Shown piece by piece: positions 1 to 64,000 of a DNA stretch of 64,000 bases. The first letter of the stretch is position 1, and every line of letters starts with the position of its first letter. A program made the position numbers and the translations under genes. The notes beneath the pieces were generated by a model that searched no databases, had not been told where the DNA came from, and was given only the letters and a program-made list of their open reading frames with translations. This DNA is from a virus. The stretch covers positions 1 through 64,000 of IMG/VR virus record IMGVR_UViG_3300023179_000072. One strand, given 5' to 3'.

Positions 1-112
1 AAGCACTATACTTTCCCCATCCCATGTTATCATATAGGTCTTGCATACTTTCATCAAGAGTCTTTGGAGACATCCAATCAAATAAACTAAAGAAACCTTT
101 TAGAAAACTCAT
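1..112 (-). CDS. Small unknown protein, C-terminus outside window
   Basis: The gene starts at an ATG at 110-112 that overlaps the TGA of the next upstream gene (ATGA) and runs off the left edge. The visible product begins MSFLKGFFSLFDWMSPKT and continues with DESMQDLYDNMGWGKYS, a short hydrophobic then acidic/aromatic sequence. I do not recognise the family. The overlap with the preceding gene supports translation in the same operon. Confidence 0.65.
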   Translation of the reverse strand, partial: MSFLKGFFSLFDWMSPKTLDESMQDLYDNMGWGKYSA

Positions 113-294
113 TTTGATCTTACTCCGCTACCAGCAATTAAGCCTGTTAGCCACAAGGTTGCTAAATACGTCCATATATTCATGGGAATATTAGTATGAA
201 ACAAAGTGTTAACTGCCCATATGGTTATAAATGGACAAACTATAACAAGTATAACTATAAAAATTAAGAACCAAACAAACATATCAGTTTTCAT
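109..294 (-). CDS. Small membrane protein, two predicted TM helices
   Basis: A 61-residue product with hydrophobic segments at about residues 7-27 and 41-58 and very few charged residues, so probably an inner-membrane protein with both ends on the same side. Its start lies 11 bases inside the preceding 214-aa gene and its stop overlaps the next start, so it is the middle gene of a coupled operon. Function unknown. Confidence 0.75.
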   Translation of the reverse strand: MKTDMFVWFLIFIVILVIVCPFITIWAVNTLFHTNIPMNIWTYLATLWLTGLIAGSGVRSK

Positions 295-928
295 TATTTT
301 CCTTTCTAATTTGATATAAATTTATGCCCTTTTTAATATTTTTAATAACTTTGATTACTTGTGCTACCAGAGGATCATAACAAGCATTGGATTGCTCTAT
401 GGTCATAATCATATCATCAGTTATCCGGTTGTCAAGATACTCTAAATCATGCTTTAATCCTTTTACAGCCCAAGTTCTCAAATGTAATTCATTTTTGAGT
501 TGAATATTTTCTTGTCTAGCATGATAGTCATTTTCAATCCATGGAAAATTTCTAGTTAGTTTTTGATAAAACTTTAGATTTTCTCTATGTCTTTTGTTGC
601 TGGTTTGAAGTTTCTTAATCTTTTTTTCTAGTCGTTGAATTCTAATTTGTTCCGGTGATGGTATTGAATAATTTTTCTCATCTTTTTTGTCAGGAAAAAC
701 GGGCCATTCTAATGCTAGTTCACTTAAAAGATCATATGGTTTTTTGTGAATTATATCGGAATAAAAGGGGTCTTGATCTGATCCGGTAATTTTATGATAT
801 TTCTGAGGCCAAACTTTCCACAATTCATTCATTATAATTTGACCATACCTTAATCTTTCAGATTCAGGTTTATCTCCTTGGTCTGCATATATTTTATCAA
901 TATTATCAAGAAATTTTTTATATGTCAT
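284..928 (-). CDS. Phage protein of the RYGQ/MN/VWP family with coiled coil
   Basis: A 214-aa protein. Residues about 25-75 carry the pattern RYGQIIMNELWKVWP, then KY, then SDxDPFY, shared with the genes at 5122-5367 and 12035-12256, so this is the long member of a three-gene paralogous family. Residues about 90-130 are rich in K, E, L and Q and look like a coiled coil, an extension the two shorter paralogues lack. No catalytic motif is visible. The gene overlaps both neighbours. Function unknown. Confidence 0.8.
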   Translation of the reverse strand: MTYKKFLDNIDKIYADQGDKPESERLRYGQIIMNELWKVWPQKYHKITGSDQDPFYSDIIHKKPYDLLSELALEWPVFPDKKDEKNYSIPSPEQIRIQRLEKKIKKLQTSNKRHRENLKFYQKLTRNFPWIENDYHARQENIQLKNELHLRTWAVKGLKHDLEYLDNRITDDMIMTIEQSNACYDPLVAQVIKVIKNIKKGINLYQIRKENNEN

Positions 929-1088
929 TTGAATTACTATTAAAAAATGTTTCGTTACCTAAAAAACCTAGTATAAATCCCATAGAAAGCATTGCTGCAA
1001 ATGGATCATTCCAATATAAACAAGAAAGTATAAAAATACTAGCAGCACTATATGCTACAATAAGTTTTTGAATTTGTGATTTCGTCAT
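918..1088 (-). CDS. 56-aa membrane protein
   Basis: Read directly from the sequence: ATG at 1086-1088, TAA at 918-920. The product begins MTKSQIQKLIVAYSAASIF and contains two hydrophobic stretches (about residues 9-26 and 31-46) with an Asn-rich tail. The start overlaps the upstream stop as ATGA and the end overlaps the downstream start by 11 bases, which is the usual spacing of real genes in this operon. Function unknown. Confidence 0.7.
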   Translation of the reverse strand: MTKSQIQKLIVAYSAASIFILSCLYWNDPFAAMLSMGFILGFLGNETFFNSNSNDI

Positions 1089-1285
1089 TTGCCCAAAAAT
1101 CTTTCCTCTAAAAACATAAAATATCCATTATAAAATACTCTGCACATTATATTTAATAGTTCTTCATCATTTTGTGCGTTCTTGATACTGTATAGTAAAT
1201 ATTCTCTTTTTCTAGAAAATTTTGGACTACTCCAATCTATTTCATCTAAAAAAGTTTCAAATTTTTCTCTAATGCTCTTACTCAT
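1085..1285 (-). CDS. 66-aa hypothetical protein
   Basis: The frame is open from an ATG at 1351, but the internal ATG at 1285 has a better-spaced AAGGA ribosome site 7 bases upstream, so I place the start there (product begins MSKSIREKFETF). The longer 88-aa form cannot be excluded. The protein is charged and mostly helical in composition, with no recognised motif. Confidence 0.65.
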   Translation of the reverse strand: MSKSIREKFETFLDEIDWSSPKFSRKREYLLYSIKNAQNDEELLNIMCRVFYNGYFMFLEERFLGK

Positions 1286-1380
1286 ACTAAAATCCTTAAT
1301 AGGCAGGTGCGGTATGTCTGTTCGTTTCTGCGACGTATCTACAGTTCCCATGCTCCTTTTACTTTCCTTACCTAATAGGA

Positions 1381-1821
1381 TTATTTTCCTACCTTAACTA
1401 TTTCAAACCCCCAACCCAAAAATCTAAAATTAAAACCCTTCCCCCAATCATATGTATAATAATATAACTCCGTTGTTAGATCAAGACTCACGCCATAGCA
1501 ATATAAATCATCAGACGGATGCCAATTAATATCCATCTTAGGACGTTTGTAGAATAAGAAATTAAAAGGATGAAACCATTTTATTTCTAAATTATCAAAC
1601 CATTGAGGTTTCGCCAAATCCGCAAAATATTGATTCTCACACTCCGCACTACAAACCCAAACTCCATTATTCAATTCCCACCCATTATTGTGTTCGACTA
1701 CGGGACAAAAATAACTATCATTCACGCTAGTTTCTCTTTCACAAGCATAAATAGTATCTCCACAAACAACGCACCTTTGAGTAAGAGCATTTGGATCGCA
1801 GCATTTGTTATCAGTGTCCAT
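1381..1821 (-). CDS. Cys-rich, probably zinc-binding protein
   Basis: A 146-aa product starting MDTDNKCCDPNA, where the ATG overlaps the end of the preceding gene by 11 bases. Cys pairs at the N-terminus (CC, then CVVC, then single C residues and CSAEC) look like a zinc ribbon or FCS-like finger over the first 70 residues. The rest is rich in aromatic residues. The first part may bind nucleic acid or protein; this is inferred from the Cys spacing only. Confidence 0.7.
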   Translation of the reverse strand: MDTDNKCCDPNALTQRCVVCGDTIYACERETSVNDSYFCPVVEHNNGWELNNGVWVCSAECENQYFADLAKPQWFDNLEIKWFHPFNFLFYKRPKMDINWHPSDDLYCYGVSLDLTTELYYYTYDWGKGFNFRFLGWGFEIVKVGK

Positions 1822-2014
1822 AGTCTGTGTCTGTATAAATCTCTGGATGTTTATTTTCAAGAATCTCTGAATCGTCCTCTATACCACAATGATACAATGC
1901 GTATTGGTAAAATGCAAGACCCTCAAATTTGCTTTCCGGCCATTTCCCATAAGTTTTGTCATAATCTACAACTATAGAGCGTAGTTTATCTAAAAATTCA
2001 TGAGTATACATCAT
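1811..2014 (-). CDS. 67-aa hypothetical protein
   Basis: Begins MMYTHEFLDKLRS at the ATG that overlaps the upstream TGA (ATGATG at 2009-2014). A longer start at 2038 is possible but would overlap the previous gene more. Acidic C-terminus, no recognised domain. Confidence 0.7.
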   Translation of the reverse strand: MMYTHEFLDKLRSIVVDYDKTYGKWPESKFEGLAFYQYALYHCGIEDDSEILENKHPEIYTDTDYGH

Positions 2015-2346
2015 AACACTTCTGTAAGAATTCTCCAACTTTTAAGTTTTAATCCCTCGTTAATAATTTCTATTGGTTTACCCTTCAGTTCGTCAATAGT
2101 TTTAACCTTAGCATCTTTGAGTAATTGATTGATCTTTTTTATCATTGCTACTCTTTGATTTGAGCGATCTTCTTCTGTCCATTTAGTATATTTATCAACC
2201 CAAATATCTTCACTCCATCCACCATCAATAAAGTCCACACATCCTTTTCCATCAAAACTTAATACAAAAGTAACACCAAATTGCATATCTTGGTATCCTC
2301 CATATCCAAAATAAACACTCTCGATTTTACCAAGTTCTTTTGTCAT
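2011..2346 (-). CDS. Conserved phage protein, KSWRILTEVL family
   Basis: A 111-aa protein that I recognise as a common tailed-phage family of unknown function. The N-terminus has a FGYGGYQDMQFG strand pair, the middle GGW followed by KYTKWTEEDR, then a helix with QLLKDAKV, and the C-terminus the conserved KSWRILTEVL. Length and motif order match the family. The start is the first ATG, 4 bases after the preceding gene. Confidence 0.85.
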   Translation of the reverse strand: MTKELGKIESVYFGYGGYQDMQFGVTFVLSFDGKGCVDFIDGGWSEDIWVDKYTKWTEEDRSNQRVAMIKKINQLLKDAKVKTIDELKGKPIEIINEGLKLKSWRILTEVL

Positions 2347-2349
2347 ATA

Positions 2350-2553
2350 TTATTTATCTGTTTGAGAATTCCACTTAAATTCAACTTTTCCTGTATCATC
2401 CACTATCACCCAATGGGCCGCTTTATTTATAACGGCTTGTTGTTTAACTTGATAATCTGTTAAACGTGTTCCACAAATATAACCCCAACAGAAACCGGAA
2501 AATAAGAGTAAAATTGCTGGTATGAAAAACCGATTATCATTATGATCTATCAT
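2350..2553 (-). CDS. Single-TM protein, KAAHW paralogue A
   Basis: A 67-aa protein with a TM helix at about residues 9-29 followed by KQQAVINKAAHW, DDTGKVEFKWNS. The tail is the same as in the adjacent gene 2555-2749, so these are a tandem duplicate pair. The cytoplasmic tail pattern (AAHW, then V-E-F-x-W) recurs in many phage membrane peptides. Function unknown. Confidence 0.8.
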   Translation of the reverse strand: MIDHNDNRFFIPAILLLFSGFCWGYICGTRLTDYQVKQQAVINKAAHWVIVDDTGKVEFKWNSQTDK

Positions 2554-2554
2554 A

Positions 2555-2749
2555 TTATTGTTGTCCTATAGAATTCCACTCAAATTCTACTGTTCCATCT
2601 TCATTAAGAGTCCAATGTGCGGCTTTATGTTCAATCGCTTGTTTTTTAAACTCTTGCGATGTTATATGATTGCCCAATAAGACGCCTAACACCAAAAAAC
2701 ATAAACACATAACAGCACAAATACATCCAGCACCTTCATGTTCATACAT
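2555..2749 (-). CDS. Single-TM protein, KAAHW paralogue B
   Basis: A 64-aa protein with a Cys-rich hydrophobic segment at about residues 9-27, then KKQAIEHKAAHW and DGTVEFEWNS. It duplicates its downstream neighbour 2350-2553 in layout and in the soluble tail. One base separates the two genes. Confidence 0.8.
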   Translation of the reverse strand: MYEHEGAGCICAVMCLCFLVLGVLLGNHITSQEFKKQAIEHKAAHWTLNEDGTVEFEWNSIGQQ

Positions 2750-2754
2750 ATCGT

Positions 2755-3777
2755 TTACTCTTTCAGTAAAAAATCATTGTTTATGGCTTTGAAACTAATT
2801 TCTCCACATATACTACGAATAACAATTCCCTCACGATCCTGAGAATCTTTCGCAGAAGGGAAGTGGGTTTTATATTTGCCTTTCGCCATTTCTAGTAGAT
2901 CGGTCTTAGTATAACTGAAACTTGAGCCTTTGTCAACTATTGGCACAAATTTGAGTCCTAGACTCTCTACTATTCTTTGAGAATCATCCAAACATAATTT
3001 ATGATTAGTGTCAATATTTACCACATTAAAAACAAATAAGTCGTGGTCTGATAATCCAAGGGGATTTTTTTGGATTCCCGGCCCAGCACATTCTGCTTGA
3101 AGTGCTATTCTATGTCCTTTATTCCAGTAGTCCCTTAAACCCTGTTCAATATTATATTTCCTGCTCAATACCCAAAATTTATGATGTTCACTTTCCTTAT
3201 AGCTATAATTACGCCCACAAACATGATAAGTTTCATCTTTAGGATCAATTAAAAACGTACTAGAGGTTCCATCTAATTTAAGACTAATATAGTAAGGCTG
3301 TCCAGTTAATCTTTCAATAAATCCATACTCATCATCTAATTGAACCCGCGTTTCATCTGTTTTACTTATGGGCCATATGAATTTCTTAGCATCTCCAGAT
3401 ATAGAAGTTGGGATGGGAGGATCATATTTTTCAATACCTAATAATTCAGTAACATCAGAGCCAATACTCAATCCTGTTAGATTAGGAAAGACACTTGTGG
3501 GCAATGCCAAGCCCTGACTAAGCTGCTTTTTTAATTTACAGCTTTTCAAGCGATACTTTTTCAGACTATCATTCCAACAACTCTTACGAAGAAATTCAAA
3601 CTCTGGAATTTCTGGAAGTAGACTATCAATCTCAAAAAATACACAAGTATCACCGGGTTGAAATTCACCCTTTTTACTTACAACTTCCCAACCTAAAACA
3701 CCAACAGTTTCTATACTGTCTGCATCTGGTATGGGTTTAACGTATTTAACGGTTTGTATGCTTGCTAATTTTCTCAT
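2755..3777 (-). CDS. RNA ligase, DRB0094/Rnl-type
   Basis: A 340-aa ATP-dependent RNA ligase. The N-terminal third (1-120) is the OB-like region of the DRB0094 family. The nucleotidyltransferase core follows: motif I is KLDG at 167-170 (Lys167 would be adenylated), a GRN at 188-190, motif IIIa around DLFVFNV (246-252), motif IV EGIVIR (316-321) and motif V SFKAIN (328-333). All motifs needed for catalysis are present and the length is normal for the family. Such phage ligases seal nicked or cleaved RNA, often tRNA cut by host defence nucleases, which fits a phage that carries its own tRNAs. It sits 2 bases after the HAD gene in the same operon. Confidence 0.9.
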   Translation of the reverse strand: MRKLASIQTVKYVKPIPDADSIETVGVLGWEVVSKKGEFQPGDTCVFFEIDSLLPEIPEFEFLRKSCWNDSLKKYRLKSCKLKKQLSQGLALPTSVFPNLTGLSIGSDVTELLGIEKYDPPIPTSISGDAKKFIWPISKTDETRVQLDDEYGFIERLTGQPYYISLKLDGTSSTFLIDPKDETYHVCGRNYSYKESEHHKFWVLSRKYNIEQGLRDYWNKGHRIALQAECAGPGIQKNPLGLSDHDLFVFNVVNIDTNHKLCLDDSQRIVESLGLKFVPIVDKGSSFSYTKTDLLEMAKGKYKTHFPSAKDSQDREGIVIRSICGEISFKAINNDFLLKE

Positions 3778-3778
3778 T

Positions 3779-4066
3779 TTATGTTATTCCTACGATCCAG
3801 CCGGGACTGTCATCAATCCATATATCAACAACTATATTTTGTCTTTTTATAAAGTCTGCCTTGGGTTCATCATAAGAAAAATATGTTTCTATACCTTCTG
3901 GTAGAGATTTCATAAGTTCTTGACGATGTTCTAGAATATTTCGTCGTGCCGTAATACAAATAATATTATGACCATGATCTCGTGCTAATCTTATTACCTT
4001 GTCCCAAAATGGAGGATCGGCAGTATATGTATCGTCATAATCTATAGCGATTGTGAGTTTATTCAT
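3779..4066 (-). CDS. HAD-like phosphatase/nucleotidase
   Basis: A 95-aa minimal HAD-fold protein. The N-terminal DYDDT (residues 9-13) is the DxDxT nucleophile motif, ICITAR (about 36-41) is motif II, and DIWIDD near the C-terminus supplies the acidic motif IV. It lacks a cap domain. Small phage HAD proteins of this size are often 5'-nucleotidases or polynucleotide-kinase-type phosphatases. Next to an RNA ligase, a role in trimming RNA or nucleotide ends is an inference from context. Confidence 0.8.
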   Translation of the reverse strand: MNKLTIAIDYDDTYTADPPFWDKVIRLARDHGHNIICITARRNILEHRQELMKSLPEGIETYFSYDEPKADFIKRQNIVVDIWIDDSPGWIVGIT

Positions 4067-4242
4067 TTAGTTTTTAATTGTTCTAAGTATTTTACTCTTG
4101 TGTCTTTTAAATATGCTTCAGCAATGTCAAATAAATATTCATAATCATCATTACCAGCCTTTTTTATTAAAATAAGGTTTCCAATAGCAGCATCTAGATA
4201 ATCCTGCCAAGAATCTCCTTGTTTAAGTGTAAAATATCCCAT
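4063..4242 (-). CDS. 59-aa hypothetical protein
   Basis: Starts MGYFTLKQGDSWQDY at the ATG 4240-4242, two bases after the upstream stop. A longer frame upstream exists but lies over the coding part of the previous gene. The product is a short amphipathic helical protein and ends four bases inside the HAD gene (ATGA overlap). No recognised domain. Confidence 0.7.
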   Translation of the reverse strand: MGYFTLKQGDSWQDYLDAAIGNLILIKKAGNDDYEYLFDIAEAYLKDTRVKYLEQLKTK

Positions 4243-4243
4243 A

Positions 4244-4621
4244 TTATTGTAAACCCTTATCAATAGCGTCCCAATCAATATCACTATTATGATTGTAAAA
4301 TTGATGCTTACAATCTTTGATGCCACCAGATAGTTGTTGAGTAGATGGTGATCGATTATTGCACCATACAACATAAGGCTGTGGATGATTAGGTGGTGGT
4401 GATGTTGGAGACAAAGGAGATTGTGGATTATTAGGCCATGTTATCGAAGGAGGATTATTATCTTTCGGAATATATGGTTGAAAATATCGTAGTTGATCTA
4501 CTTTGGCGTTTAATTCTTTTATTTGTTGTTCAAGATTAAGAATCATTTGCTTGAGAACAGCCAATGACTGGTGTACATTATTTGTTTTCTTTTTACTAGG
4601 CTTTTTACTTTTCTTTTTCAT
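4244..4621 (-). CDS. Lys-rich/coiled-coil/Pro-rich protein A
   Basis: A 125-aa protein in three parts: a Lys/Ser N-terminus (1-14), a coiled coil (about 18-45, with LNLEQQIKELNAKVDQLRY) and a long Pro/Asn/Ser-rich region. The first two parts match the adjacent gene 4618-4902, so the two are tandem paralogues with diverged tails. The layout suggests oligomerisation through the coiled coil. Function unknown. Confidence 0.75.
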   Translation of the reverse strand: MKKKSKKPSKKKTNNVHQSLAVLKQMILNLEQQIKELNAKVDQLRYFQPYIPKDNNPPSITWPNNPQSPLSPTSPPPNHPQPYVVWCNNRSPSTQQLSGGIKDCKHQFYNHNSDIDWDAIDKGLQ

Positions 4622-4902
4622 TGCGCTTTCTCGTAATGAGTTTTTGAGTGTTGTTCTTTAGACATTGTTGTTGTATTTTGCCAAATCATAGGCTGATCTG
4701 TACTAGGCCATGCCGGTTTAAACCAAGGATCAGGACATTTCTTTGAATCTATCTTAACATCTTTAAAACGAGATTGACTGTATCTTAATTGTTCAATTTG
4801 AGCAACTAATTCTTTGATTACTCTTTCAAGATTAACTAGTGACTCTAATATAACATCAATCTTTTGTTTACTCTTAGTTTGTTTCTTTATCTTCTTTTTC
4901 AT
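4618..4902 (-). CDS. Lys-rich/coiled-coil protein B
   Basis: A 94-aa paralogue of the 4244-4621 product: Lys-rich start, a coiled coil with LVNLERVIKELVAQIEQLRYSQ split over residues 22-45, then a Trp/Pro region. The stop overlaps the start of the next gene (ATGA). Its own start lies 29 bases inside the disrupted gene 4874-5134. Confidence 0.75.
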   Translation of the reverse strand: MKKKIKKQTKSKQKIDVILESLVNLERVIKELVAQIEQLRYSQSRFKDVKIDSKKCPDPWFKPAWPSTDQPMIWQNTTTMSKEQHSKTHYEKAQ

Positions 4903-5134
4903 AAGTATATGCCTTTATAATAGGTATAAATTGATCTATAGTTTCTCCAACAGAATCTTTAGATCTTCCATATTCAATAAATAACCAACCATTCCATCAT
5001 GACCATACTGATAATTTAGTAGGAGAAAAATCAGCAATTCTAAATAATCTATCTCTATACTCTACTATACAGGAGATAAGAATATCACCATCAGTACGAG
5101 AACGTCTTTCATTTATAATTTTTATTGAGACCAT
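4874..5134 (-). pseudogene. 86-codon gene interrupted by in-frame TGA
   Basis: An ATG at 5132-5134, overlapping the end of the previous gene, opens a frame that reads MVSIKIINERRSRTDGDIL and on to LSVWS, then meets TGA at 4997-4999 (codon 46). The same frame stays open afterwards (WNGWLFIEYGRSKDSVGET to KEDKETN) to a TAA at 4874-4876. Both halves look coding and both ends show the usual gene overlaps, so this is a normal gene with one nonsense codon, a sequencing error, or rarely read-through. No suppressor tRNA was seen here. Confidence 0.6.
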
Positions 5135-5367
5135 TCCTGTTCTAATTTATCGAGTGTTAGTTTTACTAACCCATTAGTATAAAAACAATCAAAGTCAGTA
5201 TTGGTTATTTCTTTATATTTTTCAGGCCAAACTTCCCACAAAACATTCATTATTGTTTGACCATATCTCCATTGATTTACTGCTTTGATTTTACCATTTG
5301 ATCTTGCTGCTTGATGGCTCAAGAATGTATCGTCTACTTTTTTTAGAAATTCATCGAATGTAATCAT
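5122..5367 (-). CDS. RYGQ/MN/VWP family protein, short form
   Basis: An 81-aa protein whose residues about 32-65 (WRYGQTIMNVLWEVWPEKY, then FDCFY) match the long paralogue 284-928 and the short one at 12035-12256. No coiled-coil extension. The start ATG shares a base with the upstream stop. Function unknown; the three scattered copies show the family has duplicated in this genome. Confidence 0.8.
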   Translation of the reverse strand: MITFDEFLKKVDDTFLSHQAARSNGKIKAVNQWRYGQTIMNVLWEVWPEKYKEITNTDFDCFYTNGLVKLTLDKLEQEWSQ

Positions 5368-5666
5368 CAGACTTCCAGTATTTCGGCAATTCCTTCCAAC
5401 ACGCTTTGTCTAACACCCTTGCTCATATTACTTAATAGAATATGATTCTTAAAAAAATCTTCGCCTTTTGTTTTTACAATAACACCAAAAACATTTCTTG
5501 TCCATCCACTACTTAATGAGCGAACATCTTTAAAATCAACCTCTACATTAAAACCAAGATCTATTTCATCAAGTATAGACTTACGCAATTCAGCAGCAAG
5601 TTTTGTGCTACTTAAATCGCTACCATACATTTCTTTAATTTCATAATAAATTAACGGACCCTTCAT
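5367..5666 (-). CDS. STAS-like (DUF4325-type) protein
   Basis: A 99-aa protein with the alternating strand/helix pattern of STAS-like DUF4325 proteins: a start rich in Y, E and I, then helix KLAAELRKSILDEI, the strand FNVEVDFKDVRSL with SSGWTRNVFG after it. That DF-x-x-V-x-x-L-S-S segment is the most typical part of the family. DUF4325 proteins are small regulatory or scaffold domains. Assignment is by pattern only. Confidence 0.6.
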   Translation of the reverse strand: MKGPLIYYEIKEMYGSDLSSTKLAAELRKSILDEIDLGFNVEVDFKDVRSLSSGWTRNVFGVIVKTKGEDFFKNHILLSNMSKGVRQSVLEGIAEILEV

Positions 5667-6070
5667 AGGCTCTCCATGTTTTTTTCTATAAGATTAGCGA
5701 TAGTCTTAAAAGACTTACCAGTATCATTTAAATCAGCAAGACAATATTTATCAATACCATAACGACGATCTTCTATCTCAAATCGTCCAATAGAATCATT
5801 AATTCCAGCCCACTTCATAACAATCGCAGGAAGTTCACCTTCTTTTCTATTGAAAGTAACACAATTAGTAGAGTGTTTGGTACAAACTTTAGTAGACAAA
5901 GTTTTTTTATGATTCTTTTTCATATTATCATTATACAATTCACATAGAACACCCAAGCAACAATGCTTGGCTTGCCCATTATAGTTTACTTGTTTAAGAT
6001 AGAGTTGTCCCTGTTTATATTTTTTGCTCCTAAGAGCCTTGATCCACTTCTTAGCAATATCTTTTTTCAT
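5663..6070 (-). CDS. Conserved phage protein (KYKQG / CCLGVLCEL)
   Basis: A 135-aa member of a widespread phage family of unknown function. The N-terminus has WIKALRSKKYKQG, followed by HCCLGVLCELY. The middle has ELPAIVMKWAGI, and the C-terminus LADLNDTGKSFKTIANLIE. All four landmarks are in the usual order. The two adjacent Cys may bind metal. Starts at the ATG that overlaps the previous gene. Confidence 0.85.
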   Translation of the reverse strand: MKKDIAKKWIKALRSKKYKQGQLYLKQVNYNGQAKHCCLGVLCELYNDNMKKNHKKTLSTKVCTKHSTNCVTFNRKEGELPAIVMKWAGINDSIGRFEIEDRRYGIDKYCLADLNDTGKSFKTIANLIEKNMESL

Positions 6071-6267
6071 TGTCTATTAGCCTTTCTTGCCGGATCACGC
6101 CTTTTCGGCTTATTATGATGAGTAACCTTAATAGTTTGTTCAAAAGTATACGGATATATATTATTGATTCTCATCGTTGGAATATTAGTTTCAGCATATC
6201 CAAAACCTTCTATCCATTTTGCTGTATCATTTATAATTCAACTACAAAAATTTGTCCACTCACCCAT
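6067..6267 (-). pseudogene. 66-codon gene interrupted by in-frame TGA
   Basis: The ATG at 6265-6267 overlaps the previous stop, and reads MGEWTNFCS before a TGA at 6238-6240 (codon 10). The frame then stays open as IINDTAKWIEGFGYAETN and ends KPKRRDPARKANRQ at a TGA (6067-6069) that overlaps the next start. The KPxxRDPAR tail also ends the intact 59-aa gene at 16709-16888. This is the second nearby gene with one internal TGA. Confidence 0.6.
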
Positions 6268-6703
6268 ATTGTGTCCATTTCCTTTCAGAAATAATATCCT
6301 TAAACTTTTCTCCAGCAGGAGTTAGTTGCACCATTCCATCAACACAGAAAATACAACCATCCTTATCGCCGGGATTATCATATCTATCACCACCTTCTTC
6401 ATCATAGTGGTCAAAATACAAAGAAAGTCCAGTCTTTTGATTGAAAGCGTTTTTTAGAGAAGTTACAAGTTTGTCATAGGTTTCAAAAACATTCTCTGCT
6501 ATTTGTTCATCAACAACAATTTCATAAATTGCATCAATAACATAGTCCGAATCATCCCAACTTAACCATTTTCCAATATTTCCCCAACCAATATCTTTAA
6601 AATACTTAGCCTTCTCAATAGCCTTGATTTCGTCTGGACAAATTTTCTTCAAATCTTTGTATTCAATAACAAAAGACCCAACCGCAAAACTGCCCATTCC
6701 CAT
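6260..6703 (-). CDS. 147-aa hypothetical protein
   Basis: Start placed at the ATG 6701-6703 (MGMGSFAVGSFVIEY), preceded by GGAG. The open frame extends further upstream but across the promoter. The product is acidic, with YFDHYDEEGGDRYDNPGDKDG in its second half in two pieces and a GCIFCVDG segment. The family is not recognised. First gene after the promoter at 6732-6759. Confidence 0.7.
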   Translation of the reverse strand: MGMGSFAVGSFVIEYKDLKKICPDEIKAIEKAKYFKDIGWGNIGKWLSWDDSDYVIDAIYEIVVDEQIAENVFETYDKLVTSLKNAFNQKTGLSLYFDHYDEEGGDRYDNPGDKDGCIFCVDGMVQLTPAGEKFKDIISERKWTQYG

Positions 6704-6731
6704 GATTTGTTTTCTCCAAAGGTATAGCACC

Positions 6732-6759
6732 AGTCTACCACAATATCGTCTTGTGTCAA
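6732..6759 (-). promoter_or_regulatory. Sigma70-type promoter
   Basis: On the minus strand: TTGACA, 16 bases containing CGATA, then TAGACT. It points into 6260-6703 and on down the operon. Confidence 0.65.
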
Positions 6760-6769
6760 CAGACAATTT

Positions 6770-6804
6770 AAAAGAAAGTGGCGAGAGTGTTTAATTCCCG
6801 CCAC
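6770..6804 (-). terminator. Rho-independent terminator after hsp20
   Basis: On the minus strand GTGGCG pairs with CGCCAC around a 15-base loop, followed by TTTCTTTT. It lies 28 bases after the Hsp20 stop and before the next promoter. Confidence 0.75.
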
Positions 6805-6831
6805 CGATTCTTTTGTTTTTTATTAAGTGAG

Positions 6832-7320
6832 TTATTCAATAGTCAACTTCTTAACCTTTTGTATTTGTGCAGGAACTTTTTGCAAACCAAACTTTACTCG
6901 CAAAATACCATCTTTCAAAGAAAGAGTCGGATCTTTATCATTAATATCTTCTGGCAATCGTACAACACGCCTAAATTCTTGGCCACTCAATTCTTTGATT
7001 GCGTAATTATCATTTTTAGACATATAATCTTCATGCAAAAATCCACCAACAGTAATCAATCGACCATGTTCATCCTCTGTCAATTCAACAATCAAATCTT
7101 CCTTAGCAACACCCGGAACACTATATTGAAGAATCCAAGAATCTTCAGTTTTAATAGCATCCATCAAAGGATAGCCTCTACCCTTTTTACTCAATCCGCT
7201 AAAAAAATCATGCCCAAAAATATTATTCATAGCATGATCTAATTCTTTGCTAATCTCAGAAAAAAGATCAACTCTACGAGGGGCAAGATAACCATTACGA
7301 GAAGGCAATGTCATATTCAT
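6832..7320 (-). CDS. Small heat shock protein, Hsp20/alpha-crystallin
   Basis: A 162-aa Hsp20. The start ATG at 7318-7320 has GGAGG 6 bases upstream. The N-terminal arm (to about 50) contains FSEISKELDHAMNNIFG, then comes the alpha-crystallin domain (about 55-150) with QYSVPGVAKEDLIVEL, FRRVVRLPEDI and the GILRVKFG strand before the C-terminal tail. Hsp20 proteins hold unfolding proteins in oligomers. Phages with large virions, notably cyanophages, carry them, probably to protect particle assembly under stress. It is a single-gene unit with its own terminator. Confidence 0.92.
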   Translation of the reverse strand: MNMTLPSRNGYLAPRRVDLFSEISKELDHAMNNIFGHDFFSGLSKKGRGYPLMDAIKTEDSWILQYSVPGVAKEDLIVELTEDEHGRLITVGGFLHEDYMSKNDNYAIKELSGQEFRRVVRLPEDINDKDPTLSLKDGILRVKFGLQKVPAQIQKVKKLTIE

Positions 7321-7434
7321 AATAACCTCCATTACAAACTATAACCATAGTTTATTATGTAAATTAGCCCATATTCATGGCACTAAATAGATCACACGAT
7401 CTACATTTGTATAGTATATATTGGATTTTGGTTG

Positions 7435-7716
7435 TCAAGATCCCTTGTAATATTTTTCACATCGTTTAACAAATTCTGGAAGCATCTTGCGAAGATTGTG
7501 TGGAGTCTTAGTGAAAGTTTCGTAATTTTCACTTTCGCATCTTCCAAGAGCAATCTTCAATCCCATACTCTTATCAAAAGTATCACTCTTGCGACACATA
7601 GAATAACCGATATGAAAATTGCCATTATTTCCCTTCTTAACAGCAACCAACATACCCATAGGCTTTCGCTTCTTATCACGAAGATAACTAACAAGAGTAA
7701 ACGGTGGAATAGTCAT
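7435..7716 (-). CDS. Conserved phage protein (FHIGYSMC/FDKSMG)
   Basis: A 93-aa protein with GMLVAVKKG, then FHIGYSMCRKSDTFDKSMG and IALGRCE, a pattern seen in many phage proteins of unknown function in which the strand after FDK returns to an I-A-x-G-R motif. The C-terminal 30 residues are basic. Start is three bases after the preceding stop. Confidence 0.75.
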   Translation of the reverse strand: MTIPPFTLVSYLRDKKRKPMGMLVAVKKGNNGNFHIGYSMCRKSDTFDKSMGLKIALGRCESENYETFTKTPHNLRKMLPEFVKRCEKYYKGS

Positions 7717-7718
7717 AT

Positions 7719-7907
7719 TTAATTCTCCAAATAAGTGTTGATAAAATCGGCCAAACCTTTGAGTTTTTCTTTAGACATTTTTGCTGTGATAATATCCCAT
7801 GAAATAACATTGCTCATGGTAAAATGATATTGATTGTTAACAAATTTTTCTATATCAAAACGATAAACATCACTTTTATAAGAATCTTTTTCTACAAGAT
7901 TAGTCAT
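7719..7907 (-). CDS. LADF-family small protein 1
   Basis: A 62-aa protein ending KEKLKGLADFINTYLEN. The same C-terminus occurs in 22193-22387 and 17805-18005, and more weakly in 16522-16707, and decayed copies lie around 21.8 and 22.1 kb. It begins MTNLVEKDSYKSDVYRFD, close to the 22193-22387 copy. Function unknown, but the repeated duplication suggests a short adaptor-like domain. Confidence 0.8.
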   Translation of the reverse strand: MTNLVEKDSYKSDVYRFDIEKFVNNQYHFTMSNVISWDIITAKMSKEKLKGLADFINTYLEN

Positions 7908-8289
7908 TGATATTTTCCTTCATCCATTTTCTACTATCTCTAAGATATTGAATGATATAATTTGCAGCATTATTAATGCTGTTATTAGCAGAATAGTAGG
8001 CATGAAGCATATGTTTAATTGTCATTTTTTCAGCATCATTTAAAGATTCATTAACCAAGTCATTAGATTCACCATATTCATGGTCAATATAATCTGCTAC
8101 TTTAGCGGTAAAATCTTGCAAAGTATAAATATTTGAGTCCACAAGTATTTCCTTCGTGATAGATAGCATCGTACCACTACTATCGGTTGCTGTCAACTGG
8201 AACTTTACAGTTTTTTTGTAAATATGATACCTTTTGTTTTTGGGGGCTGGAATGGGTTGATCAAATTTTGTAATATTACTTACAACCAA
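7900..8289 (-). CDS. ADYID-EYG family protein with ASCH-like leader
   Basis: The body (about residue 60 on) reads VADYIDHEYGESND, TIKHMLHAYY, NNAANYIIQYL and is a paralogue of 22973-23233. The first 20 codons (VVSNITKFDQPIP) instead match the C-terminal end of the ASCH protein at 22391-22774, and the same frame carries more ASCH-like sequence up to 8345 before a TAG. So the 5' part looks like the tail of a deleted ASCH gene joined to this gene. The start codon is uncertain: TTG at 8289 or the ATG at 8169. Confidence 0.6.
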   Translation of the reverse strand: MVVSNITKFDQPIPAPKNKRYHIYKKTVKFQLTATDSSGTMLSITKEILVDSNIYTLQDFTAKVADYIDHEYGESNDLVNESLNDAEKMTIKHMLHAYYSANNSINNAANYIIQYLRDSRKWMKENIND

Positions 8290-8356
8290 ACCGTACTTAT
8301 TTTTATCTGGATTCCAACTACAAAATTCATCAAATGTCTCCTACTGGGTTGGTGCT

Positions 8357-8385
8357 AGTATACCATGCTTATCGGCTATCGTCAA
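8357..8385 (-). promoter_or_regulatory. Sigma70-type promoter
   Basis: TTGACG, 17 bases containing CGATAA, then TATACT, reading into the ASCH-remnant/ADYID gene. Confidence 0.7.
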
Positions 8386-8477
8386 GTGTAGTCTTTAAAA
8401 AATCTCAGTCGGGCTTATTATCTTTCTTAAATAAAACAAATTAGTGATGCTCCATCCTACCCAAACTATTGTCATGG

Positions 8478-8768
8478 TTATTCTTCTTTTAAGAAGCCTT
8501 CATTTATTTTAACTCTAATACCATCGGTATGAAATATGCTAAAATCGGTTTGATATAATGGAAGATTAACTCCAATAACTTTTCTACTTTTATGACATCT
8601 TAGCAAACAAATATCCGCCCCTTCCCCCGGTATCCATTCACTATAAGTAGCAGCAGAAGTATCTAATACTAGTTCGATTCTATCGTTTTCTTTGTCTATC
8701 CATATACCAGCACATGCTTTATATTTTTTGCTTTCCTCTACAAAAGCATCCCAATCAAAATTTTCCAT
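8478..8768 (-). CDS. 96-aa hypothetical protein
   Basis: Start ATG at 8766-8768 with AAGGA 8 bases upstream (MENFDWDAFVEESKKY). The product looks like an alternating-strand small domain (GIWIDKENDRIELVLD) with two Cys in ADICLLRCHKS. No family recognised. It is the only gene downstream of the strong promoter at 8955-8983 and follows a long structured leader. Confidence 0.75.
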   Translation of the reverse strand: MENFDWDAFVEESKKYKACAGIWIDKENDRIELVLDTSAATYSEWIPGEGADICLLRCHKSRKVIGVNLPLYQTDFSIFHTDGIRVKINEGFLKEE

Positions 8769-8948
8769 AGTCTTTTCCTTTTGTATTGAAAACCCGCCCG
8801 TAATTGAACTTTTGCGGTACTTAAACCAGCAGAGGTTTGGCGGGTGCCTATCTGCGATCAACTAGACAGAGGATGTTCATTCATCTCTAATTTTGGTATA
8901 TAATAATCCTGAGAGTTAAATGTTTGTAGCGGAACATTTATTATCCAT
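8769..8948 (-). promoter_or_regulatory. Long structured 5' leader
   Basis: About 180 bases separate the promoter from the start codon. On the minus strand, AAATGT/ACATTT form an early hairpin, and ACCCGCC pairs with GGCGGGT around an inner AAACC/GGTTT hairpin, followed by TTTTC just before the ribosome site. This could be an attenuator or a regulatory RNA. I could not match it to a known riboswitch. Confidence 0.4.
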
Positions 8949-8954
8949 CACTGT

Positions 8955-8983
8955 ATTATAGCAAAAACCTGTGGGTTTGTCAA
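8955..8983 (-). promoter_or_regulatory. Consensus sigma70 promoter
   Basis: TTGACA, exactly 17 bases, TATAAT: both boxes perfect. It lacks the CGATAA spacer motif seen in most other promoters here. Confidence 0.85.
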
Positions 8984-9025
8984 CCGCTACTGACATTCTC
9001 ATGGGTTTTTTGTTTTAGGTGGCTT

Positions 9026-9285
9026 ATGGTTATTATTGTGAAAGAATGTAGTAAGTGTAAAGAACATAAAATTTTAGATTGTTTTTATAACGCAAAAAAT
9101 AAATTATTTAATAAAACTCCATACTGTAAAACTTGTAATTATTTAAGCGATATTGAATATAAAAAGAAAAATAAAAATAAAGTATATAAAAGACGTAAAA
9201 AATATAGAGAGAACAATAAAACTAAACTTAGTAAATATTTTAAAAAATATCTAAAAAAGATAAAATTCTTTAAATCTAAATCTCT
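9026..9285 (+). pseudogene. N-terminal piece of an HNH homing endonuclease
   Basis: On the plus strand, against its neighbours, an ATG after AGGTGG opens a frame with CSKCKEHKILDCF, YCKTCNYL and then a very basic linker (KNKNKVYKRRKKYRENN). This is the zinc-finger and linker part of the type seen in the intact endonuclease 23314-23946. The HNH core is missing: after about 85 codons the frame runs into the antisense of gene 9276-9512. A matching C-terminal piece lies at 14121-14273. Confidence 0.6.
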
Positions 9286-9512
9286 TCTCCTGTATTATAG
9301 TCAATTACGGGCTTTTTACAAGCCTCTATCATTCTTTCTAAGTTCCACTGCAACCCCTCTAAATCATCAGATATTGGATGGGCCGAACTCTCAGAAATAT
9401 TAACAATGTCTCCATTCTCGTCATAATAAACCTCATGAATACCGTAACTAATATCAGTATCTCCAAGAGGAATTTTAGTTACAGTTTTTACTACTCTATA
9501 AGACCAAGACAT
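9276..9512 (-). CDS. Conserved phage protein (MSWSYRVVK)
   Basis: A 78-aa protein of a common phage family: MSWSYRVVK, then YGIHEVYYDENGDI, then LEGLQWNLERMIEACKKPV. The order and length match the family, whose function is unknown. Confidence 0.85.
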   Translation of the reverse strand: MSWSYRVVKTVTKIPLGDTDISYGIHEVYYDENGDIVNISESSAHPISDDLEGLQWNLERMIEACKKPVIDYNTGEEI

Positions 9513-9524
9513 AATTTAATCCTT

Positions 9525-10034
9525 TTAGGTTTTTAGACCCATTTTTTTCATCTCAAGTAATGCTTCAGCATTACCTATAGCATCATTTACCGGATTGTGG
9601 TCGTGAACTGTTTTTCTCAAATGTTTCCAAGATGATCTCATATCTAATTTCATACCACAAAATAAGTCACCTATTCTTCTGCCAGAATATCCAAAAGGAT
9701 TTTCTCCAATAAAATAATGAAAATAATAATTTATCCACTGCCAATCGTAACAAGGATTATCACTTATAAAAACGGGTTTGCCGTCACTATTTGTTTTTAG
9801 CCAATAACTAAATTTAACCATTATATCATATGGATCGTCAAAATTCTCGTGTTGTTCTCTAGAGAATCCGCTTATTTTTAATGTGTCTGGCTGATAATTT
9901 TTAGAAATAGGCTTTGTTTGTGCATAAAAAGTTTTGTTAAGATTTTCATCAAAAACTACTGCCCCAAAACAAATCATACTATATTCACAAGGAATAGGCC
10001 CATCGCTTTCAACATCAACAATGATAAGAGACAT
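9525..10034 (-). CDS. DEDD-type 3'-5' exonuclease
   Basis: A 169-aa RNase H-fold exonuclease. VDVESDG near the N-terminus gives the paired acidic residues Asp7 and Glu9, DNPCYDWQWINYYF in the middle gives the second Asp, and HNPVNDAIGNAEALL at the C-terminus the final His/Asp of DEDDh enzymes. The size matches stand-alone phage proofreading-like or RNase-T-like enzymes. The substrate cannot be told from sequence; processing of DNA or RNA 3' ends is likely. Confidence 0.85.
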   Translation of the reverse strand: MSLIIVDVESDGPIPCEYSMICFGAVVFDENLNKTFYAQTKPISKNYQPDTLKISGFSREQHENFDDPYDIMVKFSYWLKTNSDGKPVFISDNPCYDWQWINYYFHYFIGENPFGYSGRRIGDLFCGMKLDMRSSWKHLRKTVHDHNPVNDAIGNAEALLEMKKMGLKT

Positions 10035-10246
10035 TATTCTATCTCCGTAATACTCAAATATAATTCTGTTGTTAGAATCTCGATAGCAGATATTTCATCT
10101 TGTGAAAAAGTATCATCAAGAAACTGAGCAAATTCACCAACATCACCAATATGAGTTGGAGAACTAATGTCATTAGTATTTTTCCAGAACTTTAATTGTT
10201 GTTCTAGAAATTCTATAACTTTAAGTTGTTTAGTTGTTGGTTTCAT
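10034..10246 (-). CDS. 70-aa hypothetical protein
   Basis: Helical acidic protein beginning MKPTTKQLKVIEFLEQQL with GEFAQFLDDTF in the middle. Its start overlaps the preceding gene by 17 bases and it shares one base with the exonuclease start. Family not recognised. Confidence 0.7.
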   Translation of the reverse strand: MKPTTKQLKVIEFLEQQLKFWKNTNDISSPTHIGDVGEFAQFLDDTFSQDEISAIEILTTELYLSITEIE

Positions 10247-10475
10247 TTTTAGAATCTTTGGACTGTTGAGAGAGAAAGACTAAATAGAGATTCGCAAGAT
10301 CATCAAGAGAATAGCCCTTATTATGTGGTATTCCCCAGGTTGTCTTATCTTTCATATTTTTGTGCATAAACGATAACGAGTCTAGAATCATTTCATAAAA
10401 ATATTTCTTCAGATTCTCTTGGTCTACACTTATCGCTCTAAGTGCGGACTGAATCTTATCATGGTTTATGCTCAT
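10230..10475 (-). CDS. 81-aa hypothetical protein
   Basis: Start taken at the ATG 10473-10475 (MSINHDKIQSALRAI), one base after the upstream stop region; the frame upstream overlaps another gene. Contains LDDLANLYLVFLSQQ. No known motif. Confidence 0.7.
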   Translation of the reverse strand: MSINHDKIQSALRAISVDQENLKKYFYEMILDSLSFMHKNMKDKTTWGIPHNKGYSLDDLANLYLVFLSQQSKDSKNETNN

Positions 10476-10476
10476 A

Positions 10477-10653
10477 TTATGACTTTCTTTTGGACAACTT
10501 TTTAGATTCCACAGTAGACTTATTCTTTTCATCTATTTCTGGCAATTCCAACTCATCAAACTGTGCTGATCTAATAGATTCCAGCATCTTATTCAGATTT
10601 TGTAGCCTCGTCACCAACTCCTGACCAACATTAGTTTGTTTATCGGTACTCAT
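10477..10653 (-). CDS. 58-aa charged protein
   Basis: ATG at 10651-10653, TAA at 10477-10479. The product begins MSTDKQTNVGQELVTRLQ and ends in a Lys/Ser-rich tail. First gene after the promoter at 10663-10690. Confidence 0.7.
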   Translation of the reverse strand: MSTDKQTNVGQELVTRLQNLNKMLESIRSAQFDELELPEIDEKNKSTVESKKLSKRKS

Positions 10654-10662
10654 GACTCTTGT

Positions 10663-10690
10663 AGTTTAACAGAAATTTTTCTTTTGTCAA
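10663..10690 (-). promoter_or_regulatory. Sigma70-type promoter
   Basis: TTGACA, 16 bases, TAAACT, reading into the 58-aa gene that starts at 10653. The -35 overlaps the end of the upstream gene. Confidence 0.65.
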
Positions 10691-10872
10691 TCGGGTATGC
10701 CGTTCTCTAGTCTATATAACATAGCCTCTATTTGAAAGGTATTTTGCTCTATAACCATTTGTCGTGGCGTTTTATTATCAAATGCCGGATTAGGAGAGTC
10801 CAGCCAAGAATCAATAAATTCTTCTCTTACTATCTGTTTTAGTCTTTCTTTAAGTTCGTCTGTTGTTTTCAT
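10687..10872 (-). CDS. MbcA/ParS/Xre antitoxin-like small protein
   Basis: A 61-aa protein whose segment FIDSWLDSPNPAFDNKTP followed by RQMV and ending in LENG matches the C-terminal toxin-binding domain (DUF2384) of MbcA/ParS-type antitoxins: the W-L-x-x-P-N-P and x-T-P-x-x-M-V core is present. No RES-domain toxin is next to it, and the usual N-terminal HTH is absent, so it may be a free phage antitoxin or a regulator. Confidence 0.65.
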   Translation of the reverse strand: MKTTDELKERLKQIVREEFIDSWLDSPNPAFDNKTPRQMVIEQNTFQIEAMLYRLENGIPD

Positions 10873-10873
10873 T

Positions 10874-11131
10874 TTACTTCTTTATCCATCCGTTGTGTAA
10901 GTTCACAACATATTCCGCCGTTTCTCTATCAATACTACCATCTGGAATAATGTATTCAAATTCATCAATTCTTTCAGTATCCCCAACTGTATTTTTATAT
11001 AGTATTTTTTCAGTTGGAAGAATAATTCTACACCAACAACTTTCTCCAGTATTACAAGTTGTTAATTTCCAAGGTATAGTCAAACTATACTTGTGGGCTT
11101 CGTCATAACTATTAAAAATTTGTTCAGACAT
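10874..11131 (-). CDS. 85-aa hypothetical protein
   Basis: Begins MSEQIFNSYDEAHKYSL, contains CNTGESCWCRI and ends VNLHNGWIKK. The three Cys suggest a metal site. No family recognised. One base separates it from the antitoxin-like gene. Confidence 0.7.
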   Translation of the reverse strand: MSEQIFNSYDEAHKYSLTIPWKLTTCNTGESCWCRIILPTEKILYKNTVGDTERIDEFEYIIPDGSIDRETAEYVVNLHNGWIKK

Positions 11132-11151
11132 TAGTTATTGTTACCTGTATG

Positions 11152-11310
11152 CTATCGAAGACATGACATACCGCTTCGTATGGGTTTATTCACTACCTTA
11201 AATCTAAAAGCATATTCTCCATCACCATATTCTTTACACAGATATTGGTATAGAATATCTCTAACATCATCTTCTGATAAATCAATCTCTGTTTTATTTT
11301 GTATTTTCAT
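11152..11310 (-). CDS. 52-aa acidic phage protein
   Basis: ATG 11308-11310, TAG 11152-11154. Begins MKIQNKTEIDLSEDDVRDIL, a pattern of small phage proteins in which an E-x-D-L-S-E-x-D-V helix is followed by a short beta hairpin. Start overlaps the preceding stop. Confidence 0.7.
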   Translation of the reverse strand: MKIQNKTEIDLSEDDVRDILYQYLCKEYGDGEYAFRFKVVNKPIRSGMSCLR

Positions 11311-11692
11311 AAATTTTAGGCATTATTTCTTGAGTGTACCAAATAACACGATTCTTATCTGCTAGTATATGCTGTTCGAGATTTTTACGTTCATCATAAT
11401 CTAACTGCGAATATCTTTTAACAGCAAAATTTTCCCAAGTTTTAGTATCATAATCTCCAAAAGGAGAATTGGCTTCTGAATCTTTCCTATATTCATCATA
11501 CAAATATTCCAAAACATCTCGTACAACAACAACTTTAGTATTACTATCAAGACTATCCCAGTGTAGACTAATCCAGTCTTGAACTGCTCCCGGAACATAA
11601 GTATAACGCCCAAGAGCGTATCGCAATGCTGACATTACCATAATGCCACCATTAGTATCGCAATCAAATTTATTTATCTTAGTTTTTGACAT
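11294..11692 (-). CDS. Conserved phage protein (ALRYALGR)
   Basis: A 132-aa protein with GGIMVMSALRYALGR, TYVPGAVQDWIS, then a long helical region ending in KNRVIWY. The R-Y-A-L-G-R-x-T-Y-V-P-x-x-V segment is shared by many phage proteins of unknown function. Confidence 0.8.
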   Translation of the reverse strand: MSKTKINKFDCDTNGGIMVMSALRYALGRYTYVPGAVQDWISLHWDSLDSNTKVVVVRDVLEYLYDEYRKDSEANSPFGDYDTKTWENFAVKRYSQLDYDERKNLEQHILADKNRVIWYTQEIMPKIYENTK

Positions 11693-11724
11693 AATTCAAT
11701 CTTACTTGTTTAGGTTGGACAAAT

Positions 11725-11856
11725 TTATTCCTGTACTTTTGTTCCCATATCATACGGATAACCATTTTCAGGGTCATCACTATAAACTCCCTCATAATCA
11801 TTATCCCACCAAGGAATTTTACTATCGGGTAATACACTATCTGAGTCAGTGGTCAT
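11725..11856 (-). CDS. 43-aa very acidic protein
   Basis: ATG 11854-11856 overlaps the stop of the upstream gene; TAA at 11725-11727. The product (MTTDSDSVLPDSKIPWWDND and on) is rich in Asp, Glu and aromatic residues. Real by position and overlap; function unknown. Confidence 0.6.
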   Translation of the reverse strand: MTTDSDSVLPDSKIPWWDNDYEGVYSDDPENGYPYDMGTKVQE

Positions 11857-12035
11857 ATCATTCTCTCCACAGTGCCACTTGGCCCATTAATAATCTCTAA
11901 TATAGCTCTCATACTCATATCAACATCATAACATAGAGTTGCAACTTTTTCGTCATGATAATCAAATTTTATTGCTATCAATTGAATTTCTTCAACAATA
12001 GTTTTTATATCTTCTATTTCTTCTTGTGTTAACAT
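11853..12035 (-). CDS. NGPSG-tail protein, paralogue of 21573-21803
   Basis: Start placed at the ATG in the TAATG overlap at 12033-12035; a second ATG lies 15 bases upstream. The 60-aa product ends AILEIINGPSGTVERM, matching MMEIICGASGGIEKLV at the end of the 76-aa gene 21573-21803. Mostly helical. Function unknown. Confidence 0.7.
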   Translation of the reverse strand: MLTQEEIEDIKTIVEEIQLIAIKFDYHDEKVATLCYDVDMSMRAILEIINGPSGTVERMI

Positions 12036-12256
12036 TATTGATTTTTCCATGTGTTTTTTAATATCTCTAATACTTTAGATACATTTTCCTCTTTATAATA
12101 TGGATCAATTTCAGATTTAAAAATTTCATAATATTTTTCTTTCCAAACATTATGTAAAACATTCATTAGACTTTGACCATATGTCCAATTAAAATAACTA
12201 TGGGTTTGATTTACTAACTTAATAAATTCTTCATAGCTCATAATCTGATCTTTCAT
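12035..12256 (-). CDS. RYGQ/MN/VWP family protein, shortest form
   Basis: A 73-aa paralogue of 284-928 and 5122-5367 with WTYGQSLMNVLHNVWKEKY and a following DPYY. The start overlaps the preceding gene by 26 bases. Confidence 0.75.
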   Translation of the reverse strand: MKDQIMSYEEFIKLVNQTHSYFNWTYGQSLMNVLHNVWKEKYYEIFKSEIDPYYKEENVSKVLEILKNTWKNQ

Positions 12257-12449
12257 TTAAGTTTTTTAATGTATCCATTATATCTAATAATAGATCACTA
12301 TCAAATTCTTTTTCTATTGGAGTAAATATCCATTCTTTAGATTGGTTAAGCATAAAATATCCATGTATGCTTTTATATAAAAAATTGCTAACCTTTTCTA
12401 AGTGTGGGCCATTACATTTCCAAGGAGTTATACAGTTTGGGCATTCCAT
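12231..12449 (-). CDS. Small CPNC zinc-finger-like protein
   Basis: A 72-aa protein starting MECPNCITPWKCNGPH. The CxxC pair, Cys12 and His could make one zinc site. The rest is helical and acidic. It follows the phosphoesterase by four bases. Confidence 0.7.
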   Translation of the reverse strand: MECPNCITPWKCNGPHLEKVSNFLYKSIHGYFMLNQSKEWIFTPIEKEFDSDLLLDIMDTLKNLNERSDYEL

Positions 12450-12453
12450 AATA

Positions 12454-13125
12454 TTAAAATGTTTTAAGTTCTATGTTACCATTATATATTTCCAAAAATG
12501 AACAAACTTTTTCTGTCCAACATCCACTATTAGCATACCATACTTTATGATTTTTGTCAACCATTGGATTATGTGTATGTCCTAAACAAACACAATCTAT
12601 ACTTTTGTTTAAAGCATATTTGCGAGAACTATTAATCATATTTTCTGTACATCTTAAATATGTTTTAGATCTTTGTTTAAGAAAAACGGGCAAATATTTT
12701 TTGTCAAATTTTTGTATGATACGATATAAAAAGTCTGCTAATTTTGATGTATTGGGATATTTATAGATAAAATCATCAAATTGATCACCATGTAAACATA
12801 GTATAGTTTTATTACCACTAGAAAATACATATTCATTTTTAAAATCAACACCAATAAGATGAGATACTATTTCAGCATCACCATCATGATTACCTCTTAT
12901 CCATATTATTTCGATGCGTTTACTAATGTCTCTTAGCAAAGATAATATATCCCAATGACTTGTTTTTAGTCTACGAAAATCTAAATTATCAAAGAAATCA
13001 CCATTGATAATTAACCTATCAGTTTTTGTATGTACTAATTGTAAAAAAGTATATAATTTTTTACTCTCACACACACTACTGCCTAAATGAGTATCGCTAA
13101 TGATAATAGCATCATTTTTTATCAT
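12454..13125 (-). CDS. Calcineurin-like phosphoesterase (LpxH-like)
   Basis: A 223-aa metallophosphoesterase with all the metal motifs: ISDTHLG at the N-terminus, NGDFFDN, RGNHDGD, LHGDQFDD, LGHTHNP and NSGCWTE. The arrangement is closest to UDP-2,3-diacylglucosamine hydrolase (LpxH)-like enzymes rather than Mre11 or PP2A types. A long helical insert at about 120-170 (with YRIIQKFDKKYLP) corresponds to the LpxH cap. A role in modifying host lipid A or another diphosphate is possible, but the substrate is not shown by the sequence. Confidence 0.88.
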   Translation of the reverse strand: MIKNDAIIISDTHLGSSVCESKKLYTFLQLVHTKTDRLIINGDFFDNLDFRRLKTSHWDILSLLRDISKRIEIIWIRGNHDGDAEIVSHLIGVDFKNEYVFSSGNKTILCLHGDQFDDFIYKYPNTSKLADFLYRIIQKFDKKYLPVFLKQRSKTYLRCTENMINSSRKYALNKSIDCVCLGHTHNPMVDKNHKVWYANSGCWTEKVCSFLEIYNGNIELKTF

Positions 13126-13129
13126 AAAA

Positions 13130-13285
13130 CTATAGAATAAAAGAAGGATAATCTAATATAATATCTGAATTTTTTACTACATTTTTTTGATCAATTTTTG
13201 TAGGAAAATTAACAGAAGATTGGGTTATTTGTTTATCTAAAAAAGTATCATTTCTAACTGCTGTTATTTCAAATACTTTTGGCAT
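13130..13285 (-). CDS. 51-aa hypothetical protein
   Basis: Start placed at MPKVFEITAVRND (ATG 13283-13285), though no good ribosome site precedes it and an upstream ATG at 13342 adds a hydrophobic stretch of 19 residues that could be a signal or artefact. Downstream of the promoter at 13433-13460. Confidence 0.45.
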   Translation of the reverse strand: MPKVFEITAVRNDTFLDKQITQSSVNFPTKIDQKNVVKNSDIILDYPSFIL

Positions 13286-13425
13286 ACTAATGTCATTAAT
13301 ATAGATCACAAAGAAAATTTGAGCAAAAGAAAAAAGCAGCATTTCAATCTTATAGAAACCCTGCCGAAACTTTACGGAAGTTGATTTAAGTTTAGATACC
13401 CGCGACTAAACACCTTTCGGCTCAA
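13286..13425 (-). promoter_or_regulatory. Structured 5' leader
   Basis: Between the promoter and the small gene the minus strand can fold with GCCGAAA/TTTCGGC closing two inner hairpins (GTTTAG/CTAAAC and AACTT/AAGTT). This is a three-way-junction-like shape, and I see no recognised riboswitch. Confidence 0.35.
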
Positions 13426-13432
13426 CTATTGG

Positions 13433-13460
13433 ATTGTATCCAATTATCGTCATTTGTCAA
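13433..13460 (-). promoter_or_regulatory. Sigma70-type promoter with CGATAA spacer
   Basis: TTGACA, 16 bases containing GACGATAA, TACAAT. Confidence 0.75.
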
Positions 13461-13509
13461 CGGTCAAATTGCAATAGTTTCAGTTTCCAGTTCATTCAGA
13501 CATCGAAAA

Positions 13510-14115
13510 TCATATTTTATAGGTTTCTAATTCATTAAGGCAAACAAATTTAGTGTCACCATATTGGGTAGTCTTACTAACATGATAATGACCATGAATA
13601 AAAAGCTTTGGTTGATGAATATTATACAATTCCCCTAAAGCCCAATTAGTTATGTTCTCATATATGCGACTATGAGGACCAATATATCTGGAAACCATAA
13701 AATCTGGACAGTCATGTGCTAATACAATATCTGGCTTAATTTTTCTATAAAGTTCCCTAGCTTGCATAAATTGCTCAATAGAAAGCTGCTCATCTTCAAA
13801 ATAATCTATACCTATAGTTCGATATTGTCTATCTATACTATAAGCACCTCTATAGTAGAAAAAATTTACAGAATTAACACTAGTATAACCATAGTCGCCT
13901 AGGTAATGAGGAATATGAATAATTTTATCCATATTATCATGATTGCCACTAACAATTTTAAATTTATCTGGATCAACATTATCAAGCGTACTATAGTCAA
14001 AACCTAGATCACCAATTTGTATTATATATTCATACCTATCTTTTTCACGAATAATTTCATGTAAACGTCTGTACTTGCCGTGAACATCACCCAAAATTGT
14101 AATTGTTTTGCTCAT
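13510..14115 (-). CDS. Calcineurin-like phosphoesterase
   Basis: A 201-aa metallophosphoesterase with LGDVHGK, IGDLGFD, SGNHDNM, AHDCPDF and HGHYHVS, the five metal-binding motifs in order. It is shorter than the LpxH-like enzyme at 12454 and lacks its cap, so it belongs to the compact phage/diadenosine-phosphatase-like group. It may act on nucleic-acid ends, cyclic phosphates or nucleotides. With the RNA ligase and HAD protein it could form an end-repair set, but that is inference. Confidence 0.88.
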   Translation of the reverse strand: MSKTITILGDVHGKYRRLHEIIREKDRYEYIIQIGDLGFDYSTLDNVDPDKFKIVSGNHDNMDKIIHIPHYLGDYGYTSVNSVNFFYYRGAYSIDRQYRTIGIDYFEDEQLSIEQFMQARELYRKIKPDIVLAHDCPDFMVSRYIGPHSRIYENITNWALGELYNIHQPKLFIHGHYHVSKTTQYGDTKFVCLNELETYKI

Positions 14116-14120
14116 TATTG

Positions 14121-14273
14121 GTGTATCTTGTATTGCTTAGGAAATATTTAGAAGAACAATTTGTTGATGGAATGAGTTGGGATAATTATGGTTTTTATGG
14201 TTGGCATATAGACCAACTCAAGCCTTGTTCAAGAGACATTCTTAAATCTTGTAACAATCTCAAATTACAGTAA
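14121..14273 (+). pseudogene. C-terminal piece of an HNH homing endonuclease
   Basis: Plus-strand frame without a start reads LRKYLEEQFVDGMSW, GWHIDQLKPCS and ends CNNLKLQ at TAA 14271-14273. It lines up with the HNH core of 23314-23946 (EHIQSQFKKGMTW, GWHIDHIRPVS, FSNLQPLW). The second core His of HIDH is Gln here, so it is inactive. Confidence 0.7.
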
Positions 14274-14278
14274 TCATT

Positions 14279-14500
14279 TTATAAATCCATATCTATATTG
14301 TGTTCATTAATTAGTTTATAGAATTCATCTTTTATGCGATTTAGGGCATCATCAGCATCTTTAAAGTCATTGCCATATTTATGCCAACAACGCAATTGTT
14401 GACTAAAATCTAACAAAAAAGATCTAATCTTTGGTACATTATGAAAAAGTTCATAATCGTCTTTTTCTTCTGGCATATCAAATTCATATATTATTTTCAT
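14279..14500 (-). CDS. Conserved phage protein (FDMPEE)
   Basis: A 73-aa protein with IIYEFDMPEEKDDYEL at the start, a central LLDFSQQLRCWHKYG and FYKLINEHNIDMDL at the end. This family is common in large phages: a short strand followed by two helices. Function unknown. Confidence 0.8.
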   Translation of the reverse strand: MKIIYEFDMPEEKDDYELFHNVPKIRSFLLDFSQQLRCWHKYGNDFKDADDALNRIKDEFYKLINEHNIDMDL

Positions 14501-14784
14501 ATTATATCGTATTTTGTTCCATCAAGAGGATCATTATCATAAGGATATTTAAAACAATCTAATATAGTTTTACGTTTGTCGGAGATAAATTTAACAATTT
14601 CCATAAAGCAACCTTCACAAAAATCAATTCTATATTTCTTACCATCATTTTTTGAACCATAACCCCAAATTGCTTCTAGAGTTGCAGATTCAGTGCCAAA
14701 GTTATCAGTTGTACAACATTTTCCACAAGCATCACAATATATTTGATCTTCAACTTTACGAATAATTTCTTTATATGTTTTCAT
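14497..14784 (-). CDS. Zinc-ribbon phage protein (CDACGKCC)
   Basis: A 95-aa protein with CDACGKCC at about 18-25 and FCEGCF at about 55-60, together a four-Cys zinc ribbon around an ATLEAIWGYGSKNDG segment. I recognise the pattern from other phage proteins; it probably binds zinc as a structural site. Function unknown. Confidence 0.8.
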   Translation of the reverse strand: MKTYKEIIRKVEDQIYCDACGKCCTTDNFGTESATLEAIWGYGSKNDGKKYRIDFCEGCFMEIVKFISDKRKTILDCFKYPYDNDPLDGTKYDII

Positions 14785-14794
14785 TTTAGATCTA

Positions 14795-15127
14795 TTAATT
14801 ATCGTATGGTTTAATAATCCAACCCATCTTTAGTAAGTCATTTCTAATTTCTGTTGTAACAAAACTTTCAGAAACAAATCCATCCATATTATCAGATGCT
14901 ATACCAGAACAATAAAAATCCATATAGTCTTCATTCATATCTCTGATTTCAGCAATTAAACCACCAGAATATCTCCAACTACAAGTCCACTCTTGATCAT
15001 TTTTAAAAAATCTATTATTACACATACTAGCATATAAATTTTGAGCATAAGATATGCTGCTTTTGCATTTATGTATAATGTCTAAATTTCTCAACAGATC
15101 ATTTTCTAAATCTTCTTTTTGTATCAT
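14795..15127 (-). CDS. Conserved phage protein (YMDFYCSGI)
   Basis: A 110-aa protein with CSWRYSGGLIAEIRD, YMDFYCSGI and VTTEIRNDLLKMGW, a recurring phage family. Mixed alpha/beta composition, no catalytic motif visible. Confidence 0.78.
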   Translation of the reverse strand: MIQKEDLENDLLRNLDIIHKCKSSISYAQNLYASMCNNRFFKNDQEWTCSWRYSGGLIAEIRDMNEDYMDFYCSGIASDNMDGFVSESFVTTEIRNDLLKMGWIIKPYDN

Positions 15128-15136
15128 AGGTCAACT

Positions 15137-15355
15137 CTATTTGCCGTATTTACTTTTTAACAAATCAACTATTTGTCCAGCAGTAAAACAAACAGTATTT
15201 CCTCCTAAATAATATTGTGCCGTTAATTCTAACATACTATTTACATGATTAGGGTCGTTATAAATTTTAGACCATTTTGGTTTATATTCATTTTTGATAT
15301 ATTCACCAACACTATCATAGAATCTATTTATCATTTTAAGGGCTTTTTTATTCAT
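15137..15355 (-). CDS. 72-aa hypothetical protein
   Basis: Basic helical protein beginning MNKKALKMINRFYDSV and ending in AGQIVDLLKSKYGK. Overlaps the next upstream gene by four bases. Not recognised. Confidence 0.7.
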   Translation of the reverse strand: MNKKALKMINRFYDSVGEYIKNEYKPKWSKIYNDPNHVNSMLELTAQYYLGGNTVCFTAGQIVDLLKSKYGK

Positions 15356-15582
15356 ACAATATTGTCGTCTATATTAGAGTTATCTAACCCAAATACTTGC
15401 GTAAAAGTATTAAACAAAACTCTTTCGTGAGCCTCTATTAAAATAGATAAACCTTCCAGCGCATTTGCTGTTTCATCTAAAGTTAATTGTTTTTCTAAGA
15501 TATCATTTGCTAAGTTTCTAAGATGCTTAGAAAATATGCTTGTTAGCGATATTTCACTTTCTAAGTCAAATCTATTTTTCAT
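15352..15582 (-). CDS. Conserved phage protein (MKNRFDLESEI)
   Basis: A 76-aa all-helical protein: NRFDLESEI at the start and a VLFNTFTQVFGLD segment near the end. This matches a family of short phage proteins of unknown function. Confidence 0.72.
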   Translation of the reverse strand: MKNRFDLESEISLTSIFSKHLRNLANDILEKQLTLDETANALEGLSILIEAHERVLFNTFTQVFGLDNSNIDDNIV

Positions 15583-15585
15583 AGT

Positions 15586-15819
15586 TTATACTCTGGTTGG
15601 TGAACGATAAAATTGACGTATAGTTTCCCATGCGGGTAATTCATAGAATGGATCGCCTTCGTTTAAGCAAATACCATTTTTATCATAAACATCATAAAAT
15701 GAAACATTCCGCTTATCATAATCTTCCCAACAATCATAATTTGCCCAAACTTCAAACATAGAATTTGATGCTGTACTGTTGTTATCAAAATGATAAACTG
15801 CCACAATTTCTGCGTACAT
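15586..15819 (-). CDS. Conserved phage protein (FYDVYDKNG)
   Basis: A 77-aa protein with SFYDVYDKNGICLNEGDPF and PAWETIRQF, a recognisable phage family with a beta-rich body. First gene after the promoter at 15841-15868, with AAGGAGG as ribosome site. Confidence 0.8.
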   Translation of the reverse strand: MYAEIVAVYHFDNNSTASNSMFEVWANYDCWEDYDKRNVSFYDVYDKNGICLNEGDPFYELPAWETIRQFYRSPTRV

Positions 15820-15840
15820 ATAGCCTCCTTGGATACTACT

Positions 15841-15868
15841 AGTATATCACAATCATCGGCTTTGTCAA
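15841..15868 (-). promoter_or_regulatory. Sigma70-type promoter with CGAT spacer
   Basis: TTGACA, 16 bases with CCGATGAT, TATACT. Confidence 0.75.
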
Positions 15869-15912
15869 ATACAAAGTTTAAAAATTACAAGCAGCCGACC
15901 TATGATTATATA

Positions 15913-16125
15913 TTAATCCCTTTGTTTTTCATATTCCTGAATATCTATCTGAAAATCTTCAGTTTCTCCCAAAACGACAGCAGCACAATAAAGGATATGT
16001 TCTCGCGGATCATTATCGTCTTGGATAAACTCTTGATAACTTACCTGTTCAGTATCGCTATCAAAAATATATCTGGCACATTCCATAGCGGCGTCAACAT
16101 AAGTCAATTCGGTTTGAGTTTTCAT
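15913..16125 (-). CDS. Conserved phage protein (DDNDPREH)
   Basis: A 70-aa acidic protein with ARYIFDSDTEQVSY and FIQDDNDPREHILYCAAVVLG, a motif set I recognise from other phage proteins. Function unknown. Confidence 0.8.
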   Translation of the reverse strand: MKTQTELTYVDAAMECARYIFDSDTEQVSYQEFIQDDNDPREHILYCAAVVLGETEDFQIDIQEYEKQRD

Positions 16126-16143
16126 ATTGTCTCCTAAATTAGA

Positions 16144-16350
16144 TTACCAATGATGTATTGTATTTGCTATAATAAATCCACAAGTGATAAAGTTAATCAA
16201 AATTATACATAGTTTTATCCAAAATGCTGTCCACGCTTCTACTTGTGTTAAAATAGGAACATGTGGGGCATCTTCGTCTGTTTGACCAACTCTATGATCT
16301 ATTGCTCTTGCTAAAATTAGCAAAATTTTTTTGTTTGATAGTTTTTTCAC
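16144..16350 (-). CDS. Single-TM phage protein (VPILTQVEAW)
   Basis: A 68-aa protein: basic N-terminus, DHRVGQTDEDAPHVPILT, then a TM helix at about 43-64. Probably membrane-anchored with a cytoplasmic N-terminal part. Confidence 0.72.
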   Translation of the reverse strand: MKKLSNKKILLILARAIDHRVGQTDEDAPHVPILTQVEAWTAFWIKLCIILINFITCGFIIANTIHHW

Positions 16351-16529
16351 AGTTTAAAAATTTTATTTATTAGTTTGGGATTATTTGAGTATTTTATATT
16401 GATATTGTTTGACCAGAGCAATAAAAATATACCAAAAAATACAAGCCAATTAGTATTAGTAATAATTAAATAACAACCAAAAATACAGAGCAAACAACTT
16501 ATAAGTAATTCCATAAAAATTTTATTCAT
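16347..16529 (-). CDS. 60-aa membrane protein
   Basis: Start at ATG 16527-16529 with GAGG upstream (MNKIFMELLISCLL). Two hydrophobic segments (about 5-24 and 29-40) and a basic tail. Overlaps neighbours on both sides. Confidence 0.7.
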   Translation of the reverse strand: MNKIFMELLISCLLCIFGCYLIITNTNWLVFFGIFLLLWSNNINIKYSNNPKLINKIFKL

Positions 16530-16707
16530 TAATTTCCTCGTTAACAAAGTCTTGAATAAATTCTGCTAATTGTAGCAATTCACTTTTTTCCATTGATATC
16601 TTGTGAGATTGATTATTTTGATGAATCCACAAATTAAAGTAATCATCTTCATACCTACAAATTTTGAAAGTTTGTGCCCAACTTTCATATGTGCTTAGAT
16701 ACTTCAT
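16522..16707 (-). CDS. LADF-family-like small protein
   Basis: A 61-aa protein ending MEKSELLQLAEFIQDFV, a diverged form of the KGLADFI-x-x-YL tail shared by 7719-7907, 17805-18005 and 22193-22387. The N-terminal part has FNLWIHQNNQSHKIS. Confidence 0.7.
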   Translation of the reverse strand: MKYLSTYESWAQTFKICRYEDDYFNLWIHQNNQSHKISMEKSELLQLAEFIQDFVNEEINE

Positions 16708-16708
16708 A

Positions 16709-16888
16709 TTACTTCCATCGTCTTGCAGGATCTCTTTTTGAGGGTTTAGTATAATAACTAATCGTTTTTGTAGTAACAGAATATGGTAAAAGATCTTTAA
16801 TATCTTGTGAACTAGTTACAGGATTATATTCTGCATAATTTGATATGTTTTTTTTGATAGCTCTATAAATTCTATAAAATAAATTCAT
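16709..16888 (-). CDS. 59-aa protein with KRDPAR tail
   Basis: ATG 16886-16888 after AAAGGAAAA, TAA 16709-16711. Begins MNLFYRIYRAIKKNISNY and ends KPSKRDPARRWK, like the tail of the disrupted gene 6067-6267, so the two are paralogues. Very basic. Confidence 0.7.
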   Translation of the reverse strand: MNLFYRIYRAIKKNISNYAEYNPVTSSQDIKDLLPYSVTTKTISYYTKPSKRDPARRWK

Positions 16889-16900
16889 GCTTTTTCCTTT

Positions 16901-17080
16901 TTAAAAAATATCTTCTTTATCATTATGAATAAAATCATCTTCTAAAATATATTTAGAGTCATTAATATCTATTTCATCATAATCATCTTTTGGATAATCT
17001 ACAAAACTCATTATAATTGAAAGAAATCCCAAAATTACTATAAAACATAGCAAAGAGATAAAAAAAATTTTGATTTCCAT
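16901..17080 (-). CDS. 59-aa single-TM protein with acidic tail
   Basis: ATG 17078-17080, TAA 16901-16903. A TM helix at about 5-25 (FFISLLCFIVILGFLSIIM) is followed by a strongly acidic tail with DDYDEIDIND. Function unknown. Confidence 0.65.
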   Translation of the reverse strand: MEIKIFFISLLCFIVILGFLSIIMSFVDYPKDDYDEIDINDSKYILEDDFIHNDKEDIF

Positions 17081-17090
17081 AGTTTATATT

Positions 17091-17267
17091 TTAGTATTTT
17101 GATTTGATCAAATTCTTTAATATAGAAACATATTTTTCTGCATCACTTCTGGTAGAAAATTCTGTAACAATATTTGATTTGTTATTTTTAGAAATAGACA
17201 AAGGTTTACCATTTTTTGTAACAATAAACTTGTCACCATAATTCATGATATCATAAGTATCTTTCAT
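17091..17267 (-). CDS. 58-aa hypothetical protein
   Basis: ATG 17265-17267 with AGGAG 7 bases upstream, TAA 17091-17093. Begins MKDTYDIMNYGDKFIVTKNG, a two-stranded start, and ends in a helix. First gene of the operon driven from 17294-17322. Confidence 0.7.
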   Translation of the reverse strand: MKDTYDIMNYGDKFIVTKNGKPLSISKNNKSNIVTEFSTRSDAEKYVSILKNLIKSKY

Positions 17268-17293
17268 TAAGTTTCTCCTACTGTGTAGTAGTT

Positions 17294-17322
17294 ATTGTAT
17301 ACCATTTCGTAGTTTTTGTCAA
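17294..17322 (-). promoter_or_regulatory. Sigma70-type promoter
   Basis: TTGACA, 17 bases with CTACGAAA, TACAAT. Confidence 0.7.
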
Positions 17323-17394
17323 GGGCTACGACATTTTTAGATTTTATGGTTGATTATTATCTGTAATTTTTAGTATTAGATGATAATACTTTTG

Positions 17395-17575
17395 TTATTT
17401 AGTGCTTCTAGCATTGTCTTTTGGCAATAAATCATTATCTTGTTTATAATTAGGATTAGATGGCCTACCATTTCTAGCTAAATATAAAAAGGCTTTAACA
17501 CGCGCTATTCCACCAATCATAAATACGAACACAAATCATATATCCTAAAATACTAAATAAAACTAAACCAGCCAT
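17395..17575 (-). pseudogene. Frameshifted small membrane protein
   Basis: From ATG 17573-17575 the frame reads MAGLVLFSILGYMICV and then stops; the +1 frame picks up as FVFMIGGIARVKAFLYLARNG and ends LLPKDNARSTK at TAA 17395-17397. Length 181 is one more than a multiple of three. Joined, the two parts give a hydrophobic helix and a basic tail, as in other small membrane proteins here. A single extra base or sequencing error explains it. Confidence 0.5.
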
Positions 17576-17808
17576 TATATGTCACCTACTTCCATAAAAT
17601 CCATATCAAGATTAAGTTCATCCCAATCATTTTCTGTCACATTACCCACCACAATATATGTATCATCTTTATAATAATCTTTAGATCTATCATATTCTAT
17701 ATAAAAATCCTCAGATTGAGCCGACTTCATTTGATTAAGATCAGTCACAAGTTCTTGAGCTTCTTTATGACCAATAACAGTACTAAAACATTTAATAAGG
17801 ATCATCAT
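17575..17808 (-). CDS. 77-aa hypothetical protein
   Basis: Begins MMILIKCFSTVIGHKEAQ, acidic second half with IVVGNVTENDWDELN. Overlaps neighbours at both ends. Not recognised. Confidence 0.7.
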   Translation of the reverse strand: MMILIKCFSTVIGHKEAQELVTDLNQMKSAQSEDFYIEYDRSKDYYKDDTYIVVGNVTENDWDELNLDMDFMEVGDI

Positions 17809-18005
17809 TCTTTTTCTCCAATAGTCTTATAAATATAATCGGCCAAACCCTTCAAATCTTCCCTAGATAATGGTGGTTCATCAAAAAATCCGTTTCTAGC
17901 ATGAAAAGCGACATCATAATCTTTAGTTCTTTGATTAATTGGATTTTCTCTTTTCTCAATAAAGAATTTTAGATAATCACAAGTATAAGGATTAGTATAT
18001 TTCAT
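17805..18005 (-). CDS. LADF-family small protein 3
   Basis: Start at ATG 18003-18005 with GGAGG 4 bases upstream (MKYTNPYTCDYLKFF). The tail SREDLKGLADYIYKTI matches the LADF group. Overlaps the upstream gene by four bases. Confidence 0.75.
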   Translation of the reverse strand: MKYTNPYTCDYLKFFIEKRENPINQRTKDYDVAFHARNGFFDEPPLSREDLKGLADYIYKTIGEKE

Positions 18006-18238
18006 TCTACCTCCCAACTTTCAATTTCCATATCATAATATCCATTACGATAATAAGACGTATCTCCATAAGATTGTCTTTTACATTTAGCCAATTTGTT
18101 ATCGGCTACGAACTTTCTTGCGTCATCGTCATTAGAAAATACTCTTACAATTTCTTTATCTGGATGAGGCAAAAACTCTCCACCAATAGTATCCTGATAA
18201 ACATTTTCTTTTTCGCCAATCACAATATAAACTGTCAT
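18002..18238 (-). CDS. Conserved phage protein (VYIVIGEKE / YGDTSYYRNG)
   Basis: A 78-aa protein with TVYIVIGEKENVYQ, a VFSNDDDARKFV segment and SYGDTSYYRNGYYDMEIE at the end, a well-known phage family. Function unknown. Confidence 0.82.
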   Translation of the reverse strand: MTVYIVIGEKENVYQDTIGGEFLPHPDKEIVRVFSNDDDARKFVADNKLAKCKRQSYGDTSYYRNGYYDMEIESWEVE

Positions 18239-18477
18239 ACTTTTTCCTTGGCCTGAAATTGAATTATTGGCAACCGACTAGATTGTATCAGTTGATCTAA
18301 ACTTTGTAAAGAGGTTGAGTTTAAAGTTCGTAAATAATCATCAAAATTATTCCAATCTTTTTTATCTATCATTAACCAATACTCTCGCTCAGAATATCCT
18401 AACGAATCTTCATTGTGACATTCTACTCGACCAGCCGCCCAATTATCTCCATTTTGTTCTATCCATTCTTGGTTCAT
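18235..18477 (-). CDS. 80-aa hypothetical protein
   Basis: Start placed at ATG 18475-18477 (MNQEWIEQNGDNWAAG); an upstream ATG at 18510 is possible. Contains VECHNEDSLGYSEREYWL and KKDWNNFDDYL, then a helix and RLPIIQFQAK. It resembles phage proteins but I cannot name the family. Confidence 0.7.
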   Translation of the reverse strand: MNQEWIEQNGDNWAAGRVECHNEDSLGYSEREYWLMIDKKDWNNFDDYLRTLNSTSLQSLDQLIQSSRLPIIQFQAKEKV

Positions 18478-18512
18478 TATAAGTTCTTGAACCAAATAGT
18501 AGTGCCACATAA

Positions 18513-18680
18513 TTATTCTGGTTTCTCCACCAATTTAACAATAGTTCCATCTTTAAACTTTATTTCAATCCAATCTTTCCAAGGACTATCAAAACCAGTA
18601 TAAAATACTCGTTGTATACTAATTATAGGACAGGTTTTCTTGCCTAGTCGCCCCATTAGATAATTAATTAGTTGATTCAT
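18513..18680 (-). CDS. 55-aa hypothetical protein
   Basis: ATG 18678-18680 (or nine bases upstream), TAA 18513-18515. Begins MNQLINYLMGRLGKKTCP and has WIEIKFKDGTIVKLVE, a small beta-rich protein with the same strand pattern as 20068-20247 (MQIEFQNGIISQVS). Confidence 0.65.
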   Translation of the reverse strand: MNQLINYLMGRLGKKTCPIISIQRVFYTGFDSPWKDWIEIKFKDGTIVKLVEKPE

Positions 18681-18689
18681 TTTTCTCAT

Positions 18690-18795
18690 AAAATATTGTT
18701 CGGTTTTATCTACATCTTATCACTAGAACTAACAGCGTATGCAACTTAATCATGCCTTACTAGTTTGCTGATAGCAGACCGGACGCACCGAAACC
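18690..18795 (-). promoter_or_regulatory. Structured 5' leader
   Basis: About 110 bases between promoter and gene, more GC-rich than its surroundings, with CCGGTTTCGG and CTGCTATCAGCA as local hairpins on the minus strand. A regulatory leader is possible; not matched to a known class. Confidence 0.35.
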
Positions 18796-18806
18796 GGGAT
18801 AGCGTA

Positions 18807-18834
18807 AGTATACTATGTATATCGGAATTGTCAA
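18807..18834 (-). promoter_or_regulatory. Sigma70-type promoter with CGATA spacer
   Basis: TTGACA, 16 bases with CCGATATA, TATACT. Confidence 0.75.
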
Positions 18835-18843
18835 GCATAGCCT

Positions 18844-19068
18844 TTAAAGAAAAGCCTTGCCCCACATATATTTACCATTAAGAGTTTTTCCAAATCTCTC
18901 AATAGTAAAAATTGTCAACTTAAAATCTTCTTTATAAATACAATCATGACGCTTAGACCAATCAGCAGCATCAGCCCAGTTATTAAATATCAAACATTCT
19001 GGAAATGGGCCAAGATTGCCAAGATTAGCAATCTCAATAGGATCAAAATACAATACTAGTTTATTCAT
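18844..19068 (-). CDS. 74-aa hypothetical protein
   Basis: Begins MNKLVLYFDPIEIANLG, has a central W-A-D-A-A-D-W helix and ends KYMWGKAFL. Ends just before the promoter of the next unit. Not recognised. Confidence 0.7.
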   Translation of the reverse strand: MNKLVLYFDPIEIANLGNLGPFPECLIFNNWADAADWSKRHDCIYKEDFKLTIFTIERFGKTLNGKYMWGKAFL

Positions 19069-19250
19069 TTATTTTCCCCATTAGGATCAAATCCTATTAA
19101 TTGATAATAAAACTTAAATAAGTTTTCAATACTCTCACCAATTTTATGCCACAATTCACTATCAATATCCAGAGTATCTCTATAGTCTTGCATACAAGAA
19201 ATAGCGATCATAATATCTTCAGCAAGAGTTGGTTTATTTAGATTGCTCAT
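19065..19250 (-). CDS. 61-aa hypothetical protein
   Basis: Helical protein beginning MSNLNKPTLAEDIMIAI. Overlaps its downstream neighbour as ATGA. Not recognised. Confidence 0.7.
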   Translation of the reverse strand: MSNLNKPTLAEDIMIAISCMQDYRDTLDIDSELWHKIGESIENLFKFYYQLIGFDPNGENK

Positions 19251-19253
19251 GAT

Positions 19254-19436
19254 TTATAGTATTGCTTTGTTTAGCGATGTTTTATCTATAATAGATATAT
19301 TGCCGTCAATGTCTTGCTCAATGTATAGATTTTTGGACTCATAGATTTTGATTGGATTCTTAGGTGGGCCATTATTTAATTTATCCCACTCTTGTTTAAG
19401 TTTATCAATATGATATTGAACCGCTTTATCAGTCAT
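19254..19436 (-). CDS. 60-aa hypothetical protein
   Basis: N-terminal helix (MTDKAVQYHIDKLKQEW), then a two-strand segment with LYIEQDIDGNISIID. Start overlaps the upstream stop. Confidence 0.7.
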   Translation of the reverse strand: MTDKAVQYHIDKLKQEWDKLNNGPPKNPIKIYESKNLYIEQDIDGNISIIDKTSLNKAIL

Positions 19437-19609
19437 AATCCATATCCTTTAAGAATATTTGTAACATAATTTTGTGTTTTAATAATATCTATGGCTCTGA
19501 TAGCATCTTCTAGAGAAACAAACTCATTGGGTAAATTAGAATATGTGACTACTGTATTATTTTCTAGAATAATGAATTTATTATCTTGTTTAGTAATAGA
19601 TAGATTCAT
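19433..19609 (-). CDS. 58-aa hypothetical protein
   Basis: ATG 19607-19609, TGA 19433-19435, overlapping both neighbours. Begins MNLSITKQDNKFIILENN, then a helix with LEDAIRAIDIIK. Layout resembles the 58-aa gene 17091-17267. Confidence 0.7.
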   Translation of the reverse strand: MNLSITKQDNKFIILENNTVVTYSNLPNEFVSLEDAIRAIDIIKTQNYVTNILKGYGL

Positions 19610-19947
19610 TTCTTTTGCTCATCAAAATAGGGAGGTAGTGGCATCCAATGACTACAGGGAAACCAATCATCATTAATATCTCCATATTCCATTACAATAG
19701 CCTTGCCGTCTGTCCATTGACCTTCCCACCATCCAAGATTTACTTCTGTAAGAGGATCATCTAAGTAAAAAAGAACACGCTCCCCTTCTTGTGGTAATCT
19801 CTCTATTATAGAAATCCATTTTGTATTTATTTGAAATTTTACCCACTCAAACCATTGATCTGGAGTAAAATTATAGTATCCTTCTGGCCCTTTGCTGGAC
19901 AATAATTCTCCAAGTTTCAAAGCAACATTTTGCCATTCATTAGTCAT
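19606..19947 (-). CDS. DUF551-domain phage protein
   Basis: A 113-aa protein. Residues about 43-105 form the DUF551 domain: KWISIIERLPQEGERVLFY, LGWWEGQW and CSHWMPLP, the last matching the C(T)HWMPLP signature. The N-terminal 40 residues add a helical part. DUF551 proteins are frequent phage accessory proteins without known activity. Confidence 0.85.
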   Translation of the reverse strand: MTNEWQNVALKLGELLSSKGPEGYYNFTPDQWFEWVKFQINTKWISIIERLPQEGERVLFYLDDPLTEVNLGWWEGQWTDGKAIVMEYGDINDDWFPCSHWMPLPPYFDEQKK

Positions 19948-19951
19948 TTCT

Positions 19952-20071
19952 TTACCTTTTGTCTCTATTAATAGATATTTGAATAGTACCAACAATCAAT
20001 CCTAGTTTTAGTTCTTTTAATTCTTGATCGAATCTACTCATAATTTTATCAATTTTTTCTTTTAAACTCAT
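19952..20071 (-). CDS. 39-aa helical peptide
   Basis: ATG 20069-20071 overlapping the upstream stop, TAA 19952-19954. Begins MSLKEKIDKIMSRFDQELK. Too short to classify; supported by the ATGA overlap. Confidence 0.5.
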   Translation of the reverse strand: MSLKEKIDKIMSRFDQELKELKLGLIVGTIQISINRDKR

Positions 20072-20247
20072 TTTTTGTCTTTAAAATTAGTTGAAACTCT
20101 ATCCATACTAACTTGACTAATTATACCATTCTGAAATTCAATTTGCATATAACTCTTAAAAGGACGAATAAGTTCTATAATAGTATCACCATCAACTCCG
20201 TCCTCTTTTAACCAGTTAAGTCTTTCTATAAGTTCATTTAATGTCAT
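20068..20247 (-). CDS. 59-aa hypothetical protein
   Basis: ATG 20245-20247, TGA 20068-20070. Begins MTLNELIERLNWLKEDG and ends with a strand pair (MQIEFQNGIISQVSMD). Overlaps both neighbours. Confidence 0.7.
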   Translation of the reverse strand: MTLNELIERLNWLKEDGVDGDTIIELIRPFKSYMQIEFQNGIISQVSMDRVSTNFKDKK

Positions 20248-20516
20248 TTCTTTTCTCCAATCTTGATTGGTTTTATCCCATCAAATCCCCAACAATCTCG
20301 TATGCTCCAAAATAGATTATCATGCTCTTGTCCGCAACATTCACAAATTTGTTGATAATCATATTCTGTTTTACCAGCCCTATCCAACCCTTTATAATCA
20401 TAGCCATAAGGATCATACCCGTCCAGATCATAAGGATTTTCACCAGCATATTTCTCAAACCAGTTTTGGTCTTTTTGATATGCTACACTAACTGTTGGAC
20501 TATATTTGCCTTTCAT
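20244..20516 (-). CDS. Conserved phage protein (DPYGYDYKGLDRAG)
   Basis: A 90-aa protein with repeated Tyr-Asp-Gly turns (GYDPYGYDYKGLDRAGKTE) and a single CECCGQEHD metal-like cluster. The Y-D-x-x-G-x-D-x-x-G repeat is typical of a widespread phage protein of unknown function. Confidence 0.78.
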   Translation of the reverse strand: MKGKYSPTVSVAYQKDQNWFEKYAGENPYDLDGYDPYGYDYKGLDRAGKTEYDYQQICECCGQEHDNLFWSIRDCWGFDGIKPIKIGEKK

Positions 20517-20863
20517 TTATCATACTTTCTTTTTAGTCTTAGATAAGTTTGATATTCAACATCTTGTTGTTTTCTTTTTGATTGTTTGGTCTGATTTCTG
20601 GTTTTCATTAGTTTCTTAACTCTAGCATCAAATTCTTTATCATTTTCCCAACGCTCAATATAAACATCAAATTCACCAGTAAATTTATCTACCCAATTAT
20701 TATCTTCTACCCAAATTTCATAAGCATCTGGAAATGTTTCCTGATAATATAGTTGAAGTTCTAGTATGCGTTTAATTATGTCGCCAAAATTTCCTGTTAA
20801 AGTTGAAAAATCAATAACTCCAACTCGTTCTTTTACTTTTTGTCGTTTAATTTTTATTGTCAT
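20513..20863 (-). CDS. 116-aa basic/acidic hypothetical protein
   Basis: Start at ATG 20861-20863 (MTIKIKRQKVKERVG) in the overlap with the next upstream gene. Middle part LELQLYYQETFPDAYEIW and a C-terminal Lys/Arg-rich helix (KQSKRKQQDVEYQTYL). Possibly nucleic-acid binding by charge. Confidence 0.68.
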   Translation of the reverse strand: MTIKIKRQKVKERVGVIDFSTLTGNFGDIIKRILELQLYYQETFPDAYEIWVEDNNWVDKFTGEFDVYIERWENDKEFDARVKKLMKTRNQTKQSKRKQQDVEYQTYLRLKRKYDK

Positions 20864-21186
20864 TTCTTTCCCCAACTATCTATAAAAATAGGATTGCCGT
20901 GTTTATCAGTTCCTACTATTGGTCTAACATATTGCCATTCTGTGTTTTCTTCTTTATCTTTACAAATTGAACACTTATCATTAGTGGACAATATTCTTTC
21001 TTTAGCATCTGCCCAAACTTTTCCACCATATTCAGCCATCCAATCTTGATACGCTTGATGGGCCGCTTTGCTACTTTTAAATCGTTCAATTAAATTAAAT
21101 TCAAAAGTATCTAGGCGACGAATAATATCAGTACCATAAACCAGTTCGTTACCTTGGGGTTGGCCGTATTTCTCAGAGTATTTCAT
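20860..21186 (-). CDS. 108-aa protein with CSIC motif
   Basis: N-terminal helical part with YGTDIIRRLDTFEFN, then CSICKDKEEN near residue 73 and DKHGNPIFIDSWGKK at the end. Only one Cys pair is visible. Not recognised. Confidence 0.7.
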   Translation of the reverse strand: MKYSEKYGQPQGNELVYGTDIIRRLDTFEFNLIERFKSSKAAHQAYQDWMAEYGGKVWADAKERILSTNDKCSICKDKEENTEWQYVRPIVGTDKHGNPIFIDSWGKK

Positions 21187-21576
21187 TTAACAATAATCCT
21201 TACATTTTAAATGAATATTGTGATTATAATCATAATCATGTTTTTTGCTAATTGTTTCAACGATATCAATAGATTTATAGTAGTTTAAATCAAGAAGTTT
21301 AGAAGATATGAGATTTAGAAGTAATTTTGGTCTTAGAGATTCGCAAATGATTTCATAAGCATAATCTTCTTTGTTAATAGTTCCAAATCCATAAACACAA
21401 AAACATTTATTTGATTGAATAGATTCATCAGTAAAAATTTGTAATTGATCCGTAAATACTTGTAAATCTTTTATATATGATAAGTATTTAGAAGGCGATT
21501 CCAAAAATTGAATTTTTTTATTAAAACCATCAATAAATGCGTTAACCGCACTTTCATAATCTTTATAAATAGTCAT
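21187..21576 (-). CDS. 129-aa hypothetical protein
   Basis: Mostly helical, aromatic-rich, with CFCVYGFGTINKEDYAYE in the middle and a His/Cys tail (HNIHLKCKDYC). One base after its downstream neighbour's start. Not recognised. Confidence 0.7.
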   Translation of the reverse strand: MTIYKDYESAVNAFIDGFNKKIQFLESPSKYLSYIKDLQVFTDQLQIFTDESIQSNKCFCVYGFGTINKEDYAYEIICESLRPKLLLNLISSKLLDLNYYKSIDIVETISKKHDYDYNHNIHLKCKDYC

Positions 21577-21803
21577 TTGTTTCTTTCCACTAATTTTTCA
21601 ATACCACCAGAAGCCCCACAAATTATCTCCATCATTACTTTATTACATTCTAATATATCGTTATAAATAGTTTGATAATCTTTCCAAATCTCCAGACTAG
21701 GGCCGCTTGCAGATAGGGACAAAGGCATTTTACCCAATCTTTTTAGACTATCTAACTGTTCATTTAATACAGTTTTAATATCGTCAATATCTTGATTAAT
21801 CAT
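21573..21803 (-). CDS. GASGG-tail protein, paralogue of 11853-12035
   Basis: A 76-aa helical protein ending VMMEIICGASGGIEKLV, paralogous to the shorter gene at 11853. Its start is followed immediately upstream by a decayed LADF-family tail. Confidence 0.72.
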   Translation of the reverse strand: MINQDIDDIKTVLNEQLDSLKRLGKMPLSLSASGPSLEIWKDYQTIYNDILECNKVMMEIICGASGGIEKLVERNK

Positions 21804-21846
21804 TATTTTTCTCCAAATACTTGTAAATAAAATCGGCTATCTAATC
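21800..21846 (-). pseudogene. LADF-family 3' remnant
   Basis: The minus strand reads ADFIYKYLEKNND and stop, the end of the LADF family, but the frame upstream is blocked. A relic of a further family copy. Confidence 0.4.
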
Positions 21847-22130
21847 TATGGTCGTTCCATCCTTGAGACAATTATAGCAAAAATGATGGACATAATTAGT
21901 CCTATAAGACTACCACCAAACCATGCTCCTAAAGTCCAGATAATTGCATCTCTACTAATCATTATTTTTTTCAACATTCCTTTCAAAGATTTAGCCAAAT
22001 TTTCCACATCATCAATACCCCCCCACATATATTTATATCCAAAAAATGACCCATTCTCAATATACCGTTGGTAACTTTCTAATTAGTCTAGAATTAGATC
22101 AATTTCATGCTTATCAAGATTAATATTCAT
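21846..22130 (-). pseudogene. Membrane protein gene with in-frame TAA
   Basis: From ATG 22128-22130 the frame reads MNINLDKHEIDLILD, then TAA at 22083-22085, then stays open as LESYQRYIENGSFFGYKYM, WGGIDDVENLAKSLKGML and a TM segment (WTLGAWFGGSLIGLIMSIIF) to a stop at 21846. The part from ATG 22028 (60 aa) may still be translated. The upstream 15 codons look like the missing start of the same gene. Confidence 0.5.
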
Positions 22131-22203
22131 TTTTCTCAATAGTCTTATAAAGAGTGTTAGACAAAATAACTTGTTGAACGAAATATATTATTTTAGTTTG
22201 CAT
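22120..22203 (-). pseudogene. 27-aa LADF-like remnant
   Basis: ATG 22201-22203 to TAA 22120-22122; the product ends LYKTIEKNEY, like the tail IYKTIGEKE of 17805-18005. The LADF core is missing, so it looks like a deleted family copy. Confidence 0.35.
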
Positions 22204-22387
22204 TATTTTTCTCCAAATAGTTATTGATAAAATCGGCCAATCCCTTTAGTTCTTCCTTGGTTAATTTCATTTTCATCCATTCCCAAGAGATAGCATTATT
22301 AATAGTCAGATTAAGTAGGCTACCATGTCGTTCAAGATCAAACCTGAAAACATCTGCCTTATAAGAATCTTTGATTATCAAACTCAT
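22193..22387 (-). CDS. LADF-family small protein 2
   Basis: A 64-aa protein (MSLIIKDSYKADVFRFD at the start, KEELKGLADFINNYLEKNN at the end) very close to 7719-7907 in both halves. It follows the ASCH gene, while its paralogue 7719-7907 lies beside an ASCH remnant, so an ASCH, LADF and ADYID gene set seems to have been duplicated. Confidence 0.8.
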   Translation of the reverse strand: MSLIIKDSYKADVFRFDLERHGSLLNLTINNAISWEWMKMKLTKEELKGLADFINNYLEKNNAN

Positions 22388-22390
22388 TAT

Positions 22391-22774
22391 TTATTCTCCG
22401 CACTGGATTCCTGTTGTAAAAACTATACCCTTACGAGACAGAATGGTTTGTGGTTGATCGAATTTGTTAATACGGCTAACCACCCATCCATATTTTGGCT
22501 TATCATCTTTCCAACCATACTCATTAGTAATATGAACACAATGTCTTTGATAATCGAAAGCCCAGTGGCCTTTATTCTGGTATTGAAAACAATGACTAAA
22601 AGTTATGGTTCCAATAATTCTGCTCTTAAACTTAGCCGATTTCCCCGGAGTCTCAATCAATGCCAACTCAACATTCTCATACTTCTTAGGTAGGCTATAT
22701 GATCTTGTTTCTACGGTTTTAGATCCATTCATTAAAAGATGACTCCAAGGAGTCTGTATGTTTATACCAGTCAT
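22391..22774 (-). CDS. ASCH-domain protein
   Basis: A 127-aa protein. NIQTPWSHLLMNGSKTVETRSY at the start (in two parts) has the strand and the K-T-V-E-x-R motif of ASCH domains, followed by ALIETPGKSAKFKSRIIG, GTITFSHCFQY and KYGWVVSRINKF at the end of the barrel. ASCH domains have a PUA-like fold and some hydrolyse modified cytidines or bind RNA. The exact activity is unknown. Its tail is copied, without the rest, at 8230-8345. Confidence 0.88.
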   Translation of the reverse strand: MTGINIQTPWSHLLMNGSKTVETRSYSLPKKYENVELALIETPGKSAKFKSRIIGTITFSHCFQYQNKGHWAFDYQRHCVHITNEYGWKDDKPKYGWVVSRINKFDQPQTILSRKGIVFTTGIQCGE

Positions 22775-22818
22775 TCTTGCACCAGAAAGTTATTGATTAA
22801 GTTAGCCAGTTTCCACCA

Positions 22819-23007
22819 TTAAATAAGTTTGTGTTCTTTTAAAATCTTGTACAAATTTTCCATATCTTTTTCATCCAACCGTAGTTCTTCTGGATAATCA
22901 TTGTTGTAATTGAATATTCTAATCAAATAAGGTTTGTTTTTCAAATTAGGATTGTAATGAATTTCTATAAGATCATAATCCAAATTTAGAGTTCTGATCT
23001 TTGTCAT
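22819..23007 (-). CDS. 62-aa hypothetical protein
   Basis: Beta-rich start (MTKIRTLNLDYDLIEIHYN) and a C-terminal helix (LDEKDMENLYKILKEH). The start overlaps the previous gene by 35 bases. Not recognised. Confidence 0.7.
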   Translation of the reverse strand: MTKIRTLNLDYDLIEIHYNPNLKNKPYLIRIFNYNNDYPEELRLDEKDMENLYKILKEHKLI

Positions 23008-23233
23008 TTTTTGTCCAAGCTTTATTGTCTGATAAATATTGCATTATCTTATTGCCCACATTATTCACACTATCATTTTTAGCATAATAATCATCCAACA
23101 TATTCTTTATAGTATATCTTTCATCTTGAGTTAAATCTCTTAATGAAGATGACCGATTTCCCCCATATTCATCATCAATATAATCTGCAACAGCCAGCAG
23201 AAATTGATTAAATGATAGGTTGTTTGATTTCAT
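22973..23233 (-). CDS. ADYID-EYG family protein
   Basis: An 86-aa paralogue of the body of 7900-8289, with VADYIDDEYGGN, YTIKNMLDDYYAKND and NKIMQYLSDNKAW. Start at ATG 23231-23233; an upstream ATG lies inside the promoter. The leader contains a direct repeat of AACCCACAAATCA and no clear ribosome site. Confidence 0.75.
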   Translation of the reverse strand: MKSNNLSFNQFLLAVADYIDDEYGGNRSSSLRDLTQDERYTIKNMLDDYYAKNDSVNNVGNKIMQYLSDNKAWTKNDKDQNSKFGL

Positions 23234-23274
23234 TCTGATTTGTGGGTTTGTTTTGATTTGTGGGTTTTCGGTGT

Positions 23275-23303
23275 ATTCTACCATATGAAGTATCGACTGT
23301 CAA
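23275..23303 (-). promoter_or_regulatory. Sigma70-type promoter with CGATA spacer
   Basis: TTGACA, 17 bases with GTCGATAC, TAGAAT, divergent from the plus-strand endonuclease, whose ribosome site starts at the same bases as the -35. Confidence 0.72.
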
Positions 23304-23313
23304 GGAGACAAAC

Positions 23314-23946
23314 ATGAGAAAATGTCTAGATTGTGAAATAGAATTAGGTCAATGTGGAAATGCTAAAAAACGATGTGATTCTTGTCAAAAAGAATATCGT
23401 AAATTATGTTGGAGAATGAGGGAGAAAGATCCAGCTAGAAAAGAACACAATAGACAACGAAATAAAAAATTTAGAGACGCTAATCCAGATAAGATTAAAG
23501 AGTATGCTAAAAAACATAATGATAATTATAGGAAGGGAATCAATAGACAAAATTATTTAGCTAAAAAAAGAGAACTGAATAAAAAATATTACCATGATAA
23601 TATCGAAACTAAATTAGCTCAGGTATTGAGAAATAAACTTTGGAAATCACTAAAAGACCAAAATACAAATAAGCAAAATTCTGCATTAGAATTGGTAGGT
23701 TGTTCTAAAGAAGAATTAATAGAACATATACAGTCACAATTCAAAAAAGGTATGACATGGGAAAACTGGTCTTTAAATGGTTGGCATATTGACCATATTC
23801 GCCCAGTATCTTCTTTTGATCTTTCCGATCCTGCTCAAGTTAAAGAGTGTTTTCATTTCTCTAATTTACAACCATTATGGGCTATAGAAAATCTGAAAAA
23901 ATCAAATTCGTGGGAGGAAGACCCGCAGGATGATATATTCTTTTGA
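23314..23946 (+). CDS. HNH homing endonuclease, intact
   Basis: A 210-aa plus-strand endonuclease with AAGGAGA 5 bases before the ATG. N-terminal zinc-finger (CLDCEIELGQCG, CDSCQKEYR), a long basic linker, then the HNH core: GCSKEELIEHIQSQF, GWHIDHIRPVSSF and FSNLQPLWAIENLKKSN. The first His pair, the Asn and the final helix are all present, so it is probably active. It runs against all its neighbours and sits between two minus-strand units without breaking a gene, as free-standing homing endonucleases do. Two decayed relatives lie at 9026 and 14121. Confidence 0.9.
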   Translation: MRKCLDCEIELGQCGNAKKRCDSCQKEYRKLCWRMREKDPARKEHNRQRNKKFRDANPDKIKEYAKKHNDNYRKGINRQNYLAKKRELNKKYYHDNIETKLAQVLRNKLWKSLKDQNTNKQNSALELVGCSKEELIEHIQSQFKKGMTWENWSLNGWHIDHIRPVSSFDLSDPAQVKECFHFSNLQPLWAIENLKKSNSWEEDPQDDIFF

Positions 23947-23965
23947 TTTGTTGCCCATTCATGCC

Positions 23966-24142
23966 CTATTTACCATAATTAAAGAATTGATTGTGTTGAA
24001 TAGACGGTTGTATTTGCCTTAAACGGTTAAGAATAATGGTCAAATTTTTAGCTTCTGGAACTATTTTTTCATGCAAAGTATCTCCAATAATCCTTTTGAT
24101 CAGAGCAATTTCTTTATCTGTCAACAATACATTTTTATACAT
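23966..24142 (-). CDS. 58-aa helical protein
   Basis: ATG 24140-24142, TAG 23966-23968. Begins MYKNVLLTDKEIALIKRI and continues as one helix-rich chain. The only gene of the unit driven from 24182-24210. Confidence 0.68.
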   Translation of the reverse strand: MYKNVLLTDKEIALIKRIIGDTLHEKIVPEAKNLTIILNRLRQIQPSIQHNQFFNYGK

Positions 24143-24181
24143 TTTTCCCTCAAATACTAACTTATTCTTCCCTTATACCTC

Positions 24182-24210
24182 ACTATACCACACACCATAC
24201 CATTTGTCAA
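24182..24210 (-). promoter_or_regulatory. Sigma70-type promoter
   Basis: TTGACA, 17 bases, TATAGT. Confidence 0.75.
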
Positions 24211-24347
24211 CACAAGCCTTATATCGACAGTTTGATAAAATACTCTTTAAACTATTTTCCAACAGCCCCCTCGTACCACGGCATAGCATAATAAGTGAAA
24301 TATAATCAAATTAAGGCTAAAATATAAGCTATTAGCTCAAAAAACCC

Positions 24348-24524
24348 TTATTTGTCGGATGTATATGATTTGGAAGAGGAAAAAGAAGGGGTATTTTTAA
24401 GGGGAGATAATGATTTTAATAGATAAAAATGCACAGAAATCATAGAAACCAGAGTCAAAACAGCAATAAATACTAGATTCTGGATAAAAGGAATGTAAAA
24501 TTCGTTAATTTTTGATTTTTTCAT
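24348..24524 (-). CDS. 58-aa single-TM protein
   Basis: ATG 24522-24524, TAA 24348-24350. A TM helix at about 14-36 (LVFIAVLTLVSMISVHFYLL) and a Ser-rich tail. No clear ribosome site, so moderate confidence. Confidence 0.55.
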   Translation of the reverse strand: MKKSKINEFYIPFIQNLVFIAVLTLVSMISVHFYLLKSLSPLKNTPSFSSSKSYTSDK

Positions 24525-24684
24525 TTTTGATCTCTAATTGATAGTGCTAAAGATTTTATGATATGATGCAGATAGGAATCTTATGGACTATTAAATTTGA
24601 CCAGTATCCCATATAGTATGTATAGTAGTAGTAGTAATAATAAGGATAGTAATATTATGTTTTGGTTATATATCATAACAATGA

Positions 24685-24822
24685 TTATTTCTTGGGAAAA
24701 ATTTTATCTATAAAATATGTTATTAAGTCTATGACTATAACCACCATTACAATACATAATACAATACTTATAACAATATCAGTATTATTAATAGTATATA
24801 TAAGCTCGCTGACTATTTCCAT
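24685..24822 (-). CDS. 45-aa membrane peptide
   Basis: ATG 24820-24822, TAA 24685-24687. After MEIVSELIYTINNTD comes a long hydrophobic helix (IVISIVLCIVMVVIVIDLIT). Its first codons lie inside a CTGACTAT element. Confidence 0.5.
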   Translation of the reverse strand: MEIVSELIYTINNTDIVISIVLCIVMVVIVIDLITYFIDKIFPKK

Positions 24823-24855
24823 AAATTCGAACTGGATATATTAGGTATGACAGAT
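24809..24855. repeat. CTGACTAT element, copy 1 (diverged)
   Basis: Plus-strand CTGACTAT, then TTCGAACTGGATATATTAGG and ACAG. Most like copy 2; the ATCC/GGAT hairpin is lost. Confidence 0.5.
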
Positions 24856-24896
24856 CGGTTCTTTCATTAGTAGTATAACTGAGCCAGACTATGATT

Positions 24897-25097
24897 TCAA
24901 GAGACTATATTTTTATGTTCTAATTTAGGAATAAGACTACTAGTATCATCATAAGGTTTTTTAATATCAATAACTATAATATGATCAGTCAAATCAATAT
25001 TATTATTATCTTTCCTATAATTTGTAATAGCCTCATGAAATTTTTTACAAATATAATTACAGTCCATTGTGGGTTGTAACTTGATACTGGTGATCAT
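24897..25097 (-). CDS. 66-aa hypothetical protein
   Basis: Begins MITSIKLQPTMDCNYICKKF and contains LTDHIIVIDIKKPYDD, an alpha/beta pattern. Follows the tRNA-Gly gene and element copy 2. Not recognised. Confidence 0.6.
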   Translation of the reverse strand: MITSIKLQPTMDCNYICKKFHEAITNYRKDNNNIDLTDHIIVIDIKKPYDDTSSLIPKLEHKNIVS

Positions 25098-25109
25098 AAT
25101 ACTTTGTTA

Positions 25110-25156
25110 CTGACTGTTACCATAAAAGCCGAACAGGATATATTAGGTAGAACAAA
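25110..25156. repeat. CTGACTAT element, copy 2 (diverged)
   Basis: Plus-strand CTGACTGT, then GCCGAACAGGATATATTAGG and AGAACAAAG, directly against the 3' end of the tRNA-Gly gene. Confidence 0.5.
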
Positions 25157-25228
25157 GCAAGAGATGGGAATCGAACCCACGACATTTTGATTGGAAATCA
25201 AATACTCTACCAACTGAGTTACTCTTGC
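25157..25228 (-). tRNA. tRNA-Gly (anticodon TCC)
   Basis: GCAAGAG pairs with CTCTTGC as acceptor stem; the anticodon stem TTTGA/TCAAA holds loop TTTCCAA with anticodon TCC. The T arm has GTTCGATTC. No CCA is encoded. It is the only tRNA gene outside the 31.8-35.5 kb cluster. Confidence 0.95.
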
Positions 25229-25309
25229 TTAATTATTATTTTAGATTTGTGCTATTTAATAGTAATCCTAATATAAAAATGAGTAATACAATAATAATTA
25301 TATTTATAA

Positions 25310-25651
25310 TCAGCGCCAACTCCTTACTCTGTACCATTTACCATTACGACCTTGAGCAGCAGCATCTCCTGTTAAAACCATATTAGTTCGGGGAACACAA
25401 GTGTTACAATATCTACTGGACCCATAACCTATTCCTTCAAAATTTCCTATGGTTCCCCATACATGAGATGTTATGTTATTTGATGCCATATAATTTGCTT
25501 CTGCCTGACAACGATCTTGATCACTATTAGTTATAGTACTAGCATAACTTTCTACCCTTAAATTTTGCTGACTACTATAGTTAGGCTTGGATGCTTCAGC
25601 ATTTAATGTTCTAACAAAAATTAAACATAAAACTAGCATAAGGTTTTTCAT
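25310..25651 (-). CDS. Secreted planctomycete-like small protein
   Basis: A 113-aa protein with a signal peptide (MKNLMLVLCLIFVRTLNA, cleavage near residue 18-20), then ANYMASNNITSHVWG, FEGIGYGSS, CNTC and a C-terminal GRNGKWYRV. The H-x-x-G, F-E-G-x-G-x-G-S-S and NGxWYxxxxxR pattern is one I associate with exported planctomycete proteins of unknown function. It points to a planctomycete-related host and to transfer from it. Confidence 0.7.
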   Translation of the reverse strand: MKNLMLVLCLIFVRTLNAEASKPNYSSQQNLRVESYASTITNSDQDRCQAEANYMASNNITSHVWGTIGNFEGIGYGSSRYCNTCVPRTNMVLTGDAAAQGRNGKWYRVRSWR

Positions 25652-25682
25652 AATGTCCTCCTTGAATTATTATTGTTATTAA

Positions 25683-25707
25683 GAAAAAACCCCCGAAGAC
25701 TCGGGGG
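25683..25707 (-). terminator. Strong rho-independent terminator
   Basis: Minus strand: CCCCCGA/TCGGGGG hairpin followed by TTTTTT, 24 bases after the stop of 25731-25946. Confidence 0.9.
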
Positions 25708-25730
25708 AATTTTCCTAAATAAAACTAATT

Positions 25731-25946
25731 TCATCGCACAATATTACGAACTCTGGATACTGTTTTCCTACCAACATTACGAGTAGCCTCAACAGTGCGA
25801 CGAGTTACTGTAACAGGAACACTAACTACTTCTTGTGTAACATTAACAACTCTGCTACGAAGAGTACAAGAATTTGAGGCACATTCTCCTGCTACAACAA
25901 ATGAGCCCGAAAGAATAAAACATACTGCCATTACAAATTTAATCAT
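25731..25946 (-). CDS. Small secreted Arg/Val/Thr-rich protein
   Basis: A 71-aa protein starting at ATG 25944-25946 after AGGAG. Signal peptide (MIKFVMAVCFILSGSFVVAG) followed by two Cys and a repetitive basic tail of V-T-R-R and V-x-R-x-V units (VPVTVTRRTVEATRNVG). The tail resembles those of small exported planctomycete proteins. Own promoter and terminator. Confidence 0.72.
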   Translation of the reverse strand: MIKFVMAVCFILSGSFVVAGECASNSCTLRSRVVNVTQEVVSVPVTVTRRTVEATRNVGRKTVSRVRNIVR

Positions 25947-25994
25947 AATTTTCTCCTGGTAAAGTTCTGTCGCATCCATACGACCGTTTTCTAT

Positions 25995-26023
25995 ATAGTA
26001 AAACTATCTGATGTAGTGGTCAA
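25995..26023 (-). promoter_or_regulatory. Sigma70-type promoter
   Basis: TTGACC, 17 bases, TACTAT, for the secreted protein 25731-25946. Confidence 0.65.
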
Positions 26024-26052
26024 CATTGGTCTTTTAAACACCATTTACTATG

Positions 26053-26099
26053 CTGACTACAACCAAAAAAACCAAATCCGCTAGATTAGCTGGGACTAA
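26053..26099. repeat. CTGACTAT element, copy 3
   Basis: CTGACTAC, then CCAAATCCGCTAGATTAGC and GGGACTAAC; lies 30 bases upstream of a promoter. Only a 4-bp GATT/AATC stem remains. Confidence 0.6.
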
Positions 26100-26137
26100 C
26101 CTAACGGACTGGTTTTATTACTGATACTATATTGAGT

Positions 26138-26383
26138 TTAAACTACAAAAAATTCAGTATCAGGTTTTTCTGATGTGGTTATTTTTGATCGTCGTGATAG
26201 TTTTGTAATTCTGCCACGATTATCATTATGACAAGCTTCTAAAAAGCATTTGCCCTCATGATTATCTTGATAACCTTTGAATTTCCATTCATAACTTTTT
26301 ATGATATCTTCTGGTAATGTAGAGTTATCATAAATTTCTCCTTCAACATCAAAATAGACTATTCTACGAAATGTTCTAGGCAT
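26138..26383 (-). CDS. 81-aa hypothetical protein
   Basis: Begins MPRTFRRIVYFDVEGEIYD, basic C-terminal half. Not recognised. Confidence 0.7.
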   Translation of the reverse strand: MPRTFRRIVYFDVEGEIYDNSTLPEDIIKSYEWKFKGYQDNHEGKCFLEACHNDNRGRITKLSRRSKITTSEKPDTEFFVV

Positions 26384-26630
26384 GATGCTGATACTCCTTG
26401 GTTAAAGTTGCTGGTTTATCAAAGTCTTCCCAGTTATCAACTAAAATATCAGGAGCCTCTTTTCTTATTTCTGATTCTAAAGCATAATTAGATTCTTTGT
26501 CTTTTTCTTTACTAAGATAATCTCGTAGTCTATCCTTTATTTGCATAAAGTCTAATTCACCCAAGATTTGATCTATATACTTTCTTTGAATTTCTTGACG
26601 ATTAATCTGATTAATAACTTTAGTTTTCAT
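26376..26630 (-). CDS. Phage helical protein, paralogue of 28600-28794
   Basis: An 84-aa protein with RKYIDQILGELDFMQIKDRL, LSKEKD and ALESEIRKEAPDIL. The same order (YVGAILDGMDSDTL, LMSEKD, VLENEINEFYPYIL) occurs in 28600-28794, a phage family with a C-terminal E-x-E-x-x-x-x-x-P-x-I-L motif. Confidence 0.75.
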   Translation of the reverse strand: MKTKVINQINRQEIQRKYIDQILGELDFMQIKDRLRDYLSKEKDKESNYALESEIRKEAPDILVDNWEDFDKPATLTKEYQHHA

Positions 26631-26724
26631 AAATCACCTCATAGAAAAAGTTAAAATACCATTTCTATGACTCCAACTATTCCCCTAGTAACTAAGGTAA
26701 TATTTGGCACCGTAGTACTTTTGA

Positions 26725-26752
26725 TTTTACCAAAAATGAGTTATGAGTCAAT
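26725..26752 (-). promoter_or_regulatory. Sigma70-type promoter
   Basis: TTGACT, 16 bases, TAAAAT. Confidence 0.6.
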
Positions 26753-26794
26753 TTGATATCTTATATCTTTTTTTATTAGGACCAAGCTATTTGG

Positions 26795-26841
26795 CTGACT
26801 ATAACCAACAAAGCCAAATCTGAAAGATTAGCAGAGACAGT
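26795..26841. repeat. CTGACTAT element, copy 4
   Basis: CTGACTAT, GCCAAATCTGAAAGATTAGC, AGAGACAG. The stem is ATCT/AGAT instead of ATCC/GGAT, a compensatory change. Confidence 0.65.
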
Positions 26842-26848
26842 TGTGCTA

Positions 26849-27145
26849 TTACTTAGTAGTATACTGATATTTATGTTTAAAAAATAACAAACAAAATAGT
26901 AATAGATTTAGTAATATAAAATATGAACTTGGTTCGGGAACACTATGAGAATGATAGTTGTGTATAGTATCAGAATCATGTGTTTTTGATTCTAGTAAAA
27001 AAAGATTATAAGAATCATCTTGTTCTTGTTCTTCAAGCAATTTAAAATTTTGGATATTTTTTATAAAGTCAGATTTATCAATATCTAATATTGAAAAATT
27101 ATATGAGTATGATGTTAAGAAATCACTAGATAGAGTTTTTTCCAT
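26849..27145 (-). CDS. PEP-CTERM-like membrane protein
   Basis: A 98-aa acidic protein. Residues 69-74 are VPEPSS, followed by a hydrophobic helix (75-89) and a basic end (KHKYQ), the three parts of a PEP-CTERM sorting tail, which host exosortases cut and process. There is no N-terminal signal peptide, which is unusual, so it may be a broken or cytoplasmic form, or the first 30 residues may be a poor signal. Confidence 0.6.
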   Translation of the reverse strand: MEKTLSSDFLTSYSYNFSILDIDKSDFIKNIQNFKLLEEQEQDDSYNLFLLESKTHDSDTIHNYHSHSVPEPSSYFILLNLLLFCLLFFKHKYQYTTK

Positions 27146-27681
27146 AGTTTATAATGTCTTTATTTGGGAAGTTTTTTGTTATATTTTTGATTATGGTTTA
27201 TGTGAGTCTGTCCCGCGACCCACTCCACTATCATACACCAGATGGCAATCAAAAATGATATGGGACATTTTATTAAAGGCTGTGTGTGGTTGGTCTATGT
27301 TTTTAAATGGCCATATCCTAGCTCTTCATAAATTTAAGTTGTACTCATAAAAAAATTTTTACTTGACAGAAATCAGAGAAAAAGTTACATATTATGCAGG
27401 TGGTAAGGTTAAATATTAAAAGGTCTATAACACAATAGATACTAGTGAATAATAAATCTAAGTAAAGTTACTATTAGCAACACCCCTGCATTCTTTCAGT
27501 CCACTAGCAACTCCAATAACCATAGCCAAACAAAAAATATAACACATTGGCAAAATATCCTTTTACTAGAGTTTTGGTTGACAAGCACAGTTTTTGAGGT
27601 ATGATGAGAAAGGGTTCCTTCCCTCCTGCTACCCATTGTAACACACGGAGCTATTGGCACAATGCGTTGAGAATGAAAGAT
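27146..27681. other. 536-bp intergenic region, no convincing gene
   Basis: Two short plus-strand frames (34 and 31 codons, from 27154 and about 27256) overlap each other, but I see no good ribosome site. The right part holds a plus-strand promoter at 27578-27605 that reads towards the antisense of the NUDIX gene. Otherwise AT-rich sequence in which I see nothing. Confidence 0.5.
27578..27605 (+). promoter_or_regulatory. Plus-strand sigma70-type promoter, no gene downstream
   Basis: TTGACA, 16 bases, TATGAT on the plus strand, about 80 bases before the 3' end of the oppositely oriented NUDIX gene. It would make an antisense or small RNA. Confidence 0.5.
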
Positions 27682-28074
27682 TTACATCATAACTTCAAGA
27701 TCACGCAAGGTTTGAATGGTGGTCCACAGCCCAGGAACTATTTCTAAACAGGATATTTCTTTTATGCTGGCCCAGATATAACCAGAATGTTCCCAGTTTA
27801 ATTTTACACTATACTCTTTGGTACTAGTAGCATAAAATACTATTTTACTATATTTAGGATAATTAATAGTAACAGACTTTAGTTCTGAATGTGATAAAAC
27901 TATTCCTGTTTCCTCACTTAACTCTCTTACTGCACAATCTAATAGAGTTTCATTATGTTCTAATTTTCCACCAGGCAAACAATACTTATCAGGATTCCAA
28001 GGTGCTGTTGATCCTCTTTTTAGCAACAGAACCTTGTTTTTATGTACCAATGCTACTGTGGAGCTTTTTTGCAT
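27682..28074 (-). CDS. NUDIX hydrolase
   Basis: A 130-aa NUDIX enzyme. The box GGKLEHNETLLDCAVREL then SEETGI (about residues 36-58) fits G-x5-E-x7-R-E-U-x-E-E-x-G-U, with the catalytic R-E-x-x-E-E intact. WASIKEI at about 100 closes the fold. Phage NUDIX proteins hydrolyse nucleoside diphosphate derivatives such as ADP-ribose or (di)nucleotides; the substrate is not clear from the sequence. It overlaps the upstream gene's end. Confidence 0.9.
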   Translation of the reverse strand: MQKSSTVALVHKNKVLLLKRGSTAPWNPDKYCLPGGKLEHNETLLDCAVRELSEETGIVLSHSELKSVTINYPKYSKIVFYATSTKEYSVKLNWEHSGYIWASIKEISCLEIVPGLWTTIQTLRDLEVMM

Positions 28075-28242
28075 TTAATTTGATGATGGTTTGATTGTTA
28101 TATTAGGTGGCAAAGAATTATCATAATCAGCAACTAAATTATTACTTATATCTTCATTAACCAAAGTTAAAATTTCATTAACATAATCTAGCTCAAAAGT
28201 TTTGTAAAATTTATCTTGAACATAAACATCATATTTTCTCAT
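28075..28242 (-). CDS. 55-aa hypothetical protein
   Basis: ATG 28240-28242, TAA 28075-28077. Begins MRKYDVYVQDKFYKTFELD and continues acidic. Starts inside the end of the upstream membrane gene (ATGA) and ends right at the NUDIX start. Confidence 0.68.
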   Translation of the reverse strand: MRKYDVYVQDKFYKTFELDYVNEILTLVNEDISNNLVADYDNSLPPNITIKPSSN

Positions 28243-28493
28243 AATTTAATACTTCCTGGTTTCCATAACATGCCTATAAAAAATCCAAGAATAAAATTTA
28301 AAAGTCCTACTATAACTATATTTTCATAAAAAGTTCTTATAGATAAATATCCATAGTAAGGATCTAGTGCCATATATTTTGAGTATGAACTATTTGTTAG
28401 AATTTCTAATTCTGTGCTCATCATAGAGACCGCGATCCATGCGAATAAACATCCGCAAAAAATAGACCGAATTAATCTCCATAAATTTTTCAT
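28239..28493 (-). CDS. 84-aa membrane protein, two TM helices
   Basis: Hydrophobic segments at about 7-25 and 59-77 separated by a short extracellular-type loop. Function unknown. Confidence 0.7.
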   Translation of the reverse strand: MKNLWRLIRSIFCGCLFAWIAVSMMSTELEILTNSSYSKYMALDPYYGYLSIRTFYENIVIVGLLNFILGFFIGMLWKPGSIKL

Positions 28494-28531
28494 ACAGAGT
28501 CCAACTAGTTAAATAACTTATTATACACCCA

Positions 28532-28603
28532 TTAATCACCACTCTCCATATAAATAATAAGAGTAACAAGAAATATAGCAAATAGATACATTGTAAATAT
28601 CAT
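28532..28603 (-). CDS. 23-aa membrane peptide
   Basis: ATG 28601-28603 overlapping the upstream TGA, TAA 28532-28534. One hydrophobic helix (IFTMYLFAIFLVTLIIYM) with an acidic end. Supported only by the overlap. Confidence 0.4.
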   Translation of the reverse strand: MIFTMYLFAIFLVTLIIYMESGD

Positions 28604-28794
28604 GATTGTTCCAAAATATATGGATAAAATTCATTTATTTCATTTTCCAAAACCTCATTAGTCAACAAATCTTTTTCACTCATCAAATGTTCATAAGCAA
28701 AAGTATACAAAGTATCAGAGTCCATACCGTCTAATATGGCACCCACATATTGCTCTGTTAACTCGTCACGATTAAAATCATTAATTTTGATCAT
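28600..28794 (-). CDS. Phage helical protein, paralogue of 26376-26630
   Basis: A 64-aa acidic protein with YVGAILDGMDSDTLYTFAYE, LMSEKD and ENEINEFYPYIL; same family as 26376-26630 with a shorter N-terminus. Confidence 0.75.
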   Translation of the reverse strand: MIKINDFNRDELTEQYVGAILDGMDSDTLYTFAYEHLMSEKDLLTNEVLENEINEFYPYILEQS

Positions 28795-28802
28795 ATTTTT
28801 TT

Positions 28803-29042
28803 CTAATTGGTACTATTTATGTGAAAACCGGCCAAATCCCTATTAACATTCTTACAACACTCTTTTAATTTTTCAGGATTAATAATATCCCCTAAATGTA
28901 AAAGTGCTTCATATGTTTTATCATCAATAGTATCATACTTCAAAGCATCATGAAACAAATAGAAATATCTGGTTTCTATCTCTTTTAAAAGAGTATTAAC
29001 TTGTTTATTAAGATATACTATACTATTTAAATCGCCCACCAT
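28803..29042 (-). CDS. 79-aa helical protein
   Basis: Begins MVGDLNSIVYLNKQVN, coiled-coil-like, with a C-terminal CCKN segment. Not recognised. Confidence 0.68.
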   Translation of the reverse strand: MVGDLNSIVYLNKQVNTLLKEIETRYFYLFHDALKYDTIDDKTYEALLHLGDIINPEKLKECCKNVNRDLAGFHINSTN

Positions 29043-29065
29043 ACTAATTAACCCTCTCTTTATAC

Positions 29066-29256
29066 TTATACTTGAATATTTTCTTTAGAACTTTTTATAC
29101 TATCAATTTCCCAACTTTCCATATAAATAGTATTCTCATCAGGATACTGGATCATTAATTCGGTCAGTTTTATATAGCGTCCATTTTAGATTTACAATTT
29201 CTCATAACAATATTTACATTAACATAATAATAAGTTTTATCAGTTTCTTCCTGCAT
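29066..29256 (-). pseudogene. Gene with one-base loss in an A-run
   Basis: ATG 29254-29256 reads MQEETDKTYYYVNVN to CKSKMDAI and stops; a second frame continues GRYIKLTELMIQYPDENTI, YMESWEIDS to TAA 29066-29068. Adding one A to the AAAA run before TGG joins them (63 codons). A deletion, or a homopolymer sequencing error. Confidence 0.55.
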
Positions 29257-29383
29257 AATCAATGGACTCCCATTTGTTGCTGACTATCACCACGACCGCC
29301 AAATCCGAAGGATAAGGTGCGACAGTAAAGGGTTCCAATATAAGCCAGACTACTAACAATAGTCTTATAAAGTTGGTGTTCAT
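29240..29383 (-). CDS. 47-aa protein with hydrophobic start
   Basis: ATG at 29381-29383 (MNTNFIRLLLVVWLILEP). Its second half (VAPYPSDLAVVVIVSNKW) is element copy 5 read as protein, so the element is partly coding here. Promoter at 29444-29472. Confidence 0.45.
   Translation of the reverse strand: MNTNFIRLLLVVWLILEPFTVAPYPSDLAVVVIVSNKWESIDYAGRN
29280..29326. repeat. CTGACTAT element, copy 5
   Basis: CTGACTAT, GCCAAATCCGAAGGATAAGG, GCGACAG. ATCC/GGAT hairpin present. Lies inside the 47-aa frame. Confidence 0.65.
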
Positions 29384-29400
29384 AATACTGAGATTTTGTC

Positions 29401-29640
29401 TCAAATATTTTCTACCACTTTTACTATCACTATCCCACACACCAGTATACCATACTTTGCTACTGGTGGCAAGTCTTTTAGTTTCAAGGGTTTATGTTGA
29501 ATCATCTCTTTTACTATTTGATCATATTCTGGCTGACTATCGGCATGTGGGGCAAACCGGCTAGATAAGGTGGTACAGTTTAGGTATTCTCTTTTTTTAC
29601 AAAACCTATTATAATTTTTATCTAAACCCTTTATTTCCAT
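29401..29640 (-). CDS. 79-aa hypothetical protein
   Basis: Begins MEIKGLDKNYNRFCKKREYL and ends with a hydrophobic segment (YGILVCGIVIVKVV). Element copy 6 lies inside it in another frame. Promoter with TATAAT at 29667-29694 supports it. Confidence 0.5.
   Translation of the reverse strand: MEIKGLDKNYNRFCKKREYLNCTTLSSRFAPHADSQPEYDQIVKEMIQHKPLKLKDLPPVAKYGILVCGIVIVKVVENI
29444..29472 (-). promoter_or_regulatory. Sigma70-type promoter
   Basis: TTGCCA, 17 bases, TATACT, inside the 79-aa gene. Confidence 0.6.
29533..29580. repeat. CTGACTAT element, copy 6 (diverged)
   Basis: CTGACTAT, then GGGCAAACCGGCTAGATAAGG and TACAG. The hairpin is lost. Confidence 0.5.
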
Positions 29641-29666
29641 ATACTTACAACCCCACCCCCCTATCC

Positions 29667-29694
29667 ATTATATCGGCAGTCTGGCCTTTGTAAA
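29667..29694 (-). promoter_or_regulatory. Sigma70-type promoter
   Basis: TTTACA, 16 bases, TATAAT; 15 bases from palindrome array 1. Confidence 0.6.
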
Positions 29695-29708
29695 TTAGAA
29701 AACTTTCG

Positions 29709-29786
29709 TAACCCCTTATGGATATTAAACTTACGACAAATTTTACGGGCCCCGGTCGTCACAAGTCCTTTGCTAGCAAGCACTTA
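29709..29786. repeat. Four-palindrome array 1
   Basis: First of 21 copies of a 78-bp array: four 10-bp near-palindromes of the form YAAGNNCTTR spaced 10-5-10-28-10-5-10 around a GC-rich core. Sites here: TAACCCCTTA, ATTAAACTTA, CAAGTCCTTT, CAAGCACTTA. Lies between the DUF932 terminator and the next promoter. Confidence 0.85.
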
Positions 29787-29806
29787 CGCACTTACCCACA
29801 ATCTAC

Positions 29807-29848
29807 AAAAAAAAGGAAGCCGCCCCCCATTTCTGAGGGACGGCCTCC
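29807..29848 (-). terminator. Strong rho-independent terminator
   Basis: Minus strand: GGAGGCCG/CGGCTTCC stem with an inner C/G-rich part, then eight T. 29 bases after the DUF932 stop. Confidence 0.92.
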
Positions 29849-29877
29849 CCGAGCCACGCACCACGAAAGGAGAGCGA

Positions 29878-30825
29878 TTAGATAGCGCTCGCAAACTCGA
29901 CGGCTGTATTTAGAGCCTTGAGATTGTCCACGCCATTCTGGCCGAACCAGAGAGAGTCGAGGCGGTTGCTTACCGTGCGACCCTTAGTGTAGTTCAGGTA
30001 TTCGTTGAAACCGTTGTATGCAGCCCACCACGTTCCGCGAACCCCAACCGCACTCTGCTTCGGTCCTTCGACGAGCGTAAGAATCTCGTCCATGATGTTG
30101 CGAGTACGAGTTTTGATATCCTCGTCCGGGGTCTTATCAATCCCGAGCAGCACCTTGACGTACTTACGAACGTCGTTTTGGTTGAAGTCTTTCGACGCGA
30201 GGAACCGATACTGTTCCGCAGTCGCCTCAAACTGTGCATTGATATTGTCCATGATATCTCGCACATTTTCCAAATTCGTCTTGCTGGAACGGGTATGACG
30301 AATCCTAATAAGTGAACTCTCTTTGCTGCTATGAGCAGCGGCGAGGGTGTTCACACACACAACCCGAATCGGCGTATAGCCGACGCGAATCGACGTTGTG
30401 CCGTCGTGACTGTTAGATAGCAGGATGAACTTGCTCACCTCGTCACCCTTGACAATCTCGCAATTGTCGCGGTTGAGTTGAGCCAGTACCCAAACCTTCT
30501 CGCCTTCACTGAGCGAACCGGCAGTGTGCAGTTGGCACTCGCCAGCATCGAGGAACGGCTGGAACCAGTCGAACGCATCCTGATTTTGCAGGGGCGTATA
30601 ACGGGGGCCAACCACTCCCAGAACACGGTTGTCGGTCTTGCGGAAAGTCGCCTTGGCATTGACCTCCGTACCTTCAGCCGTAAAGAGCGGCTTGGTTCCG
30701 ACCTCCCAATCCAGACCAGCAGCGGTAATCGCCTCGCTGATCGACGGATTCTCATCCAATTGCGTACCCTCACCGTGCCAAGGGGTGGCACCGACGAACA
30801 TCATCTTTTCAACCATAGCGGGCAT
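29878..30825 (-). CDS. DUF932 phage/plasmid protein
   Basis: A 315-aa protein, starting at ATG 30823-30825 with AAGGAG 6 bases upstream (MPAMVEKMMFVG). It is the DUF932 (TIGR03299) family: TPWHGEGTQL near the start, NYTPLQN-like VGPRYTPLQNQDAFDWF, then VWVLAQL, a central LLLSNSHDGTTSIRVG and a helical C-terminus with YNGFNEYLNY and DSLWFG. Length is normal. The family is common in phages and plasmids, and its function is not established. It is much more GC-rich than the genes to its left and marks the start of the right-hand block. Own promoter and terminator. Confidence 0.92.
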   Translation of the reverse strand: MPAMVEKMMFVGATPWHGEGTQLDENPSISEAITAAGLDWEVGTKPLFTAEGTEVNAKATFRKTDNRVLGVVGPRYTPLQNQDAFDWFQPFLDAGECQLHTAGSLSEGEKVWVLAQLNRDNCEIVKGDEVSKFILLSNSHDGTTSIRVGYTPIRVVCVNTLAAAHSSKESSLIRIRHTRSSKTNLENVRDIMDNINAQFEATAEQYRFLASKDFNQNDVRKYVKVLLGIDKTPDEDIKTRTRNIMDEILTLVEGPKQSAVGVRGTWWAAYNGFNEYLNYTKGRTVSNRLDSLWFGQNGVDNLKALNTAVEFASAI

Positions 30826-30868
30826 AACTAACTCCTTCGTGTCTAAGAACTTTTGCTTTGATAGTCTA

Positions 30869-30896
30869 AGTATACTACTATTATCGGCTCTGTCAA
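30869..30896 (-). promoter_or_regulatory. Sigma70-type promoter with CGATAATA spacer
   Basis: TTGACA, 16 bases with GCCGATAATAG, TATACT; drives DUF932; 31 bases from array 2. Confidence 0.8.
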
Positions 30897-30926
30897 GGGG
30901 CAAACTTGCGAAAAAATTTCGTGACG

Positions 30927-31004
30927 CAAGTCGTTGGTATACAAGCACTTACGTCGGGCGGGGCCGCCCCGGTTTGCTCTAAGTCTTTTATGGTGAAGGA
31001 TTTA
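30927..31004. repeat. Four-palindrome array 2
   Basis: Sites CAAGTCGTTG, CAAGCACTTA, TAAGTCTTTT, GAAGGATTTA; spacing exact. Overlaps the last 17 bases of the phosphoribosyltransferase gene. Confidence 0.88.
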
Positions 31005-31485
31005 GGAGAGGCATACCATATTTCTTTTCAAAAAGTTTTGATGTTTCTGAGGTATACGCACACTCTTCTGGAATATAACAATACAATCCAACACATCTGG
31101 CCTTCGGATTATCCTCATGAATTGCTTGCTTAATCCATTTAAGAGTATCGCCAGAACAAATTAGATCATCCACTACAATATAACGAAAAGGAGAAACTCC
31201 CTCGATATGGAAATTACTATATCTTTTTTCATCAGGCTTACGAACAATCACAATGTTCTTATTCAGAATTTCACAAACTTGAGGGGTAACAACTAACCCG
31301 CTTACGCCACAACACGCAATACTATCAAAAGTATTAATTATCTTTCGTAGATTACATACTGCCTTAATGATTATTTTATTTCTATTCTTGTGATTTAGCA
31401 CCTGACAAGTATGAGAGGCTCCTTGGATAATTTGTCCATCTGCTGTGCGACGAACATCTTCAATACTTTGATTCATTATATTCAT
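30988..31485 (-). CDS. Phosphoribosyltransferase-fold protein
   Basis: A 165-aa PRTase-like protein. YIVVDDLICSGDTL (about 105-118) is the PRPP-binding loop with two acidic residues, and CCGVSGLVVTP (about 58-68) the first loop. In other PRTases these bind PRPP during nucleotide salvage. The start is ATG 31483-31485, four bases after the end of the tRNA-like relic, with no clear ribosome site; a second ATG lies 3 codons in. Phage PRTases without a catalytic hood may be regulators or salvage enzymes. Confidence 0.8.
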   Translation of the reverse strand: MNIMNQSIEDVRRTADGQIIQGASHTCQVLNHKNRNKIIIKAVCNLRKIINTFDSIACCGVSGLVVTPQVCEILNKNIVIVRKPDEKRYSNFHIEGVSPFRYIVVDDLICSGDTLKWIKQAIHEDNPKARCVGLYCYIPEECAYTSETSKLFEKKYGMPLLNPSP

Positions 31486-31488
31486 AAA

Positions 31489-31567
31489 AACGGATGGTAC
31501 GATTCGAACGTACTATAAGATAAGAAATAAAGAGAGATAATACTTGTCCCACCAAGTCGCATCCGTT
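31489..31567 (-). pseudogene. tRNA-like relic with no anticodon arm
   Basis: AACGGAT/ATCCGTT acceptor stem, ACTT/AAGT D stem and a perfect T arm (GTACG, TTCGAAT, CGTAC) are intact. But the 28 bases between D and T arms are a pyrimidine-rich run that cannot form a 5-bp anticodon stem in any register. It sits in the leader of the PRTase gene. Confidence 0.6.
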
Positions 31568-31581
31568 AGAGAGAAGATCAA

Positions 31582-31779
31582 TTACTCATCATCTATTTCA
31601 TTAGTTAGATTATGATAGTAATTATCCCAGTTGGTGTTTTCAGAATCCTCATAATCTTCGCTATCTTCTTCATCCATCCATGGCTCATCGTTATTACTAT
31701 CATGATAGTAATTTTCGTCAATATAATCGGATTCTGCGACTAACTTGTGATAATCATATTCATATTCATTCAGATTCAT
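31582..31779 (-). CDS. 65-aa very acidic protein
   Basis: Starts after AAGGAGA (MNLNEYEYDYHKLVAE) and is almost wholly Asp, Glu, Asn and Tyr. Like 45298-45507, 45914-46171 and 46188-46376, which may mimic DNA by charge; this is inference. Confidence 0.72.
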   Translation of the reverse strand: MNLNEYEYDYHKLVAESDYIDENYYHDSNNDEPWMDEEDSEDYEDSENTNWDNYYHNLTNEIDDE

Positions 31780-31798
31780 TTCTTCTCTCCTTAGACCG

Positions 31799-31827
31799 AT
31801 TATACACCAACTTTGCTAACTTGTCAA
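31799..31827 (-). promoter_or_regulatory. Sigma70 promoter
   Basis: TTGACA, 17 bases, TATAAT, right behind the tRNA-Lys 3' end. Confidence 0.82.
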
Positions 31828-31828
31828 G

Positions 31829-31901
31829 TGGACCCTCTGGGGCTCGAACCCAGAACCAACGGATTAAAAGTCCGCTGCGCTGCCAATTGCGCCAAAGGTC
31901 C
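31829..31901 (-). tRNA. tRNA-Lys (anticodon TTT)
   Basis: Acceptor GGACCTT/AGGGTCC, anticodon loop CTTTTAA between GCGGA/TCCGT, T arm GTTCGAGCC. No CCA encoded. Confidence 0.95.
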
Positions 31902-31909
31902 GTTTAATT

Positions 31910-31937
31910 AGCATACCACTAAAATTTTTTTTGTCAA
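31910..31937 (-). promoter_or_regulatory. Promoter before tRNA-Lys
   Basis: TTGACA, 16 bases, TATGCT. Confidence 0.65.
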
Positions 31938-31938
31938 G

Positions 31939-32010
31939 CAGCCCTATGGAGGATCGAACTCCAATCTCCGGGATGAAAGCCCGGTATACTAGCCATTATA
32001 CGATAGGGCC
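31939..32010 (-). tRNA. tRNA-Glu (anticodon TTC)
   Basis: Acceptor GGCCCTA/TAGGGCT, anticodon stem CCGGG/CCCGG with loop CTTTCAT, T arm GTTCGATCC. Confidence 0.95.
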
Positions 32011-32039
32011 ACATCGCAACTCAATCGTCAGCCTCCGAA

Positions 32040-32115
32040 TAGGGCGTCAAGGAGTCGAACCTTGCTCATGAACTGCTTATAAGACAGGTGACCACTACCG
32101 GCGGTCGCACGCCCC
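32040..32115 (-). tRNA. tRNA-Ile (anticodon TAT)
   Basis: Acceptor GGGGCGT/ACGCCCT. Loop CTTATAA gives anticodon TAT for the AUA codon, common in the AT-rich genes here. The anticodon stem has one mismatch at its outer pair. Confidence 0.88.
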
Positions 32116-32123
32116 ATACTTCA

Positions 32124-32152
32124 ATCATACAATACTTATCGGCACTTGTCAA
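32124..32152 (-). promoter_or_regulatory. Sigma70-type promoter with CGATAA spacer
   Basis: TTGACA, 17 bases with CCGATAAG, TATGAT; 21 bases from array 3; drives tRNA-Ile and tRNA-Glu. Confidence 0.75.
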
Positions 32153-32172
32153 CCAGATACTTGAAAAAATCC

Positions 32173-32250
32173 TAAGTCGTTACGAGATAAGAACTTACGT
32201 CAAATTCGGCCCGCCACATTTGCTCTAAGTCTTTTATTTCCAACAACTTA
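32173..32250. repeat. Four-palindrome array 3
   Basis: Sites TAAGTCGTTA, TAAGAACTTA, TAAGTCTTTT, CAACAACTTA; exact spacing. Abuts the tRNA-Tyr 3' end. Confidence 0.88.
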
Positions 32251-32251
32251 G

Positions 32252-32331
32252 TGGTTGGTTAGGGACTCGAACCCCCGAAGCCGAAGCACCTGATCTACAG
32301 TCAGGCCCATTTGCCGCTCTGGAAACTCACC
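32252..32331 (-). tRNA. tRNA-Tyr (anticodon GTA), weak acceptor stem
   Basis: Anticodon stem CCTGA/TCAGG with loop CTGTAGA and a class-II variable arm. The 3' side of the acceptor is ACCAACC but the 5' side is GGTGAGT, leaving two mismatched pairs. Confidence 0.8.
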
Positions 32332-32340
32332 TATATATAA

Positions 32341-32427
32341 CAGAGGCCGAGAGAATTGAACTCTCACCGGTTTTATCCGGCCCGCTTTAGCAAAGCGGTG
32401 CAGCAAACCAATATCTGCCTGACCTCT
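32341..32427 (-). tRNA. tRNA-Ser (anticodon GCT)
   Basis: Acceptor AGAGGTC/GGCCTCT, anticodon stem CCGCT/AGCGG, loop TTGCTAA, long variable arm with CCGG/CCGG. Confidence 0.95.
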
Positions 32428-32435
32428 AAATATAA

Positions 32436-32517
32436 CTGCTCGGGCTGGACTTAAACCAGCAAGTCTTTCGACGGTTGATTAACAGTCAACTGCGTTTATC
32501 AATTTCGCCACCGAGCA
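32436..32517 (-). tRNA. tRNA-Asn (anticodon GTT)
   Basis: Acceptor TGCTCGG/CCGAGCA, anticodon stem GTTGA/TCAAC, loop CTGTTAA. The variable region is 13 bases, longer than usual for Asn. Confidence 0.9.
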
Positions 32518-32522
32518 TCAAA

Positions 32523-32594
32523 TTCCGGAGTCTGGGTACGATCCAGAAATAAAAGGGCCAAAACCTTTTGTGATACCAGTTTCACCACTCCGGA
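32523..32594 (-). tRNA. tRNA-Gln (anticodon TTG)
   Basis: Acceptor TCCGGAG/CTCCGGA, anticodon stem AAAGG/CCTTT, loop TTTTGGC. Its 5' end abuts the stop of the HNH gene. Confidence 0.93.
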
Positions 32595-33116
32595 TCATCT
32601 TCTACATTCTCTGCCATTTCCTCTGTTCATGTTCTTATATGTATCTGTTAATGAGTGACAATTTGGACACAGTATCTGTAAATTATCTTCTTTATTATTT
32701 TTATAGTTACCATCCTTATGATGAATTTCTAGTGGACACTTATTCGTATTTGGATTAATTTTATTCCATCCACACTCTTCACACTTTCTACCTCGTTCTA
32801 TCAATAAAAATTTTTTGATATAGCGTCTTACTGTTCCATTATTTTCACATCCATCATCTTTTCCAAGTTTCCATAACTGTATTTTATTATTATATTGAAA
32901 TATGTTCTGGCATTTAATACTGCAATAAATTTGTCCTTGACCTTTAATTAGATTGCTACAATTTTTACAATATTTAATCTTTTTATTGCGTTTTTTAAAT
33001 AACTTGTTATTTACTTTAGCAGCACAACTACGAGAGCAATAATTTTTTGATGTTTTTTTAATCTCTGATATTTGTTTATTAAATTCTTTATTGCAGCAGT
33101 TACATTTAACTTTCAT
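32595..33116 (-). CDS. Zinc-finger HNH homing endonuclease in the tRNA cluster
   Basis: A 173-aa protein. The first 80 residues hold several C-x2-C pairs (CNCCNKEF, YCSRSC, CKNCSN, YCSIKC), i.e. two zinc fingers. A WNKINPNTNKCPLEIHHKDG segment then starts the HNH core, continued by NLQILCPNCHSLT with the second zinc pair. All catalytic positions (IHHKDG, N, H) are present, so it should be active. It separates tRNA-Gln from tRNA-Thr with no spare bases on one side, a typical homing site. Its ribosome site is buried in an 11-bp hairpin (33124-33161). Confidence 0.9.
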   Translation of the reverse strand: MKVKCNCCNKEFNKQISEIKKTSKNYCSRSCAAKVNNKLFKKRNKKIKYCKNCSNLIKGQGQIYCSIKCQNIFQYNNKIQLWKLGKDDGCENNGTVRRYIKKFLLIERGRKCEECGWNKINPNTNKCPLEIHHKDGNYKNNKEDNLQILCPNCHSLTDTYKNMNRGNGRECRR

Positions 33117-33123
33117 TTTTTGT

Positions 33124-33161
33124 TTCTCCTTTTGATACGAATATATACACCAAAAGGAGAA
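33124..33161 (-). promoter_or_regulatory. Hairpin hiding the HNH ribosome-binding site
   Basis: TTCTCCTTTTG and CAAAAGGAGAA form a perfect 11-bp stem around a 16-base loop. On the minus strand the 3' arm contains the AAAAGGAG that serves the HNH start at 33116. Upstream transcripts would have the site closed. Confidence 0.75.
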
Positions 33162-33191
33162 CTATTTACCGTTTTTTATTTCAATTCCCAA

Positions 33192-33264
33192 AGCCGGTAG
33201 TAGGATTTGCACCCACGACATTCAAATTACAAATTTGACACTCTGCTAACTGAGTTATACCGGC
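33192..33264 (-). tRNA. tRNA-Thr (anticodon TGT)
   Basis: Acceptor GCCGGTA/TACCGGC, anticodon stem TCAAA/TTTGA, loop TTTGTAA. Confidence 0.94.
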
Positions 33265-33267
33265 AAT

Positions 33268-33456
33268 CTACATATCATACTCTTGACGCCAAGCCTTGTC
33301 AATGTCGCGTCGTGTTCGCTGACGCTTGGGCCTGTTGTCCATAGTGGTATCCCGATGCTCCTTGTGACCCGTAGGAACTTGCCACTGTGGCCTGACCTTG
33401 AGTTTGATATGGTTGCGGCGTGGTCGCATATCGTCGTTGTTGTGGAGCGTAATCAT
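33268..33456 (-). CDS. 62-aa basic protein, paralogue of 44984-45154
   Basis: Arg/His-rich. KLKVRPQWQVPTGHKEH and DNRPKRQRTRRDIDKAW match LNIRPVWEIGKGHNPH and DNRPKRLRTRGAKNRKA in 44984-45154. The DNRPKRxRTR part is strongly basic, so nucleic-acid binding is likely. Followed at once by tRNA-Thr. Confidence 0.75.
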   Translation of the reverse strand: MITLHNNDDMRPRRNHIKLKVRPQWQVPTGHKEHRDTTMDNRPKRQRTRRDIDKAWRQEYDM

Positions 33457-33462
33457 GATTTC

Positions 33463-33490
33463 ATCTTACCTAAAAATTTTGCGTTGTCAA
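33463..33490 (-). promoter_or_regulatory. Sigma70-type promoter
   Basis: TTGACA, 16 bases, TAAGAT. Confidence 0.65.
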
Positions 33491-33525
33491 GTGCTTTTTT
33501 GGCGTATAATATCCCGTATACTTGT

Positions 33526-33554
33526 ATTTTACACTATAGGGGACAGAATGTCAA
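33526..33554 (-). promoter_or_regulatory. Sigma70-type promoter
   Basis: TTGACA, 17 bases, TAAAAT, in tandem with 33463-33490. Confidence 0.65.
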
Positions 33555-33618
33555 GATGAAGAAATTTCAAAATGTGAATGCTTATGTAGGACGTGTCATC
33601 ATATAGACAGACATTATT

Positions 33619-33870
33619 CTAACGATAATACTCACCGATCCTCTTCTGAGTAGGAGCGAACTCTCTCCAAATACCGTCTTCGTGTCTATAAAAAACCTTA
33701 TCAAGGTTAGGATCGTATGCCATTACGCAATACTGAATAGGATAAACTGGTTTTGTCAAGACCTGTTTTTGAGGAAGTTTAGGAAGTTTGATATCACCTT
33801 TCTGGTAGTCTTTTACACCATTATAGGCCAAACCAAAAATAGCAATCAAAACCCCAATCCACTGGATCAT
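33619..33870 (-). CDS. 83-aa phage protein with N-terminal TM
   Basis: Start ATG 33868-33870 (MIQWIGVLIAIFGLAYN). TM helix 4-18, then LPKLPQKQ and YCVMAYDPNLDKVFYRHEDG, a phage family tail. Function unknown. Confidence 0.7.
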   Translation of the reverse strand: MIQWIGVLIAIFGLAYNGVKDYQKGDIKLPKLPQKQVLTKPVYPIQYCVMAYDPNLDKVFYRHEDGIWREFAPTQKRIGEYYR

Positions 33871-33901
33871 TCTTTCGCCCCTTCGCTTTGTTCTTCGTGT
33901 C

Positions 33902-33930
33902 ATCATAGCATATTTATCGTCCAGCGTCCA
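33902..33930 (-). promoter_or_regulatory. Weak sigma70-type promoter with CGATAAATA spacer
   Basis: TGGACG, 17 bases with GACGATAAATA, TATGAT; 33 bases from array 4. Confidence 0.55.
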
Positions 33931-33962
33931 CCAGGAACTTTAGAAGATTTTTGAATTTGCCC

Positions 33963-34040
33963 TAAAGTATTGTGGCTAAAGGACTTACGATGAACCCGGC
34001 CGGCCCCGCTTGCCCTAAGTGCTGTCGCACCAAGGGTTTG
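33963..34040. repeat. Four-palindrome array 4
   Basis: Sites TAAAGTATTG, AAAGGACTTA, TAAGTGCTGT, CAAGGGTTTG; exact spacing; 10 bases after the stop of 34050-34220. Confidence 0.85.
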
Positions 34041-34049
34041 CGGCAAGCC

Positions 34050-34220
34050 TTATGATTCAATATCTATTTCTGTATGGATATATTCCATGTCATCGTCACA
34101 CTCAGTACACATGGGAGTACCATTCTCAGAATACCACCACGGTTGCACATAGGCGTGTTCATCGCAATTCGGACATTCCCATTTGTGCTTTAGTTTTTTC
34201 TCGTCAATAATTACCCACAT
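34050..34220 (-). CDS. 56-aa zinc-ribbon protein
   Basis: ATG 34218-34220 after GGAG (MWVIIDEKKLKHKWE). CPNC and CTEC are spaced as a zinc ribbon around VQPWWYSENGTP. Acidic tail. Probably structural zinc. Confidence 0.75.
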   Translation of the reverse strand: MWVIIDEKKLKHKWECPNCDEHAYVQPWWYSENGTPMCTECDDDMEYIHTEIDIES

Positions 34221-34222
34221 AG

Positions 34223-34453
34223 TTATTTCTCCAAACTCCACCCAGCCTTTTCGATCACCTTCGTACTTTTATAGACTTTTGTGTCAGGTAACGCTGAAAC
34301 ATAATCCTTAAAACCTCTTTCGTCTACATAGAAATGTTCATCTAGCACATCAAACTTATTTGTTTCCCATAGTGCGTCCACTGCTGCTTCAAGAGGTTTT
34401 TTACTTGTAGAGTATATCAATTCTAGTGTGCCGCATTTGATATAGTATTTCAT
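34223..34453 (-). CDS. Conserved phage protein (YIKCGTLEL / DVLDEHFYV)
   Basis: A 76-aa protein starting MKYYIKCGTLELIYS after AAGGA, with LWETNKFDVLDEHFYVDERG and AGWSLE. The pattern belongs to a common phage family. Confidence 0.8.
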   Translation of the reverse strand: MKYYIKCGTLELIYSTSKKPLEAAVDALWETNKFDVLDEHFYVDERGFKDYVSALPDTKVYKSTKVIEKAGWSLEK

Positions 34454-34470
34454 GACATTTTCCTTTCTTT

Positions 34471-35175
34471 TCAATGAGCAGGGAATAAAACATTCGCAAG
34501 CCCCCTTACGCAGAGATCGCAAGAGATACTATCCTTCGTGCCCGTGCAAGTAATAACCGAGCGGCCACGACGGATTTCTGGACATACCACAAACTTTGTA
34601 TCATTAAGAACCACCAACTTCGGCAGTGCTTTTCTCCATGCATCTGCCTTTGCTTTGTTCTTCGGTCGCTTGGGTGCAATCTTCATATCGCTATCGCACC
34701 ACGCAAACTTTTTGAAACCCTGTGATAGTGCTTCGCCCATATCATTATCATCATGCACACTAGCGTACACATTCATATACTTTTCCAGGCTCACAAGCCT
34801 AGAATCGTAAATATGAGTGTAAAACCACATATCGGGCAGCGCATCACCATCGGCAAGAATACTCTCACAAGCCCATGTCACGTTGGCAACATAGTCTAGG
34901 TCAAGTTCGCCATTGAGAAACCAATCGCCACGCTCATGCCAACGGATACTCTTCTCACGACGCTTGGCGTCAAGAATCATTGCCCGAATCTTATTCTTCT
35001 CAGTCACAACATTCGCAAAACCAGCCGTGCGGGCATTCTTATATTGATTTTCAGTCGCTTCAGCATAGCAACCATTCCCAAGATAATCGCAGTCAGGAGG
35101 ACAAGTATCCCCAACCGGACGCGAAACCACAATGCAACCCTTACCCAACTTATCATTACCATCAGCGGTTTTCAT
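34471..35175 (-). CDS. GP88-like Cys-motif phage protein
   Basis: A 234-aa protein. The first 45 residues read NDKLGKGCIVVSRPVGDTC then PPDCDYLGNGCYAEA, the Cys pattern (C-x3-C-x6-C) seen in GP88-type phage proteins; ITCTGTKDSISCDLCVRG at the C-terminus gives another Cys group. In between are WHERGDWFLNGELD and TWACESI. The Cys groups may bind metal. It was not identified by search, so the family call is by resemblance. Own promoter with CGATAATC spacer. Confidence 0.7.
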   Translation of the reverse strand: MKTADGNDKLGKGCIVVSRPVGDTCPPDCDYLGNGCYAEATENQYKNARTAGFANVVTEKNKIRAMILDAKRREKSIRWHERGDWFLNGELDLDYVANVTWACESILADGDALPDMWFYTHIYDSRLVSLEKYMNVYASVHDDNDMGEALSQGFKKFAWCDSDMKIAPKRPKNKAKADAWRKALPKLVVLNDTKFVVCPEIRRGRSVITCTGTKDSISCDLCVRGLANVLFPAH

Positions 35176-35199
35176 AGCTTTCTCCTAGCGTGTCATCCG

Positions 35200-35228
35200 A
35201 TTCTACTCTAGATTATCGGCAACGTCAA
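35200..35228 (-). promoter_or_regulatory. Sigma70-type promoter with CGATAAT spacer
   Basis: TTGACG, 17 bases with GCCGATAATC, TAGAAT; 31 bases from array 5. Confidence 0.75.
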
Positions 35229-35258
35229 GTGAAAAACTTGAAAAAATTATTTTTGATG

Positions 35259-35336
35259 CAAGTCCTTATGGGTAAAGAACTTACGATGAATCCGACCCGC
35301 CCCGTTTATCCTAAGTCTTTACCCTCAAAGAACTTA
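35259..35336. repeat. Four-palindrome array 5
   Basis: Sites CAAGTCCTTA, AAAGAACTTA, TAAGTCTTTA, AAAGAACTTA; exact spacing. The inner arms also pair as GGGTAAAG/CTTTACCC. Confidence 0.88.
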
Positions 35337-35398
35337 GAAGAAGCTCACAAGCTTTTAAGAATTGCTCGGTAGTTTCAGCATCGCTTTTCATAATCTAA

Positions 35399-35471
35399 TA
35401 CTGCCGGAAGGATTTGCACCCTCGTAAATCAACTTAGAAGGTTGATGCCTAATCTACTCGGCCACGGCAGC
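35399..35471 (-). tRNA. tRNA-Arg (anticodon TCT)
   Basis: Acceptor GCTGCCG/CGGCAGT (one G-T pair), anticodon stem ATCAAC/GTTGAT, loop CTTCTAA for AGA codons. Confidence 0.93.
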
Positions 35472-35479
35472 GTATATGT

Positions 35480-35507
35480 ATTATACCATACCCACTCAAC
35501 GCCGCAA
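35480..35507 (-). promoter_or_regulatory. Sigma70-type promoter for tRNA-Arg
   Basis: TTGCGG, 16 bases, TATAAT. Confidence 0.7.
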
Positions 35508-35735
35508 GCCCACATGGCGTCCCATGCAGGCTATACGGGTTTGTGGCGTTATCCTTACCACTACATAGTATACTCTAGAGAGGATAACTTCGGAGTTACC
35601 ATCTCCTTATTCGGTTGGTTAGACCTTCTCTAGGTTGCACCATTATTGTCCTGCAACGAGAACTTCATACGCGGGACGAGTCCCGCCGCACTATGCCTAA
35701 ATTCTATTTATACTGGCATAGTCCAGTTTATTGAT
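35508..35735 (-). ncRNA. Candidate structured RNA, unknown class
   Basis: A 228-bp stretch without a gene between 35736-35984 and the tRNA-Arg promoter. On the minus strand: CTATGCC/GGCATAG, GCGGGAC/GTCCCGC, TTGCA/TGCAA, and CTAGAGA/TCTCTAG enclosing GGAG/CTCC, then CATGG/CCATG inside GCC/GGC. Six helices, several perfect, in a non-coding tract. It may be the 3' end of the upstream mRNA or a separate RNA. Class not recognised. Confidence 0.5.
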
Positions 35736-35984
35736 TCAGGCCACAGCCTCCTCTTCAACCTTGGCATTATGGGCATCACCAGCCTGCTTCGCCGTAATAC
35801 CCATAACCCTCGCACGGAAAACCTTCCAACCCTGTTCACTGAAAGCCTTGACCTCACCAATCTTCACGTTAGCATGAGCATCTTCGGGCAGATAGTTAGA
35901 CAAACACGACACAATAGTATCCCTAGTCTCATCACGATCCAGATCCTCAGCAACCACATCAACCGTAAAAGAAAACTTCTTCAT
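35736..35984 (-). CDS. 82-aa hypothetical protein
   Basis: Begins MKKFSFTVDVVAEDLDRDE, has WKVFRARVMGI and an acidic Ala-rich tail. Alternating strands and helices; not recognised. Confidence 0.7.
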   Translation of the reverse strand: MKKFSFTVDVVAEDLDRDETRDTIVSCLSNYLPEDAHANVKIGEVKAFSEQGWKVFRARVMGITAKQAGDAHNAKVEEEAVA

Positions 35985-36027
35985 GTTACATTCTCCAAAG
36001 TGTTACAGTTACCAATCACATAGTACC

Positions 36028-36056
36028 AGTATACGCTACTGATACTCACTTGTCAA
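36028..36056 (-). promoter_or_regulatory. Sigma70-type promoter
   Basis: TTGACA, 17 bases, TATACT, just upstream of 35736-35984. Confidence 0.75.
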
Positions 36057-36116
36057 GTCTGCCATGAAGGTTTCTGTTGTTGGCATCGTGGCAGCCACTT
36101 GCGTCGTGTTCAATCA

Positions 36117-36144
36117 TTCTACAGTATAGTATCGTCATTGTCAA
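36117..36144 (-). promoter_or_regulatory. Second, tandem promoter with CGATA spacer
   Basis: TTGACA, 16 bases with GACGATAC, TAGAAT; 42 bases from array 6. Confidence 0.7.
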
Positions 36145-36185
36145 GAGCGAACTTGAGTCTCCCTCAAAAATTTTTTCTTTTGTTG

Positions 36186-36263
36186 TAAGTTGTTTGGTGG
36201 TAAGCACTTACGTCAAGGTCGGCCAGCCCCGTTTGCCGTAAGTCTTTACAGCATAGGGGTTTA
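36186..36263. repeat. Four-palindrome array 6
   Basis: Sites TAAGTTGTTT, TAAGCACTTA, TAAGTCTTTA, TAGGGGTTTA; exact spacing; 2 bases after the stop of 36266-36649. Confidence 0.88.
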
Positions 36264-36265
36264 GG

Positions 36266-36649
36266 TTACGAGAGATAACCCTCACAACCCAAACCCACCA
36301 GATCACGCAGCAGTGCCTCTGCCGCTTCGGGCGTTTTCAGAGTAATACTCTGCTTTGCACCGGACTTGGCAGGAACGAACTTGTCGTAATGCCAGCCACC
36401 AACCAGACAATCCGTCCAATCCTTGCTTTCCTTCAATCCCCAACCAGTGTGGAGTCGAATAGCCTTAATGCAAGCGATACGATTATCCAGAGTCATACCA
36501 CCAGTGATGGTTACGGTGCGATTCTGGTTCACGCCCAATTCCATCTCAAAAGCGTTCACAATCTTGTGATACAGTTCGACATCATTATTGTATGCCCAAC
36601 TGGTAGCCAGATTCATAGCCTCACGCACCGTCAGTTCCAACTTAATCAT
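36266..36649 (-). CDS. Protein with ribosomal L7/L12-like C-terminal domain
   Basis: A 127-aa protein. The second half (RIACIKAIRLHTGWGLKESK, then DWTDCLVGG and LKTPEAAEALLRDLVGLGC) follows the L7/L12 C-terminal fold, where the K-I-x-x-I-K-x-x-R-x-x-x-x-x-G-L-K-E-A-K pattern binds translation factors. The N-terminal 60 residues are different (AMNLATSWAYNNDVELYHK). A phage protein using this fold might touch the host ribosome stalk factors or ClpS-like partners; inference only. Confidence 0.7.
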   Translation of the reverse strand: MIKLELTVREAMNLATSWAYNNDVELYHKIVNAFEMELGVNQNRTVTITGGMTLDNRIACIKAIRLHTGWGLKESKDWTDCLVGGWHYDKFVPAKSGAKQSITLKTPEAAEALLRDLVGLGCEGYLS

Positions 36650-36651
36650 CT

Positions 36652-37065
36652 CTAAATCCTTTCTTCCAAAATATAAACTTGTCGATCTTGCGTAATCAAA
36701 GTAGCATACTCGCTACCATCCCAAGCAAATTCACCACAATCACTTTCGCGTCTCCACCTTGGATCACGAATAGGATTATAGTATAGCTTTTCTAAGTTGT
36801 CAATACCAATCTCACTATTTAGAATCACTTCTTCACATTGAACCCACCCACTAACATTCTTTTTCTGTTTTTTATGAACCCACTTGGCCCTAGCTAATTT
36901 GTTGATAAGTTTACAGCCCCTCATTTCCAACTGATATTCGGCAGGATCAACATAATACTGGTCAACCCTTTTTCTCCCCTGCATAATATTCACCTGCCAC
37001 TTACGGTAATTTTTACCATTTAGCAGATGAAATCGAACTTCGGCGTGTAGCGGTTTCTGTTTCAT
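36652..37065 (-). CDS. Conserved phage protein (RFHLLNGKNYRKWQV)
   Basis: A 137-aa protein with VRFHLLNGKNYRKWQVNIM, YVDPAEYQLEMRGCKLINK and VSGWVQCEEV, a family I recognise from phage and planctomycete-type proteins with two conserved Cys. The C-terminal half has RDPRWRRES, EYATLIT. Function unknown. Confidence 0.8.
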   Translation of the reverse strand: MKQKPLHAEVRFHLLNGKNYRKWQVNIMQGRKRVDQYYVDPAEYQLEMRGCKLINKLARAKWVHKKQKKNVSGWVQCEEVILNSEIGIDNLEKLYYNPIRDPRWRRESDCGEFAWDGSEYATLITQDRQVYILEERI

Positions 37066-37277
37066 TAATAGATATCTCCATCTATTTCGTCAATACCTAG
37101 CGTTGCTCCAACACCATAGTCACCATCTGCTATTCTAGCACTTCTGTTTTCGATAAACTCTTGTGCATCCGCATAGTTATCAAAACGATAGGTTGGAGTA
37201 GCAGAAAATGAGATCCACCCATCATCGCCAATAACTTCTCCATCGTATGGGCCACCACAAACAACCACTTTAAACAT
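37065..37277 (-). CDS. 70-aa acidic protein
   Basis: Begins MFKVVVCGGPYDGEVIG, contains FDNYADAQEFIEN and ends in Asp/Ile repeats. Not recognised; shares its first base with the preceding stop. Confidence 0.7.
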   Translation of the reverse strand: MFKVVVCGGPYDGEVIGDDGWISFSATPTYRFDNYADAQEFIENRSARIADGDYGVGATLGIDEIDGDIY

Positions 37278-37295
37278 ATAAAACCTCTTGCTATC

Positions 37296-37324
37296 AGTAT
37301 ACCTTATCGACCAACGCTTGTCAA
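37296..37324 (-). promoter_or_regulatory. Sigma70-type promoter with CGATAA spacer
   Basis: TTGACA, 17 bases with GTCGATAAG, TATACT; directly after element copy 7. Confidence 0.78.
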
Positions 37325-37334
37325 GACCTTTAAA

Positions 37335-37462
37335 TTTTCGCTGACTATACCCATCCAGCCCAAATCCGAAGGATTAGGAGAAACAAGGCTGGCTTCCGCC
37401 ATACTCGACCAGCATTTCAGATAGCCTCTTTTGATATCATTGTGGCTATCCCCAAGCCTTGC
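37335..37462 (-). ncRNA. Candidate small structured RNA
   Basis: The promoter at 37469-37497 starts a unit with no usable gene. On the minus strand GATAGCC/GGCTATC and GCTGG/CCAGC (the latter closing GGC-GGAA-GCC, a GNRA loop) are followed by the element's ATCC/GGAT hairpin. An AGGAGG near the 5' end precedes only a 12-codon TTG frame. Confidence 0.4.
37341..37388. repeat. CTGACTAT element, copy 7
   Basis: CTGACTAT, GCCCAAATCCGAAGGATTAGG, AGAAACAAG. Hairpin ATCC/GGAT present; 17 bases upstream of a promoter. Confidence 0.75.
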
Positions 37463-37468
37463 CTCCTA

Positions 37469-37497
37469 AGTATACCTCTATTATCGTCATTTGTCAA
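37469..37497 (-). promoter_or_regulatory. Sigma70-type promoter with CGATAATA spacer
   Basis: TTGACA, 17 bases with GACGATAATAG, TATACT; 29 bases from array 7. Confidence 0.8.
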
Positions 37498-37525
37498 GGT
37501 GGAACTTTAAAAAATTTTTGAGACG

Positions 37526-37603
37526 TAAAGTATTGGTAGATAAAGAGTTACGACAAAAGTGGCCCCGCCGCCTTGCTCTAAGTGTTTTAGAGACAAGGAC
37601 TTG
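37526..37603. repeat. Four-palindrome array 7
   Basis: Sites TAAAGTATTG, TAAAGAGTTA, TAAGTGTTTT, CAAGGACTTG; exact spacing; 2 bases after the stop of 37606-37812. Confidence 0.88.
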
Positions 37604-37605
37604 CG

Positions 37606-37812
37606 TCAAACCACCAGATCGGCTGCATTCTTCACAACAGCCTTTTCTCTGGCAGACCCGATATTTTTGATAATGATCTCTTTGGTTCCCTTGAACTCCA
37701 CCGTGCCATTAGAGTGCATCACCAGATAAGCCTCTCTGCCGTTCTTTCCCTTGAAGAAATAGAGAAGTTCACCCTCGTCTTCAAAATCGCTTCGTGTCCA
37801 CTGTCCGCTCAT
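37606..37812 (-). CDS. 68-aa hypothetical protein
   Basis: Begins MSGQWTRSDFEDEGELLY, has a strand pair (YLVMHSNGTVEFKG) and a Val/Ala-rich end. Start overlaps the previous stop (ATGA). Confidence 0.7.
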   Translation of the reverse strand: MSGQWTRSDFEDEGELLYFFKGKNGREAYLVMHSNGTVEFKGTKEIIIKNIGSAREKAVVKNAADLVV

Positions 37813-37979
37813 TTCTTCTTGTCCTCTACAACCTGATAGAAACGCCCGTTAACGCTAATCGTACCACCAAACATATCCCAGGTCAACTCTTCCTTCAAAG
37901 CCCGCTTGTGAGCAGCCAAAACAGCCTTGCGATCCTGTTTCATCTGTTCCGCTGTTGCGTTTGTCGAAATGATCTTCAT
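37809..37979 (-). CDS. 56-aa hypothetical protein
   Basis: ATG 37977-37979, TGA 37809-37811. Begins MKIISTNATAEQMKQDRK, a helix, then TISVNGRFYQVVED. Overlaps both neighbours. Confidence 0.7.
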   Translation of the reverse strand: MKIISTNATAEQMKQDRKAVLAAHKRALKEELTWDMFGGTISVNGRFYQVVEDKKK

Positions 37980-38179
37980 GTCTCAATTTTCTCCAGTTCG
38001 CTAAGATAAGCATCCTTTTCGCCACCGTCATCGTACTCAACCCAACACCAAGTGAGATTGCCGAGATCCTCACTAACCGCCACGACCGTTCCTTCGTGTC
38101 CGATCAAGCCTCTCTCTTGTCCAAATGGCTTCCAACGAATCCTGTCACCACTCTTAATATCGCTGCTCTTGCCGCTCAT
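37976..38179 (-). CDS. SH3-like small protein
   Basis: A 67-aa protein with KSGDRIRWKPFGQE, GHEGTVVAVSED and LTWCWVEYDDGG, five short strands like SH3/KOW-type barrels. Acidic end. Function unknown. Confidence 0.65.
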   Translation of the reverse strand: MSGKSSDIKSGDRIRWKPFGQERGLIGHEGTVVAVSEDLGNLTWCWVEYDDGGEKDAYLSELEKIET

Positions 38180-38532
38180 TTGATATTTACTCCGTACTTG
38201 TGTGCCTGAAACCTAGAATCAATCTGCTCCGGCTCGTCGCAAGGCTCGATCATAATCGAGATACCGTTTGGTGCGGTAAACACGTTACGATAGTCGCCAT
38301 CTTCCCAATCGGGCATCTCGTTAGTTACGCCACGCTGATCCATTACCAGACTGTCGGCATAGTAAGTTGCCAGATCAAAGTTTCTAAACGCCTTAACGTG
38401 AATCACCCGCTCATGCTGAACCATCAATACCAGATACATCTGCTTTATACCGGAAATCTCCCTCTTCATCTCTTCCGCTGCCATCTTGAAAGTCTTACCC
38501 AAGTTGTTCGCAATTCGTTCTTCGATATCCAC
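38176..38532 (-). CDS. 118-aa hypothetical protein
   Basis: N-terminal helices (MDIEERIANNLGKTFKMA), a central YLVLMVQHERVIHVKAF strand, and an acidic loop with MPDWEDGDYRNVFTAP. Not recognised. First gene after 38559-38587. Confidence 0.7.
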   Translation of the reverse strand: MDIEERIANNLGKTFKMAAEEMKREISGIKQMYLVLMVQHERVIHVKAFRNFDLATYYADSLVMDQRGVTNEMPDWEDGDYRNVFTAPNGISIMIEPCDEPEQIDSRFQAHKYGVNIK

Positions 38533-38558
38533 AGTCTGCTCTCCTATTGTAAAGCCTC

Positions 38559-38587
38559 ATTCTACAGTAAATTATCGGCATTGTCAA
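38559..38587 (-). promoter_or_regulatory. Sigma70-type promoter with CGATAAT spacer
   Basis: TTGACA, 17 bases with GCCGATAATT, TAGAAT; 22 bases from array 8. Confidence 0.78.
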
Positions 38588-38608
38588 GTGGGTTTCTTTA
38601 AAAAATCA

Positions 38609-38686
38609 CAAAGTGTTGTGGCTACAGCACTTACGTCGAAGTTGGCCGCCCCGGTTTGCTCTAAGTGCTTTTGTAGCAACTACTTA
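38609..38686. repeat. Four-palindrome array 8
   Basis: Sites CAAAGTGTTG, ACAGCACTTA, TAAGTGCTTT, CAACTACTTA; exact spacing. GCTACA/TGTAGC also pair. Confidence 0.88.
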
Positions 38687-38693
38687 TGTACCA

Positions 38694-38777
38694 CTAACCA
38701 CAATTTCCACACTTGTCTACAGCGTATAGAGTTTTCCTACAGTTACTACAGTAACAAATATCACTAAGAGTTTTCAA
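38694..38777 (-). CDS. 27-aa zinc-ribbon micro-protein (TTG start)
   Basis: TTG 38775-38777 with GGAG 8 bases upstream; TAG 38694-38696. Product LKTLSDICYCSNCRKTLY then AVDKCGNCG, two C-x2-C pairs, a minimal zinc ribbon. The start codon is inferred. Confidence 0.45.
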   Translation of the reverse strand: MKTLSDICYCSNCRKTLYAVDKCGNCG

Positions 38778-38931
38778 GAACCAACTCCACATATCTATTT
38801 ACCAGTTCGCTCAAGTTAATTTTATGTAGATCAATTAACTCCTTAGCCTTGTTCACATGAGATTTACTCATTGTCATTATACGAGAGTTAAAAAAGTGGA
38901 TAATGTAGATCATGGCCTGTTCACGATTCAT
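38764..38931 (-). CDS. 55-aa hypothetical protein
   Basis: Start placed at ATG 38929-38931 (MNREQAMIYIIHFFNSR), because the longer frame from 39033 overlaps the next upstream gene by 65 bases. Helical, ends NRYVELVLENS. Confidence 0.6.
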   Translation of the reverse strand: MNREQAMIYIIHFFNSRIMTMSKSHVNKAKELIDLHKINLSELVNRYVELVLENS

Positions 38932-38968
38932 GTTGCAGGCTTCCACAGTATTCAAGTCTCTAAAGCTT

Positions 38969-39226
38969 TTAGCCACTGGGATAATCCTTTGGAATAATTC
39001 GTTCGGGTTTGTGCGGCCTAACCATCTTTCCATCGTCCGGCATCCACCAAGGTGCGTCCATACGATCTACCACACCGGGAGCTTCATCACAAAATATACG
39101 ATGAGGACTAAAAGGGTCATTAGCACAATAAGAATACCTACCAACCCACACACCGATATGTTGTCCATAATACCAGATACCCTGACCATCTTCTGGTTGA
39201 CGCTCAAAAAAACTAATCCATTCCAT
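38969..39226 (-). CDS. DUF551-like phage protein
   Basis: An 85-aa protein with MEWISFFERQPEDGQGIWY and HIGVWVGRY, then APWWMPDDG. The W-I-S-x-x-x-R-x-P-x-x-G start and WWMP end follow DUF551, here without the Cys-His. Confidence 0.7.
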   Translation of the reverse strand: MEWISFFERQPEDGQGIWYYGQHIGVWVGRYSYCANDPFSPHRIFCDEAPGVVDRMDAPWWMPDDGKMVRPHKPERIIPKDYPSG

Positions 39227-39410
39227 CGTAACCCTTTCTATAAGGATCGATAAGATCGTATGCTTCTCTAATTTTTTCTAGTACCCGATCTTGCATTTTA
39301 TAGAATTTATCTTGATCGCCCCAGTAAATTGAACTACTAATATGATCTTCTACGATATTATACAGATATTGCAGTTCTGCTCTGGTCAACTCCAATTTTT
39401 CAGTTTTCAT
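39213..39410 (-). CDS. 65-aa helical protein
   Basis: Start at ATG 39408-39410 (TGATG overlap). Begins MKTEKLELTRAELQYLYN and contains KMQDRVLEKIREAYD. Two long helices; not recognised. Confidence 0.7.
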   Translation of the reverse strand: MKTEKLELTRAELQYLYNIVEDHISSSIYWGDQDKFYKMQDRVLEKIREAYDLIDPYRKGYDGMD

Positions 39411-39634
39411 CACCAACTCTCCGGCATAGGAATCTCATCAAAACCAATATAGCATACAACTAGATCATTGTCAAACTGGTTCCATGCTGCCAAACCATCA
39501 TCATATTCACCGTGCCACCATTCTCCCCATCCGCCTTCTTCTTTATTCCAATCCAGATCAATAGGAGAAGAATATCCCCTCACACAACAAAGATATTTGC
39601 CATTTATGATAGGATCGCTATAATGCCAGGTCAT
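39410..39634 (-). CDS. DUF551-like phage protein, short
   Basis: A 74-aa protein starting MTWHYSDPIINGKYLCC with WGEWWHGEYDDG and IGFDEIPMPE. Similar strand order to DUF551 proteins. Overlaps both neighbours. Confidence 0.65.
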   Translation of the reverse strand: MTWHYSDPIINGKYLCCVRGYSSPIDLDWNKEEGGWGEWWHGEYDDGLAAWNQFDNDLVVCYIGFDEIPMPESW

Positions 39635-39855
39635 TTTACTCTCGTAATAATTACACACTTCGTGCCAGTATCACTATCGGTAAACTTCACACACTCATGA
39701 GGCCCATAATACCAAGCATCATTCTTCGAGAAGTTGAATACAACCTCATCGGTATTGAGTCGAATATCATTATACCCACCCTCATATCCAAGAGTAAGAA
39801 CCCTCATATCAGCCGGATAACTCTTCAACTGCTCAATAAGTTCAGCAACGGTCAT
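39631..39855 (-). CDS. Conserved phage protein (MTVAELIEQLKSYP)
   Basis: A 74-aa protein beginning MTVAELIEQLKSYPADMRV, then LGYEGGYNDI and FSKNDAWYYG. This start is typical of a widespread phage family. Start overlaps the previous stop (GTGATG). Confidence 0.82.
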   Translation of the reverse strand: MTVAELIEQLKSYPADMRVLTLGYEGGYNDIRLNTDEVVFNFSKNDAWYYGPHECVKFTDSDTGTKCVIITRVK

Positions 39856-40115
39856 CACTCGTCCTCCGATCCTGCAAACATTTCGTTCCACGATTGGCTA
39901 TCAATTCCGGTCATCAGAATCTCACGCTCATCGGCAGAGAGATACGGGAAACAATTTTGAATCAAACCACCATTGATCCACTCATTAGCATCGTCAAGAT
40001 AGGTGACAATACTAAATGGACGACCACCAGTAGTATTACCACTAAAAGTAATCGTACCACCATCATGACTCACCCAACGATCAACAGCATCTGTCATAGC
40101 ATATCGCTGAAACAT
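39855..40115 (-). CDS. Conserved phage protein (DEREILMTGID)
   Basis: An 86-aa protein with SIVTYLDDANEWING and CFPYLSADEREILMTGID, then WNEMFAG, a family known from several phages. Function unknown. Confidence 0.78.
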   Translation of the reverse strand: MFQRYAMTDAVDRWVSHDGGTITFSGNTTGGRPFSIVTYLDDANEWINGGLIQNCFPYLSADEREILMTGIDSQSWNEMFAGSEDE

Positions 40116-40134
40116 ATCTTTCTCCTTTGGCTAT

Positions 40135-40163
40135 ATTCTACTATCTATTATCGGCACTGTCAA
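40135..40163 (-). promoter_or_regulatory. Sigma70-type promoter with CGATAATA spacer
   Basis: TTGACA, 17 bases with GCCGATAATAG, TAGAAT; 32 bases from array 9. Confidence 0.8.
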
Positions 40164-40194
40164 GAGGGTTTCTTGAAGAAAAATTCTTGTAGCA

Positions 40195-40272
40195 TAAGTG
40201 TTTGGTAGGTCAGCACTTACATCAAGCCGGGGCCGCCAGCCTCGTCCTAAGTGCTTTAGGAGCAAGGCTTTA
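40195..40272. repeat. Four-palindrome array 9
   Basis: Sites TAAGTGTTTG, TCAGCACTTA, TAAGTGCTTT, CAAGGCTTTA; exact spacing; 3 bases after the stop of 40276-40533. Confidence 0.88.
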
Positions 40273-40275
40273 TAA

Positions 40276-40533
40276 TCACTTCATTAGATAGGTTATTTCT
40301 TGTCCGGAAGATATTTGAGCAGCATACAGCGCTATACGCTTATCCTTTTCTCGCTTCTCAATCTGGTGGTCGGTCTCACCAATCTCTCTAGCATCGCACT
40401 TTCGTTCCAGATCAGCCAGCAAAACGCTATCGGTACGATTGTCCCTGAAATCTTCCGGAAGCCAGTGATTAGGAACCATAATCATGTCCTTAATCAGTTT
40501 CTCAAACTCTGCCATCAGTTCGTAGCCGTTCAT
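40276..40533 (-). CDS. 85-aa hypothetical protein
   Basis: Start ATG 40531-40533 after GAGGAGA (MNGYELMAEFEKLIKD). Charged helices and a final AAQISSGQEITYL. Not recognised. Confidence 0.7.
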   Translation of the reverse strand: MNGYELMAEFEKLIKDMIMVPNHWLPEDFRDNRTDSVLLADLERKCDAREIGETDHQIEKREKDKRIALYAAQISSGQEITYLMK

Positions 40534-40736
40534 ATCTTCTCCTCGCACCCTGCTCTACAATCCTTAACAGAATTGCTCTGAATACAACGCCAAAGTTTTC
40601 CGTTGGTATGAATAGCCACACAATTCATAGCCCCATGAATCTTGCAGTGGGGTGTAGGGTTTATCCTAGGGTGTGTGGACTTGATTTCCACTAAGTCAAA
40701 TCGGCTGTTGTTGTCGTTGATTGGTACGATGTTCAT
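40530..40736 (-). CDS. Small double zinc-ribbon phage protein
   Basis: A 68-aa protein: STHPRINPTPHCKIHGAMN, then LWRCIQ and CRAGCEEK. His and four or five Cys make one or two zinc sites; the HPRxNPTPHCKxHGAMN part is shared by many phage proteins. Confidence 0.82.
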   Translation of the reverse strand: MNIVPINDNNSRFDLVEIKSTHPRINPTPHCKIHGAMNCVAIHTNGKLWRCIQSNSVKDCRAGCEEKI

Positions 40737-40742
40737 AAGGAT

Positions 40743-40771
40743 ATCCTACTATCTATTATCGGTTCTGTCAA
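40743..40771 (-). promoter_or_regulatory. Sigma70-type promoter with CGATAATA spacer
   Basis: TTGACA, 17 bases with ACCGATAATAG, TAGGAT; 32 bases from array 10. Confidence 0.78.
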
Positions 40772-40802
40772 TAGGTTCCCTTGAAGGAAAATTTTTAAGA
40801 CG

Positions 40803-40880
40803 TAAAGTATTGCTCTACAAGTACTTACGTCAAACCGGGGCCGCCAGCCTCGCCCTAAGTACTTTATCTATAAAGAGTTA
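40803..40880. repeat. Four-palindrome array 10
   Basis: Sites TAAAGTATTG, CAAGTACTTA, TAAGTACTTT, TAAAGAGTTA; exact spacing; sites 2 and 3 covary (TA centre in both). Follows the structured RNA. Confidence 0.9.
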
Positions 40881-41577
40881 GGATAAAATCGTGTTGAATC
40901 ACTTCTTTAACGTCGGTTGGCGGGTAGCACACGCAACTCCCTAGCCGAATATTGCCGACAATATGAAAACCAGCGGAATCTTTTACGCCCCGATTCCTAT
41001 AGCCCACACGATTGCCCCTTGTCAGGATCGGATGGAAACCGCCCACGGAAACCTCCCTAGAATCTTTCACACTGCGCCATGCTATATGATTCATCTGGCT
41101 CTTGGTGACGGTTACTGGTTGTATTGTTGCGGTGCCACGGTGGTAATTGCTGTGGCTTTTCTCATTTCAGGCTTGCGATTGCCTTACTACCCCTGCCGAT
41201 TCTTCGCTCCGAATCGGTATAGATGATTACGTTTCATCTACTTCAGCAGGACCGCATTGTATTGGTCGTGGTGAGGATGCCATCCCCCATAGATTGGTAC
41301 TTCTATCCAACGTATAACCCCGTTGGCAACTCCCCCAGTCTTTCAGAGAAAGTTTATCGAAATAGGTTATCCCAATCTAGTCCCGAGCATGGACCCACGA
41401 TAGTTTTTAGGGACGGATGGATTCGTCTTGGGTTGTCAACGGTGTGCTATCACCTAGACTCTCAACTTGACCATCTACTTCACTGCCCGCCTCTTCCCAC
41501 CATAGCAGGCAGTTGGGCTTTGGGGAAGTTGCTCACGCAACCTAGCAGTCCCTGTTTTGTATTGTCAATGATCGCTG
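40881..41577 (-). ncRNA. Candidate large structured RNA (about 700 nt)
   Basis: A unit with its own promoter (41589-41616) and arrays on both sides, but no convincing gene on either strand over 700 bases. The minus strand has many compact hairpins: GTTGC-GTGA-GCAAC with a GNRA loop (41528-41541), ACTGCCTGC/GCGGGCAGT (41482-41513, with a G-T wobble that only pairs on this strand), CCAACG/CGTTGG (41307-41326), TAGATGA/TCATCTA (41220-41240) and CCGATTC/GAATCGG (41196-41217). Base composition is balanced. Size and setting recall GOLLD/ROOL-type ornate phage RNAs, but I cannot match the sequence. A 76-codon frame (40864-41094) is possible. Confidence 0.6.
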
Positions 41578-41588
41578 CGAACTCTTGT

Positions 41589-41616
41589 ATTCTACAGTAT
41601 ATTATCGGCTTGTCAA
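41589..41616 (-). promoter_or_regulatory. Sigma70-type promoter with CGATAATA spacer
   Basis: TTGACA, 16 bases with GCCGATAATAT, TAGAAT; 32 bases from array 11; reads into the structured RNA. Confidence 0.8.
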
Positions 41617-41647
41617 GAGGGTTTCTTGAAAAAATATTTTTTTGATG

Positions 41648-41725
41648 CAAGTCGTTGATACATAAAGACTTACGACGAACTGGGCGGCGCAAATTCGCCC
41701 TAAGTCCCCTTAGGCTAAGAACTTA
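41648..41725. repeat. Four-palindrome array 11
   Basis: Sites CAAGTCGTTG, TAAAGACTTA, TAAGTCCCCT, TAAGAACTTA; exact spacing; 13 bases after the stop of 41739-42233. Confidence 0.87.
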
Positions 41726-41738
41726 GAGCGAACCGCGT

Positions 41739-42233
41739 TTAGGTAGTGATTTCTTCTGGATCGTCCTTGAAGAATTCTTCCATACCAAACTCATTCCACA
41801 GTGCAACAGGAATCATATCCTTACTAGGATAGTCTACATAATTATCAGCACCATTATCCCAAATACCACAAAAGGCCATACCCGGTTCCCAATAACTAGC
41901 CCTCACATTATATCCCAACTCAACCAGTTTATCATACAAACCAACAGGAGGACTCCACGCACTATCAAAAGAACAACAAACTTCATTATCCACCCGCGTA
42001 GCCTTGAGTCCGTATCTTTCCTCTTTATCCGTACCCATATAGGCTCCGATATCCCATTTTGTTGACCAGTTATCTATGCACCAGTTATACCATTTATCAT
42101 TATCATAATAACCTTCTGGAACAGGTAAAAATTCTTGACAGGCTTTTCCTCTATTATACGCGTTCTCGAAACGGTCTAACATATGAGAATCGTTATGTTT
42201 CACTGTCAATTTATTTAGACACCAATTAGGGAT
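41739..42233 (-). CDS. DUF1281/YubB-type ferredoxin-like protein
   Basis: A protein of about 164 aa with PNWCLNKLTVKHND at the start and PVPEGYYD, WYNWCIDNWSTKWD, then CSFDSAWSPPVGLYDKL, as in DUF1281/Api92-like proteins. Relatives begin M-P-N-W-C; here the codon before PNWC is ATC (42231-42233), 8 bases after AGGAGG, so the start may be a non-standard ATC or a TTG at 42264-42266 close to the promoter. Function unknown. Confidence 0.78.
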   Translation of the reverse strand: MPNWCLNKLTVKHNDSHMLDRFENAYNRGKACQEFLPVPEGYYDNDKWYNWCIDNWSTKWDIGAYMGTDKEERYGLKATRVDNEVCCSFDSAWSPPVGLYDKLVELGYNVRASYWEPGMAFCGIWDNGADNYVDYPSKDMIPVALWNEFGMEEFFKDDPEEITT

Positions 42234-42273
42234 ATAGATACCCTCCTTTTCTAAGAAACAGGCCAATACGATA

Positions 42274-42301
42274 AGTATACTGTATTTATTTTGCTTGTCA
42301 A
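42274..42301 (-). promoter_or_regulatory. Sigma70-type promoter
   Basis: TTGACA, 16 bases, TATACT; divergent from the HNH gene. Confidence 0.7.
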
Positions 42302-42344
42302 GTCAGTATTTTGGGGTATTATAAGGGTATACTGGAGGTTTGTC

Positions 42345-42779
42345 ATGGATTCTAAAATAAACCCTAAATTTCCTAATCATATTATTTATGAAGATGGTAG
42401 AATTTATTCTCTCAGATTGAATAGATTCATGAAACCAGATATGAATAGTTCTAATTATATCAGATATTCTATTCGTGGTAATAATAAGAAAGTTTTTGCT
42501 CATCATTTAGTTATGGATACTTTTGGAAGTGTGCCACCATCAAATATGGTAAATCCTACAATAGATCATATTGACGGAAATAAACATAATAATCACATAA
42601 ATAATTTACGATGGCTACCTAAAAAAACCAATACAGGTAGACATAATCCCCGTAAAGTTAGTCTAGATAAAATTCAACAAATTCGTGAACTCTATAATAC
42701 CGGTAAATACTCATATAGACAAATAGCAAGAAAACTAGATATTGGATGTCACAAAACAATCAAGAGATTACTCAATTAG
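42345..42779 (+). CDS. HNH homing endonuclease with HTH tail
   Basis: A 144-aa plus-strand protein with GGAGG 6 bases before the ATG. N-terminal NUMOD4-like segment (NHIIYEDGRIYSLRL), HNH core HHLVMDTFG, IDHIDGNKHNNHINNLRW (split) and a C-terminal helix-turn-helix (KIQQIRELYNTGKYS, YRQIARKLDIG) that would read DNA. It runs against its neighbours and lies between two minus-strand units. Confidence 0.9.
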   Translation: MDSKINPKFPNHIIYEDGRIYSLRLNRFMKPDMNSSNYIRYSIRGNNKKVFAHHLVMDTFGSVPPSNMVNPTIDHIDGNKHNNHINNLRWLPKKTNTGRHNPRKVSLDKIQQIRELYNTGKYSYRQIARKLDIGCHKTIKRLLN

Positions 42780-42978
42780 AACTCAGAGCAACAGCCCGAT
42801 CACGTTGAGAACGAATTTTTTTCAGTATGCTAGCAAATGTTTTGTCTGTCATTGCAGTAATAGCAGATGTTTTGACTGACAAAGGCAGATCACTTTTTTC
42901 TGCAATATCAACAGAAAACAATACCAACCCAAACAATTCGTCATACAACTTATCAAAATCTGTTTTTGCTAACTTCAT
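42772..42978 (-). CDS. 68-aa helical protein
   Basis: Begins MKLAKTDFDKLYDELFG, with a Lys/Arg-rich C-terminus. Overlaps the end of the plus-strand HNH gene by 8 bases. Not recognised. Confidence 0.68.
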   Translation of the reverse strand: MKLAKTDFDKLYDELFGLVLFSVDIAEKSDLPLSVKTSAITAMTDKTFASILKKIRSQRDRAVALSSN

Positions 42979-43130
42979 TATTCTACCTCAATGAGTTCAT
43001 AACTAATATCAGCCTCAATTTCTTCATCAAAACCTATTTCTTGACTGATCCAGTCTCTAGCATCCCCTATATCGTCAAAATCATAGGCTCTACTTGAGCC
43101 ATTTTCGGTTCTAATCACACGATATATCAT
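42978..43130 (-). CDS. 50-aa acidic protein
   Basis: Start at ATG 43128-43130 with GAGAGG upstream (MIYRVIRTENGSSRAYD); the frame further upstream covers the promoter. Ends EIEADISYELIEVE. Confidence 0.68.
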   Translation of the reverse strand: MIYRVIRTENGSSRAYDFDDIGDARDWISQEIGFDEEIEADISYELIEVE

Positions 43131-43152
43131 AACATCCTCTCTTTCCTCACCA

Positions 43153-43181
43153 ATCATATCATAATCAGTATGGGTTGTCAA
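43153..43181 (-). promoter_or_regulatory. Sigma70-type promoter
   Basis: TTGACA, 17 bases, TATGAT; 17 bases from element copy 8. Confidence 0.75.
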
Positions 43182-43197
43182 GATCCCCCTATTTTGG

Positions 43198-43245
43198 CTG
43201 ACTATAGCCCATCACAGCAAATCCGTAGGATTAGGAGAGACAAGC
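43198..43245. repeat. CTGACTAT element, copy 8
   Basis: CTGACTAT, GCAAATCCGTAGGATTAGG, AGAGACAAG; the first part lies past and the rest inside the 3' end of the 59-aa gene (VSPNPTDLL). Confidence 0.75.
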
Positions 43246-43391
43246 AACCTTTCGACCCACACATCTCGACCATATTTTTCAGTTGCTTTACGAATAGCGT
43301 CGAATTGGCTAAATGATACAACATATCCAACAAAACGGTTATTTTTGATAACACGCCAACAATAATCAGTATAGAAGGTGGTTGAGTTCAT
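43212..43391 (-). CDS. 59-aa protein ending in the element
   Basis: ATG 43389-43391, TGA 43212-43214. Begins MNSTTFYTDYCWRVIKNN, then GYVVSFSQFDAIRKATEKYG and ends RLLVSPNPTDLL, where the last nine codons are element sequence. Confidence 0.68.
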   Translation of the reverse strand: MNSTTFYTDYCWRVIKNNRFVGYVVSFSQFDAIRKATEKYGRDVWVERLLVSPNPTDLL

Positions 43392-43397
43392 AGGTTC

Positions 43398-43425
43398 ATT
43401 CTATATGATATTATCGGTTTGTCAA
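43398..43425 (-). promoter_or_regulatory. Sigma70-type promoter with CGATAATA spacer
   Basis: TTGACA, 16 bases with ACCGATAATAT, TAGAAT; 29 bases from array 12. Confidence 0.78.
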
Positions 43426-43453
43426 CACAAAAACTGAAAGAAAAAACTTGTTG

Positions 43454-43531
43454 TAAGTCCTTGCATATCAAGCACTTATGTCAAATGCGGCCCCGCGGCC
43501 TTGCCCTAAGTGCTTATGAGTAAACACTTTA
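43454..43531. repeat. Four-palindrome array 12
   Basis: Sites TAAGTCCTTG, CAAGCACTTA, TAAGTGCTTA, AAACACTTTA; exact spacing; sites 2 and 3 covary. Confidence 0.88.
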
Positions 43532-43556
43532 GAGCAAGACTCAGGACTCTTGTAAT

Positions 43557-43946
43557 TTAGGCCATAGCAGCCTTGAACATCATACTAGCAAACAAAGGCT
43601 TGCGACAATTCTTAGTACGCTCTGCATAGAAATTACGCACCGATCCATTAGACATTTGGCAGGTAACCAGATGGTTGGTACGAACAAAATTAGGATCATT
43701 ACGACGGTACTTGCTATGAGTATTCAGCCTGTGAATACTGTTATTGTCCAGATTATGAACACTAAGAACCTTAGCAAGATAACGCTCAGGCTCACCCTGT
43801 GCGGGCTGTTCATAAATAAAGTTATACACTTCACCAACCTTAGCGGTACTAAGAGAAGCATGAGTGCCACTAATAGGCCCGTAAGAACTAAAAAGCATCA
43901 AACCAAGAACAATAGCAGCAGCAATACCACAAACAACATAAACCAT
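43557..43946 (-). CDS. Membrane-anchored phage protein (RLNxxSxYRRxDP)
   Basis: A 129-aa protein with a TM helix at 3-20, then a soluble part with VLSVHNLDNNSIHRLNTHS, KYRRNDPNFVRTNH and NGSVRNFYAERTKNCR, a recognisable phage family. Function unknown. Confidence 0.78.
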   Translation of the reverse strand: MVYVVCGIAAAIVLGLMLFSSYGPISGTHASLSTAKVGEVYNFIYEQPAQGEPERYLAKVLSVHNLDNNSIHRLNTHSKYRRNDPNFVRTNHLVTCQMSNGSVRNFYAERTKNCRKPLFASMMFKAAMA

Positions 43947-43992
43947 AAATCAAACCCTTTCTAAAAGAAAATCAAACCACAACACTCACTCG

Positions 43993-44020
43993 ATTCTACA
44001 CTATTATCGTCATTTGTCAA
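43993..44020 (-). promoter_or_regulatory. Sigma70-type promoter with CGATAATA spacer
   Basis: TTGACA, 16 bases with GACGATAATAG, TAGAAT; overlaps the stop of the upstream gene. Confidence 0.78.
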
Positions 44021-44280
44021 GAGCGAACTTGAGAAAAATTTTCTTCCCAGAACTCTTTCAATTCCGCAAGGTTCACAGCACTATCGTTCCATGAAACACT
44101 GTCCGGTGTCTCATACGCTATAACTGAACATGGGACCACTTCCCTCAGTCTAGCCTTGAAATCATTATAGTCTTGACACACGCCAGCAAACTCATTCAAA
44201 CCCTCATCATTACTGATCCACAGACATACATTCCATGTCTGATAGTTTGCATAACCATTGTAGGTTCCATCAGCACTCAT
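44017..44280 (-). CDS. Conserved phage protein (YNGYANYQTWNV)
   Basis: An 87-aa protein: MSADGTYNGYANYQTWNV, CLWISNDEGLNEF, then SVSWNDSAVNLAELK and EEN. The Y-A-N-Y-x-T-W-N-V-x-L-W start is a common phage motif (DUF7249-like). Start at ATG 44278-44280. Confidence 0.82.
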   Translation of the reverse strand: MSADGTYNGYANYQTWNVCLWISNDEGLNEFAGVCQDYNDFKARLREVVPCSVIAYETPDSVSWNDSAVNLAELKEFWEENFSQVRS

Positions 44281-44305
44281 GTCATCACTCTCTCTTTCTC
44301 TCATC

Positions 44306-44334
44306 ATTCTACTATCTATTATCGTCAAATGCAA
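44306..44334 (-). promoter_or_regulatory. Promoter with CGATAATA spacer
   Basis: TTGCAT, 17 bases with GACGATAATAG, TAGAAT; weak -35; 40 bases from array 13. Confidence 0.65.
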
Positions 44335-44373
44335 GAGGGAAACTTTAATCTTTCAGTATTGCAAGGATTGTTG

Positions 44374-44452
44374 TAAAGTATTGGTAAATAAAGACTTATG
44401 GCAAAATAGGCCCCGCCCCGTCAGCCCTAAGTGTTTTAACACAAAGGGTTTA
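44374..44452. repeat. Four-palindrome array 13 (29-bp core)
   Basis: Sites TAAAGTATTG, TAAAGACTTA, TAAGTGTTTT, AAAGGGTTTA. The only copy with one extra base in the core (79 bp). Confidence 0.85.
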
Positions 44453-44470
44453 TGACGAGTACAGATTTAT

Positions 44471-44701
44471 TCAATCAAAATCCACAAAAATAATCTGATG
44501 ATATCCACGAGGCTTAATAGTCAAACCACTATCATAATCTGTGGTATCAGACTTAACACCCGTCATACCAACCAAAGCCTTAGCCCGCCTAGTAATCTTA
44601 TGCTGAGTAGCGTCGTTCTTCACTGCAAAATCATAACGCTTTACCCAACCATAATTAGGCTCACCACCAAAAGTATCAGTAATCGTTACGGTCGCTTTCA
44701 T
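44471..44701 (-). CDS. Conserved phage protein (DTFGGEPNYGWVKR)
   Basis: A 76-aa protein starting MKATVTITDTFGGEPNY after AAGGAG, with KITRRAKALVGMTGVK and LTIKPRGYHQIIFVD. A known small phage family. Confidence 0.82.
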   Translation of the reverse strand: MKATVTITDTFGGEPNYGWVKRYDFAVKNDATQHKITRRAKALVGMTGVKSDTTDYDSGLTIKPRGYHQIIFVDFD

Positions 44702-44798
44702 TTTCGAACTCCTTGTTATCAAAAACCAAATCACTCACAAGATAAGACGCCAGAACACCAAACACAAAACCTAAACCAAAAATAGTATAACCATCCAT
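44676..44798 (-). CDS. 40-aa membrane peptide
   Basis: ATG 44796-44798, TGA 44676-44678. A hydrophobic helix (YTIFGLGFVFGVLASYLV) and acidic tail. Overlaps the next start by 26 bases. Confidence 0.55.
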   Translation of the reverse strand: MDGYTIFGLGFVFGVLASYLVSDLVFDNKEFENESDRNDY

Positions 44799-44811
44799 GG
44801 CCCTTTTCCTT

Positions 44812-44886
44812 TTAATTTACCAGATAGGTAATCAAACACCCTCCAATAAAACTTGCCAACAACACCATTTTTTCCATAAAACTCAT
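44812..44886 (-). CDS. 24-aa membrane peptide
   Basis: ATG 44884-44886, TAA 44812-44814. MSFMEKMVLLASFIGG and on, one hydrophobic helix. Downstream of the promoter at 44896-44924. Confidence 0.45.
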   Translation of the reverse strand: MSFMEKMVLLASFIGGCLITYLVN

Positions 44887-44895
44887 TCTTGCACC

Positions 44896-44924
44896 ATTCT
44901 ATATTAGAGTTATCGACATGTCAA
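44896..44924 (-). promoter_or_regulatory. Sigma70-type promoter with CGATAA spacer
   Basis: TTGACA, 17 bases with GTCGATAACT, TAGAAT; 17 bases from element copy 9. Confidence 0.78.
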
Positions 44925-44940
44925 GACCACCAACTTTAGG

Positions 44941-44986
44941 CTGACTATGGCCACCTTCGCCAAATCCGAAGGATTAGGAGAGACTA
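44941..44986. repeat. CTGACTAT element, copy 9
   Basis: CTGACTAT, GCCAAATCCGAAGGATTAGG, AGAGACTA, beginning at the TAG stop of 44984-45154 on the minus strand. Best-preserved copy, ATCC-GAA-GGAT hairpin. Confidence 0.78.
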
Positions 44987-45154
44987 CCAACCATCATTCA
45001 TCGCTTTACGATTCTTAGCCCCACGAGTTCGGAGGCGCTTGGGACGATTATCGTGCTGACCGCTACCCCCAAGGTGGGGATTATGTCCCTTACCAATTTC
45101 CCATACTGGACGAATATTCAGCACCAGTACCATAGGCTTTTTTCGTTTGCTCAT
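44984..45154 (-). CDS. 56-aa basic protein, paralogue of 33268-33456
   Basis: ATG 45152-45154, TAG 44984-44986. MSKRKKPMVLVLNIRP, WEIGKGHNPHLGG and DNRPKRLRTRGAKNRKA. Same layout as 33268-33456; nucleic-acid binding likely by charge. Confidence 0.75.
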   Translation of the reverse strand: MSKRKKPMVLVLNIRPVWEIGKGHNPHLGGSGQHDNRPKRLRTRGAKNRKAMNDGW

Positions 45155-45161
45155 GTTCTCT

Positions 45162-45189
45162 ACTATACCATATTATCGACAATCGTCAA
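45162..45189 (-). promoter_or_regulatory. Sigma70-type promoter with CGATAATA spacer
   Basis: TTGACG, 16 bases with GTCGATAATAT, TATAGT; 29 bases from array 14. Confidence 0.78.
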
Positions 45190-45217
45190 GCACAATGTTT
45201 AGGAAATCTTTTTGATG

Positions 45218-45295
45218 TAAAGTGTGAGCCCACAAGGACTTGTGTCAAAAACGGCCCGCCCCCCGCGACGTAAGTCTTTACATCACAAGGGTTTA
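45218..45295. repeat. Four-palindrome array 14
   Basis: Sites TAAAGTGTGA, CAAGGACTTG, TAAGTCTTTA, CAAGGGTTTA; exact spacing; 2 bases after the stop of 45298-45507. Confidence 0.86.
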
Positions 45296-45297
45296 TA

Positions 45298-45507
45298 TCA
45301 CCAATCTGATTGGTCAAAGTCCAGATCAGCATCTTCTAGATGCTCGTCTTGCTCATCGTAATAATCGTCATCATCTTCCGTAGAATAGTTATCGGAGTGG
45401 TAATCGTCGTATCGCTCTGCAATCTCATCATACATATGTTCAGTGTCGGCAGTCCAGCCGCCGATGTGCGATTCCATGAACGAGTCGAGGAAAGAATCTT
45501 CAAACAT
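45298..45507 (-). CDS. 69-aa very acidic protein
   Basis: Begins MFEDSFLDSFMESHIGG, then an Asp/Glu/Tyr-rich chain with EDDDDYYDEQDEHLEDADL. One of four acidic proteins in the right-hand block; DNA mimicry is a possibility. Confidence 0.75.
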   Translation of the reverse strand: MFEDSFLDSFMESHIGGWTADTEHMYDEIAERYDDYHSDNYSTEDDDDYYDEQDEHLEDADLDFDQSDW

Positions 45508-45545
45508 GAGCCTATCTCCAAGTGGTGGTGTTACTGAACTTCGCT

Positions 45546-45574
45546 TAGTCTACATCTATTATCGTCGCTTGTCA
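45546..45574 (-). promoter_or_regulatory. Sigma70-type promoter with CGATAATA spacer
   Basis: TTGACA, 17 bases with GACGATAATAG, TAGACT; 32 bases from array 15. Confidence 0.8.
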
Positions 45575-45605
45575 AGCGCATTCTTGAAAAATTTTTTACT
45601 ATTCG

Positions 45606-45683
45606 TAAACCATTGATATATAAGCACTTACAACTAGCGCGGTCCGGCCCCGTTGCTACAAGTGCTGTAGCAGCAAGGGTTTA
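45606..45683. repeat. Four-palindrome array 15
   Basis: Sites TAAACCATTG, TAAGCACTTA, CAAGTGCTGT, CAAGGGTTTA; exact spacing; 3 bases after the stop of 45687-45914. Confidence 0.87.
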
Positions 45684-45686
45684 CGT

Positions 45687-45914
45687 TTAGTAATCGCCGC
45701 AAGTATCCAAGCGTACAGGCTCGCTTCTAAATGAACATACGTTCAGTCCGCTAGCAGCAGTTACAGCGTCAAGTTGTATGCCTAGAAACTCTTGTCGTTC
45801 CATAGCATTAGTATCATTATGATTTGGCAATTCCAAAACAAACTCATGCCAGAGCGGCATTTCATAGCCGTGTTCATCTTCCACTACAATATCGTAAAAA
45901 CGATAGTTATTCAT
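45687..45914 (-). CDS. 75-aa hypothetical protein
   Basis: Begins MNNYRFYDIVVEDEHGYEM and has RQEFLGIQLDAVTAASG, then RSEPVRLDTCGDY. Mixed alpha/beta, not recognised. Shares a base with the preceding stop. Confidence 0.72.
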   Translation of the reverse strand: MNNYRFYDIVVEDEHGYEMPLWHEFVLELPNHNDTNAMERQEFLGIQLDAVTAASGLNVCSFRSEPVRLDTCGDY

Positions 45915-46171
45915 TAGTAATCTTCTCCATAAAAGGAACCATCATCATTATCATAGTATCCGTAATCTTCGTTCGTTCCATAACCTGCGGACGCAAGACC
46001 GGATTCATGATCTCCGTCCATGCTATCATTGTAATCGTCATTCCAGAAATTATCTTCTGGCGGAGCAGGCGGAATATCATTATCGTCCTCATAAAAATCA
46101 TTGTAATCGTCGTAGTTCATATCATCCTCATAAGCGTTATCGGGATCGAACAGAGGATCGGGGTGACTCAT
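45914..46171 (-). CDS. 85-aa extremely acidic Asp/Tyr/Asn protein
   Basis: Begins MSHPDPLFDPDNAYEDDMN and continues with D-Y-N-D and P-P-A-P-P-E-D. Almost no basic residues. Possible DNA mimic or disordered scaffold; not recognised. Confidence 0.72.
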   Translation of the reverse strand: MSHPDPLFDPDNAYEDDMNYDDYNDFYEDDNDIPPAPPEDNFWNDDYNDSMDGDHESGLASAGYGTNEDYGYYDNDDGSFYGEDY

Positions 46172-46187
46172 AGACTATTCTCCTTTT

Positions 46188-46376
46188 TCAAGAAACATAC
46201 CACACTTCGCCGCTATCATCAACCATCTCTTCCGGCTCAAACTCATCCACGATGCCGATCACATCGGCCCAGTCCCAAAAATCCACATTGATACTGTAAT
46301 CGTCAATCGGTTCCACCGTACCCTCATCACGCATTTCGGACAGAATCCGGTTCACATCCTCAAAATCGTTCAGCAT
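46188..46376 (-). CDS. 62-aa acidic protein
   Basis: Begins MLNDFEDVNRILSEMRDEG, with SINVDFWDWADVIGIV and an acidic end. Mixed strand/helix, not recognised. Confidence 0.7.
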   Translation of the reverse strand: MLNDFEDVNRILSEMRDEGTVEPIDDYSINVDFWDWADVIGIVDEFEPEEMVDDSGEVWYVS

Positions 46377-46403
46377 GGTAGCGTTCTCCGTTGTGATGCT
46401 CTG

Positions 46404-46431
46404 AGTCTACACTATTTATCGACCATTGCAA
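46404..46431 (-). promoter_or_regulatory. Promoter with CGATAAATA spacer
   Basis: TTGCAA, 16 bases with GTCGATAAATAG, TAGACT; 54 bases from array 16. Confidence 0.7.
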
Positions 46432-46484
46432 GAGGCAAACTTAGAAAATAATCTTGTGCCAAACAAAAAAAATATTATTTGTTG

Positions 46485-46562
46485 TAAGTTGTTGTAGGAT
46501 AAGCACTTACGCTTAGCGGGGCCTGCCTTACTGATCATAAGTTCTTATGCAGCAAGGGCTTA
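46485..46562. repeat. Four-palindrome array 16
   Basis: Sites TAAGTTGTTG, TAAGCACTTA, TAAGTTCTTA, CAAGGGCTTA; exact spacing; 2 bases after the HU stop. Confidence 0.9.
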
Positions 46563-46564
46563 TG

Positions 46565-46861
46565 TCAACATACACTTTCAGCCTTTACCGACAGTTCCTG
46601 TGCCATAGCCTTACCCATCTTGAACTTGACGGTCTTGCGAGCCTCAATCATAACGGTTTCGCCAGTACGAGGATTACGAGCCTTACGAGCCTTAGATTCA
46701 ACCACGTTGAAAACACCAAAATTACGCAGTTCGATTCGTCCTTCACTGACAAGAGTAGCCATCAGTTCATCCAAAGTGTGCTGGACTATGGCCTTAGCCT
46801 GCAAACCAGTAATGCCACACTTCTCAGCAATCCGTTCGGCCATATCACGCTTAGTATTCAT
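46565..46861 (-). CDS. HU/IHF-family DNA-binding protein
   Basis: A 98-aa HU-like protein. MAERIAEKCGITGLQAKA gives the N-terminal helices, then VSEGRIELRNFGVFNVVE and the arm ARNPRTGETVMIEARKTVKF, with the conserved R-N-P-x-T-G tip that inserts into the DNA minor groove. Start ATG 46859-46861; the frame upstream is non-coding (array). Such proteins bend and compact DNA. A phage copy could organise its own genome or help assemble nucleoprotein complexes at the palindrome arrays (inference). Confidence 0.93.
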   Translation of the reverse strand: MNTKRDMAERIAEKCGITGLQAKAIVQHTLDELMATLVSEGRIELRNFGVFNVVESKARKARNPRTGETVMIEARKTVKFKMGKAMAQELSVKAESVC

Positions 46862-46886
46862 TCTGCTCTCTCTTTCTTGTCTGATC

Positions 46887-46915
46887 ATTCTATACTTATT
46901 ATCGACCAAAGTCAA
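46887..46915 (-). promoter_or_regulatory. Sigma70-type promoter with CGATAATA spacer
   Basis: TTGACT, 17 bases with GTCGATAATAA, TAGAAT; drives HU. Confidence 0.75.
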
Positions 46916-46963
46916 GCCCCAGTATAAAAAAACTTTGCTTATAATCTCGTAAGATTTCTTATG

Positions 46964-46978
46964 GCAAATACCGTGCCA
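46964..46978 (-). promoter_or_regulatory. Sigma54-type -24/-12 box (HU)
   Basis: TGGCAC-GGTAT-TTGC: GG and GC are 10 bases apart as in sigma54 promoters. Follows array 17. Confidence 0.5.
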
Positions 46979-46984
46979 AAGCCG

Positions 46985-47062
46985 TAAGTCGTTAGCCAGC
47001 AAGCACTTGCGGCAAATCTGGCCCGCCGGCCTTGTCCTAAGTGTTTTAGGCTCAAGGCTTTA
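46985..47062. repeat. Four-palindrome array 17
   Basis: Sites TAAGTCGTTA, CAAGCACTTG, TAAGTGTTTT, CAAGGCTTTA; exact spacing; 3 bases after the stop of 47066-47377. Confidence 0.9.
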
Positions 47063-47065
47063 TGT

Positions 47066-47377
47066 TCAAGGACCAATAACCATTCCACTATAGAACGGGA
47101 ACACCTGTTCACCTTTACTCACAAACCACTTAAAGTTTTTCTGAAATACAGTATACGGACTATACTGATTGATTCGATCCTTCGTGGTACTGGTTTGCCA
47201 GCCCCCATTGCTGAGGGTATACGTTCCATCCTCATGGATTCTCACCACGCAAGTACGATGCAGCGTGATGCCCACGCTACCATCACTCAAAATCTCCGCA
47301 TAAGTATTATTACCAACCTTACGACGGTTAGCATTACGCTTACCACGAACCATAGAAACTGCTTGTGAGTGAGTCAT
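47066..47377 (-). CDS. Conserved phage protein (GWQTSTTKDRIN)
   Basis: A 103-aa protein with HRTCVVRIHEDGTYTLSNGG, then GWQTSTTKDRINQYSP and FQKNFKWFVS, a family found in many phages with the strand-G-W-x-T-x-T-T-K-D-R-I-N core. Function unknown. Confidence 0.85.
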   Translation of the reverse strand: MTHSQAVSMVRGKRNANRRKVGNNTYAEILSDGSVGITLHRTCVVRIHEDGTYTLSNGGWQTSTTKDRINQYSPYTVFQKNFKWFVSKGEQVFPFYSGMVIGP

Positions 47378-47397
47378 ATTTACCCTTTATGTAATTT

Positions 47398-47613
47398 TCA
47401 AGAAACGCCCATGTATGAAGAGTTCTTCACACAATAATCATAAAACATCTCGTTCAACACTTCGCTATAGTTTTCGTAAGTCAAACGCTTCTTAGAACAA
47501 GTAGACTGACACTCTGCAAAAAACTTTCCAGAACTAACTTCATACACAATGGTGCAAGCGTAAGACTCGCTACCCCAAATCCTAGCCTTGCAGTCGATAA
47601 ACTTCTTGAACAT
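47398..47613 (-). CDS. 71-aa hypothetical protein
   Basis: Begins MFKKFIDCKARIWGSESYA, with FAECQSTCSKKRLTYEN; several Cys. Not recognised. Start follows a purine-rich leader. Confidence 0.7.
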   Translation of the reverse strand: MFKKFIDCKARIWGSESYACTIVYEVSSGKFFAECQSTCSKKRLTYENYSEVLNEMFYDYCVKNSSYMGVS

Positions 47614-47653
47614 CTTTCTCTCTCTTTCTTCCTTCTCTATCTCTTATATCGAC

Positions 47654-47681
47654 ATTATACCGCAGCATTCTTTAGTTGCAA
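47654..47681 (-). promoter_or_regulatory. Sigma70 promoter, CGATATAA after -10
   Basis: TTGCAA, 16 bases, TATAAT followed by GTCGATATAAGAG. Drives 47398-47613. Confidence 0.75.
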
Positions 47682-47719
47682 GATAAAACTTTCCTTGCAA
47701 TGCTGTAAGGTTTAGCTCA

Positions 47720-47734
47720 GCAAAAAGCGTGCCA
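47720..47734 (-). promoter_or_regulatory. Sigma54-type -24/-12 box
   Basis: TGGCAC-GCTTT-TTGC between array 18 and the sigma70 promoter. Confidence 0.55.
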
Positions 47735-47749
47735 AAATAGTTGGTGTCA

Positions 47750-47827
47750 TAAGTTGTTGTGTGGCAAGTACTTACGTCAAATCCGGCCCGCCATATTTGC
47801 TGTAAGTGCTTATACAGCAAGGGCTTA
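47750..47827. repeat. Four-palindrome array 18
   Basis: Sites TAAGTTGTTG, CAAGTACTTA, TAAGTGCTTA, CAAGGGCTTA; exact spacing. Confidence 0.92.
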
Positions 47828-47860
47828 TGCATTATGCTGAAACTTTGTTAAGCATGATCA

Positions 47861-48193
47861 TCAACCTTCCCAATGGAAAGGTGAAACTTCAGCATTATTT
47901 GCCATAATAGCCTGATACTGATCCTTCAAGGCTTCAACCCTTTCACGAGAACCGGGCTTTCCAACCTTGAGAATCATGGTATCCTCACCACCAATCAGAC
48001 GAGGATCAGCCTTTTCATCCCTAACCTTGCCAATACGACGTAAAGCCTTGCGATTGAATTTCAGCACCTTTTCACTGCTGATCGGACCATACACATGGTT
48101 TGCCAAAGACGGCTGATGACGAATAGCAATTCCAACAAACGTCATACGAGCCTGAATCTTAGCCTTTTCGATGATAGGGAACTTGGTTTTCAT
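47861..48193 (-). CDS. 110-aa basic protein
   Basis: Start at ATG 48191-48193 (MKTKFPIIEKAKIQARM) after a purine-rich leader; the open frame further upstream is promoter and array sequence. Contains HQPSLANHVYGPISSEK, then RKALRRIGKVRDEK and GKPGSRERVEALKDQY. Not recognised; charge suggests nucleic-acid contact. Confidence 0.72.
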   Translation of the reverse strand: MKTKFPIIEKAKIQARMTFVGIAIRHQPSLANHVYGPISSEKVLKFNRKALRRIGKVRDEKADPRLIGGEDTMILKVGKPGSRERVEALKDQYQAIMANNAEVSPFHWEG

Positions 48194-48220
48194 TTTTCTT
48201 TCTCTCTTTCTTGTATTTGG

Positions 48221-48248
48221 ATTATAGCAGGATTTTTTTGGATTGCAA
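48221..48248 (-). promoter_or_regulatory. Sigma70 promoter
   Basis: TTGCAA, 16 bases, TATAAT. Confidence 0.8.
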
Positions 48249-48286
48249 GACAAAAGTTTCCTTGCAATGTCGTAAGATTCAGCAGA

Positions 48287-48301
48287 GCAAATGCTGTGCC
48301 A
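48287..48301 (-). promoter_or_regulatory. Sigma54-type -24/-12 box
   Basis: TGGCAC-AGCAT-TTGC between array 19 and the sigma70 promoter. Confidence 0.55.
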
Positions 48302-48326
48302 AATATTGAGCAAATCATGTTGAACA

Positions 48327-48404
48327 TAAAGTGTTGCGGCATAAAGACTTACATCAAATCCGGCCCGCCCGCTTTGCCGCAAGTCTTTTAGCGACAAGGG
48401 GTTA
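48327..48404. repeat. Four-palindrome array 19
   Basis: Sites TAAAGTGTTG, TAAAGACTTA, CAAGTCTTTT, CAAGGGGTTA; exact spacing; sites 2 and 3 covary (GACTT/AAGTC). Confidence 0.92.
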
Positions 48405-48407
48405 CGT

Positions 48408-48674
48408 TCAATCCCCACTCAGGAAGGGGTATCGCTCTTGAAGCACCCTATCCGTCTCATCCCACACAGCGTCCTGCTCGACACGGACGCAGTAGTCGTT
48501 CAGCTTCTGGTAGAACGTAGCCGCATCCCGAAGCAAAACATTTTCGGGAAAATTGTTGATTCGTACGAAAAATCCACCACCCCCCGTTGAGGTGATATCA
48601 AAACGCACGTCATCATGCATCATATCATAGATAGCGTCGATGATTTCCTGAGCCGTAACGATTCGACCAAGCAT
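48408..48674 (-). CDS. 88-aa hypothetical protein
   Basis: Begins MLGRIVTAQEIIDAIYDMM, then FDITSTGGGGFFVRINNFP. Start preceded by a purine-rich leader. Alpha/beta, not recognised. Confidence 0.72.
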   Translation of the reverse strand: MLGRIVTAQEIIDAIYDMMHDDVRFDITSTGGGGFFVRINNFPENVLLRDAATFYQKLNDYCVRVEQDAVWDETDRVLQERYPFLSGD

Positions 48675-48707
48675 TTCTTTTTCCTTTTCTCTCTTTCTCT
48701 TTCCAGA

Positions 48708-48735
48708 ATTGTATGCAATTTTTCCGCCGCGTCAA
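48708..48735 (-). promoter_or_regulatory. Sigma70-type promoter with operator
   Basis: TTGACG, 16 bases with CGGCGGAAAAA, TACAAT. The -35 joins an inverted repeat at 48735-48752. Confidence 0.72.
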
Positions 48736-48752
48736 TCCCTCAAACGAGGGAT
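48735..48752. promoter_or_regulatory. Inverted repeat ATCCCTC-N4-GAGGGAT
   Basis: A perfect 7-bp inverted repeat upstream of the -35, repeated in changed form at 49613-49630. Terminator or operator. Confidence 0.6.
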
Positions 48753-48967
48753 CGGTTTTCGCTAGCGATTTTCGCATAGAGAGAATCGTACACAGTACGA
48801 TGAACACAGTCCAAATCAACACTCTTCAAGGTATAGTAGCCGACAATATTGTCAAAAATATGGTACTTGTCACCTTCCTTGACAATCGTAAAACCCACCC
48901 GATAGGCGTAATAGTTGATCTTTGCACGAATAGTGCTATACTTCGGCATCTTGCGAATCTTTCTCAT
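48740..48967 (-). CDS. 75-aa basic protein
   Basis: Begins MRKIRKMPKYSTIRAKIN, then YRVGFTIVKEGDKYHIFDN, ends in a helix. Its 3' end carries part of the inverted repeat. Not recognised. Confidence 0.72.
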   Translation of the reverse strand: MRKIRKMPKYSTIRAKINYYAYRVGFTIVKEGDKYHIFDNIVGYYTLKSVDLDCVHRTVYDSLYAKIASENRSLV

Positions 48968-49011
48968 GTTCTTCTCTCTCTTTCTCTTTCTTCTCTACTT
49001 CTTATATCGAC

Positions 49012-49040
49012 ATTATACAGGGTCTATCTTGAGTTTTCAA
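49012..49040 (-). promoter_or_regulatory. Sigma70 promoter, CGATATAA after -10
   Basis: TTGAAA, 17 bases, TATAAT then GTCGATATAAG. Confidence 0.72.
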
Positions 49041-49123
49041 GAGAAATCCTGAAATTTTTCTGTCAAGAAATTTTGACAAAACTTTTTGGATTTTTCATAT
49101 GCTTTGGCATACCATATGCTAGA

Positions 49124-49138
49124 GCAAAAAGTGTGCCA
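49124..49138 (-). promoter_or_regulatory. Sigma54-type -24/-12 box
   Basis: TGGCAC-ACTTT-TTGC after array 20. Confidence 0.55.
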
Positions 49139-49154
49139 TACTAGCAATTCGCCC

Positions 49155-49232
49155 TAAGTCTTTACGCTGTAAGTACTTACATCAAATCCGGCCCGCCATA
49201 TTTGCTGTAAGTGCTTATACGACAACGGTTTA
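49155..49232. repeat. Four-palindrome array 20
   Basis: Sites TAAGTCTTTA, TAAGTACTTA, TAAGTGCTTA, CAACGGTTTA; exact spacing. Confidence 0.9.
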
Positions 49233-49263
49233 TGGCTTCACAAAATTTCGTATAAGATTTCTG

Positions 49264-49338
49264 TTAAGCATTGAGCACCTGTACAGTAGTGTATGTTACA
49301 AAAACGCTAAACACTAACAACCCTATAATTTCAGGCAT
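49264..49338 (-). CDS. 24-aa membrane peptide
   Basis: ATG 49336-49338 overlapping the upstream TGA, stop at 49264. MPEIIGLLVFSVFVTY and on, one hydrophobic helix. Confidence 0.5.
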   Translation of the reverse strand: MPEIIGLLVFSVFVTYTTVQVLNA

Positions 49339-49552
49339 TCCTACCTTCTTTCCAACCAGCAAACACCAAAGTAAACTCCTTACCGGGATATTTGGCAGCA
49401 ATATAAGCACGAGCAGTCTCTTCACGATTGTCGGAAGCAGACACACCCTGAACACCAACACCATCAATCATAACATTCCAAATCCTACGCTTAGGAAACT
49501 TCACCCTAGGCAGGCTTCGGATAAACTGATTCACACTAGTAACCTTTTGCAT
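49331..49552 (-). CDS. 73-aa basic protein
   Basis: Start at ATG 49550-49552 (MQKVTSVNQFIRSLP) after a GAGAGAGAG leader. KFPKRRIWNVMIDGVGV, then ARAYIAAKYPGKEFTLVFAG. Small alpha/beta protein, not recognised. Confidence 0.7.
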   Translation of the reverse strand: MQKVTSVNQFIRSLPRVKFPKRRIWNVMIDGVGVQGVSASDNREETARAYIAAKYPGKEFTLVFAGWKEGRNA

Positions 49553-49584
49553 TTTCTCTCTCTCTCTCTCTTTCTCTACAAACC

Positions 49585-49613
49585 AATCTACCAAACTTTT
49601 TCCGCCGCGTCAA
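49585..49613 (-). promoter_or_regulatory. Sigma70-type promoter with operator
   Basis: TTGACG, 17 bases with CGGCGGAAAAA, TAGATT; the inverted repeat ATCCC/GGGAT (49613-49630) adjoins the -35, as at 48708. Confidence 0.7.
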
Positions 49614-49639
49614 TCCCCCTAATGAGGGATAAATTTTCA

Positions 49640-49702
49640 TCACGGCATTGTTACGCCAACAATCAAACCGAAAATAGCCACAACGCAAAAAATGCAAACC
49701 AT
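49640..49702 (-). CDS. 20-aa membrane peptide
   Basis: ATG 49700-49702 with AAAGGG upstream, TGA 49640-49642. MVCIFCVVAIFGLIVGV and on. First gene after the promoter at 49743-49770. Confidence 0.5.
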   Translation of the reverse strand: MVCIFCVVAIFGLIVGVTMP

Positions 49703-49742
49703 AAACGAAACCCTTTCTTTCTTCTCTATCTCTTATATCGAC

Positions 49743-49770
49743 ATTATACCACGGTATTCTTTAGTTGCAA
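49743..49770 (-). promoter_or_regulatory. Sigma70 promoter, CGATATAA after -10
   Basis: TTGCAA, 16 bases, TATAAT then GTCGATATAAGAG. Confidence 0.75.
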
Positions 49771-49808
49771 GAAAAAAATTTCCTTGCAATGCTGTAAGGT
49801 TTAGCTCA

Positions 49809-49823
49809 GCAAATATTGTGCCA
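49809..49823 (-). promoter_or_regulatory. Sigma54-type -24/-12 box
   Basis: TGGCAC-AATAT-TTGC after array 21. Confidence 0.55.
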
Positions 49824-49848
49824 AATATTTAATTCAATAGACTCGCCA

Positions 49849-49926
49849 TAAATCCTTTACCAGATTAGACTTACATCAAATGTGGGCGTCCATATTGATC
49901 ATAAGTCTTTATACCTCAATAACATA
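49849..49926. repeat. Four-palindrome array 21 (last copy)
   Basis: Sites TAAATCCTTT, ATTAGACTTA, TAAGTCTTTA, CAATAACATA; spacing exact but the outer sites are weak. Confidence 0.82.
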
Positions 49927-50024
49927 GGGGTGGTTTTTCTGTTTTTTTTACCCTTTTCCCAACCCAGACTAAAAGCGGAGGGTGGTTGATACGCAATCGA
50001 AACCAATAAAATATAATGTATTAC

Positions 50025-51185
50025 CTAAACTATCCCTGTAGACCCTTGTTTCTTACTCTTTCTTTGTCTTTTTAGCTGTCTATAAGACAAGCTGAATCTT
50101 CTGTTTCTATTAGAATCCAGTATATCAGGATACTTTTCTTTTAATTTAAGTTCCTTTTCCCATCTGTACGCAGCATATGATACTTTTTTACCGCACCATA
50201 TTTGGTTACCACTCCAGCGGTCAGCAAAATATTGCGTTAACTTGTATAAATCTGCTTTAAACTCTATCCACTTTTCCTCAAATTCTTTTGGAAAATCCCC
50301 GCGTTTATCAAGACTGTTTTGTCTATGGCTTCCTTTTTCTAGATGATCAGGATTAAAGCACCGACCGTTACCACATTTATGTCGTATTAATTCGGGATAC
50401 TCTCCAGTTTTTTCCCAATACGCAACCCTATGCTTTAATAGTGTCTTGGTTTGACCAGAGTCTTTGGATTCGCCAATAGTTACCTGCATTCTAGCATAAC
50501 CACTAACATGAACATCATTACTTTCTTTACATCCCGTCTCATTATTTATAGTATAAAATTTTGTATAAGAATTATACGTAATAGCTTTTTGTAGCCATGG
50601 TCTCAAATATTCTTCGTTATTGGAGGCCCACGTATTCAATAAGCAATTTTTATTGTATTTATTTAGATAATGTGTTTCTTTCCTCAATAGCTCAGCCTCA
50701 CTACACTGCTCAATAATAGCATACTTGATAGTACAGTCTTTATTATTAAAATAAGACAATAACAATTTTGAATTATGCTTATTATGTTTTAAGTCTCTGC
50801 AATGTTCTGTTAGTCTTTTTTTAATGTTTATACTACTACCTATATATAGTTTGATATCATTAATTTTAAAAGCAGCACACGAATCATTTTTGTCATATTT
50901 CCAAACAAAATAAATAGCATAGACACCAGAAACACTATTTTTCATTCGTTTGATATTATTAATAGTTTTCCATTGTTTGATCACAGAATGATCTACATTA
51001 GTTTTTATATCTCTTAGCTTAAACATATTACTCAAATATGCTTTGCTCACATTATATTTTTTTATTAAACTATTAGTAGTAGCACCAGCTGCATATTCTG
51101 CTATTAATTTTCTTTCTTGGTTGCCATTTAATATGGTTTTAATTTTGCGTTTAGTTTTGTCCTTACTGCCTTTTGGTCTTGGCAT
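50025..51185 (-). CDS. GIY-YIG / HNH fusion endonuclease
   Basis: A 386-aa protein with two nuclease domains. Residues 2-8 (PRPKGSK) are AT-hook-like, 25-60 a helix-turn-helix (LIKKYNVSKAYLSNMF). The GIY-YIG domain is about 86-180: SGVYAIYF, KLYIGSSINIKKRLTEH with the catalytic Tyr and Arg, and Glu170 in LLRKETHYLNKY. The HNH-like domain is about 248-292: LLKHRVAYW, IRHKCGNGRCFNPDHLEKGS and N290, with zinc-type Cys271 and Cys276. Both catalytic sets look intact. Start after AGGAAATA. Confidence 0.88.
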   Translation of the reverse strand: MPRPKGSKDKTKRKIKTILNGNQERKLIAEYAAGATTNSLIKKYNVSKAYLSNMFKLRDIKTNVDHSVIKQWKTINNIKRMKNSVSGVYAIYFVWKYDKNDSCAAFKINDIKLYIGSSINIKKRLTEHCRDLKHNKHNSKLLLSYFNNKDCTIKYAIIEQCSEAELLRKETHYLNKYNKNCLLNTWASNNEEYLRPWLQKAITYNSYTKFYTINNETGCKESNDVHVSGYARMQVTIGESKDSGQTKTLLKHRVAYWEKTGEYPELIRHKCGNGRCFNPDHLEKGSHRQNSLDKRGDFPKEFEEKWIEFKADLYKLTQYFADRWSGNQIWCGKKVSYAAYRWEKELKLKEKYPDILDSNRNRRFSLSYRQLKRQRKSKKQGSTGIV

Positions 51186-51186
51186 T

Positions 51187-52812
51187 TTATTTCCTAATAG
51201 TGAACTGATGGGTTATTGTTGTTTGTTTCGATACAGGATCAAATACCTGAATCTTAACGTTATTATAACCCCTATGAAACCAGTTCCTATTAAATAAAAT
51301 ATTAAAGCCATGATTAGTACCCCACACAGTCTGCATTAATGCTGGCCTATACTGATTAGCCCACTGACCAGCAACTAATCTATTATTAACTAGTATTCTT
51401 ACAATCACAGGAGAACTACCACTTATTTCACTATAAGCCCATCCCGTCACTCTTCTTAAACTTATAAAACCTACATGAACCACAGGAGGAGGAACGGTAA
51501 CCTTTGTCGAAGCTATTTCACTCCAAGATCCGCTCTGAACGTCCTGAGCCTTGATACTTATAACATGTTCCCCTACCACCAGACCACCCAGATTAAAAAT
51601 GAAAGATCCATCCGAGTTTGTTATCTTGGTAGTTACTAAAGTATTATCTATCCACAACTGAACGTTTACTGATACCGAACTATCAGGATCTTTTGCCCAA
51701 CCACCTATAACTCTTAAGGTCTGGTAATTAATTGCCCCAATAGGAGCTTGATTATGAGTATATGGAATCCCCAACAAACTATCTACAGCCGCCTCTAAAT
51801 TTAATTTGCCCCCAGTAGCTACCTTACCAAATAATTCTGGAATTTTATCCACGTTTGAGAATAACACAGTCTTAGTTTCTGCAACACTTATTCCTGGCTT
51901 AACAGCATTTAATAACGCCACAGCCCCAGCAACAAATGGAGAGGCCATGCTAGTTCCACTCATATATCCATAATTGTTATCTGGTAAAGTAGATAAAATC
52001 ATTGTGCCAGGAGCAGCTAAGTCCACAGTTTCATTTCCATAATTAGAATATCCAGATAAATTAATATTATCATCCCCTAATGATGCTACACTAATAATAT
52101 TATCTAAATTATAACAACTAGGATAATTTAAGCTAATATCATTATTGCTAGAACTATTTCCTGCTGCCACCGTAAGCATAATATTACTATCATTTAATTT
52201 AGATATTTCATTATACATTACTGAACTATAATTAGTACCCATATTCCAGCTAGCATTAGCCACAACTATATTTATATGATAAGTATTTTTCATCATTAAA
52301 ATATAATCCATAGCTTTTAAGGCCCCACTTGTATATCCCACCCCCTTATCATCCATAAATTTTAAGCTCATTATACTAACATTCCAATTTATTCCACAAA
52401 TTCCCAACCCATTATTCCCTTCTGCACCAATTATGCCCGCAACATGAGTTCCATGACCATAATTATCTTGAATATTATTAGTATTATCAACAAAATTCCA
52501 CCCATGAATATCATCAACATATCCATTATGATCATTATCTATTCCATCTCCTGGTATTTCTCCAGGATTAGTCCACAAATTATTTTTTAGATCATTATGG
52601 TTTACATCAACTCCACTATCAATAATAGCCACCACCACATTTTTTGATCCTGTATAGTTTGTCCATGCATTATAAGCTGAAGTACTATTTAAGCCCCATT
52701 GATCATTAATTCTATTATCATTAGGAGCTATTGATAATAGTTGTTTGGATTCTAATTTCTCTATGCCCAGAACTTTTGTGTTCACTTTTGCTCTTCCTTG
52801 AAACAAATTCAA
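51187..52812 (-). CDS. Secreted subtilase (S8) with C-terminal Ig-like repeats
   Basis: A 541-aa protease. Residues 20-27 are LESKQLLS, the LExRxLLS-type N-terminal motif of planctomycete exported proteins, which here replaces a normal signal peptide. The S8 domain (32-340) has Asp65 in VAIIDSGVDV, His120 in GHGTHVAG and Ser288 in GTSMASP, all in place, with Asn-containing AAGNS around 216-220. Residues 355-540 hold two repeats starting GAINYQTLRVIGGWAKDP and GFISLRRVTGWAYSE, beta-sandwich domains. It may cut host surface protein or mature the adhesins next to it. A planctomycete origin is likely. Confidence 0.9.
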   Translation of the reverse strand: MNLFQGRAKVNTKVLGIEKLESKQLLSIAPNDNRINDQWGLNSTSAYNAWTNYTGSKNVVVAIIDSGVDVNHNDLKNNLWTNPGEIPGDGIDNDHNGYVDDIHGWNFVDNTNNIQDNYGHGTHVAGIIGAEGNNGLGICGINWNVSIMSLKFMDDKGVGYTSGALKAMDYILMMKNTYHINIVVANASWNMGTNYSSVMYNEISKLNDSNIMLTVAAGNSSSNNDISLNYPSCYNLDNIISVASLGDDNINLSGYSNYGNETVDLAAPGTMILSTLPDNNYGYMSGTSMASPFVAGAVALLNAVKPGISVAETKTVLFSNVDKIPELFGKVATGGKLNLEAAVDSLLGIPYTHNQAPIGAINYQTLRVIGGWAKDPDSSVSVNVQLWIDNTLVTTKITNSDGSFIFNLGGLVVGEHVISIKAQDVQSGSWSEIASTKVTVPPPVVHVGFISLRRVTGWAYSEISGSSPVIVRILVNNRLVAGQWANQYRPALMQTVWGTNHGFNILFNRNWFHRGYNNVKIQVFDPVSKQTTITHQFTIRK

Positions 52813-52870
52813 AACTCTATATCAGCACAAGTTAGCATAAAAAGCTCAAAAATCAATAAGAATTTTTTAT

Positions 52871-53818
52871 TTATCTTATATAAATTTCTACTCTTGCAGA
52901 CCTATTGATACCTGTACTATTATTACAACAATTAATTATATCACCAGCTGAATAATTACCAAAATTAGAATCCAGACCAATACCATTGCTAACATCATTG
53001 GTTCCTGCCCAATAACCCCAACTATTACTAAGGGTGGATGGAGAAGAATAATTTCCTTCTCCATTGTCATTCCAACCAAAACCCCATCGTACTCTTGCGG
53101 TACCATAGTTCCAAAAGGGTCTTGGATAACTTTTAAAATTGAATCCATAAAAATTGATATCTTTCTGTGTTGCAAAAATATTATTCCCCCAGTTTGGAGA
53201 ATTTGTTGCTAGTCCTTTAAAATATCCTCCATAGTTTCCTCCTGTATTAACACCACCAGTATTAAAGGTGCCAGCAGTATTAAAAAAATCGATTAAACAT
53301 ATTCTATTTCCATCAAAGAAATTATTCTCCAGCCATGTCCAACAATTAAAAGGATTAGGAGTTATTGCTCCACCCCCATTATTTACTAAAATATCCGGCC
53401 AAATAGCCATAATATCTTTAGCTTGAAAAGTATTCATAATATGAAATTTAGCATCACTATTATTTCTATTAGCATCACTATGATTTAAAGTATTAGCTTG
53501 TGTCCAATAACTAGAAATATAATTAAATTTAGTACTACCCAACGAAGCTTTCATAGCCAACATCCATGCTCCTCCATCAAAAGATGAATCCATTAAACAG
53601 TATGTTAAATTATTATTAATTAAATAAACTCCGTTAGGAGCTGTTGGTAACATATTTTTAATTTCTAAAGCATTATTAAAACTGATTGACCCATTAGTTG
53701 TTGGTGTTATATTATTTGATTCTATAGAATATGGACCATTTCCACAATTATTAGCTGAGTATACTCTAAATTTATAATTAGTATTATTACTAAGATTATT
53801 AATTTTTAACATTTTCAT
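52871..53818 (-). CDS. Fibrinogen-like adhesin with half FN3 domain
   Basis: A 315-aa protein. Residues 1-40 are the second half of a fibronectin-III domain (NLSNNTNYKFRVYSANNCG); the rest reads GVYLINN, YCLMDSSFDGGAWMLAMK, SYWTQANTLNHSD and on, the pattern of bacterial/viral fibrinogen-related domains that bind sugar or acetyl groups. The Cys and G-G-x-W-M core is intact. Starting inside an FN3 shows the gene was cut from a longer adhesin. Ribosome site AAGGAAAAA. Confidence 0.75.
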   Translation of the reverse strand: MKMLKINNLSNNTNYKFRVYSANNCGNGPYSIESNNITPTTNGSISFNNALEIKNMLPTAPNGVYLINNNLTYCLMDSSFDGGAWMLAMKASLGSTKFNYISSYWTQANTLNHSDANRNNSDAKFHIMNTFQAKDIMAIWPDILVNNGGGAITPNPFNCWTWLENNFFDGNRICLIDFFNTAGTFNTGGVNTGGNYGGYFKGLATNSPNWGNNIFATQKDINFYGFNFKSYPRPFWNYGTARVRWGFGWNDNGEGNYSSPSTLSNSWGYWAGTNDVSNGIGLDSNFGNYSAGDIINCCNNSTGINRSARVEIYIR

Positions 53819-53836
53819 TTTTATTTTTCCTTTTTT

Positions 53837-56800
53837 TTATTTTGGATTTATAAAAGGAGCATCAGATGGTGTAAAATTATCATTATATCTTGCAACACCC
53901 TTGGTTATACGGAATTCATCAAAATAACCCAGAATATAACCAGCATTTCCGTTATCCCCACCTATTGCTAATGGCAAATTATCATTAATATTAGCTGATG
54001 AAGATCCTCCACCACAATAAATTCCATTAATATACATTCTTATTGTGCCATTATCTCTAACAACTGCGACATGATTCCACTGATTAGGAACAACAGAAAT
54101 ATTGCCAGGTAAAAAGCTTGATGTTTCATCAATCCACATTAAGACGTTATTTACACCATTATTATAATTAGTATCTAACAAGAAATACCAACCTCCAGGA
54201 TTAGGTGCTGTTGCGGTAGATGCTATTGATCCCCATGTGTAGTACCCCGATATGCTTCCTGTCCAATATAACCAACATTCTATTGTAAAGTTTTGAGTTC
54301 CAAATTGTATAGAAGAACTATTATTTACTATAGCTTTTTTACCCCATGAAGAGCAATCTAACGAATTATTGAATTTGCCTATTTGGTTTGTTATAGCAGC
54401 ACCATTTATAGCATTTACAACATTACTATTAATGGAACTATCAATCAGATTGGTATCTCCATTACCGCTATCCATGTGTAACAGTAGCGAAACATTATTT
54501 ATATAAGGATCAGGATCACTGAATGGAACATTTGAAGGATTACAATAGTCGGGGAACGGCGCGGTGGGCGGAACGAAATTGGAGGTGTAACGGGCCATTG
54601 ACGAGATGCGCAAATCGTCGATGAAACCCGAAAAATTAAACCCGTAGTTCGGGGCACTCCCAATCGAAATGCCGCTATTCGTGACGGGGAACGTCTGAGT
54701 GCTCGTGCCGATTAACGTGCCGTCCTGATACATCGAATTGGTGCCGACATAACGAACGCACGCTATGTGCGTCCATGCGTCAACGCCAACGGAACCGCCC
54801 GCAATCGCCCCTGTGAGTGCGTTGTTCCAGTAGAGCGTTCCGTTTGGCGTCACGTACACGTTCATGCCTCCGACACCACCACGGATGTTGCCGGCCTCAA
54901 AAAAAGTTTGTACGCTACCACCACCGGCGGCGCGTCGCATCCACAGTTCAATCGTAAAATCGCCCGACCAATCAAATCCCGGCAGCGACGCAGACAGGTA
55001 ATCGCCGATGCCGTCGAACGCCGCGGACTGAGATCCGAACTTGCATTGCGCCGACGATTGCGTTGCGTTGCCATTCGCCGTGACGGTTTTGGGAGTGCCG
55101 CTGGAATCGGTAAACGACGATCCGTTGCCTTCCATGTGTAACAGTAGCGAAACATTATTTATATAAGGATCACAATCACTGAATGGAACATTTGGTGGAG
55201 TGAAATTATTAGTATAAACTGCTTTGCTAACTATTCTAAGTTCATCTATATAACCATTTAACACATACTGGGATGCAGGATGTTTTCCTATTATTAGAGG
55301 AGCATTTTCTGTTACAGAATAATATGAGCCACTAGCCTGACTTTGTAGGTTTCCATCTACAAATAAAGATGTTAAATTACCATCGTAAACCACTGCTATA
55401 TGATGCCAAGTTTGGGAAGATGGTTGGTTTATAGCTATATTTCCCCATGATGGACTACCTGGATAAGCCATAGCATTTAACCACTGCCAGTATAAAGTAT
55501 TATTTTCTACAAACAAATTGTATTGTAGTCCATTTACATAATTCCACTCACCTTGTGAAGCTCCTTTTGAGATTAAAACCTTATCTGTATTATCTATAAA
55601 ATTAACAAACATTTCTATAGTAAAGGGTTGATTATTTAATCCGAGATCAAACTTAGTATCATCTGGTATCGAAATATAAGAATCATTCGTACCATTTACA
55701 TATAAACTAGATCCTCCAAACTTGCTTTGATTCGTACTAATTTTTGCATTATTATATGGTGTTATAGATGAATTATAACAACTACTATCAATAAAGTTAG
55801 TGCTTCCATCATTACCATCAAAATGTAGAAGTAAAACACAATCTTGACATTGATTTGAGGTCGGGGTTGGGGTTGGGGTTGGTGTAGCGGTTGGAGTTGG
55901 TGTAGCGGTTGGAGTTATATAAGCATCACAATCACTACTGAATGGAGCAGTCGGAATTGCAATATTACTGTCTGATATTAAATTAAGTGCAGAGCCTGAG
56001 CCTATAGTAAGGCGTAATTCATCAATATAACCAACAAAAGATGGAAAATAATTTTCTCCACCATACCCAATATAGGTAGGCTCAGTATAAAAAGTTATAA
56101 TACTATTATTAAAACCACTACCAGCAAAATTTCCATTTATATACCAACGCCATATATTAGATGCGCGAGAAAATGCAATATAATTCCATTGATTAACCAC
56201 AACCTGACTATTAGCGGATAAATATAAATCGTTAGCATTAGGAAGATTATTTATATGAATTTTAGGAACTAGAGAATCAATATGAACCACAAACTTTGCA
56301 TGATCACCTGATCCGCCGCTAGTTGCATAAATTCCATAACGCCCAGAAGATTGTGTTGGATAAATCCAGCATTCGAAAGCTAAATCACTATCATTAATAT
56401 TAAAATCAGAATCATATTCACTATAGATCCATCCATTGTTGGTAATCATAGAATTACCAAATTTGGCGAACCATTTAAATTGTACTGGATTACCCGGTTC
56501 AGACAATATTAATGTTTTTGGAATATTACTAGAGTCTATAAATACATTACTTCCATCCTCACCATCAAAATGTAGAAGTAGAACACATTTACATTGATTT
56601 GGGGTCGGGGTCGGGGTAATGTATTCGTTCCAAATCGATCCACCATCAATACTATATTCTACTATATATTTTAGTGGTGATTTACCACTATTAATATCTG
56701 ATATTTCATCCCAAATTAGATACGCTTCGCTATCACCCGCTATTGTTAGGATATTTGTAGGAGCTTCTGTTGGTGTTGTACAATTATTAGAATCAGGAAT

Positions 56801-58000
56801 GACACTATTACTATTAACACTATATTTAGTATCATTAATATTATATATAGCTCCAATTCTAAAAATATAAGAAGTTCCATTATTTAAATTTTTAAGTAGA
56901 ATATAATTTAAAGTTGGATCTATATAATTTAAATAGTTATTCCAACTAATACCATTATTAATACTATATTGTATATTATATCCTAATACTTTTAATATAT
57001 GATTATTAGGAAAGCTCCAACTTAAAAGAGCACTAGTATCTCCACTTTCCGCCTCCACATTGAATGGTATATCCAACTTTACTTCACAGGACTCATAAGA
57101 TCCTATACCAGCACTATTTATTGCAGCTACTCTAACTAAATATGTTTTATCAATAGTTAAATTATTAAGATTAATATTTGTATTTATAGAATTATTAATA
57201 TAATCAACCCAATCTATTCCATTATTATTAGAATACTGTATACTATAATTAATAATTTCTCCGCCATTATCATCATCTGGTTTAGTCCATAATAATGATA
57301 TACTGTTATTAGAATCAGCATGAGCAGATAAATTAGTAATATTATTTGGAATCGATATTTGTGTTCCTGTTGATGGAAATGGAGCAAGAATACTATTTAT
57401 ATTAAAATTATCGTTATATCTACATGATCCTACTCCTTTTGTAATTCTTAACTCATCTATATAGCCATTAAATGTTTCACTACCATAACTATGCATACCA
57501 GTACCAATATAAACTTCTCTAGAGTACCCCAAATCAGAAGCTGCTGCCCCACCACTAATTGATAAAGATTGGTTACCATTAATATATACGCTAATATTTC
57601 CATTATTTCTCACCAATGCTAAATGATTCCAAGCATTTAGGGTCACACTATTAGCTCCCCAATTCCAAGATGTGCCATTAAAATATAATTGGTCTCCATT
57701 TGTGCCCATTCTCCATAATAATCCACTATCATATCGTCCTATAGAAATAAGAGTTCTCCAATTAATATTATCTAAAGGATAAATCCACATCTCCACTGTA
57801 AAATCTTCTGTTCCAAATCCAAAAGCAGGATCGCTTTCTATAAAAACATACGGAGATCCACCGTTAGGAGCATAGTCACTTCGTCCACTTAGTTTTAAAG
57901 ATCCCGATTCTGTACCAAATCTATCTTTATTCTTACTTATAAAAGCCCCATTATATAAAGTAACATTTTTAGGGGTTATAGATGAATCAATAATATTCAT
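53837..58000 (-). CDS. Giant LamG/FN3 adhesin 3
   Basis: A 1387-aa protein (start ATG 57998-58000, AAGGA upstream). In order: LamG (about 1-195, beginning in the middle of a LamG unit), two full and one half FN3 domains (about 220-460), a LamG, a Thr-Pro linker, a LamG, a GC-rich LamG (about 957-1155) and a last LamG ending NPK. Each LamG has LLLHxDG, SLYxxG, FTIExW and GYIDELRI. These are carbohydrate- or protein-binding sandwiches, probably a virion fibre or host-surface adhesin. The GC-rich domain has a different codon use and is flanked by 63-bp repeats. Confidence 0.82.
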   Translation of the reverse strand: MNIIDSSITPKNVTLYNGAFISKNKDRFGTESGSLKLSGRSDYAPNGGSPYVFIESDPAFGFGTEDFTVEMWIYPLDNINWRTLISIGRYDSGLLWRMGTNGDQLYFNGTSWNWGANSVTLNAWNHLALVRNNGNISVYINGNQSLSISGGAAASDLGYSREVYIGTGMHSYGSETFNGYIDELRITKGVGSCRYNDNFNINSILAPFPSTGTQISIPNNITNLSAHADSNNSISLLWTKPDDDNGGEIINYSIQYSNNNGIDWVDYINNSINTNINLNNLTIDKTYLVRVAAINSAGIGSYESCEVKLDIPFNVEAESGDTSALLSWSFPNNHILKVLGYNIQYSINNGISWNNYLNYIDPTLNYILLKNLNNGTSYIFRIGAIYNINDTKYSVNSNSVIPDSNNCTTPTEAPTNILTIAGDSEAYLIWDEISDINSGKSPLKYIVEYSIDGGSIWNEYITPTPTPNQCKCVLLLHFDGEDGSNVFIDSSNIPKTLILSEPGNPVQFKWFAKFGNSMITNNGWIYSEYDSDFNINDSDLAFECWIYPTQSSGRYGIYATSGGSGDHAKFVVHIDSLVPKIHINNLPNANDLYLSANSQVVVNQWNYIAFSRASNIWRWYINGNFAGSGFNNSIITFYTEPTYIGYGGENYFPSFVGYIDELRLTIGSGSALNLISDSNIAIPTAPFSSDCDAYITPTATPTPTATPTPTPTPTSNQCQDCVLLLHFDGNDGSTNFIDSSCYNSSITPYNNAKISTNQSKFGGSSLYVNGTNDSYISIPDDTKFDLGLNNQPFTIEMFVNFIDNTDKVLISKGASQGEWNYVNGLQYNLFVENNTLYWQWLNAMAYPGSPSWGNIAINQPSSQTWHHIAVVYDGNLTSLFVDGNLQSQASGSYYSVTENAPLIIGKHPASQYVLNGYIDELRIVSKAVYTNNFTPPNVPFSDCDPYINNVSLLLHMEGNGSSFTDSSGTPKTVTANGNATQSSAQCKFGSQSAAFDGIGDYLSASLPGFDWSGDFTIELWMRRAAGGGSVQTFFEAGNIRGGVGGMNVYVTPNGTLYWNNALTGAIAGGSVGVDAWTHIACVRYVGTNSMYQDGTLIGTSTQTFPVTNSGISIGSAPNYGFNFSGFIDDLRISSMARYTSNFVPPTAPFPDYCNPSNVPFSDPDPYINNVSLLLHMDSGNGDTNLIDSSINSNVVNAINGAAITNQIGKFNNSLDCSSWGKKAIVNNSSSIQFGTQNFTIECWLYWTGSISGYYTWGSIASTATAPNPGGWYFLLDTNYNNGVNNVLMWIDETSSFLPGNISVVPNQWNHVAVVRDNGTIRMYINGIYCGGGSSSANINDNLPLAIGGDNGNAGYILGYFDEFRITKGVARYNDNFTPSDAPFINPK
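54471..54533. repeat. 63-bp direct repeat, left copy
   Basis: Starts TCCATGTGTAACAGTAGC; the same 63 bases recur at 55131-55193 with two changes. Together they bracket the GC-rich LamG segment. Confidence 0.9.
54534..55130 (-). mobile_element. GC-rich LamG cassette inside the adhesin
   Basis: A 597-bp segment, far richer in G and C than the rest of the gene, that codes one complete LamG domain (DFTIELWMRRAAGGG, GGMNVYVTPNGTLYW and YGFNFSGFIDDLRISSM). Repeat plus insert is 660 bp, exactly 220 codons, so it keeps the frame. Its two neighbouring LamG domains are adjacent, without this one, in the paralogue at 60763-64000. Best explained as a recent domain insertion by recombination. It is not a transposon; no transposase or terminal repeats beyond the 63-bp ones. 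Confidence 0.7.
55131..55193. repeat. 63-bp direct repeat, right copy
   Basis: Identical to 54471-54533 over its first 42 bases, then GG/CA, then identical again. Confidence 0.9.
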
Positions 58001-58010
58001 TATTTTATCC

Positions 58011-60746
58011 TTATGCGTCCATATGAAGAAGAAGTTTTGTTTTATTATATAGATTATCTGTTGCTCTAGGAGCAACATTTACAGCAGAAGATATTTCGCT
58101 GTATGGTCCAATTCCTGCAAAATTAATATGAGCTATTTTAAAAATATAAGTAGTATTATTTTCTAAATTAACTATATTTATAATATCATTTAATAGATAA
58201 GATATAAAATTATTCCAAGAAGATCCATTATCACTAGAGTATAAAACAGAATAACCTTTACTAGGCGAAGAATAAGTTGTACTTATATTTGGATTTATAG
58301 CTATAAATACTTGCTTATCATCTGGTATGATATTAATTATTTGTGGAATATCAGTTATAGTAGATAATTCAACAATATTGCTATATGGTCCAGAACCAAC
58401 ACTATTAGTAGCTTTAATTCTAAATAAATATGAATTATTTGTGCTTAAATTATATAATTGTCTATTATTAATACTATTATTAATATTAGCACTATATTTA
58501 ATATAGTCTATATGCGAATATAATTCATTACTACAATTATTGCTTTTAATATGATTATGAGAAAAATTCTTAAAACTATTACTAAATATATCATTATAAT
58601 AAGTTTGTACTATTCCATTTATATTTATAGCTAAATTTTTTAATATAGGATTTATTGATATCTTAATAGTATTAAAAATTCCTGGATCAGAAAAAATTAA
58701 ACTATCATGCAAAGACCAAACTGTAGATTGTCCTTGTGGTTCTATACCTACCACAACCCTAGATGGATAATTAATACCTAATGCTGAATTCCACTCTGTT
58801 TCTTCTGTTCCATAGCTATTATAGTATATTTTAACAGACCCTAAATCATTATAAAAAACTATACTAGGATTTCTATTAGTATCAAATGTACTAAGAAAAC
58901 TGATTTCAAAATCAAATAAATTTTGATCTTCAATAAAACTATAAGAACTAAAATTATCTTGAGAATTACAGCAAAGTGTTATTCTATAATTGTTAATACT
59001 ACAATTATTACCTGATAATATTTGAAAATTGTTATTAAAATTTACTAATTTATTTCGAGTATTTAGAGTTATAGTTTTTGTATCGCTATAAATATCAGTA
59101 TATTCTATCCAAGAATCTCCATTATCATTACTATATTCTACAATATAATTATTTATACTAATAATATTATTTTTAGATATTGGATTTGGATAATTTGGAT
59201 TATTCCATGATAAATTAATAATATTATTATATTCTATGAGAGAAAGATCCAAGGGTTCTGAAGGAATAGTTGGAGGTGATCCAAAATCAGGATAAGGACG
59301 ATATGATACTGTAAAATTAGGATATATACCATTATATATACGATATCTTGCTACCCCTTTAGTAACTCTAAATTCATCTATATAACCAGTAAACATCTGA
59401 TTTCCAGTAGTATCACTGCCAATATATGCAGATGCTATTGATGAATACTGTCTATCATCATTAATCGTAGCTGATACAGCTCCATTAACATATAAATTTA
59501 AAATACCTGAAGTTTTTACTAGTGCCAAATGTGTCCATGTTGATAGTGGTATAGATGGCCCATTAATAATATTTTCATTATTATTAGCTACTACTATATT
59601 TCCTGAAGATGTGTTAGCATATATAGCTACTCCCTCAACCGTTGAATCTTCATATCTTCTATTATCAAATAATATTTGATTATCATTTTTATTAGATAAC
59701 CAAACCCAAGCTTCTATAGTATAATCTTCTGATCCAAAACCTAATCTTTCACTATTTTCAATAATTATATAATTACTACCATCAAGATACAAACTATTAC
59801 CTCCCATAACGCTAGTATTATTACTAATAATAGGATTATTATATGGTATTATATTATGTTTATATATCGAATAATCAACTAATAATTTATTTATATCATT
59901 GTCATTATATGATGATATCTCAAAACTATCTATATATCTTGCTATTTTTTTGGTTACTCTAATATTATCCATATATCCAATAAAAGAATACTCAAAATTA
60001 ATTAGTTGTCCAATTAGAGGATTAGATCTTTCACAATTTATATCTTGTGAAAATACCATAGTATTATTTTGTATTTGACCGTCAATAAATAATCTACATA
60101 ATCCGTCTTTTCTTGTAACTGCCACATGTGTCCATTTATTAATTTGTATATTAGTATTTGATTGAAGTCTTGTATTTCCATAAACTCCACCAGGAGTAAA
60201 ATCTAAAACAGAACCATATATACCAAATATATAAGAATTATATGAAATTTCATTTCTTGTTTCTATAAATGGAGAATACGAAGAGTCCAATGAAGTAGGA
60301 TATATCCATAACTCTATTGTGAAATCATCAGTTCCAAAACTTACACAATCAGAAGATCCTATCTCTAAATAAGAATAATCTTTTCCATTAAGATATAAAC
60401 TTGTATTACCTTCTTTTTTTTCATCTGATGATAATTTAGCATCTCCTGCTCCTATAACAGCATTATTATATTTTGATATATCTCTAAAATCTATACTATT
60501 ATTTTCTCCTTCCATATCCATTAATAAAGATGTATTATCTACATAAAAATTATCCATATGTATTAACAAAGATGTATCATAATAATAATCGTCAGTATAA
60601 TATGTTGGGGTTACTAATACGTATCTACTGAATAAGCCGTCTTTATTATTGTTTACAGCAGCAACTCTTACTTTATACGTAGAATTATTTTTTAATCCTC
60701 TTATAGCAATATTAGTATTAGTATTATTAGTAGTAATAGTATTCAT
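58011..60746 (-). CDS. Giant LamG/FN3 adhesin 2
   Basis: A 911-aa protein. It begins with half an FN3 domain (NNSTYKVRVAAVNNNK), then two LamG domains (about 65-275 and 300-480; FTIELWIYP and YTIEAWVWL), several FN3 domains with a divergent LamG-like insert, another FN3 and the start of a further LamG (LLLHMDA) that is cut by TAA. The missing rest of that LamG is the start of the next gene. Probably part of a fibre or adhesin; AT-rich and Asn-rich like its neighbours. Confidence 0.8.
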   Translation of the reverse strand: MNTITTNNTNTNIAIRGLKNNSTYKVRVAAVNNNKDGLFSRYVLVTPTYYTDDYYYDTSLLIHMDNFYVDNTSLLMDMEGENNSIDFRDISKYNNAVIGAGDAKLSSDEKKEGNTSLYLNGKDYSYLEIGSSDCVSFGTDDFTIELWIYPTSLDSSYSPFIETRNEISYNSYIFGIYGSVLDFTPGGVYGNTRLQSNTNIQINKWTHVAVTRKDGLCRLFIDGQIQNNTMVFSQDINCERSNPLIGQLINFEYSFIGYMDNIRVTKKIARYIDSFEISSYNDNDINKLLVDYSIYKHNIIPYNNPIISNNTSVMGGNSLYLDGSNYIIIENSERLGFGSEDYTIEAWVWLSNKNDNQILFDNRRYEDSTVEGVAIYANTSSGNIVVANNNENIINGPSIPLSTWTHLALVKTSGILNLYVNGAVSATINDDRQYSSIASAYIGSDTTGNQMFTGYIDEFRVTKGVARYRIYNGIYPNFTVSYRPYPDFGSPPTIPSEPLDLSLIEYNNIINLSWNNPNYPNPISKNNIISINNYIVEYSNDNGDSWIEYTDIYSDTKTITLNTRNKLVNFNNNFQILSGNNCSINNYRITLCCNSQDNFSSYSFIEDQNLFDFEISFLSTFDTNRNPSIVFYNDLGSVKIYYNSYGTEETEWNSALGINYPSRVVVGIEPQGQSTVWSLHDSLIFSDPGIFNTIKISINPILKNLAININGIVQTYYNDIFSNSFKNFSHNHIKSNNCSNELYSHIDYIKYSANINNSINNRQLYNLSTNNSYLFRIKATNSVGSGPYSNIVELSTITDIPQIINIIPDDKQVFIAINPNISTTYSSPSKGYSVLYSSDNGSSWNNFISYLLNDIINIVNLENNTTYIFKIAHINFAGIGPYSEISSAVNVAPRATDNLYNKTKLLLHMDA

Positions 60747-60762
60747 TTGTTTTATATTAATC

Positions 60763-63700
60763 TTAATTAGTAGTAATATTTCCAGTAATTAAACCACACC
60801 CATTAGACGTTATATTTCCAATAAATATATTTGTAAATGTAATATTGTCCATACTCCCAGAAACAGTAAAGTTAGATCCTCGTACTCCATCGCCATATGT
60901 AGAATAAATTTTTGCTGCTGTTGGTAATCCTATTACTCCATCTCCCAGATCAAGAGTATATGAAGATCCGACTCCTGGTATCTCTCCGCTATCAGAGCAA
61001 TTATCATCAGTAAATACTACAACATTTACATCTATATTATCAATAGTTAATATAATTCTTGAACATCTGGGGTGATGAGACTCTGTGATACTAGTACTAG
61101 TATATTGTAAATATCTATATCCTTTAGGAATATTCGAAGGGGTTGGCGTCGAAGTTTTAGTTGGAGTTATGGTTAGAGATACAGAAGGAGACGGAGTTGG
61201 AGTTGGAGTAGATTCAATTTGTTCCTCAAATGCGCAAATTCCAAAAGTACCCGTGCCCCCACCATATTTCCAGTATTGGATCCATAAAGTTTCTCCCGGA
61301 GTTCTATCGCTTAATGATATAAGAGGTTGATATCCAGGACCAGAATCATCGTCGCAAGTTATTAAATTTAAATTATTACAATCGCTTCCAGAATAAACAG
61401 CCATAGCTCCATCTATTATACCTATACCTTGTATAATTACAGATCCGGATTCCGGAACTATTAAATAGAACCATATACTATTATTATCTGAATAGTTGGC
61501 GCACGGAGGTATCCAGCCACTGATATCTAAGTATCCAATATTATTATAAGTTAAAGGAATACAAGATGATCTATTAACAGACAATTGTATTGCATTACAA
61601 GGATAAATATTAATTTTTTCTATCATTTCATATTCTACTATATAATGGTCGATATTATCATGAATAAAATCTAAAGAATTATAAAGCGTTATATTTATAT
61701 CTATAGTATTATTTGATTCTATAGCTATTAAATCAGAAACTATATTTTGCTTTTTTCTAGAATCTCTAAAAACAAATTGGTTTAAAGAACTATTTGATGG
61801 AATAAAATTATAAGTATAAACAGCAACTCCTTTACAAATACGAAGATCATCTATATATCCTCTAAATTCATTGCCTATTCTAACTTGACCGCTAAATCCT
61901 GACGAATATACTGTAGATTCTAATAAAATACCATTTAAATACATAGATATAATATTTGAGTCTCTAACAAGACAAATATGGTTCCATGTATATCCTTGTG
62001 CTGTTATAGTGTGTCCTCCACCTAAGATATAATTATCATTTCCAAAGAAAAATAATCCTCGATAATCGTCGTGTAACCAAAGACTATGATTACCAATAAA
62101 TACAATTCCTGGCTGTCCACCATACAGGTCTTTTGGTCTGGTATCATATATCCAAAATTCTATAGTAAAATCTTCTTTTTCATCAATTACAATATTTTTA
62201 TCTATTAATAAATAATCTTTCTCCTCAAAGTATCCACTACTTAATCCAAATTTATTTTCATCTTCACTAATTTTTACATTACCATAACAGGTTATTGGTA
62301 ATTGGTATTTGCTACTATCTACAAAATTATTGGTATTATTCTGGCCCTCAAAATGTAGTAATAAAGATGCTGGTATACCATTAGGATCAGAATTATCAAA
62401 TGGATTATTTGGTGGTATAAAGTCATTATCATAACGTGATATACCTTTGGTTATACGGAATTCATCAAAATATGCAAGAATATAACCATCATTTCCATTA
62501 TCCGCACCTATTGCTAAAGGTAGACCATCATTTATGTCAGCCGACGAAGATCCTCCTCCGCAATAAATTCCATTAACATACATTTTTATCACACCACTAC
62601 TACGAACTACAGCTATATGAGTCCATTCATTACTAGGTATAGAAATATTACCATTTAATGGTCCTGATGTTTCATCTATCCATACTAATCCATTATTATT
62701 ATTAGTATCCAATATCCAGCGCCATCCGTTAGTATTTGGGGCCGTAGCCGTAGAAGCTATTGAGCCCCAAGTATAGGAACCAGAGATACTGCCTGTCCAA
62801 TATAACCAGCACTCTATTGTAAAATCATTAGTTCTAAATAATATAGAAGAGCTATTATTTACAATAGCTTTTTTACCAGATGACGAACAATCCAAAGATT
62901 GTTCGAATTTACCAAGGTTATTTGTTATCGATGCTCCATTAATACCATTAACAATATTATTGTTTAATGAACTATCATATAGAGTTGTTGTTCCATTAAT
63001 ACCGTTCATATGAAGTAATAAAGAAACATTAGAATTATAGGGGTCATAATTTTCTAATTGAGTTGTTCTGGGAGTAAAATTAGATATATAAATTGCTTTA
63101 TTATTATTTATAATCAATTCATCTATATAGCCTAATAATGTATATTGATAACCAGCTATAGGATGTTTTCCTATTATTAGAGGAGCATTTTCACTAACAG
63201 AATAATATGAGCCATTAGAGGTTGTTTGAATTTCTCCATCTATAAATAATGAAGTTAAGTTTCCATCATAAACAATTGCTAAATGATGCCAAGATTGTAT
63301 ACTTGGCACAGACGCAAATATCTCGCCATAAGAATTATCACTGTTTAACCATCTCCAATAAATATTTTCATTTTCTATTGACAACGTATACTGTATACCA
63401 TTTATTGAGTTCCATTGATTAATCGAAGCTCCTTTTGATACTAAAAATTGATCAATATTATCTTCTAAATTAATAAATAATTCTATTGTAAATGGCTTAT
63501 TATTTAAACCTAAATCTAAATTTATACTATCCTGTATTAAAAGATAAGAATTATCAACACCCGGTATATATAGACTTGAACTACCTAAATATTTCGTATT
63601 ATTATCTAGTATCACACCTCCATATGGTGTGACTGTAAAATTATTTATAGAACTATCAATAAATGTTCCATCAGGATTAATGTTATCAAAGTGCATAAGT

Positions 63701-64000
63701 AAAGATGTGGTATAATTAGTTGAAATTATATCTAATAGAGTAGGAGTATTACTAGGCGTTATTGTAATTGTGGGTGTTCTGGTATTTGTTGGTGTTGTTC
63801 TTGGAGTGTGGGTATTCGTTGGCTCTATAAATGATGTACTTGTGGGAGTTAGTCCGGGAGTAGACGTACTTGTGGGAGTTAGTCCGGGAGTAGACGTACT
63901 TGTGGGAGTTAGTCCGGGAGTAGACGTACTTGTGGGAGTTGCAGTAGATGTTCTTGTTTGAGTTCTTGTATTTGTTGGTGTTCTTGTAGAAGTTTTAGTT
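60763..64000 (-). CDS. Giant LamG adhesin 1, N-terminus outside window
   Basis: The frame is open from the right edge of the window to 60763 (over 1070 codons), so the ATG at 63696 is internal. In order: a Thr/Pro/Ser linker with three 30-bp repeats, three LamG domains (FTIELFINL, FTIECWLYW, FTIEFWIYD), a pre-peptidase C-terminal/CUB-like domain (GTGTFGICAFEEQ at its end), a TPTPTPSPS linker and a final sandwich domain ending ITTN. LamG 1 and 2 match the domains on either side of the GC-rich insert in 53837-58000. Confidence 0.8.
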   Translation of the reverse strand, partial: TKTSTRTPTNTRTQTRTSTATPTSTSTPGLTPTSTSTPGLTPTSTSTPGLTPTSTSFIEPTNTHTPRTTPTNTRTPTITITPSNTPTLLDIISTNYTTSLLMHFDNINPDGTFIDSSINNFTVTPYGGVILDNNTKYLGSSSLYIPGVDNSYLLIQDSINLDLGLNNKPFTIELFINLEDNIDQFLVSKGASINQWNSINGIQYTLSIENENIYWRWLNSDNSYGEIFASVPSIQSWHHLAIVYDGNLTSLFIDGEIQTTSNGSYYSVSENAPLIIGKHPIAGYQYTLLGYIDELIINNNKAIYISNFTPRTTQLENYDPYNSNVSLLLHMNGINGTTTLYDSSLNNNIVNGINGASITNNLGKFEQSLDCSSSGKKAIVNNSSSILFRTNDFTIECWLYWTGSISGSYTWGSIASTATAPNTNGWRWILDTNNNNGLVWIDETSGPLNGNISIPSNEWTHIAVVRSSGVIKMYVNGIYCGGGSSSADINDGLPLAIGADNGNDGYILAYFDEFRITKGISRYDNDFIPPNNPFDNSDPNGIPASLLLHFEGQNNTNNFVDSSKYQLPITCYGNVKISEDENKFGLSSGYFEEKDYLLIDKNIVIDEKEDFTIEFWIYDTRPKDLYGGQPGIVFIGNHSLWLHDDYRGLFFFGNDNYILGGGHTITAQGYTWNHICLVRDSNIISMYLNGILLESTVYSSGFSGQVRIGNEFRGYIDDLRICKGVAVYTYNFIPSNSSLNQFVFRDSRKKQNIVSDLIAIESNNTIDINITLYNSLDFIHDNIDHYIVEYEMIEKINIYPCNAIQLSVNRSSCIPLTYNNIGYLDISGWIPPCANYSDNNSIWFYLIVPESGSVIIQGIGIIDGAMAVYSGSDCNNLNLITCDDDSGPGYQPLISLSDRTPGETLWIQYWKYGGGTGTFGICAFEEQIESTPTPTPSPSVSLTITPTKTSTPTPSNIPKGYRYLQYTSTSITESHHPRCSRIILTIDNIDVNVVVFTDDNCSDSGEIPGVGSSYTLDLGDGVIGLPTAAKIYSTYGDGVRGSNFTVSGSMDNITFTNIFIGNITSNGCGLITGNITTN
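63836..63950. repeat. 30-bp tandem repeat in Thr-Pro linker
   Basis: Three full copies of a 30-base unit (coding TPTSTSTPGL) and a partial fourth. A low-complexity, length-variable linker in the adhesin. Confidence 0.9.

What the first reader, a model, noticed from the sequence alone, without database searches (positions are those of the whole stretch)
29709..49926. 21 copies of a rigid 78-bp array of four palindromes at transcription-unit boundaries
Between the stop of one gene and the promoter of the next, 21 times in 20 kb, four 10-mers of the form YAAGNNCTTR occur with spacing 10-5-10-28-10-5-10 (one copy has 29). The inner two are the best conserved (ACTTACG and TAAGT) and covary as an inverted pair, e.g. 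CAAGTACTTA/TAAGTACTTT and TAAAGACTTA/CAAGTCTTTT. The 28-bp core is GGCCNGCC-rich. The array usually starts 2-4 bp after a stop codon and lies about 30 bp upstream of a -35 box. None occurs left of 29.7 kb. The spacing is constant while the 5-bp gaps do not covary, which favours protein-bound DNA (four dimers) over an RNA stem. It could be an activator or anti-silencing array, a 3'-end RNA structure, or a packaging/partition-type site. I know of no described phage element with this layout.
Basis: seen in the sequence. Interest (0 to 1): 0.9.

Follow-up and report, generated by a model that had tools for sequence, protein, structure and literature searches.

The report
Phased four-site arrays at phage promoters
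Uncultivated large phages carry, upstream of many promoters in one block of small genes, a rigid 90-bp array of four copies of one DNA word that looks like a landing platform for an unidentified protein positioned on a fixed face of the DNA relative to RNA polymerase; neither the array nor its binder was found described.

Summary
There are 21 arrays, all in one orientation, at 29.7-49.9 kb, and none elsewhere in the 81-kb record. Each is four 16-bp units (YAAGGACTTACGTCAA) arranged as two 37-bp palindromes 53 bp apart.

The same array is widespread in IMG/VR. I found 486 copies in 107 loci, with a rigid unit offset (21 bp in 485/486). In eight related phage records (up to 244 kb), 12-21 copies sit in a single 14-22 kb block rich in sigma70-type promoters. 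Four unrelated 203-381 kb phages carry exactly one.

In 305 divergent copies there is no base-pair covariation; arms pair slightly less than shuffles, so an RNA hairpin is rejected. Arrays are never inside genes. They sit upstream of gene starts and are almost absent from convergent junctions. The distance to the -35 box is helically phased (peaks 20, 30-31, 41-42, 52-53, 64 bp).

Best explanation: a protein-bound upstream activation array contacting RNA polymerase on one DNA face. The binder is unknown. No matching host operator turned up in 368 bacterial genomes, and no obvious shared phage DNA-binding gene. Protein binding and activation are inferred, not shown.

The parts
29703..29792 (+). 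array 1 (four 16-bp units)
30921..31010 (+). array 2
32167..32256 (+). array 3; its outer unit overlaps the 3' end of the tRNA at 32252-32331
33957..34046 (+). array 4
35253..35342 (+). array 5
36180..36269 (+). array 6
37520..37609 (+). array 7
38603..38692 (+). array 8
40189..40278 (+). array 9
40797..40886 (+). array 10
41642..41731 (+). array 11
43448..43537 (+). array 12
44368..44458 (+). array 13 (the copy with a 29-bp middle gap)
45212..45301 (+). array 14
45600..45689 (+). array 15
46479..46568 (+). array 16
46979..47068 (+). array 17
47744..47833 (+). array 18
48321..48410 (+). array 19
49149..49238 (+). array 20
49843..49932 (+). array 21
29667..29694 (-). sigma70-type promoter after array 1 (TTTACA-16-TATAAT)
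30869..30896 (-). sigma70-type promoter after array 2 (TTGACA-16-TATACT), -35 box 30 bp from the array
32124..32152 (-). sigma70-type promoter after array 3, 20 bp
35200..35228 (-). sigma70-type promoter after array 5, 30 bp
36116..36144 (-). sigma70-type promoter after array 6, 41 bp
37469..37497 (-). sigma70-type promoter after array 7, 28 bp
38559..38587 (-). sigma70-type promoter after array 8, 21 bp
40135..40163 (-). sigma70-type promoter after array 9, 31 bp
40743..40771 (-). sigma70-type promoter after array 10, 31 bp
41589..41616 (-). sigma70-type promoter after array 11, 31 bp
43398..43425 (-). sigma70-type promoter after array 12, 28 bp
45162..45189 (-). sigma70-type promoter after array 14, 28 bp
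45547..45575 (-). sigma70-type promoter after array 15, 30 bp
46964..46978 (-). sigma54-like TGGCAC-N5-TTGC after array 17
47720..47734 (-). sigma54-like element after array 18
48287..48301 (-). sigma54-like element after array 19
49124..49138 (-). sigma54-like element after array 20
49809..49823 (-). sigma54-like element after array 21

Best explanation
Each array is a double-stranded DNA binding platform for one sequence-specific protein. Four copies of a 16-bp half-site (YAAGGACTTACGTCAA) form two 37-bp palindromes five helical turns apart, so two dimers or tetramers would sit side by side on the same DNA face. The bound complex lies just upstream of a promoter, at whole-turn distances from the -35 box, and raises that promoter's output, by touching RNA polymerase (class I-like) or by keeping host silencing proteins off. 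The phages use it for a block of small, probably early genes. Shown here: architecture, rigidity, distribution, orientation, promoter association, helical phasing and lack of RNA covariation. Inferred: that a protein binds, that it activates, that the genes are early, and who makes the protein.
For: Unit offset 21 bp in 485/486 copies; middle offset 53 in 440/486; no hits on reversed sequences. All strong column couplings are between adjacent or near columns, as for base-step readout of DNA; arms pair less than shuffled arms, 0.643 vs 0.660, sd 0.003, as + strand RNA and 0.629 vs 0.644 as - strand RNA. None of the copies lies inside a gene; 383 of 449 lie between co-directional genes in one orientation, and the 50 reversed ones have weak strand scores. 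276/458 copies have a TTGACA/TATAAT promoter (at most 2 mismatches) downstream, against 28 and 11 in the two control readings on the other side. Distances to -35 peak at 20, 30-31, 41-42, 52-53, 64; after removal of similar copies R=0.52 at 10.6 bp against a maximum of 0.20 with +-5 bp jitter. An A-tract then T-tract lies just upstream of -35. Sigma70 promoter density in the block is 0.77-1.41/kb against 0.10-0.23/kb outside. Four unrelated phages keep a single array, within a few hundred bp upstream of a gene start.
Against: No binding, expression or footprint data exist. Many of the promoters are near consensus and might not need activation. About half of the strong promoters in the block have no array directly upstream. 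Minor peaks at 35 and 46 bp are off phase. Homologous loci may share spacing by descent; the <75% identity filter reduces this but does not remove it. No binder gene was identified.
Confidence: 0.65

Rival explanations
1. Repressor or looping operator array: the bound protein shuts off or times the early promoters, or serves immunity, by DNA looping or by oligomerising into the promoter, and needs helical phase for that reason.
For: Phasing also fits looping repressors; many dispersed operators for one regulator are known for phage repressors (stoperators). Near-consensus promoters are easier to imagine as repressed than as activated.
Against: Sites lie entirely upstream of -35 and do not overlap the promoter. 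No repressor or integration gene was found among the annotated core genes, though the survey was partial. Stoperators are single 13-bp asymmetric sites.
Confidence: 0.13
2. Topological or domain insulator: arrays bind gyrase, a nucleoid protein or a barrier protein at transcription-unit boundaries, like BIME elements, and isolate strongly transcribed units from each other.
For: Arrays occur about once per kb at transcription-unit boundaries in a strongly unidirectional, promoter-rich block.
Against: Only 2 of 16 convergent junctions of at least 110 bp carry an array against 418 of 654 tandem ones; fixed orientation and phasing to -35 are not needed for a barrier; single-copy phages keep just one.
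Confidence: 0.11
3. RNA element at 3' ends: terminator, processing signal or protective hairpin.
For: Single copies can be folded as long hairpins, e.g. 32173 and 47750 on the + strand with z below -3, and some gene stops lie a few bp upstream.
Against: No covariation in 305 divergent copies and pairing below shuffles on both strands; no Rfam match; nearly absent at convergent junctions.
Confidence: 0.03
4. Partition, packaging, replication-initiation or recombination site that happens to sit in intergenic gaps.
For: Single copy per genome in four unrelated phages is typical of ori, par or pac sites; homology blocks between related phages end at arrays in 22 of 84 cases, more than the roughly 10% of sequence they cover.
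Against: 12-21 copies, all promoter-proximal with helical phasing; no ParB N-terminal domain in the records of the array-rich clade searched; homology-block ends at gene boundaries are expected anyway and no control was run.
Confidence: 0.06

Closest known systems
Fis-type upstream activating sequences of E. coli rRNA promoters (from general knowledge)
   Same: several protein sites upstream of -35, helically phased to a sigma70 promoter with an A/T-rich element between; strong expression
   Different: Fis sites are degenerate 15-bp sites with an A/T-rich centre and variable spacing; here four copies of a 16-bp unit in a rigid 90-bp dyad, with a G/C core in the main clade, repeated at many promoters of one phage
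Upstream activator sites of sigma54 enhancer-binding proteins (from general knowledge)
   Same: paired palindromes upstream; five window arrays are followed by exact sigma54-like elements
   Different: most arrays serve sigma70-type promoters; no Sigma54_activat domain in 13 related records
Mycobacteriophage stoperators (PMC9283540)
   Same: many dispersed copies of one phage operator in intergenic places
   Different: single asymmetric 13-bp sites that stop elongation; no four-unit array, no promoter phasing
BIME/REP elements of enterobacteria (from general knowledge)
   Same: intergenic palindromic repeats at transcription-unit boundaries
   Different: BIMEs sit at 3' ends and form RNA stems; arrays avoid convergent ends and show no pairing signal

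Membership tests
Helically phased upstream activator array (class of mechanism) | sites upstream of and not overlapping -35 | tested here: met
Helically phased upstream activator array (class of mechanism) | whole-turn spacing to the promoter | tested here: met
   peaks 20, 30-31, 41-42, 52-53, 64; R 0.52 vs jitter maximum 0.20; minor off-phase peaks at 35 and 46
Helically phased upstream activator array (class of mechanism) | a bound protein raises transcription | not testable with these tools
   needs binding and reporter assays
Fis UAS | Fis-type degenerate 15-bp sites with A/T-rich centre | tested here: not met
   unit consensus YAAGGACTTACGTCAA, rigid spacing
sigma54 enhancer-binding protein UAS | downstream sigma54 promoter | tested here: not met
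   sigma54-like element in only 17 of 468 copies; 5 of 21 in the window
sigma54 enhancer-binding protein UAS | AAA+ activator present | tested here: inconclusive
   absent from 13 phage records; the host could supply it
Intrinsic terminator or RNA 3'-end element | base-paired stem kept by compensatory changes | tested here: not met
Intrinsic terminator or RNA 3'-end element | present at convergent gene ends | tested here: not met
   2 of 16
ParB-parS partition site | partition gene in the genome | tested here: not met
   no ParB_N match in the searched records of the array-rich clade; matches in a few single-copy phages
Transposable or recently spread repeat | copies within a genome more alike than between genomes | tested here: not met
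   0.652 within vs 0.656 between

The most novel reading that the evidence does not exclude
A previously undescribed regulatory system shared by unrelated large phages: a highly conserved but unidentified protein recognises a four-unit 90-bp platform and, in one clade, has been recruited to 12-21 promoters so that a whole host-takeover region answers to one phage-specific nucleoprotein switch.
Probability: 0.4. Interest if true: 0.88.

Novelty: new variant of a known kind. Interest (0 to 1): 0.78.

Why it matters
It gives a specific, testable handle on how large uncultivated phages drive their takeover genes. The site is long and information-rich, occurs in hundreds of copies, keeps one specificity across genomes whose proteins differ by 30-50% and across phages of 34-56% G+C, and is phased to RNA polymerase. 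One pull-down with array DNA could reveal the binder.

Tried and rejected
- RNA structure: rejected by covariation and pairing tests.
- Mis-spaced patterns: one search was one base off and is superseded; one search was also one base off and found nothing, so it is not evidence.
- One search gave an unexplained undercount of viral copies and is superseded; its result for bacterial contigs agrees.
- Crude longest-ORF gene calls were misleading because of antisense ORFs and were replaced by a codon-usage caller.
- ParB as the binder, suggested by one locus (L318) with a 37-bp palindrome upstream of a ParB-like gene: rejected for the main clade.
- Binder by gene content: families found in all four single-copy phages and in the main clade were a trypsin-like protease, a clamp-loader neighbour of unknown function, a protein without Pfam match above cut-off and a secreted 113-aa protein; none looks DNA-binding.
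- Host operator: one 37-bp palindrome in 369 genomes of one class, in a phage-like contig binned with a MAG.
- Genome-contig scan: 119 stretches, only two with real arrays, both short multi-array contigs that look like phage in MAG bins.
- Concerted evolution or recent spread: rejected.
- Literature: no paper found.
Full report
CHECK OF THE OBSERVATION. The 21 arrays are in the window at the stated starts, all in one orientation. A strict pattern of the four boxes gives 5 matches within 3 mismatches against none in 100 shuffles. A model of four units at fixed offsets finds 21 arrays in the 81,337-bp record, all between 29.7 and 49.9 kb, and none on the reversed sequence. Genes in this part run on the minus strand.

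ANATOMY. From 403 copies and the unit profile, each box is part of a 16-bp unit YAAGGACTTACGTCAA. Units A, B, C, D are oriented <- -> <- ->. A and B form a 37-bp palindrome around a 5-bp gap, and so do C and D; the two centres are 53 bp apart, five turns of B-DNA. In 486 IMG/VR copies the A-B and C-D offsets are 21 bp in 485, and the A-C offset is 53 in 440, 52 in 25, 51 in 10, 50 in 9 and 54 in 2; reversed sequences give none. The middle 10-11 bp are almost purely G/C in the main clade, whose genomes have 34-36% G+C, but not in the single-copy phages, so the G/C core is a clade feature.

DISTRIBUTION. In whole records the arrays sit in one block: 12-21 copies within 14-22 kb in each of eight related records. 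Four other large phages (203-381 kb; two at 55-56% G+C, two at 35-37%) carry exactly one array each, with A-C offsets of 51-52 and scores within the clade's range. No DNA match to the whole element was found in 50,697 phage records. In bacterial genome contigs only two short multi-array contigs showed arrays, and they look like phage in MAG bins. The 37-bp palindrome was absent from 368 other genomes of the class of one of those MAGs.

THE PHAGES. The window record shares its terminase (68-79% among clade members) and head protein (82-88%) with contigs of up to 244 kb. They encode UvsX, DNA polymerase, DnaB-like helicase, rIIA/rIIB and a volactin, and a weakly matched sigma-70 region-2 protein. 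The head protein's only match in the phage collection is Bacillus phage G at 20% identity. The group is therefore uncultivated as far as these collections show.

RNA OR DNA. In 305 copies less than 85% alike, the strong couplings between columns are between neighbours one to three apart; the few long-range ones involve columns 58, 60, 61, 81 and 82 and do not follow base pairing (shuffle maximum 0.061). Along the hairpin axis, arms pair in 0.643 of cells against 0.660 (sd 0.003) when right arms are dealt out among copies as + strand RNA, and 0.629 against 0.644 as - strand RNA. Real copies thus pair slightly less than random combinations. Together with no Rfam match, this rejects a conserved RNA stem, although single copies can be folded into one because the boxes are palindromic.

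PLACE AND ORIENTATION. With a codon-usage gene caller, none of the classified copies lies inside a gene. 383 lie between co-directional genes in one orientation, 50 in the other (median strand-score difference 3.6 bits against 13.4, so many of these may be misassigned), 13 between divergent and 3 between convergent genes. Of gaps of at least 110 bp, arrays occupy 418/654 tandem, 13/39 divergent and 2/16 convergent ones. They therefore follow promoters rather than gene ends.

PROMOTERS AND PHASING. 276 of 458 copies have a TTGACA/TATAAT promoter with at most two mismatches within about 100 bp downstream, against 28 and 11 in the control readings on the other side. The distance from the array to -35 has peaks at 20, 30-31, 41-42, 52-53 and 64 bp, with smaller ones at 35 and 46. 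After removing copies with 75% or more identity over array and promoter, R at 10.6 bp is 0.52, against a mean of 0.07 and maximum of 0.20 when positions are jittered by +-5 bp. An A-rich then T-rich stretch lies just upstream of -35. Promoters of this strength are about 5-14 times denser in the block than outside; with small genes and interspersed tRNAs this suggests an early region, which is an inference. Seventeen of 468 copies have a sigma54-like element downstream, and in the window record the five exact ones are all next to arrays.

EVOLUTION. Copies within a genome are no more alike (0.652) than copies in different genomes (0.656), so they are neither recent duplicates nor homogenised, and one specificity is shared by genomes whose proteins differ by 30-50%. 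The binder must change slowly. Shared gene content did not reveal it: families present in the clade and in all four single-copy phages are not recognisably DNA-binding. A host protein, a very short or divergent phage protein, or a virion protein all remain possible.

MECHANISM. The best-supported reading is a nucleoprotein platform upstream of promoters, acting on RNA polymerase in helical register, most likely as an activator. Rigid dyads, neighbour coupling, orientation, exclusion from genes and phasing are shown. Binding, activation, timing and the binder are inferred. Rivals are a looping repressor array, a topological insulator, and a partition or recombination site; their weights are given in the fields.

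COMPARISON. It works like phased upstream activating sequences such as Fis sites at rRNA promoters (comparison from general knowledge), but it fails the sequence and spacing features of Fis sites, lacks the general sigma54 link of enhancer-binding-protein sites, and differs from stoperators (PMC9283540) in architecture and place. I therefore file it as a new variant of a known kind, with a substantial chance that the system behind it is new.

LIMITS. Gene calls are home-made, promoter calls are consensus matches, contigs may be incomplete, and the loci were drawn with a pattern that favours the main clade.

Noticed in passing
window 35665-35727 (-): Pistol self-cleaving ribozyme inside the array block (Rfam RF02679, 53.9 bits, above its gathering score).
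   Followed up: no
window 46964-46978, 47720-47734, 48287-48301, 49124-49138, 49809-49823 (-): Five exact sigma54-like elements TGGCAC-N5-TTGC, the only ones in the 81-kb record, each just downstream of an array and mostly followed by a sigma70-type promoter; no sigma54 activator domain in 13 related phage records.
   Followed up: partly
window 47685-47736 and related copies; L114, L074, L076, L127, L099: A second inverted repeat CCTTAC-N6-GYAAGG between array and -35 in a subset of copies (family D10; examples).
   Followed up: no
window promoters, e.g. 37469-37497, 45547-45575 (-): The promoter spacer carries a conserved CGATAATA in many array-linked promoters, between -35 and -10.
   Followed up: no
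window 31829-32594, 33192-33264, 35399-35471 (-): Seven tRNA genes within the array block; one ends inside the outer unit of array 3.
   Followed up: no
array blocks of G000, G017, G021, G027 and others: Homology blocks between related phages end in arrays in 22 of 84 cases, and single genes between arrays differ strongly in divergence (e.g. window 34471-35175 is 96% identical to G017), suggesting cassette-like exchange.
   Followed up: partly
L015, L055, L100, L315: In a group of G+C-rich phages the single array lies upstream of a tiny very acidic ORF of 26-38 residues.
   Followed up: no
L318 1866-1902 and 2151-3023: A lone 37-bp palindrome of the same type lies upstream of a ParB-like gene.
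   Followed up: partly
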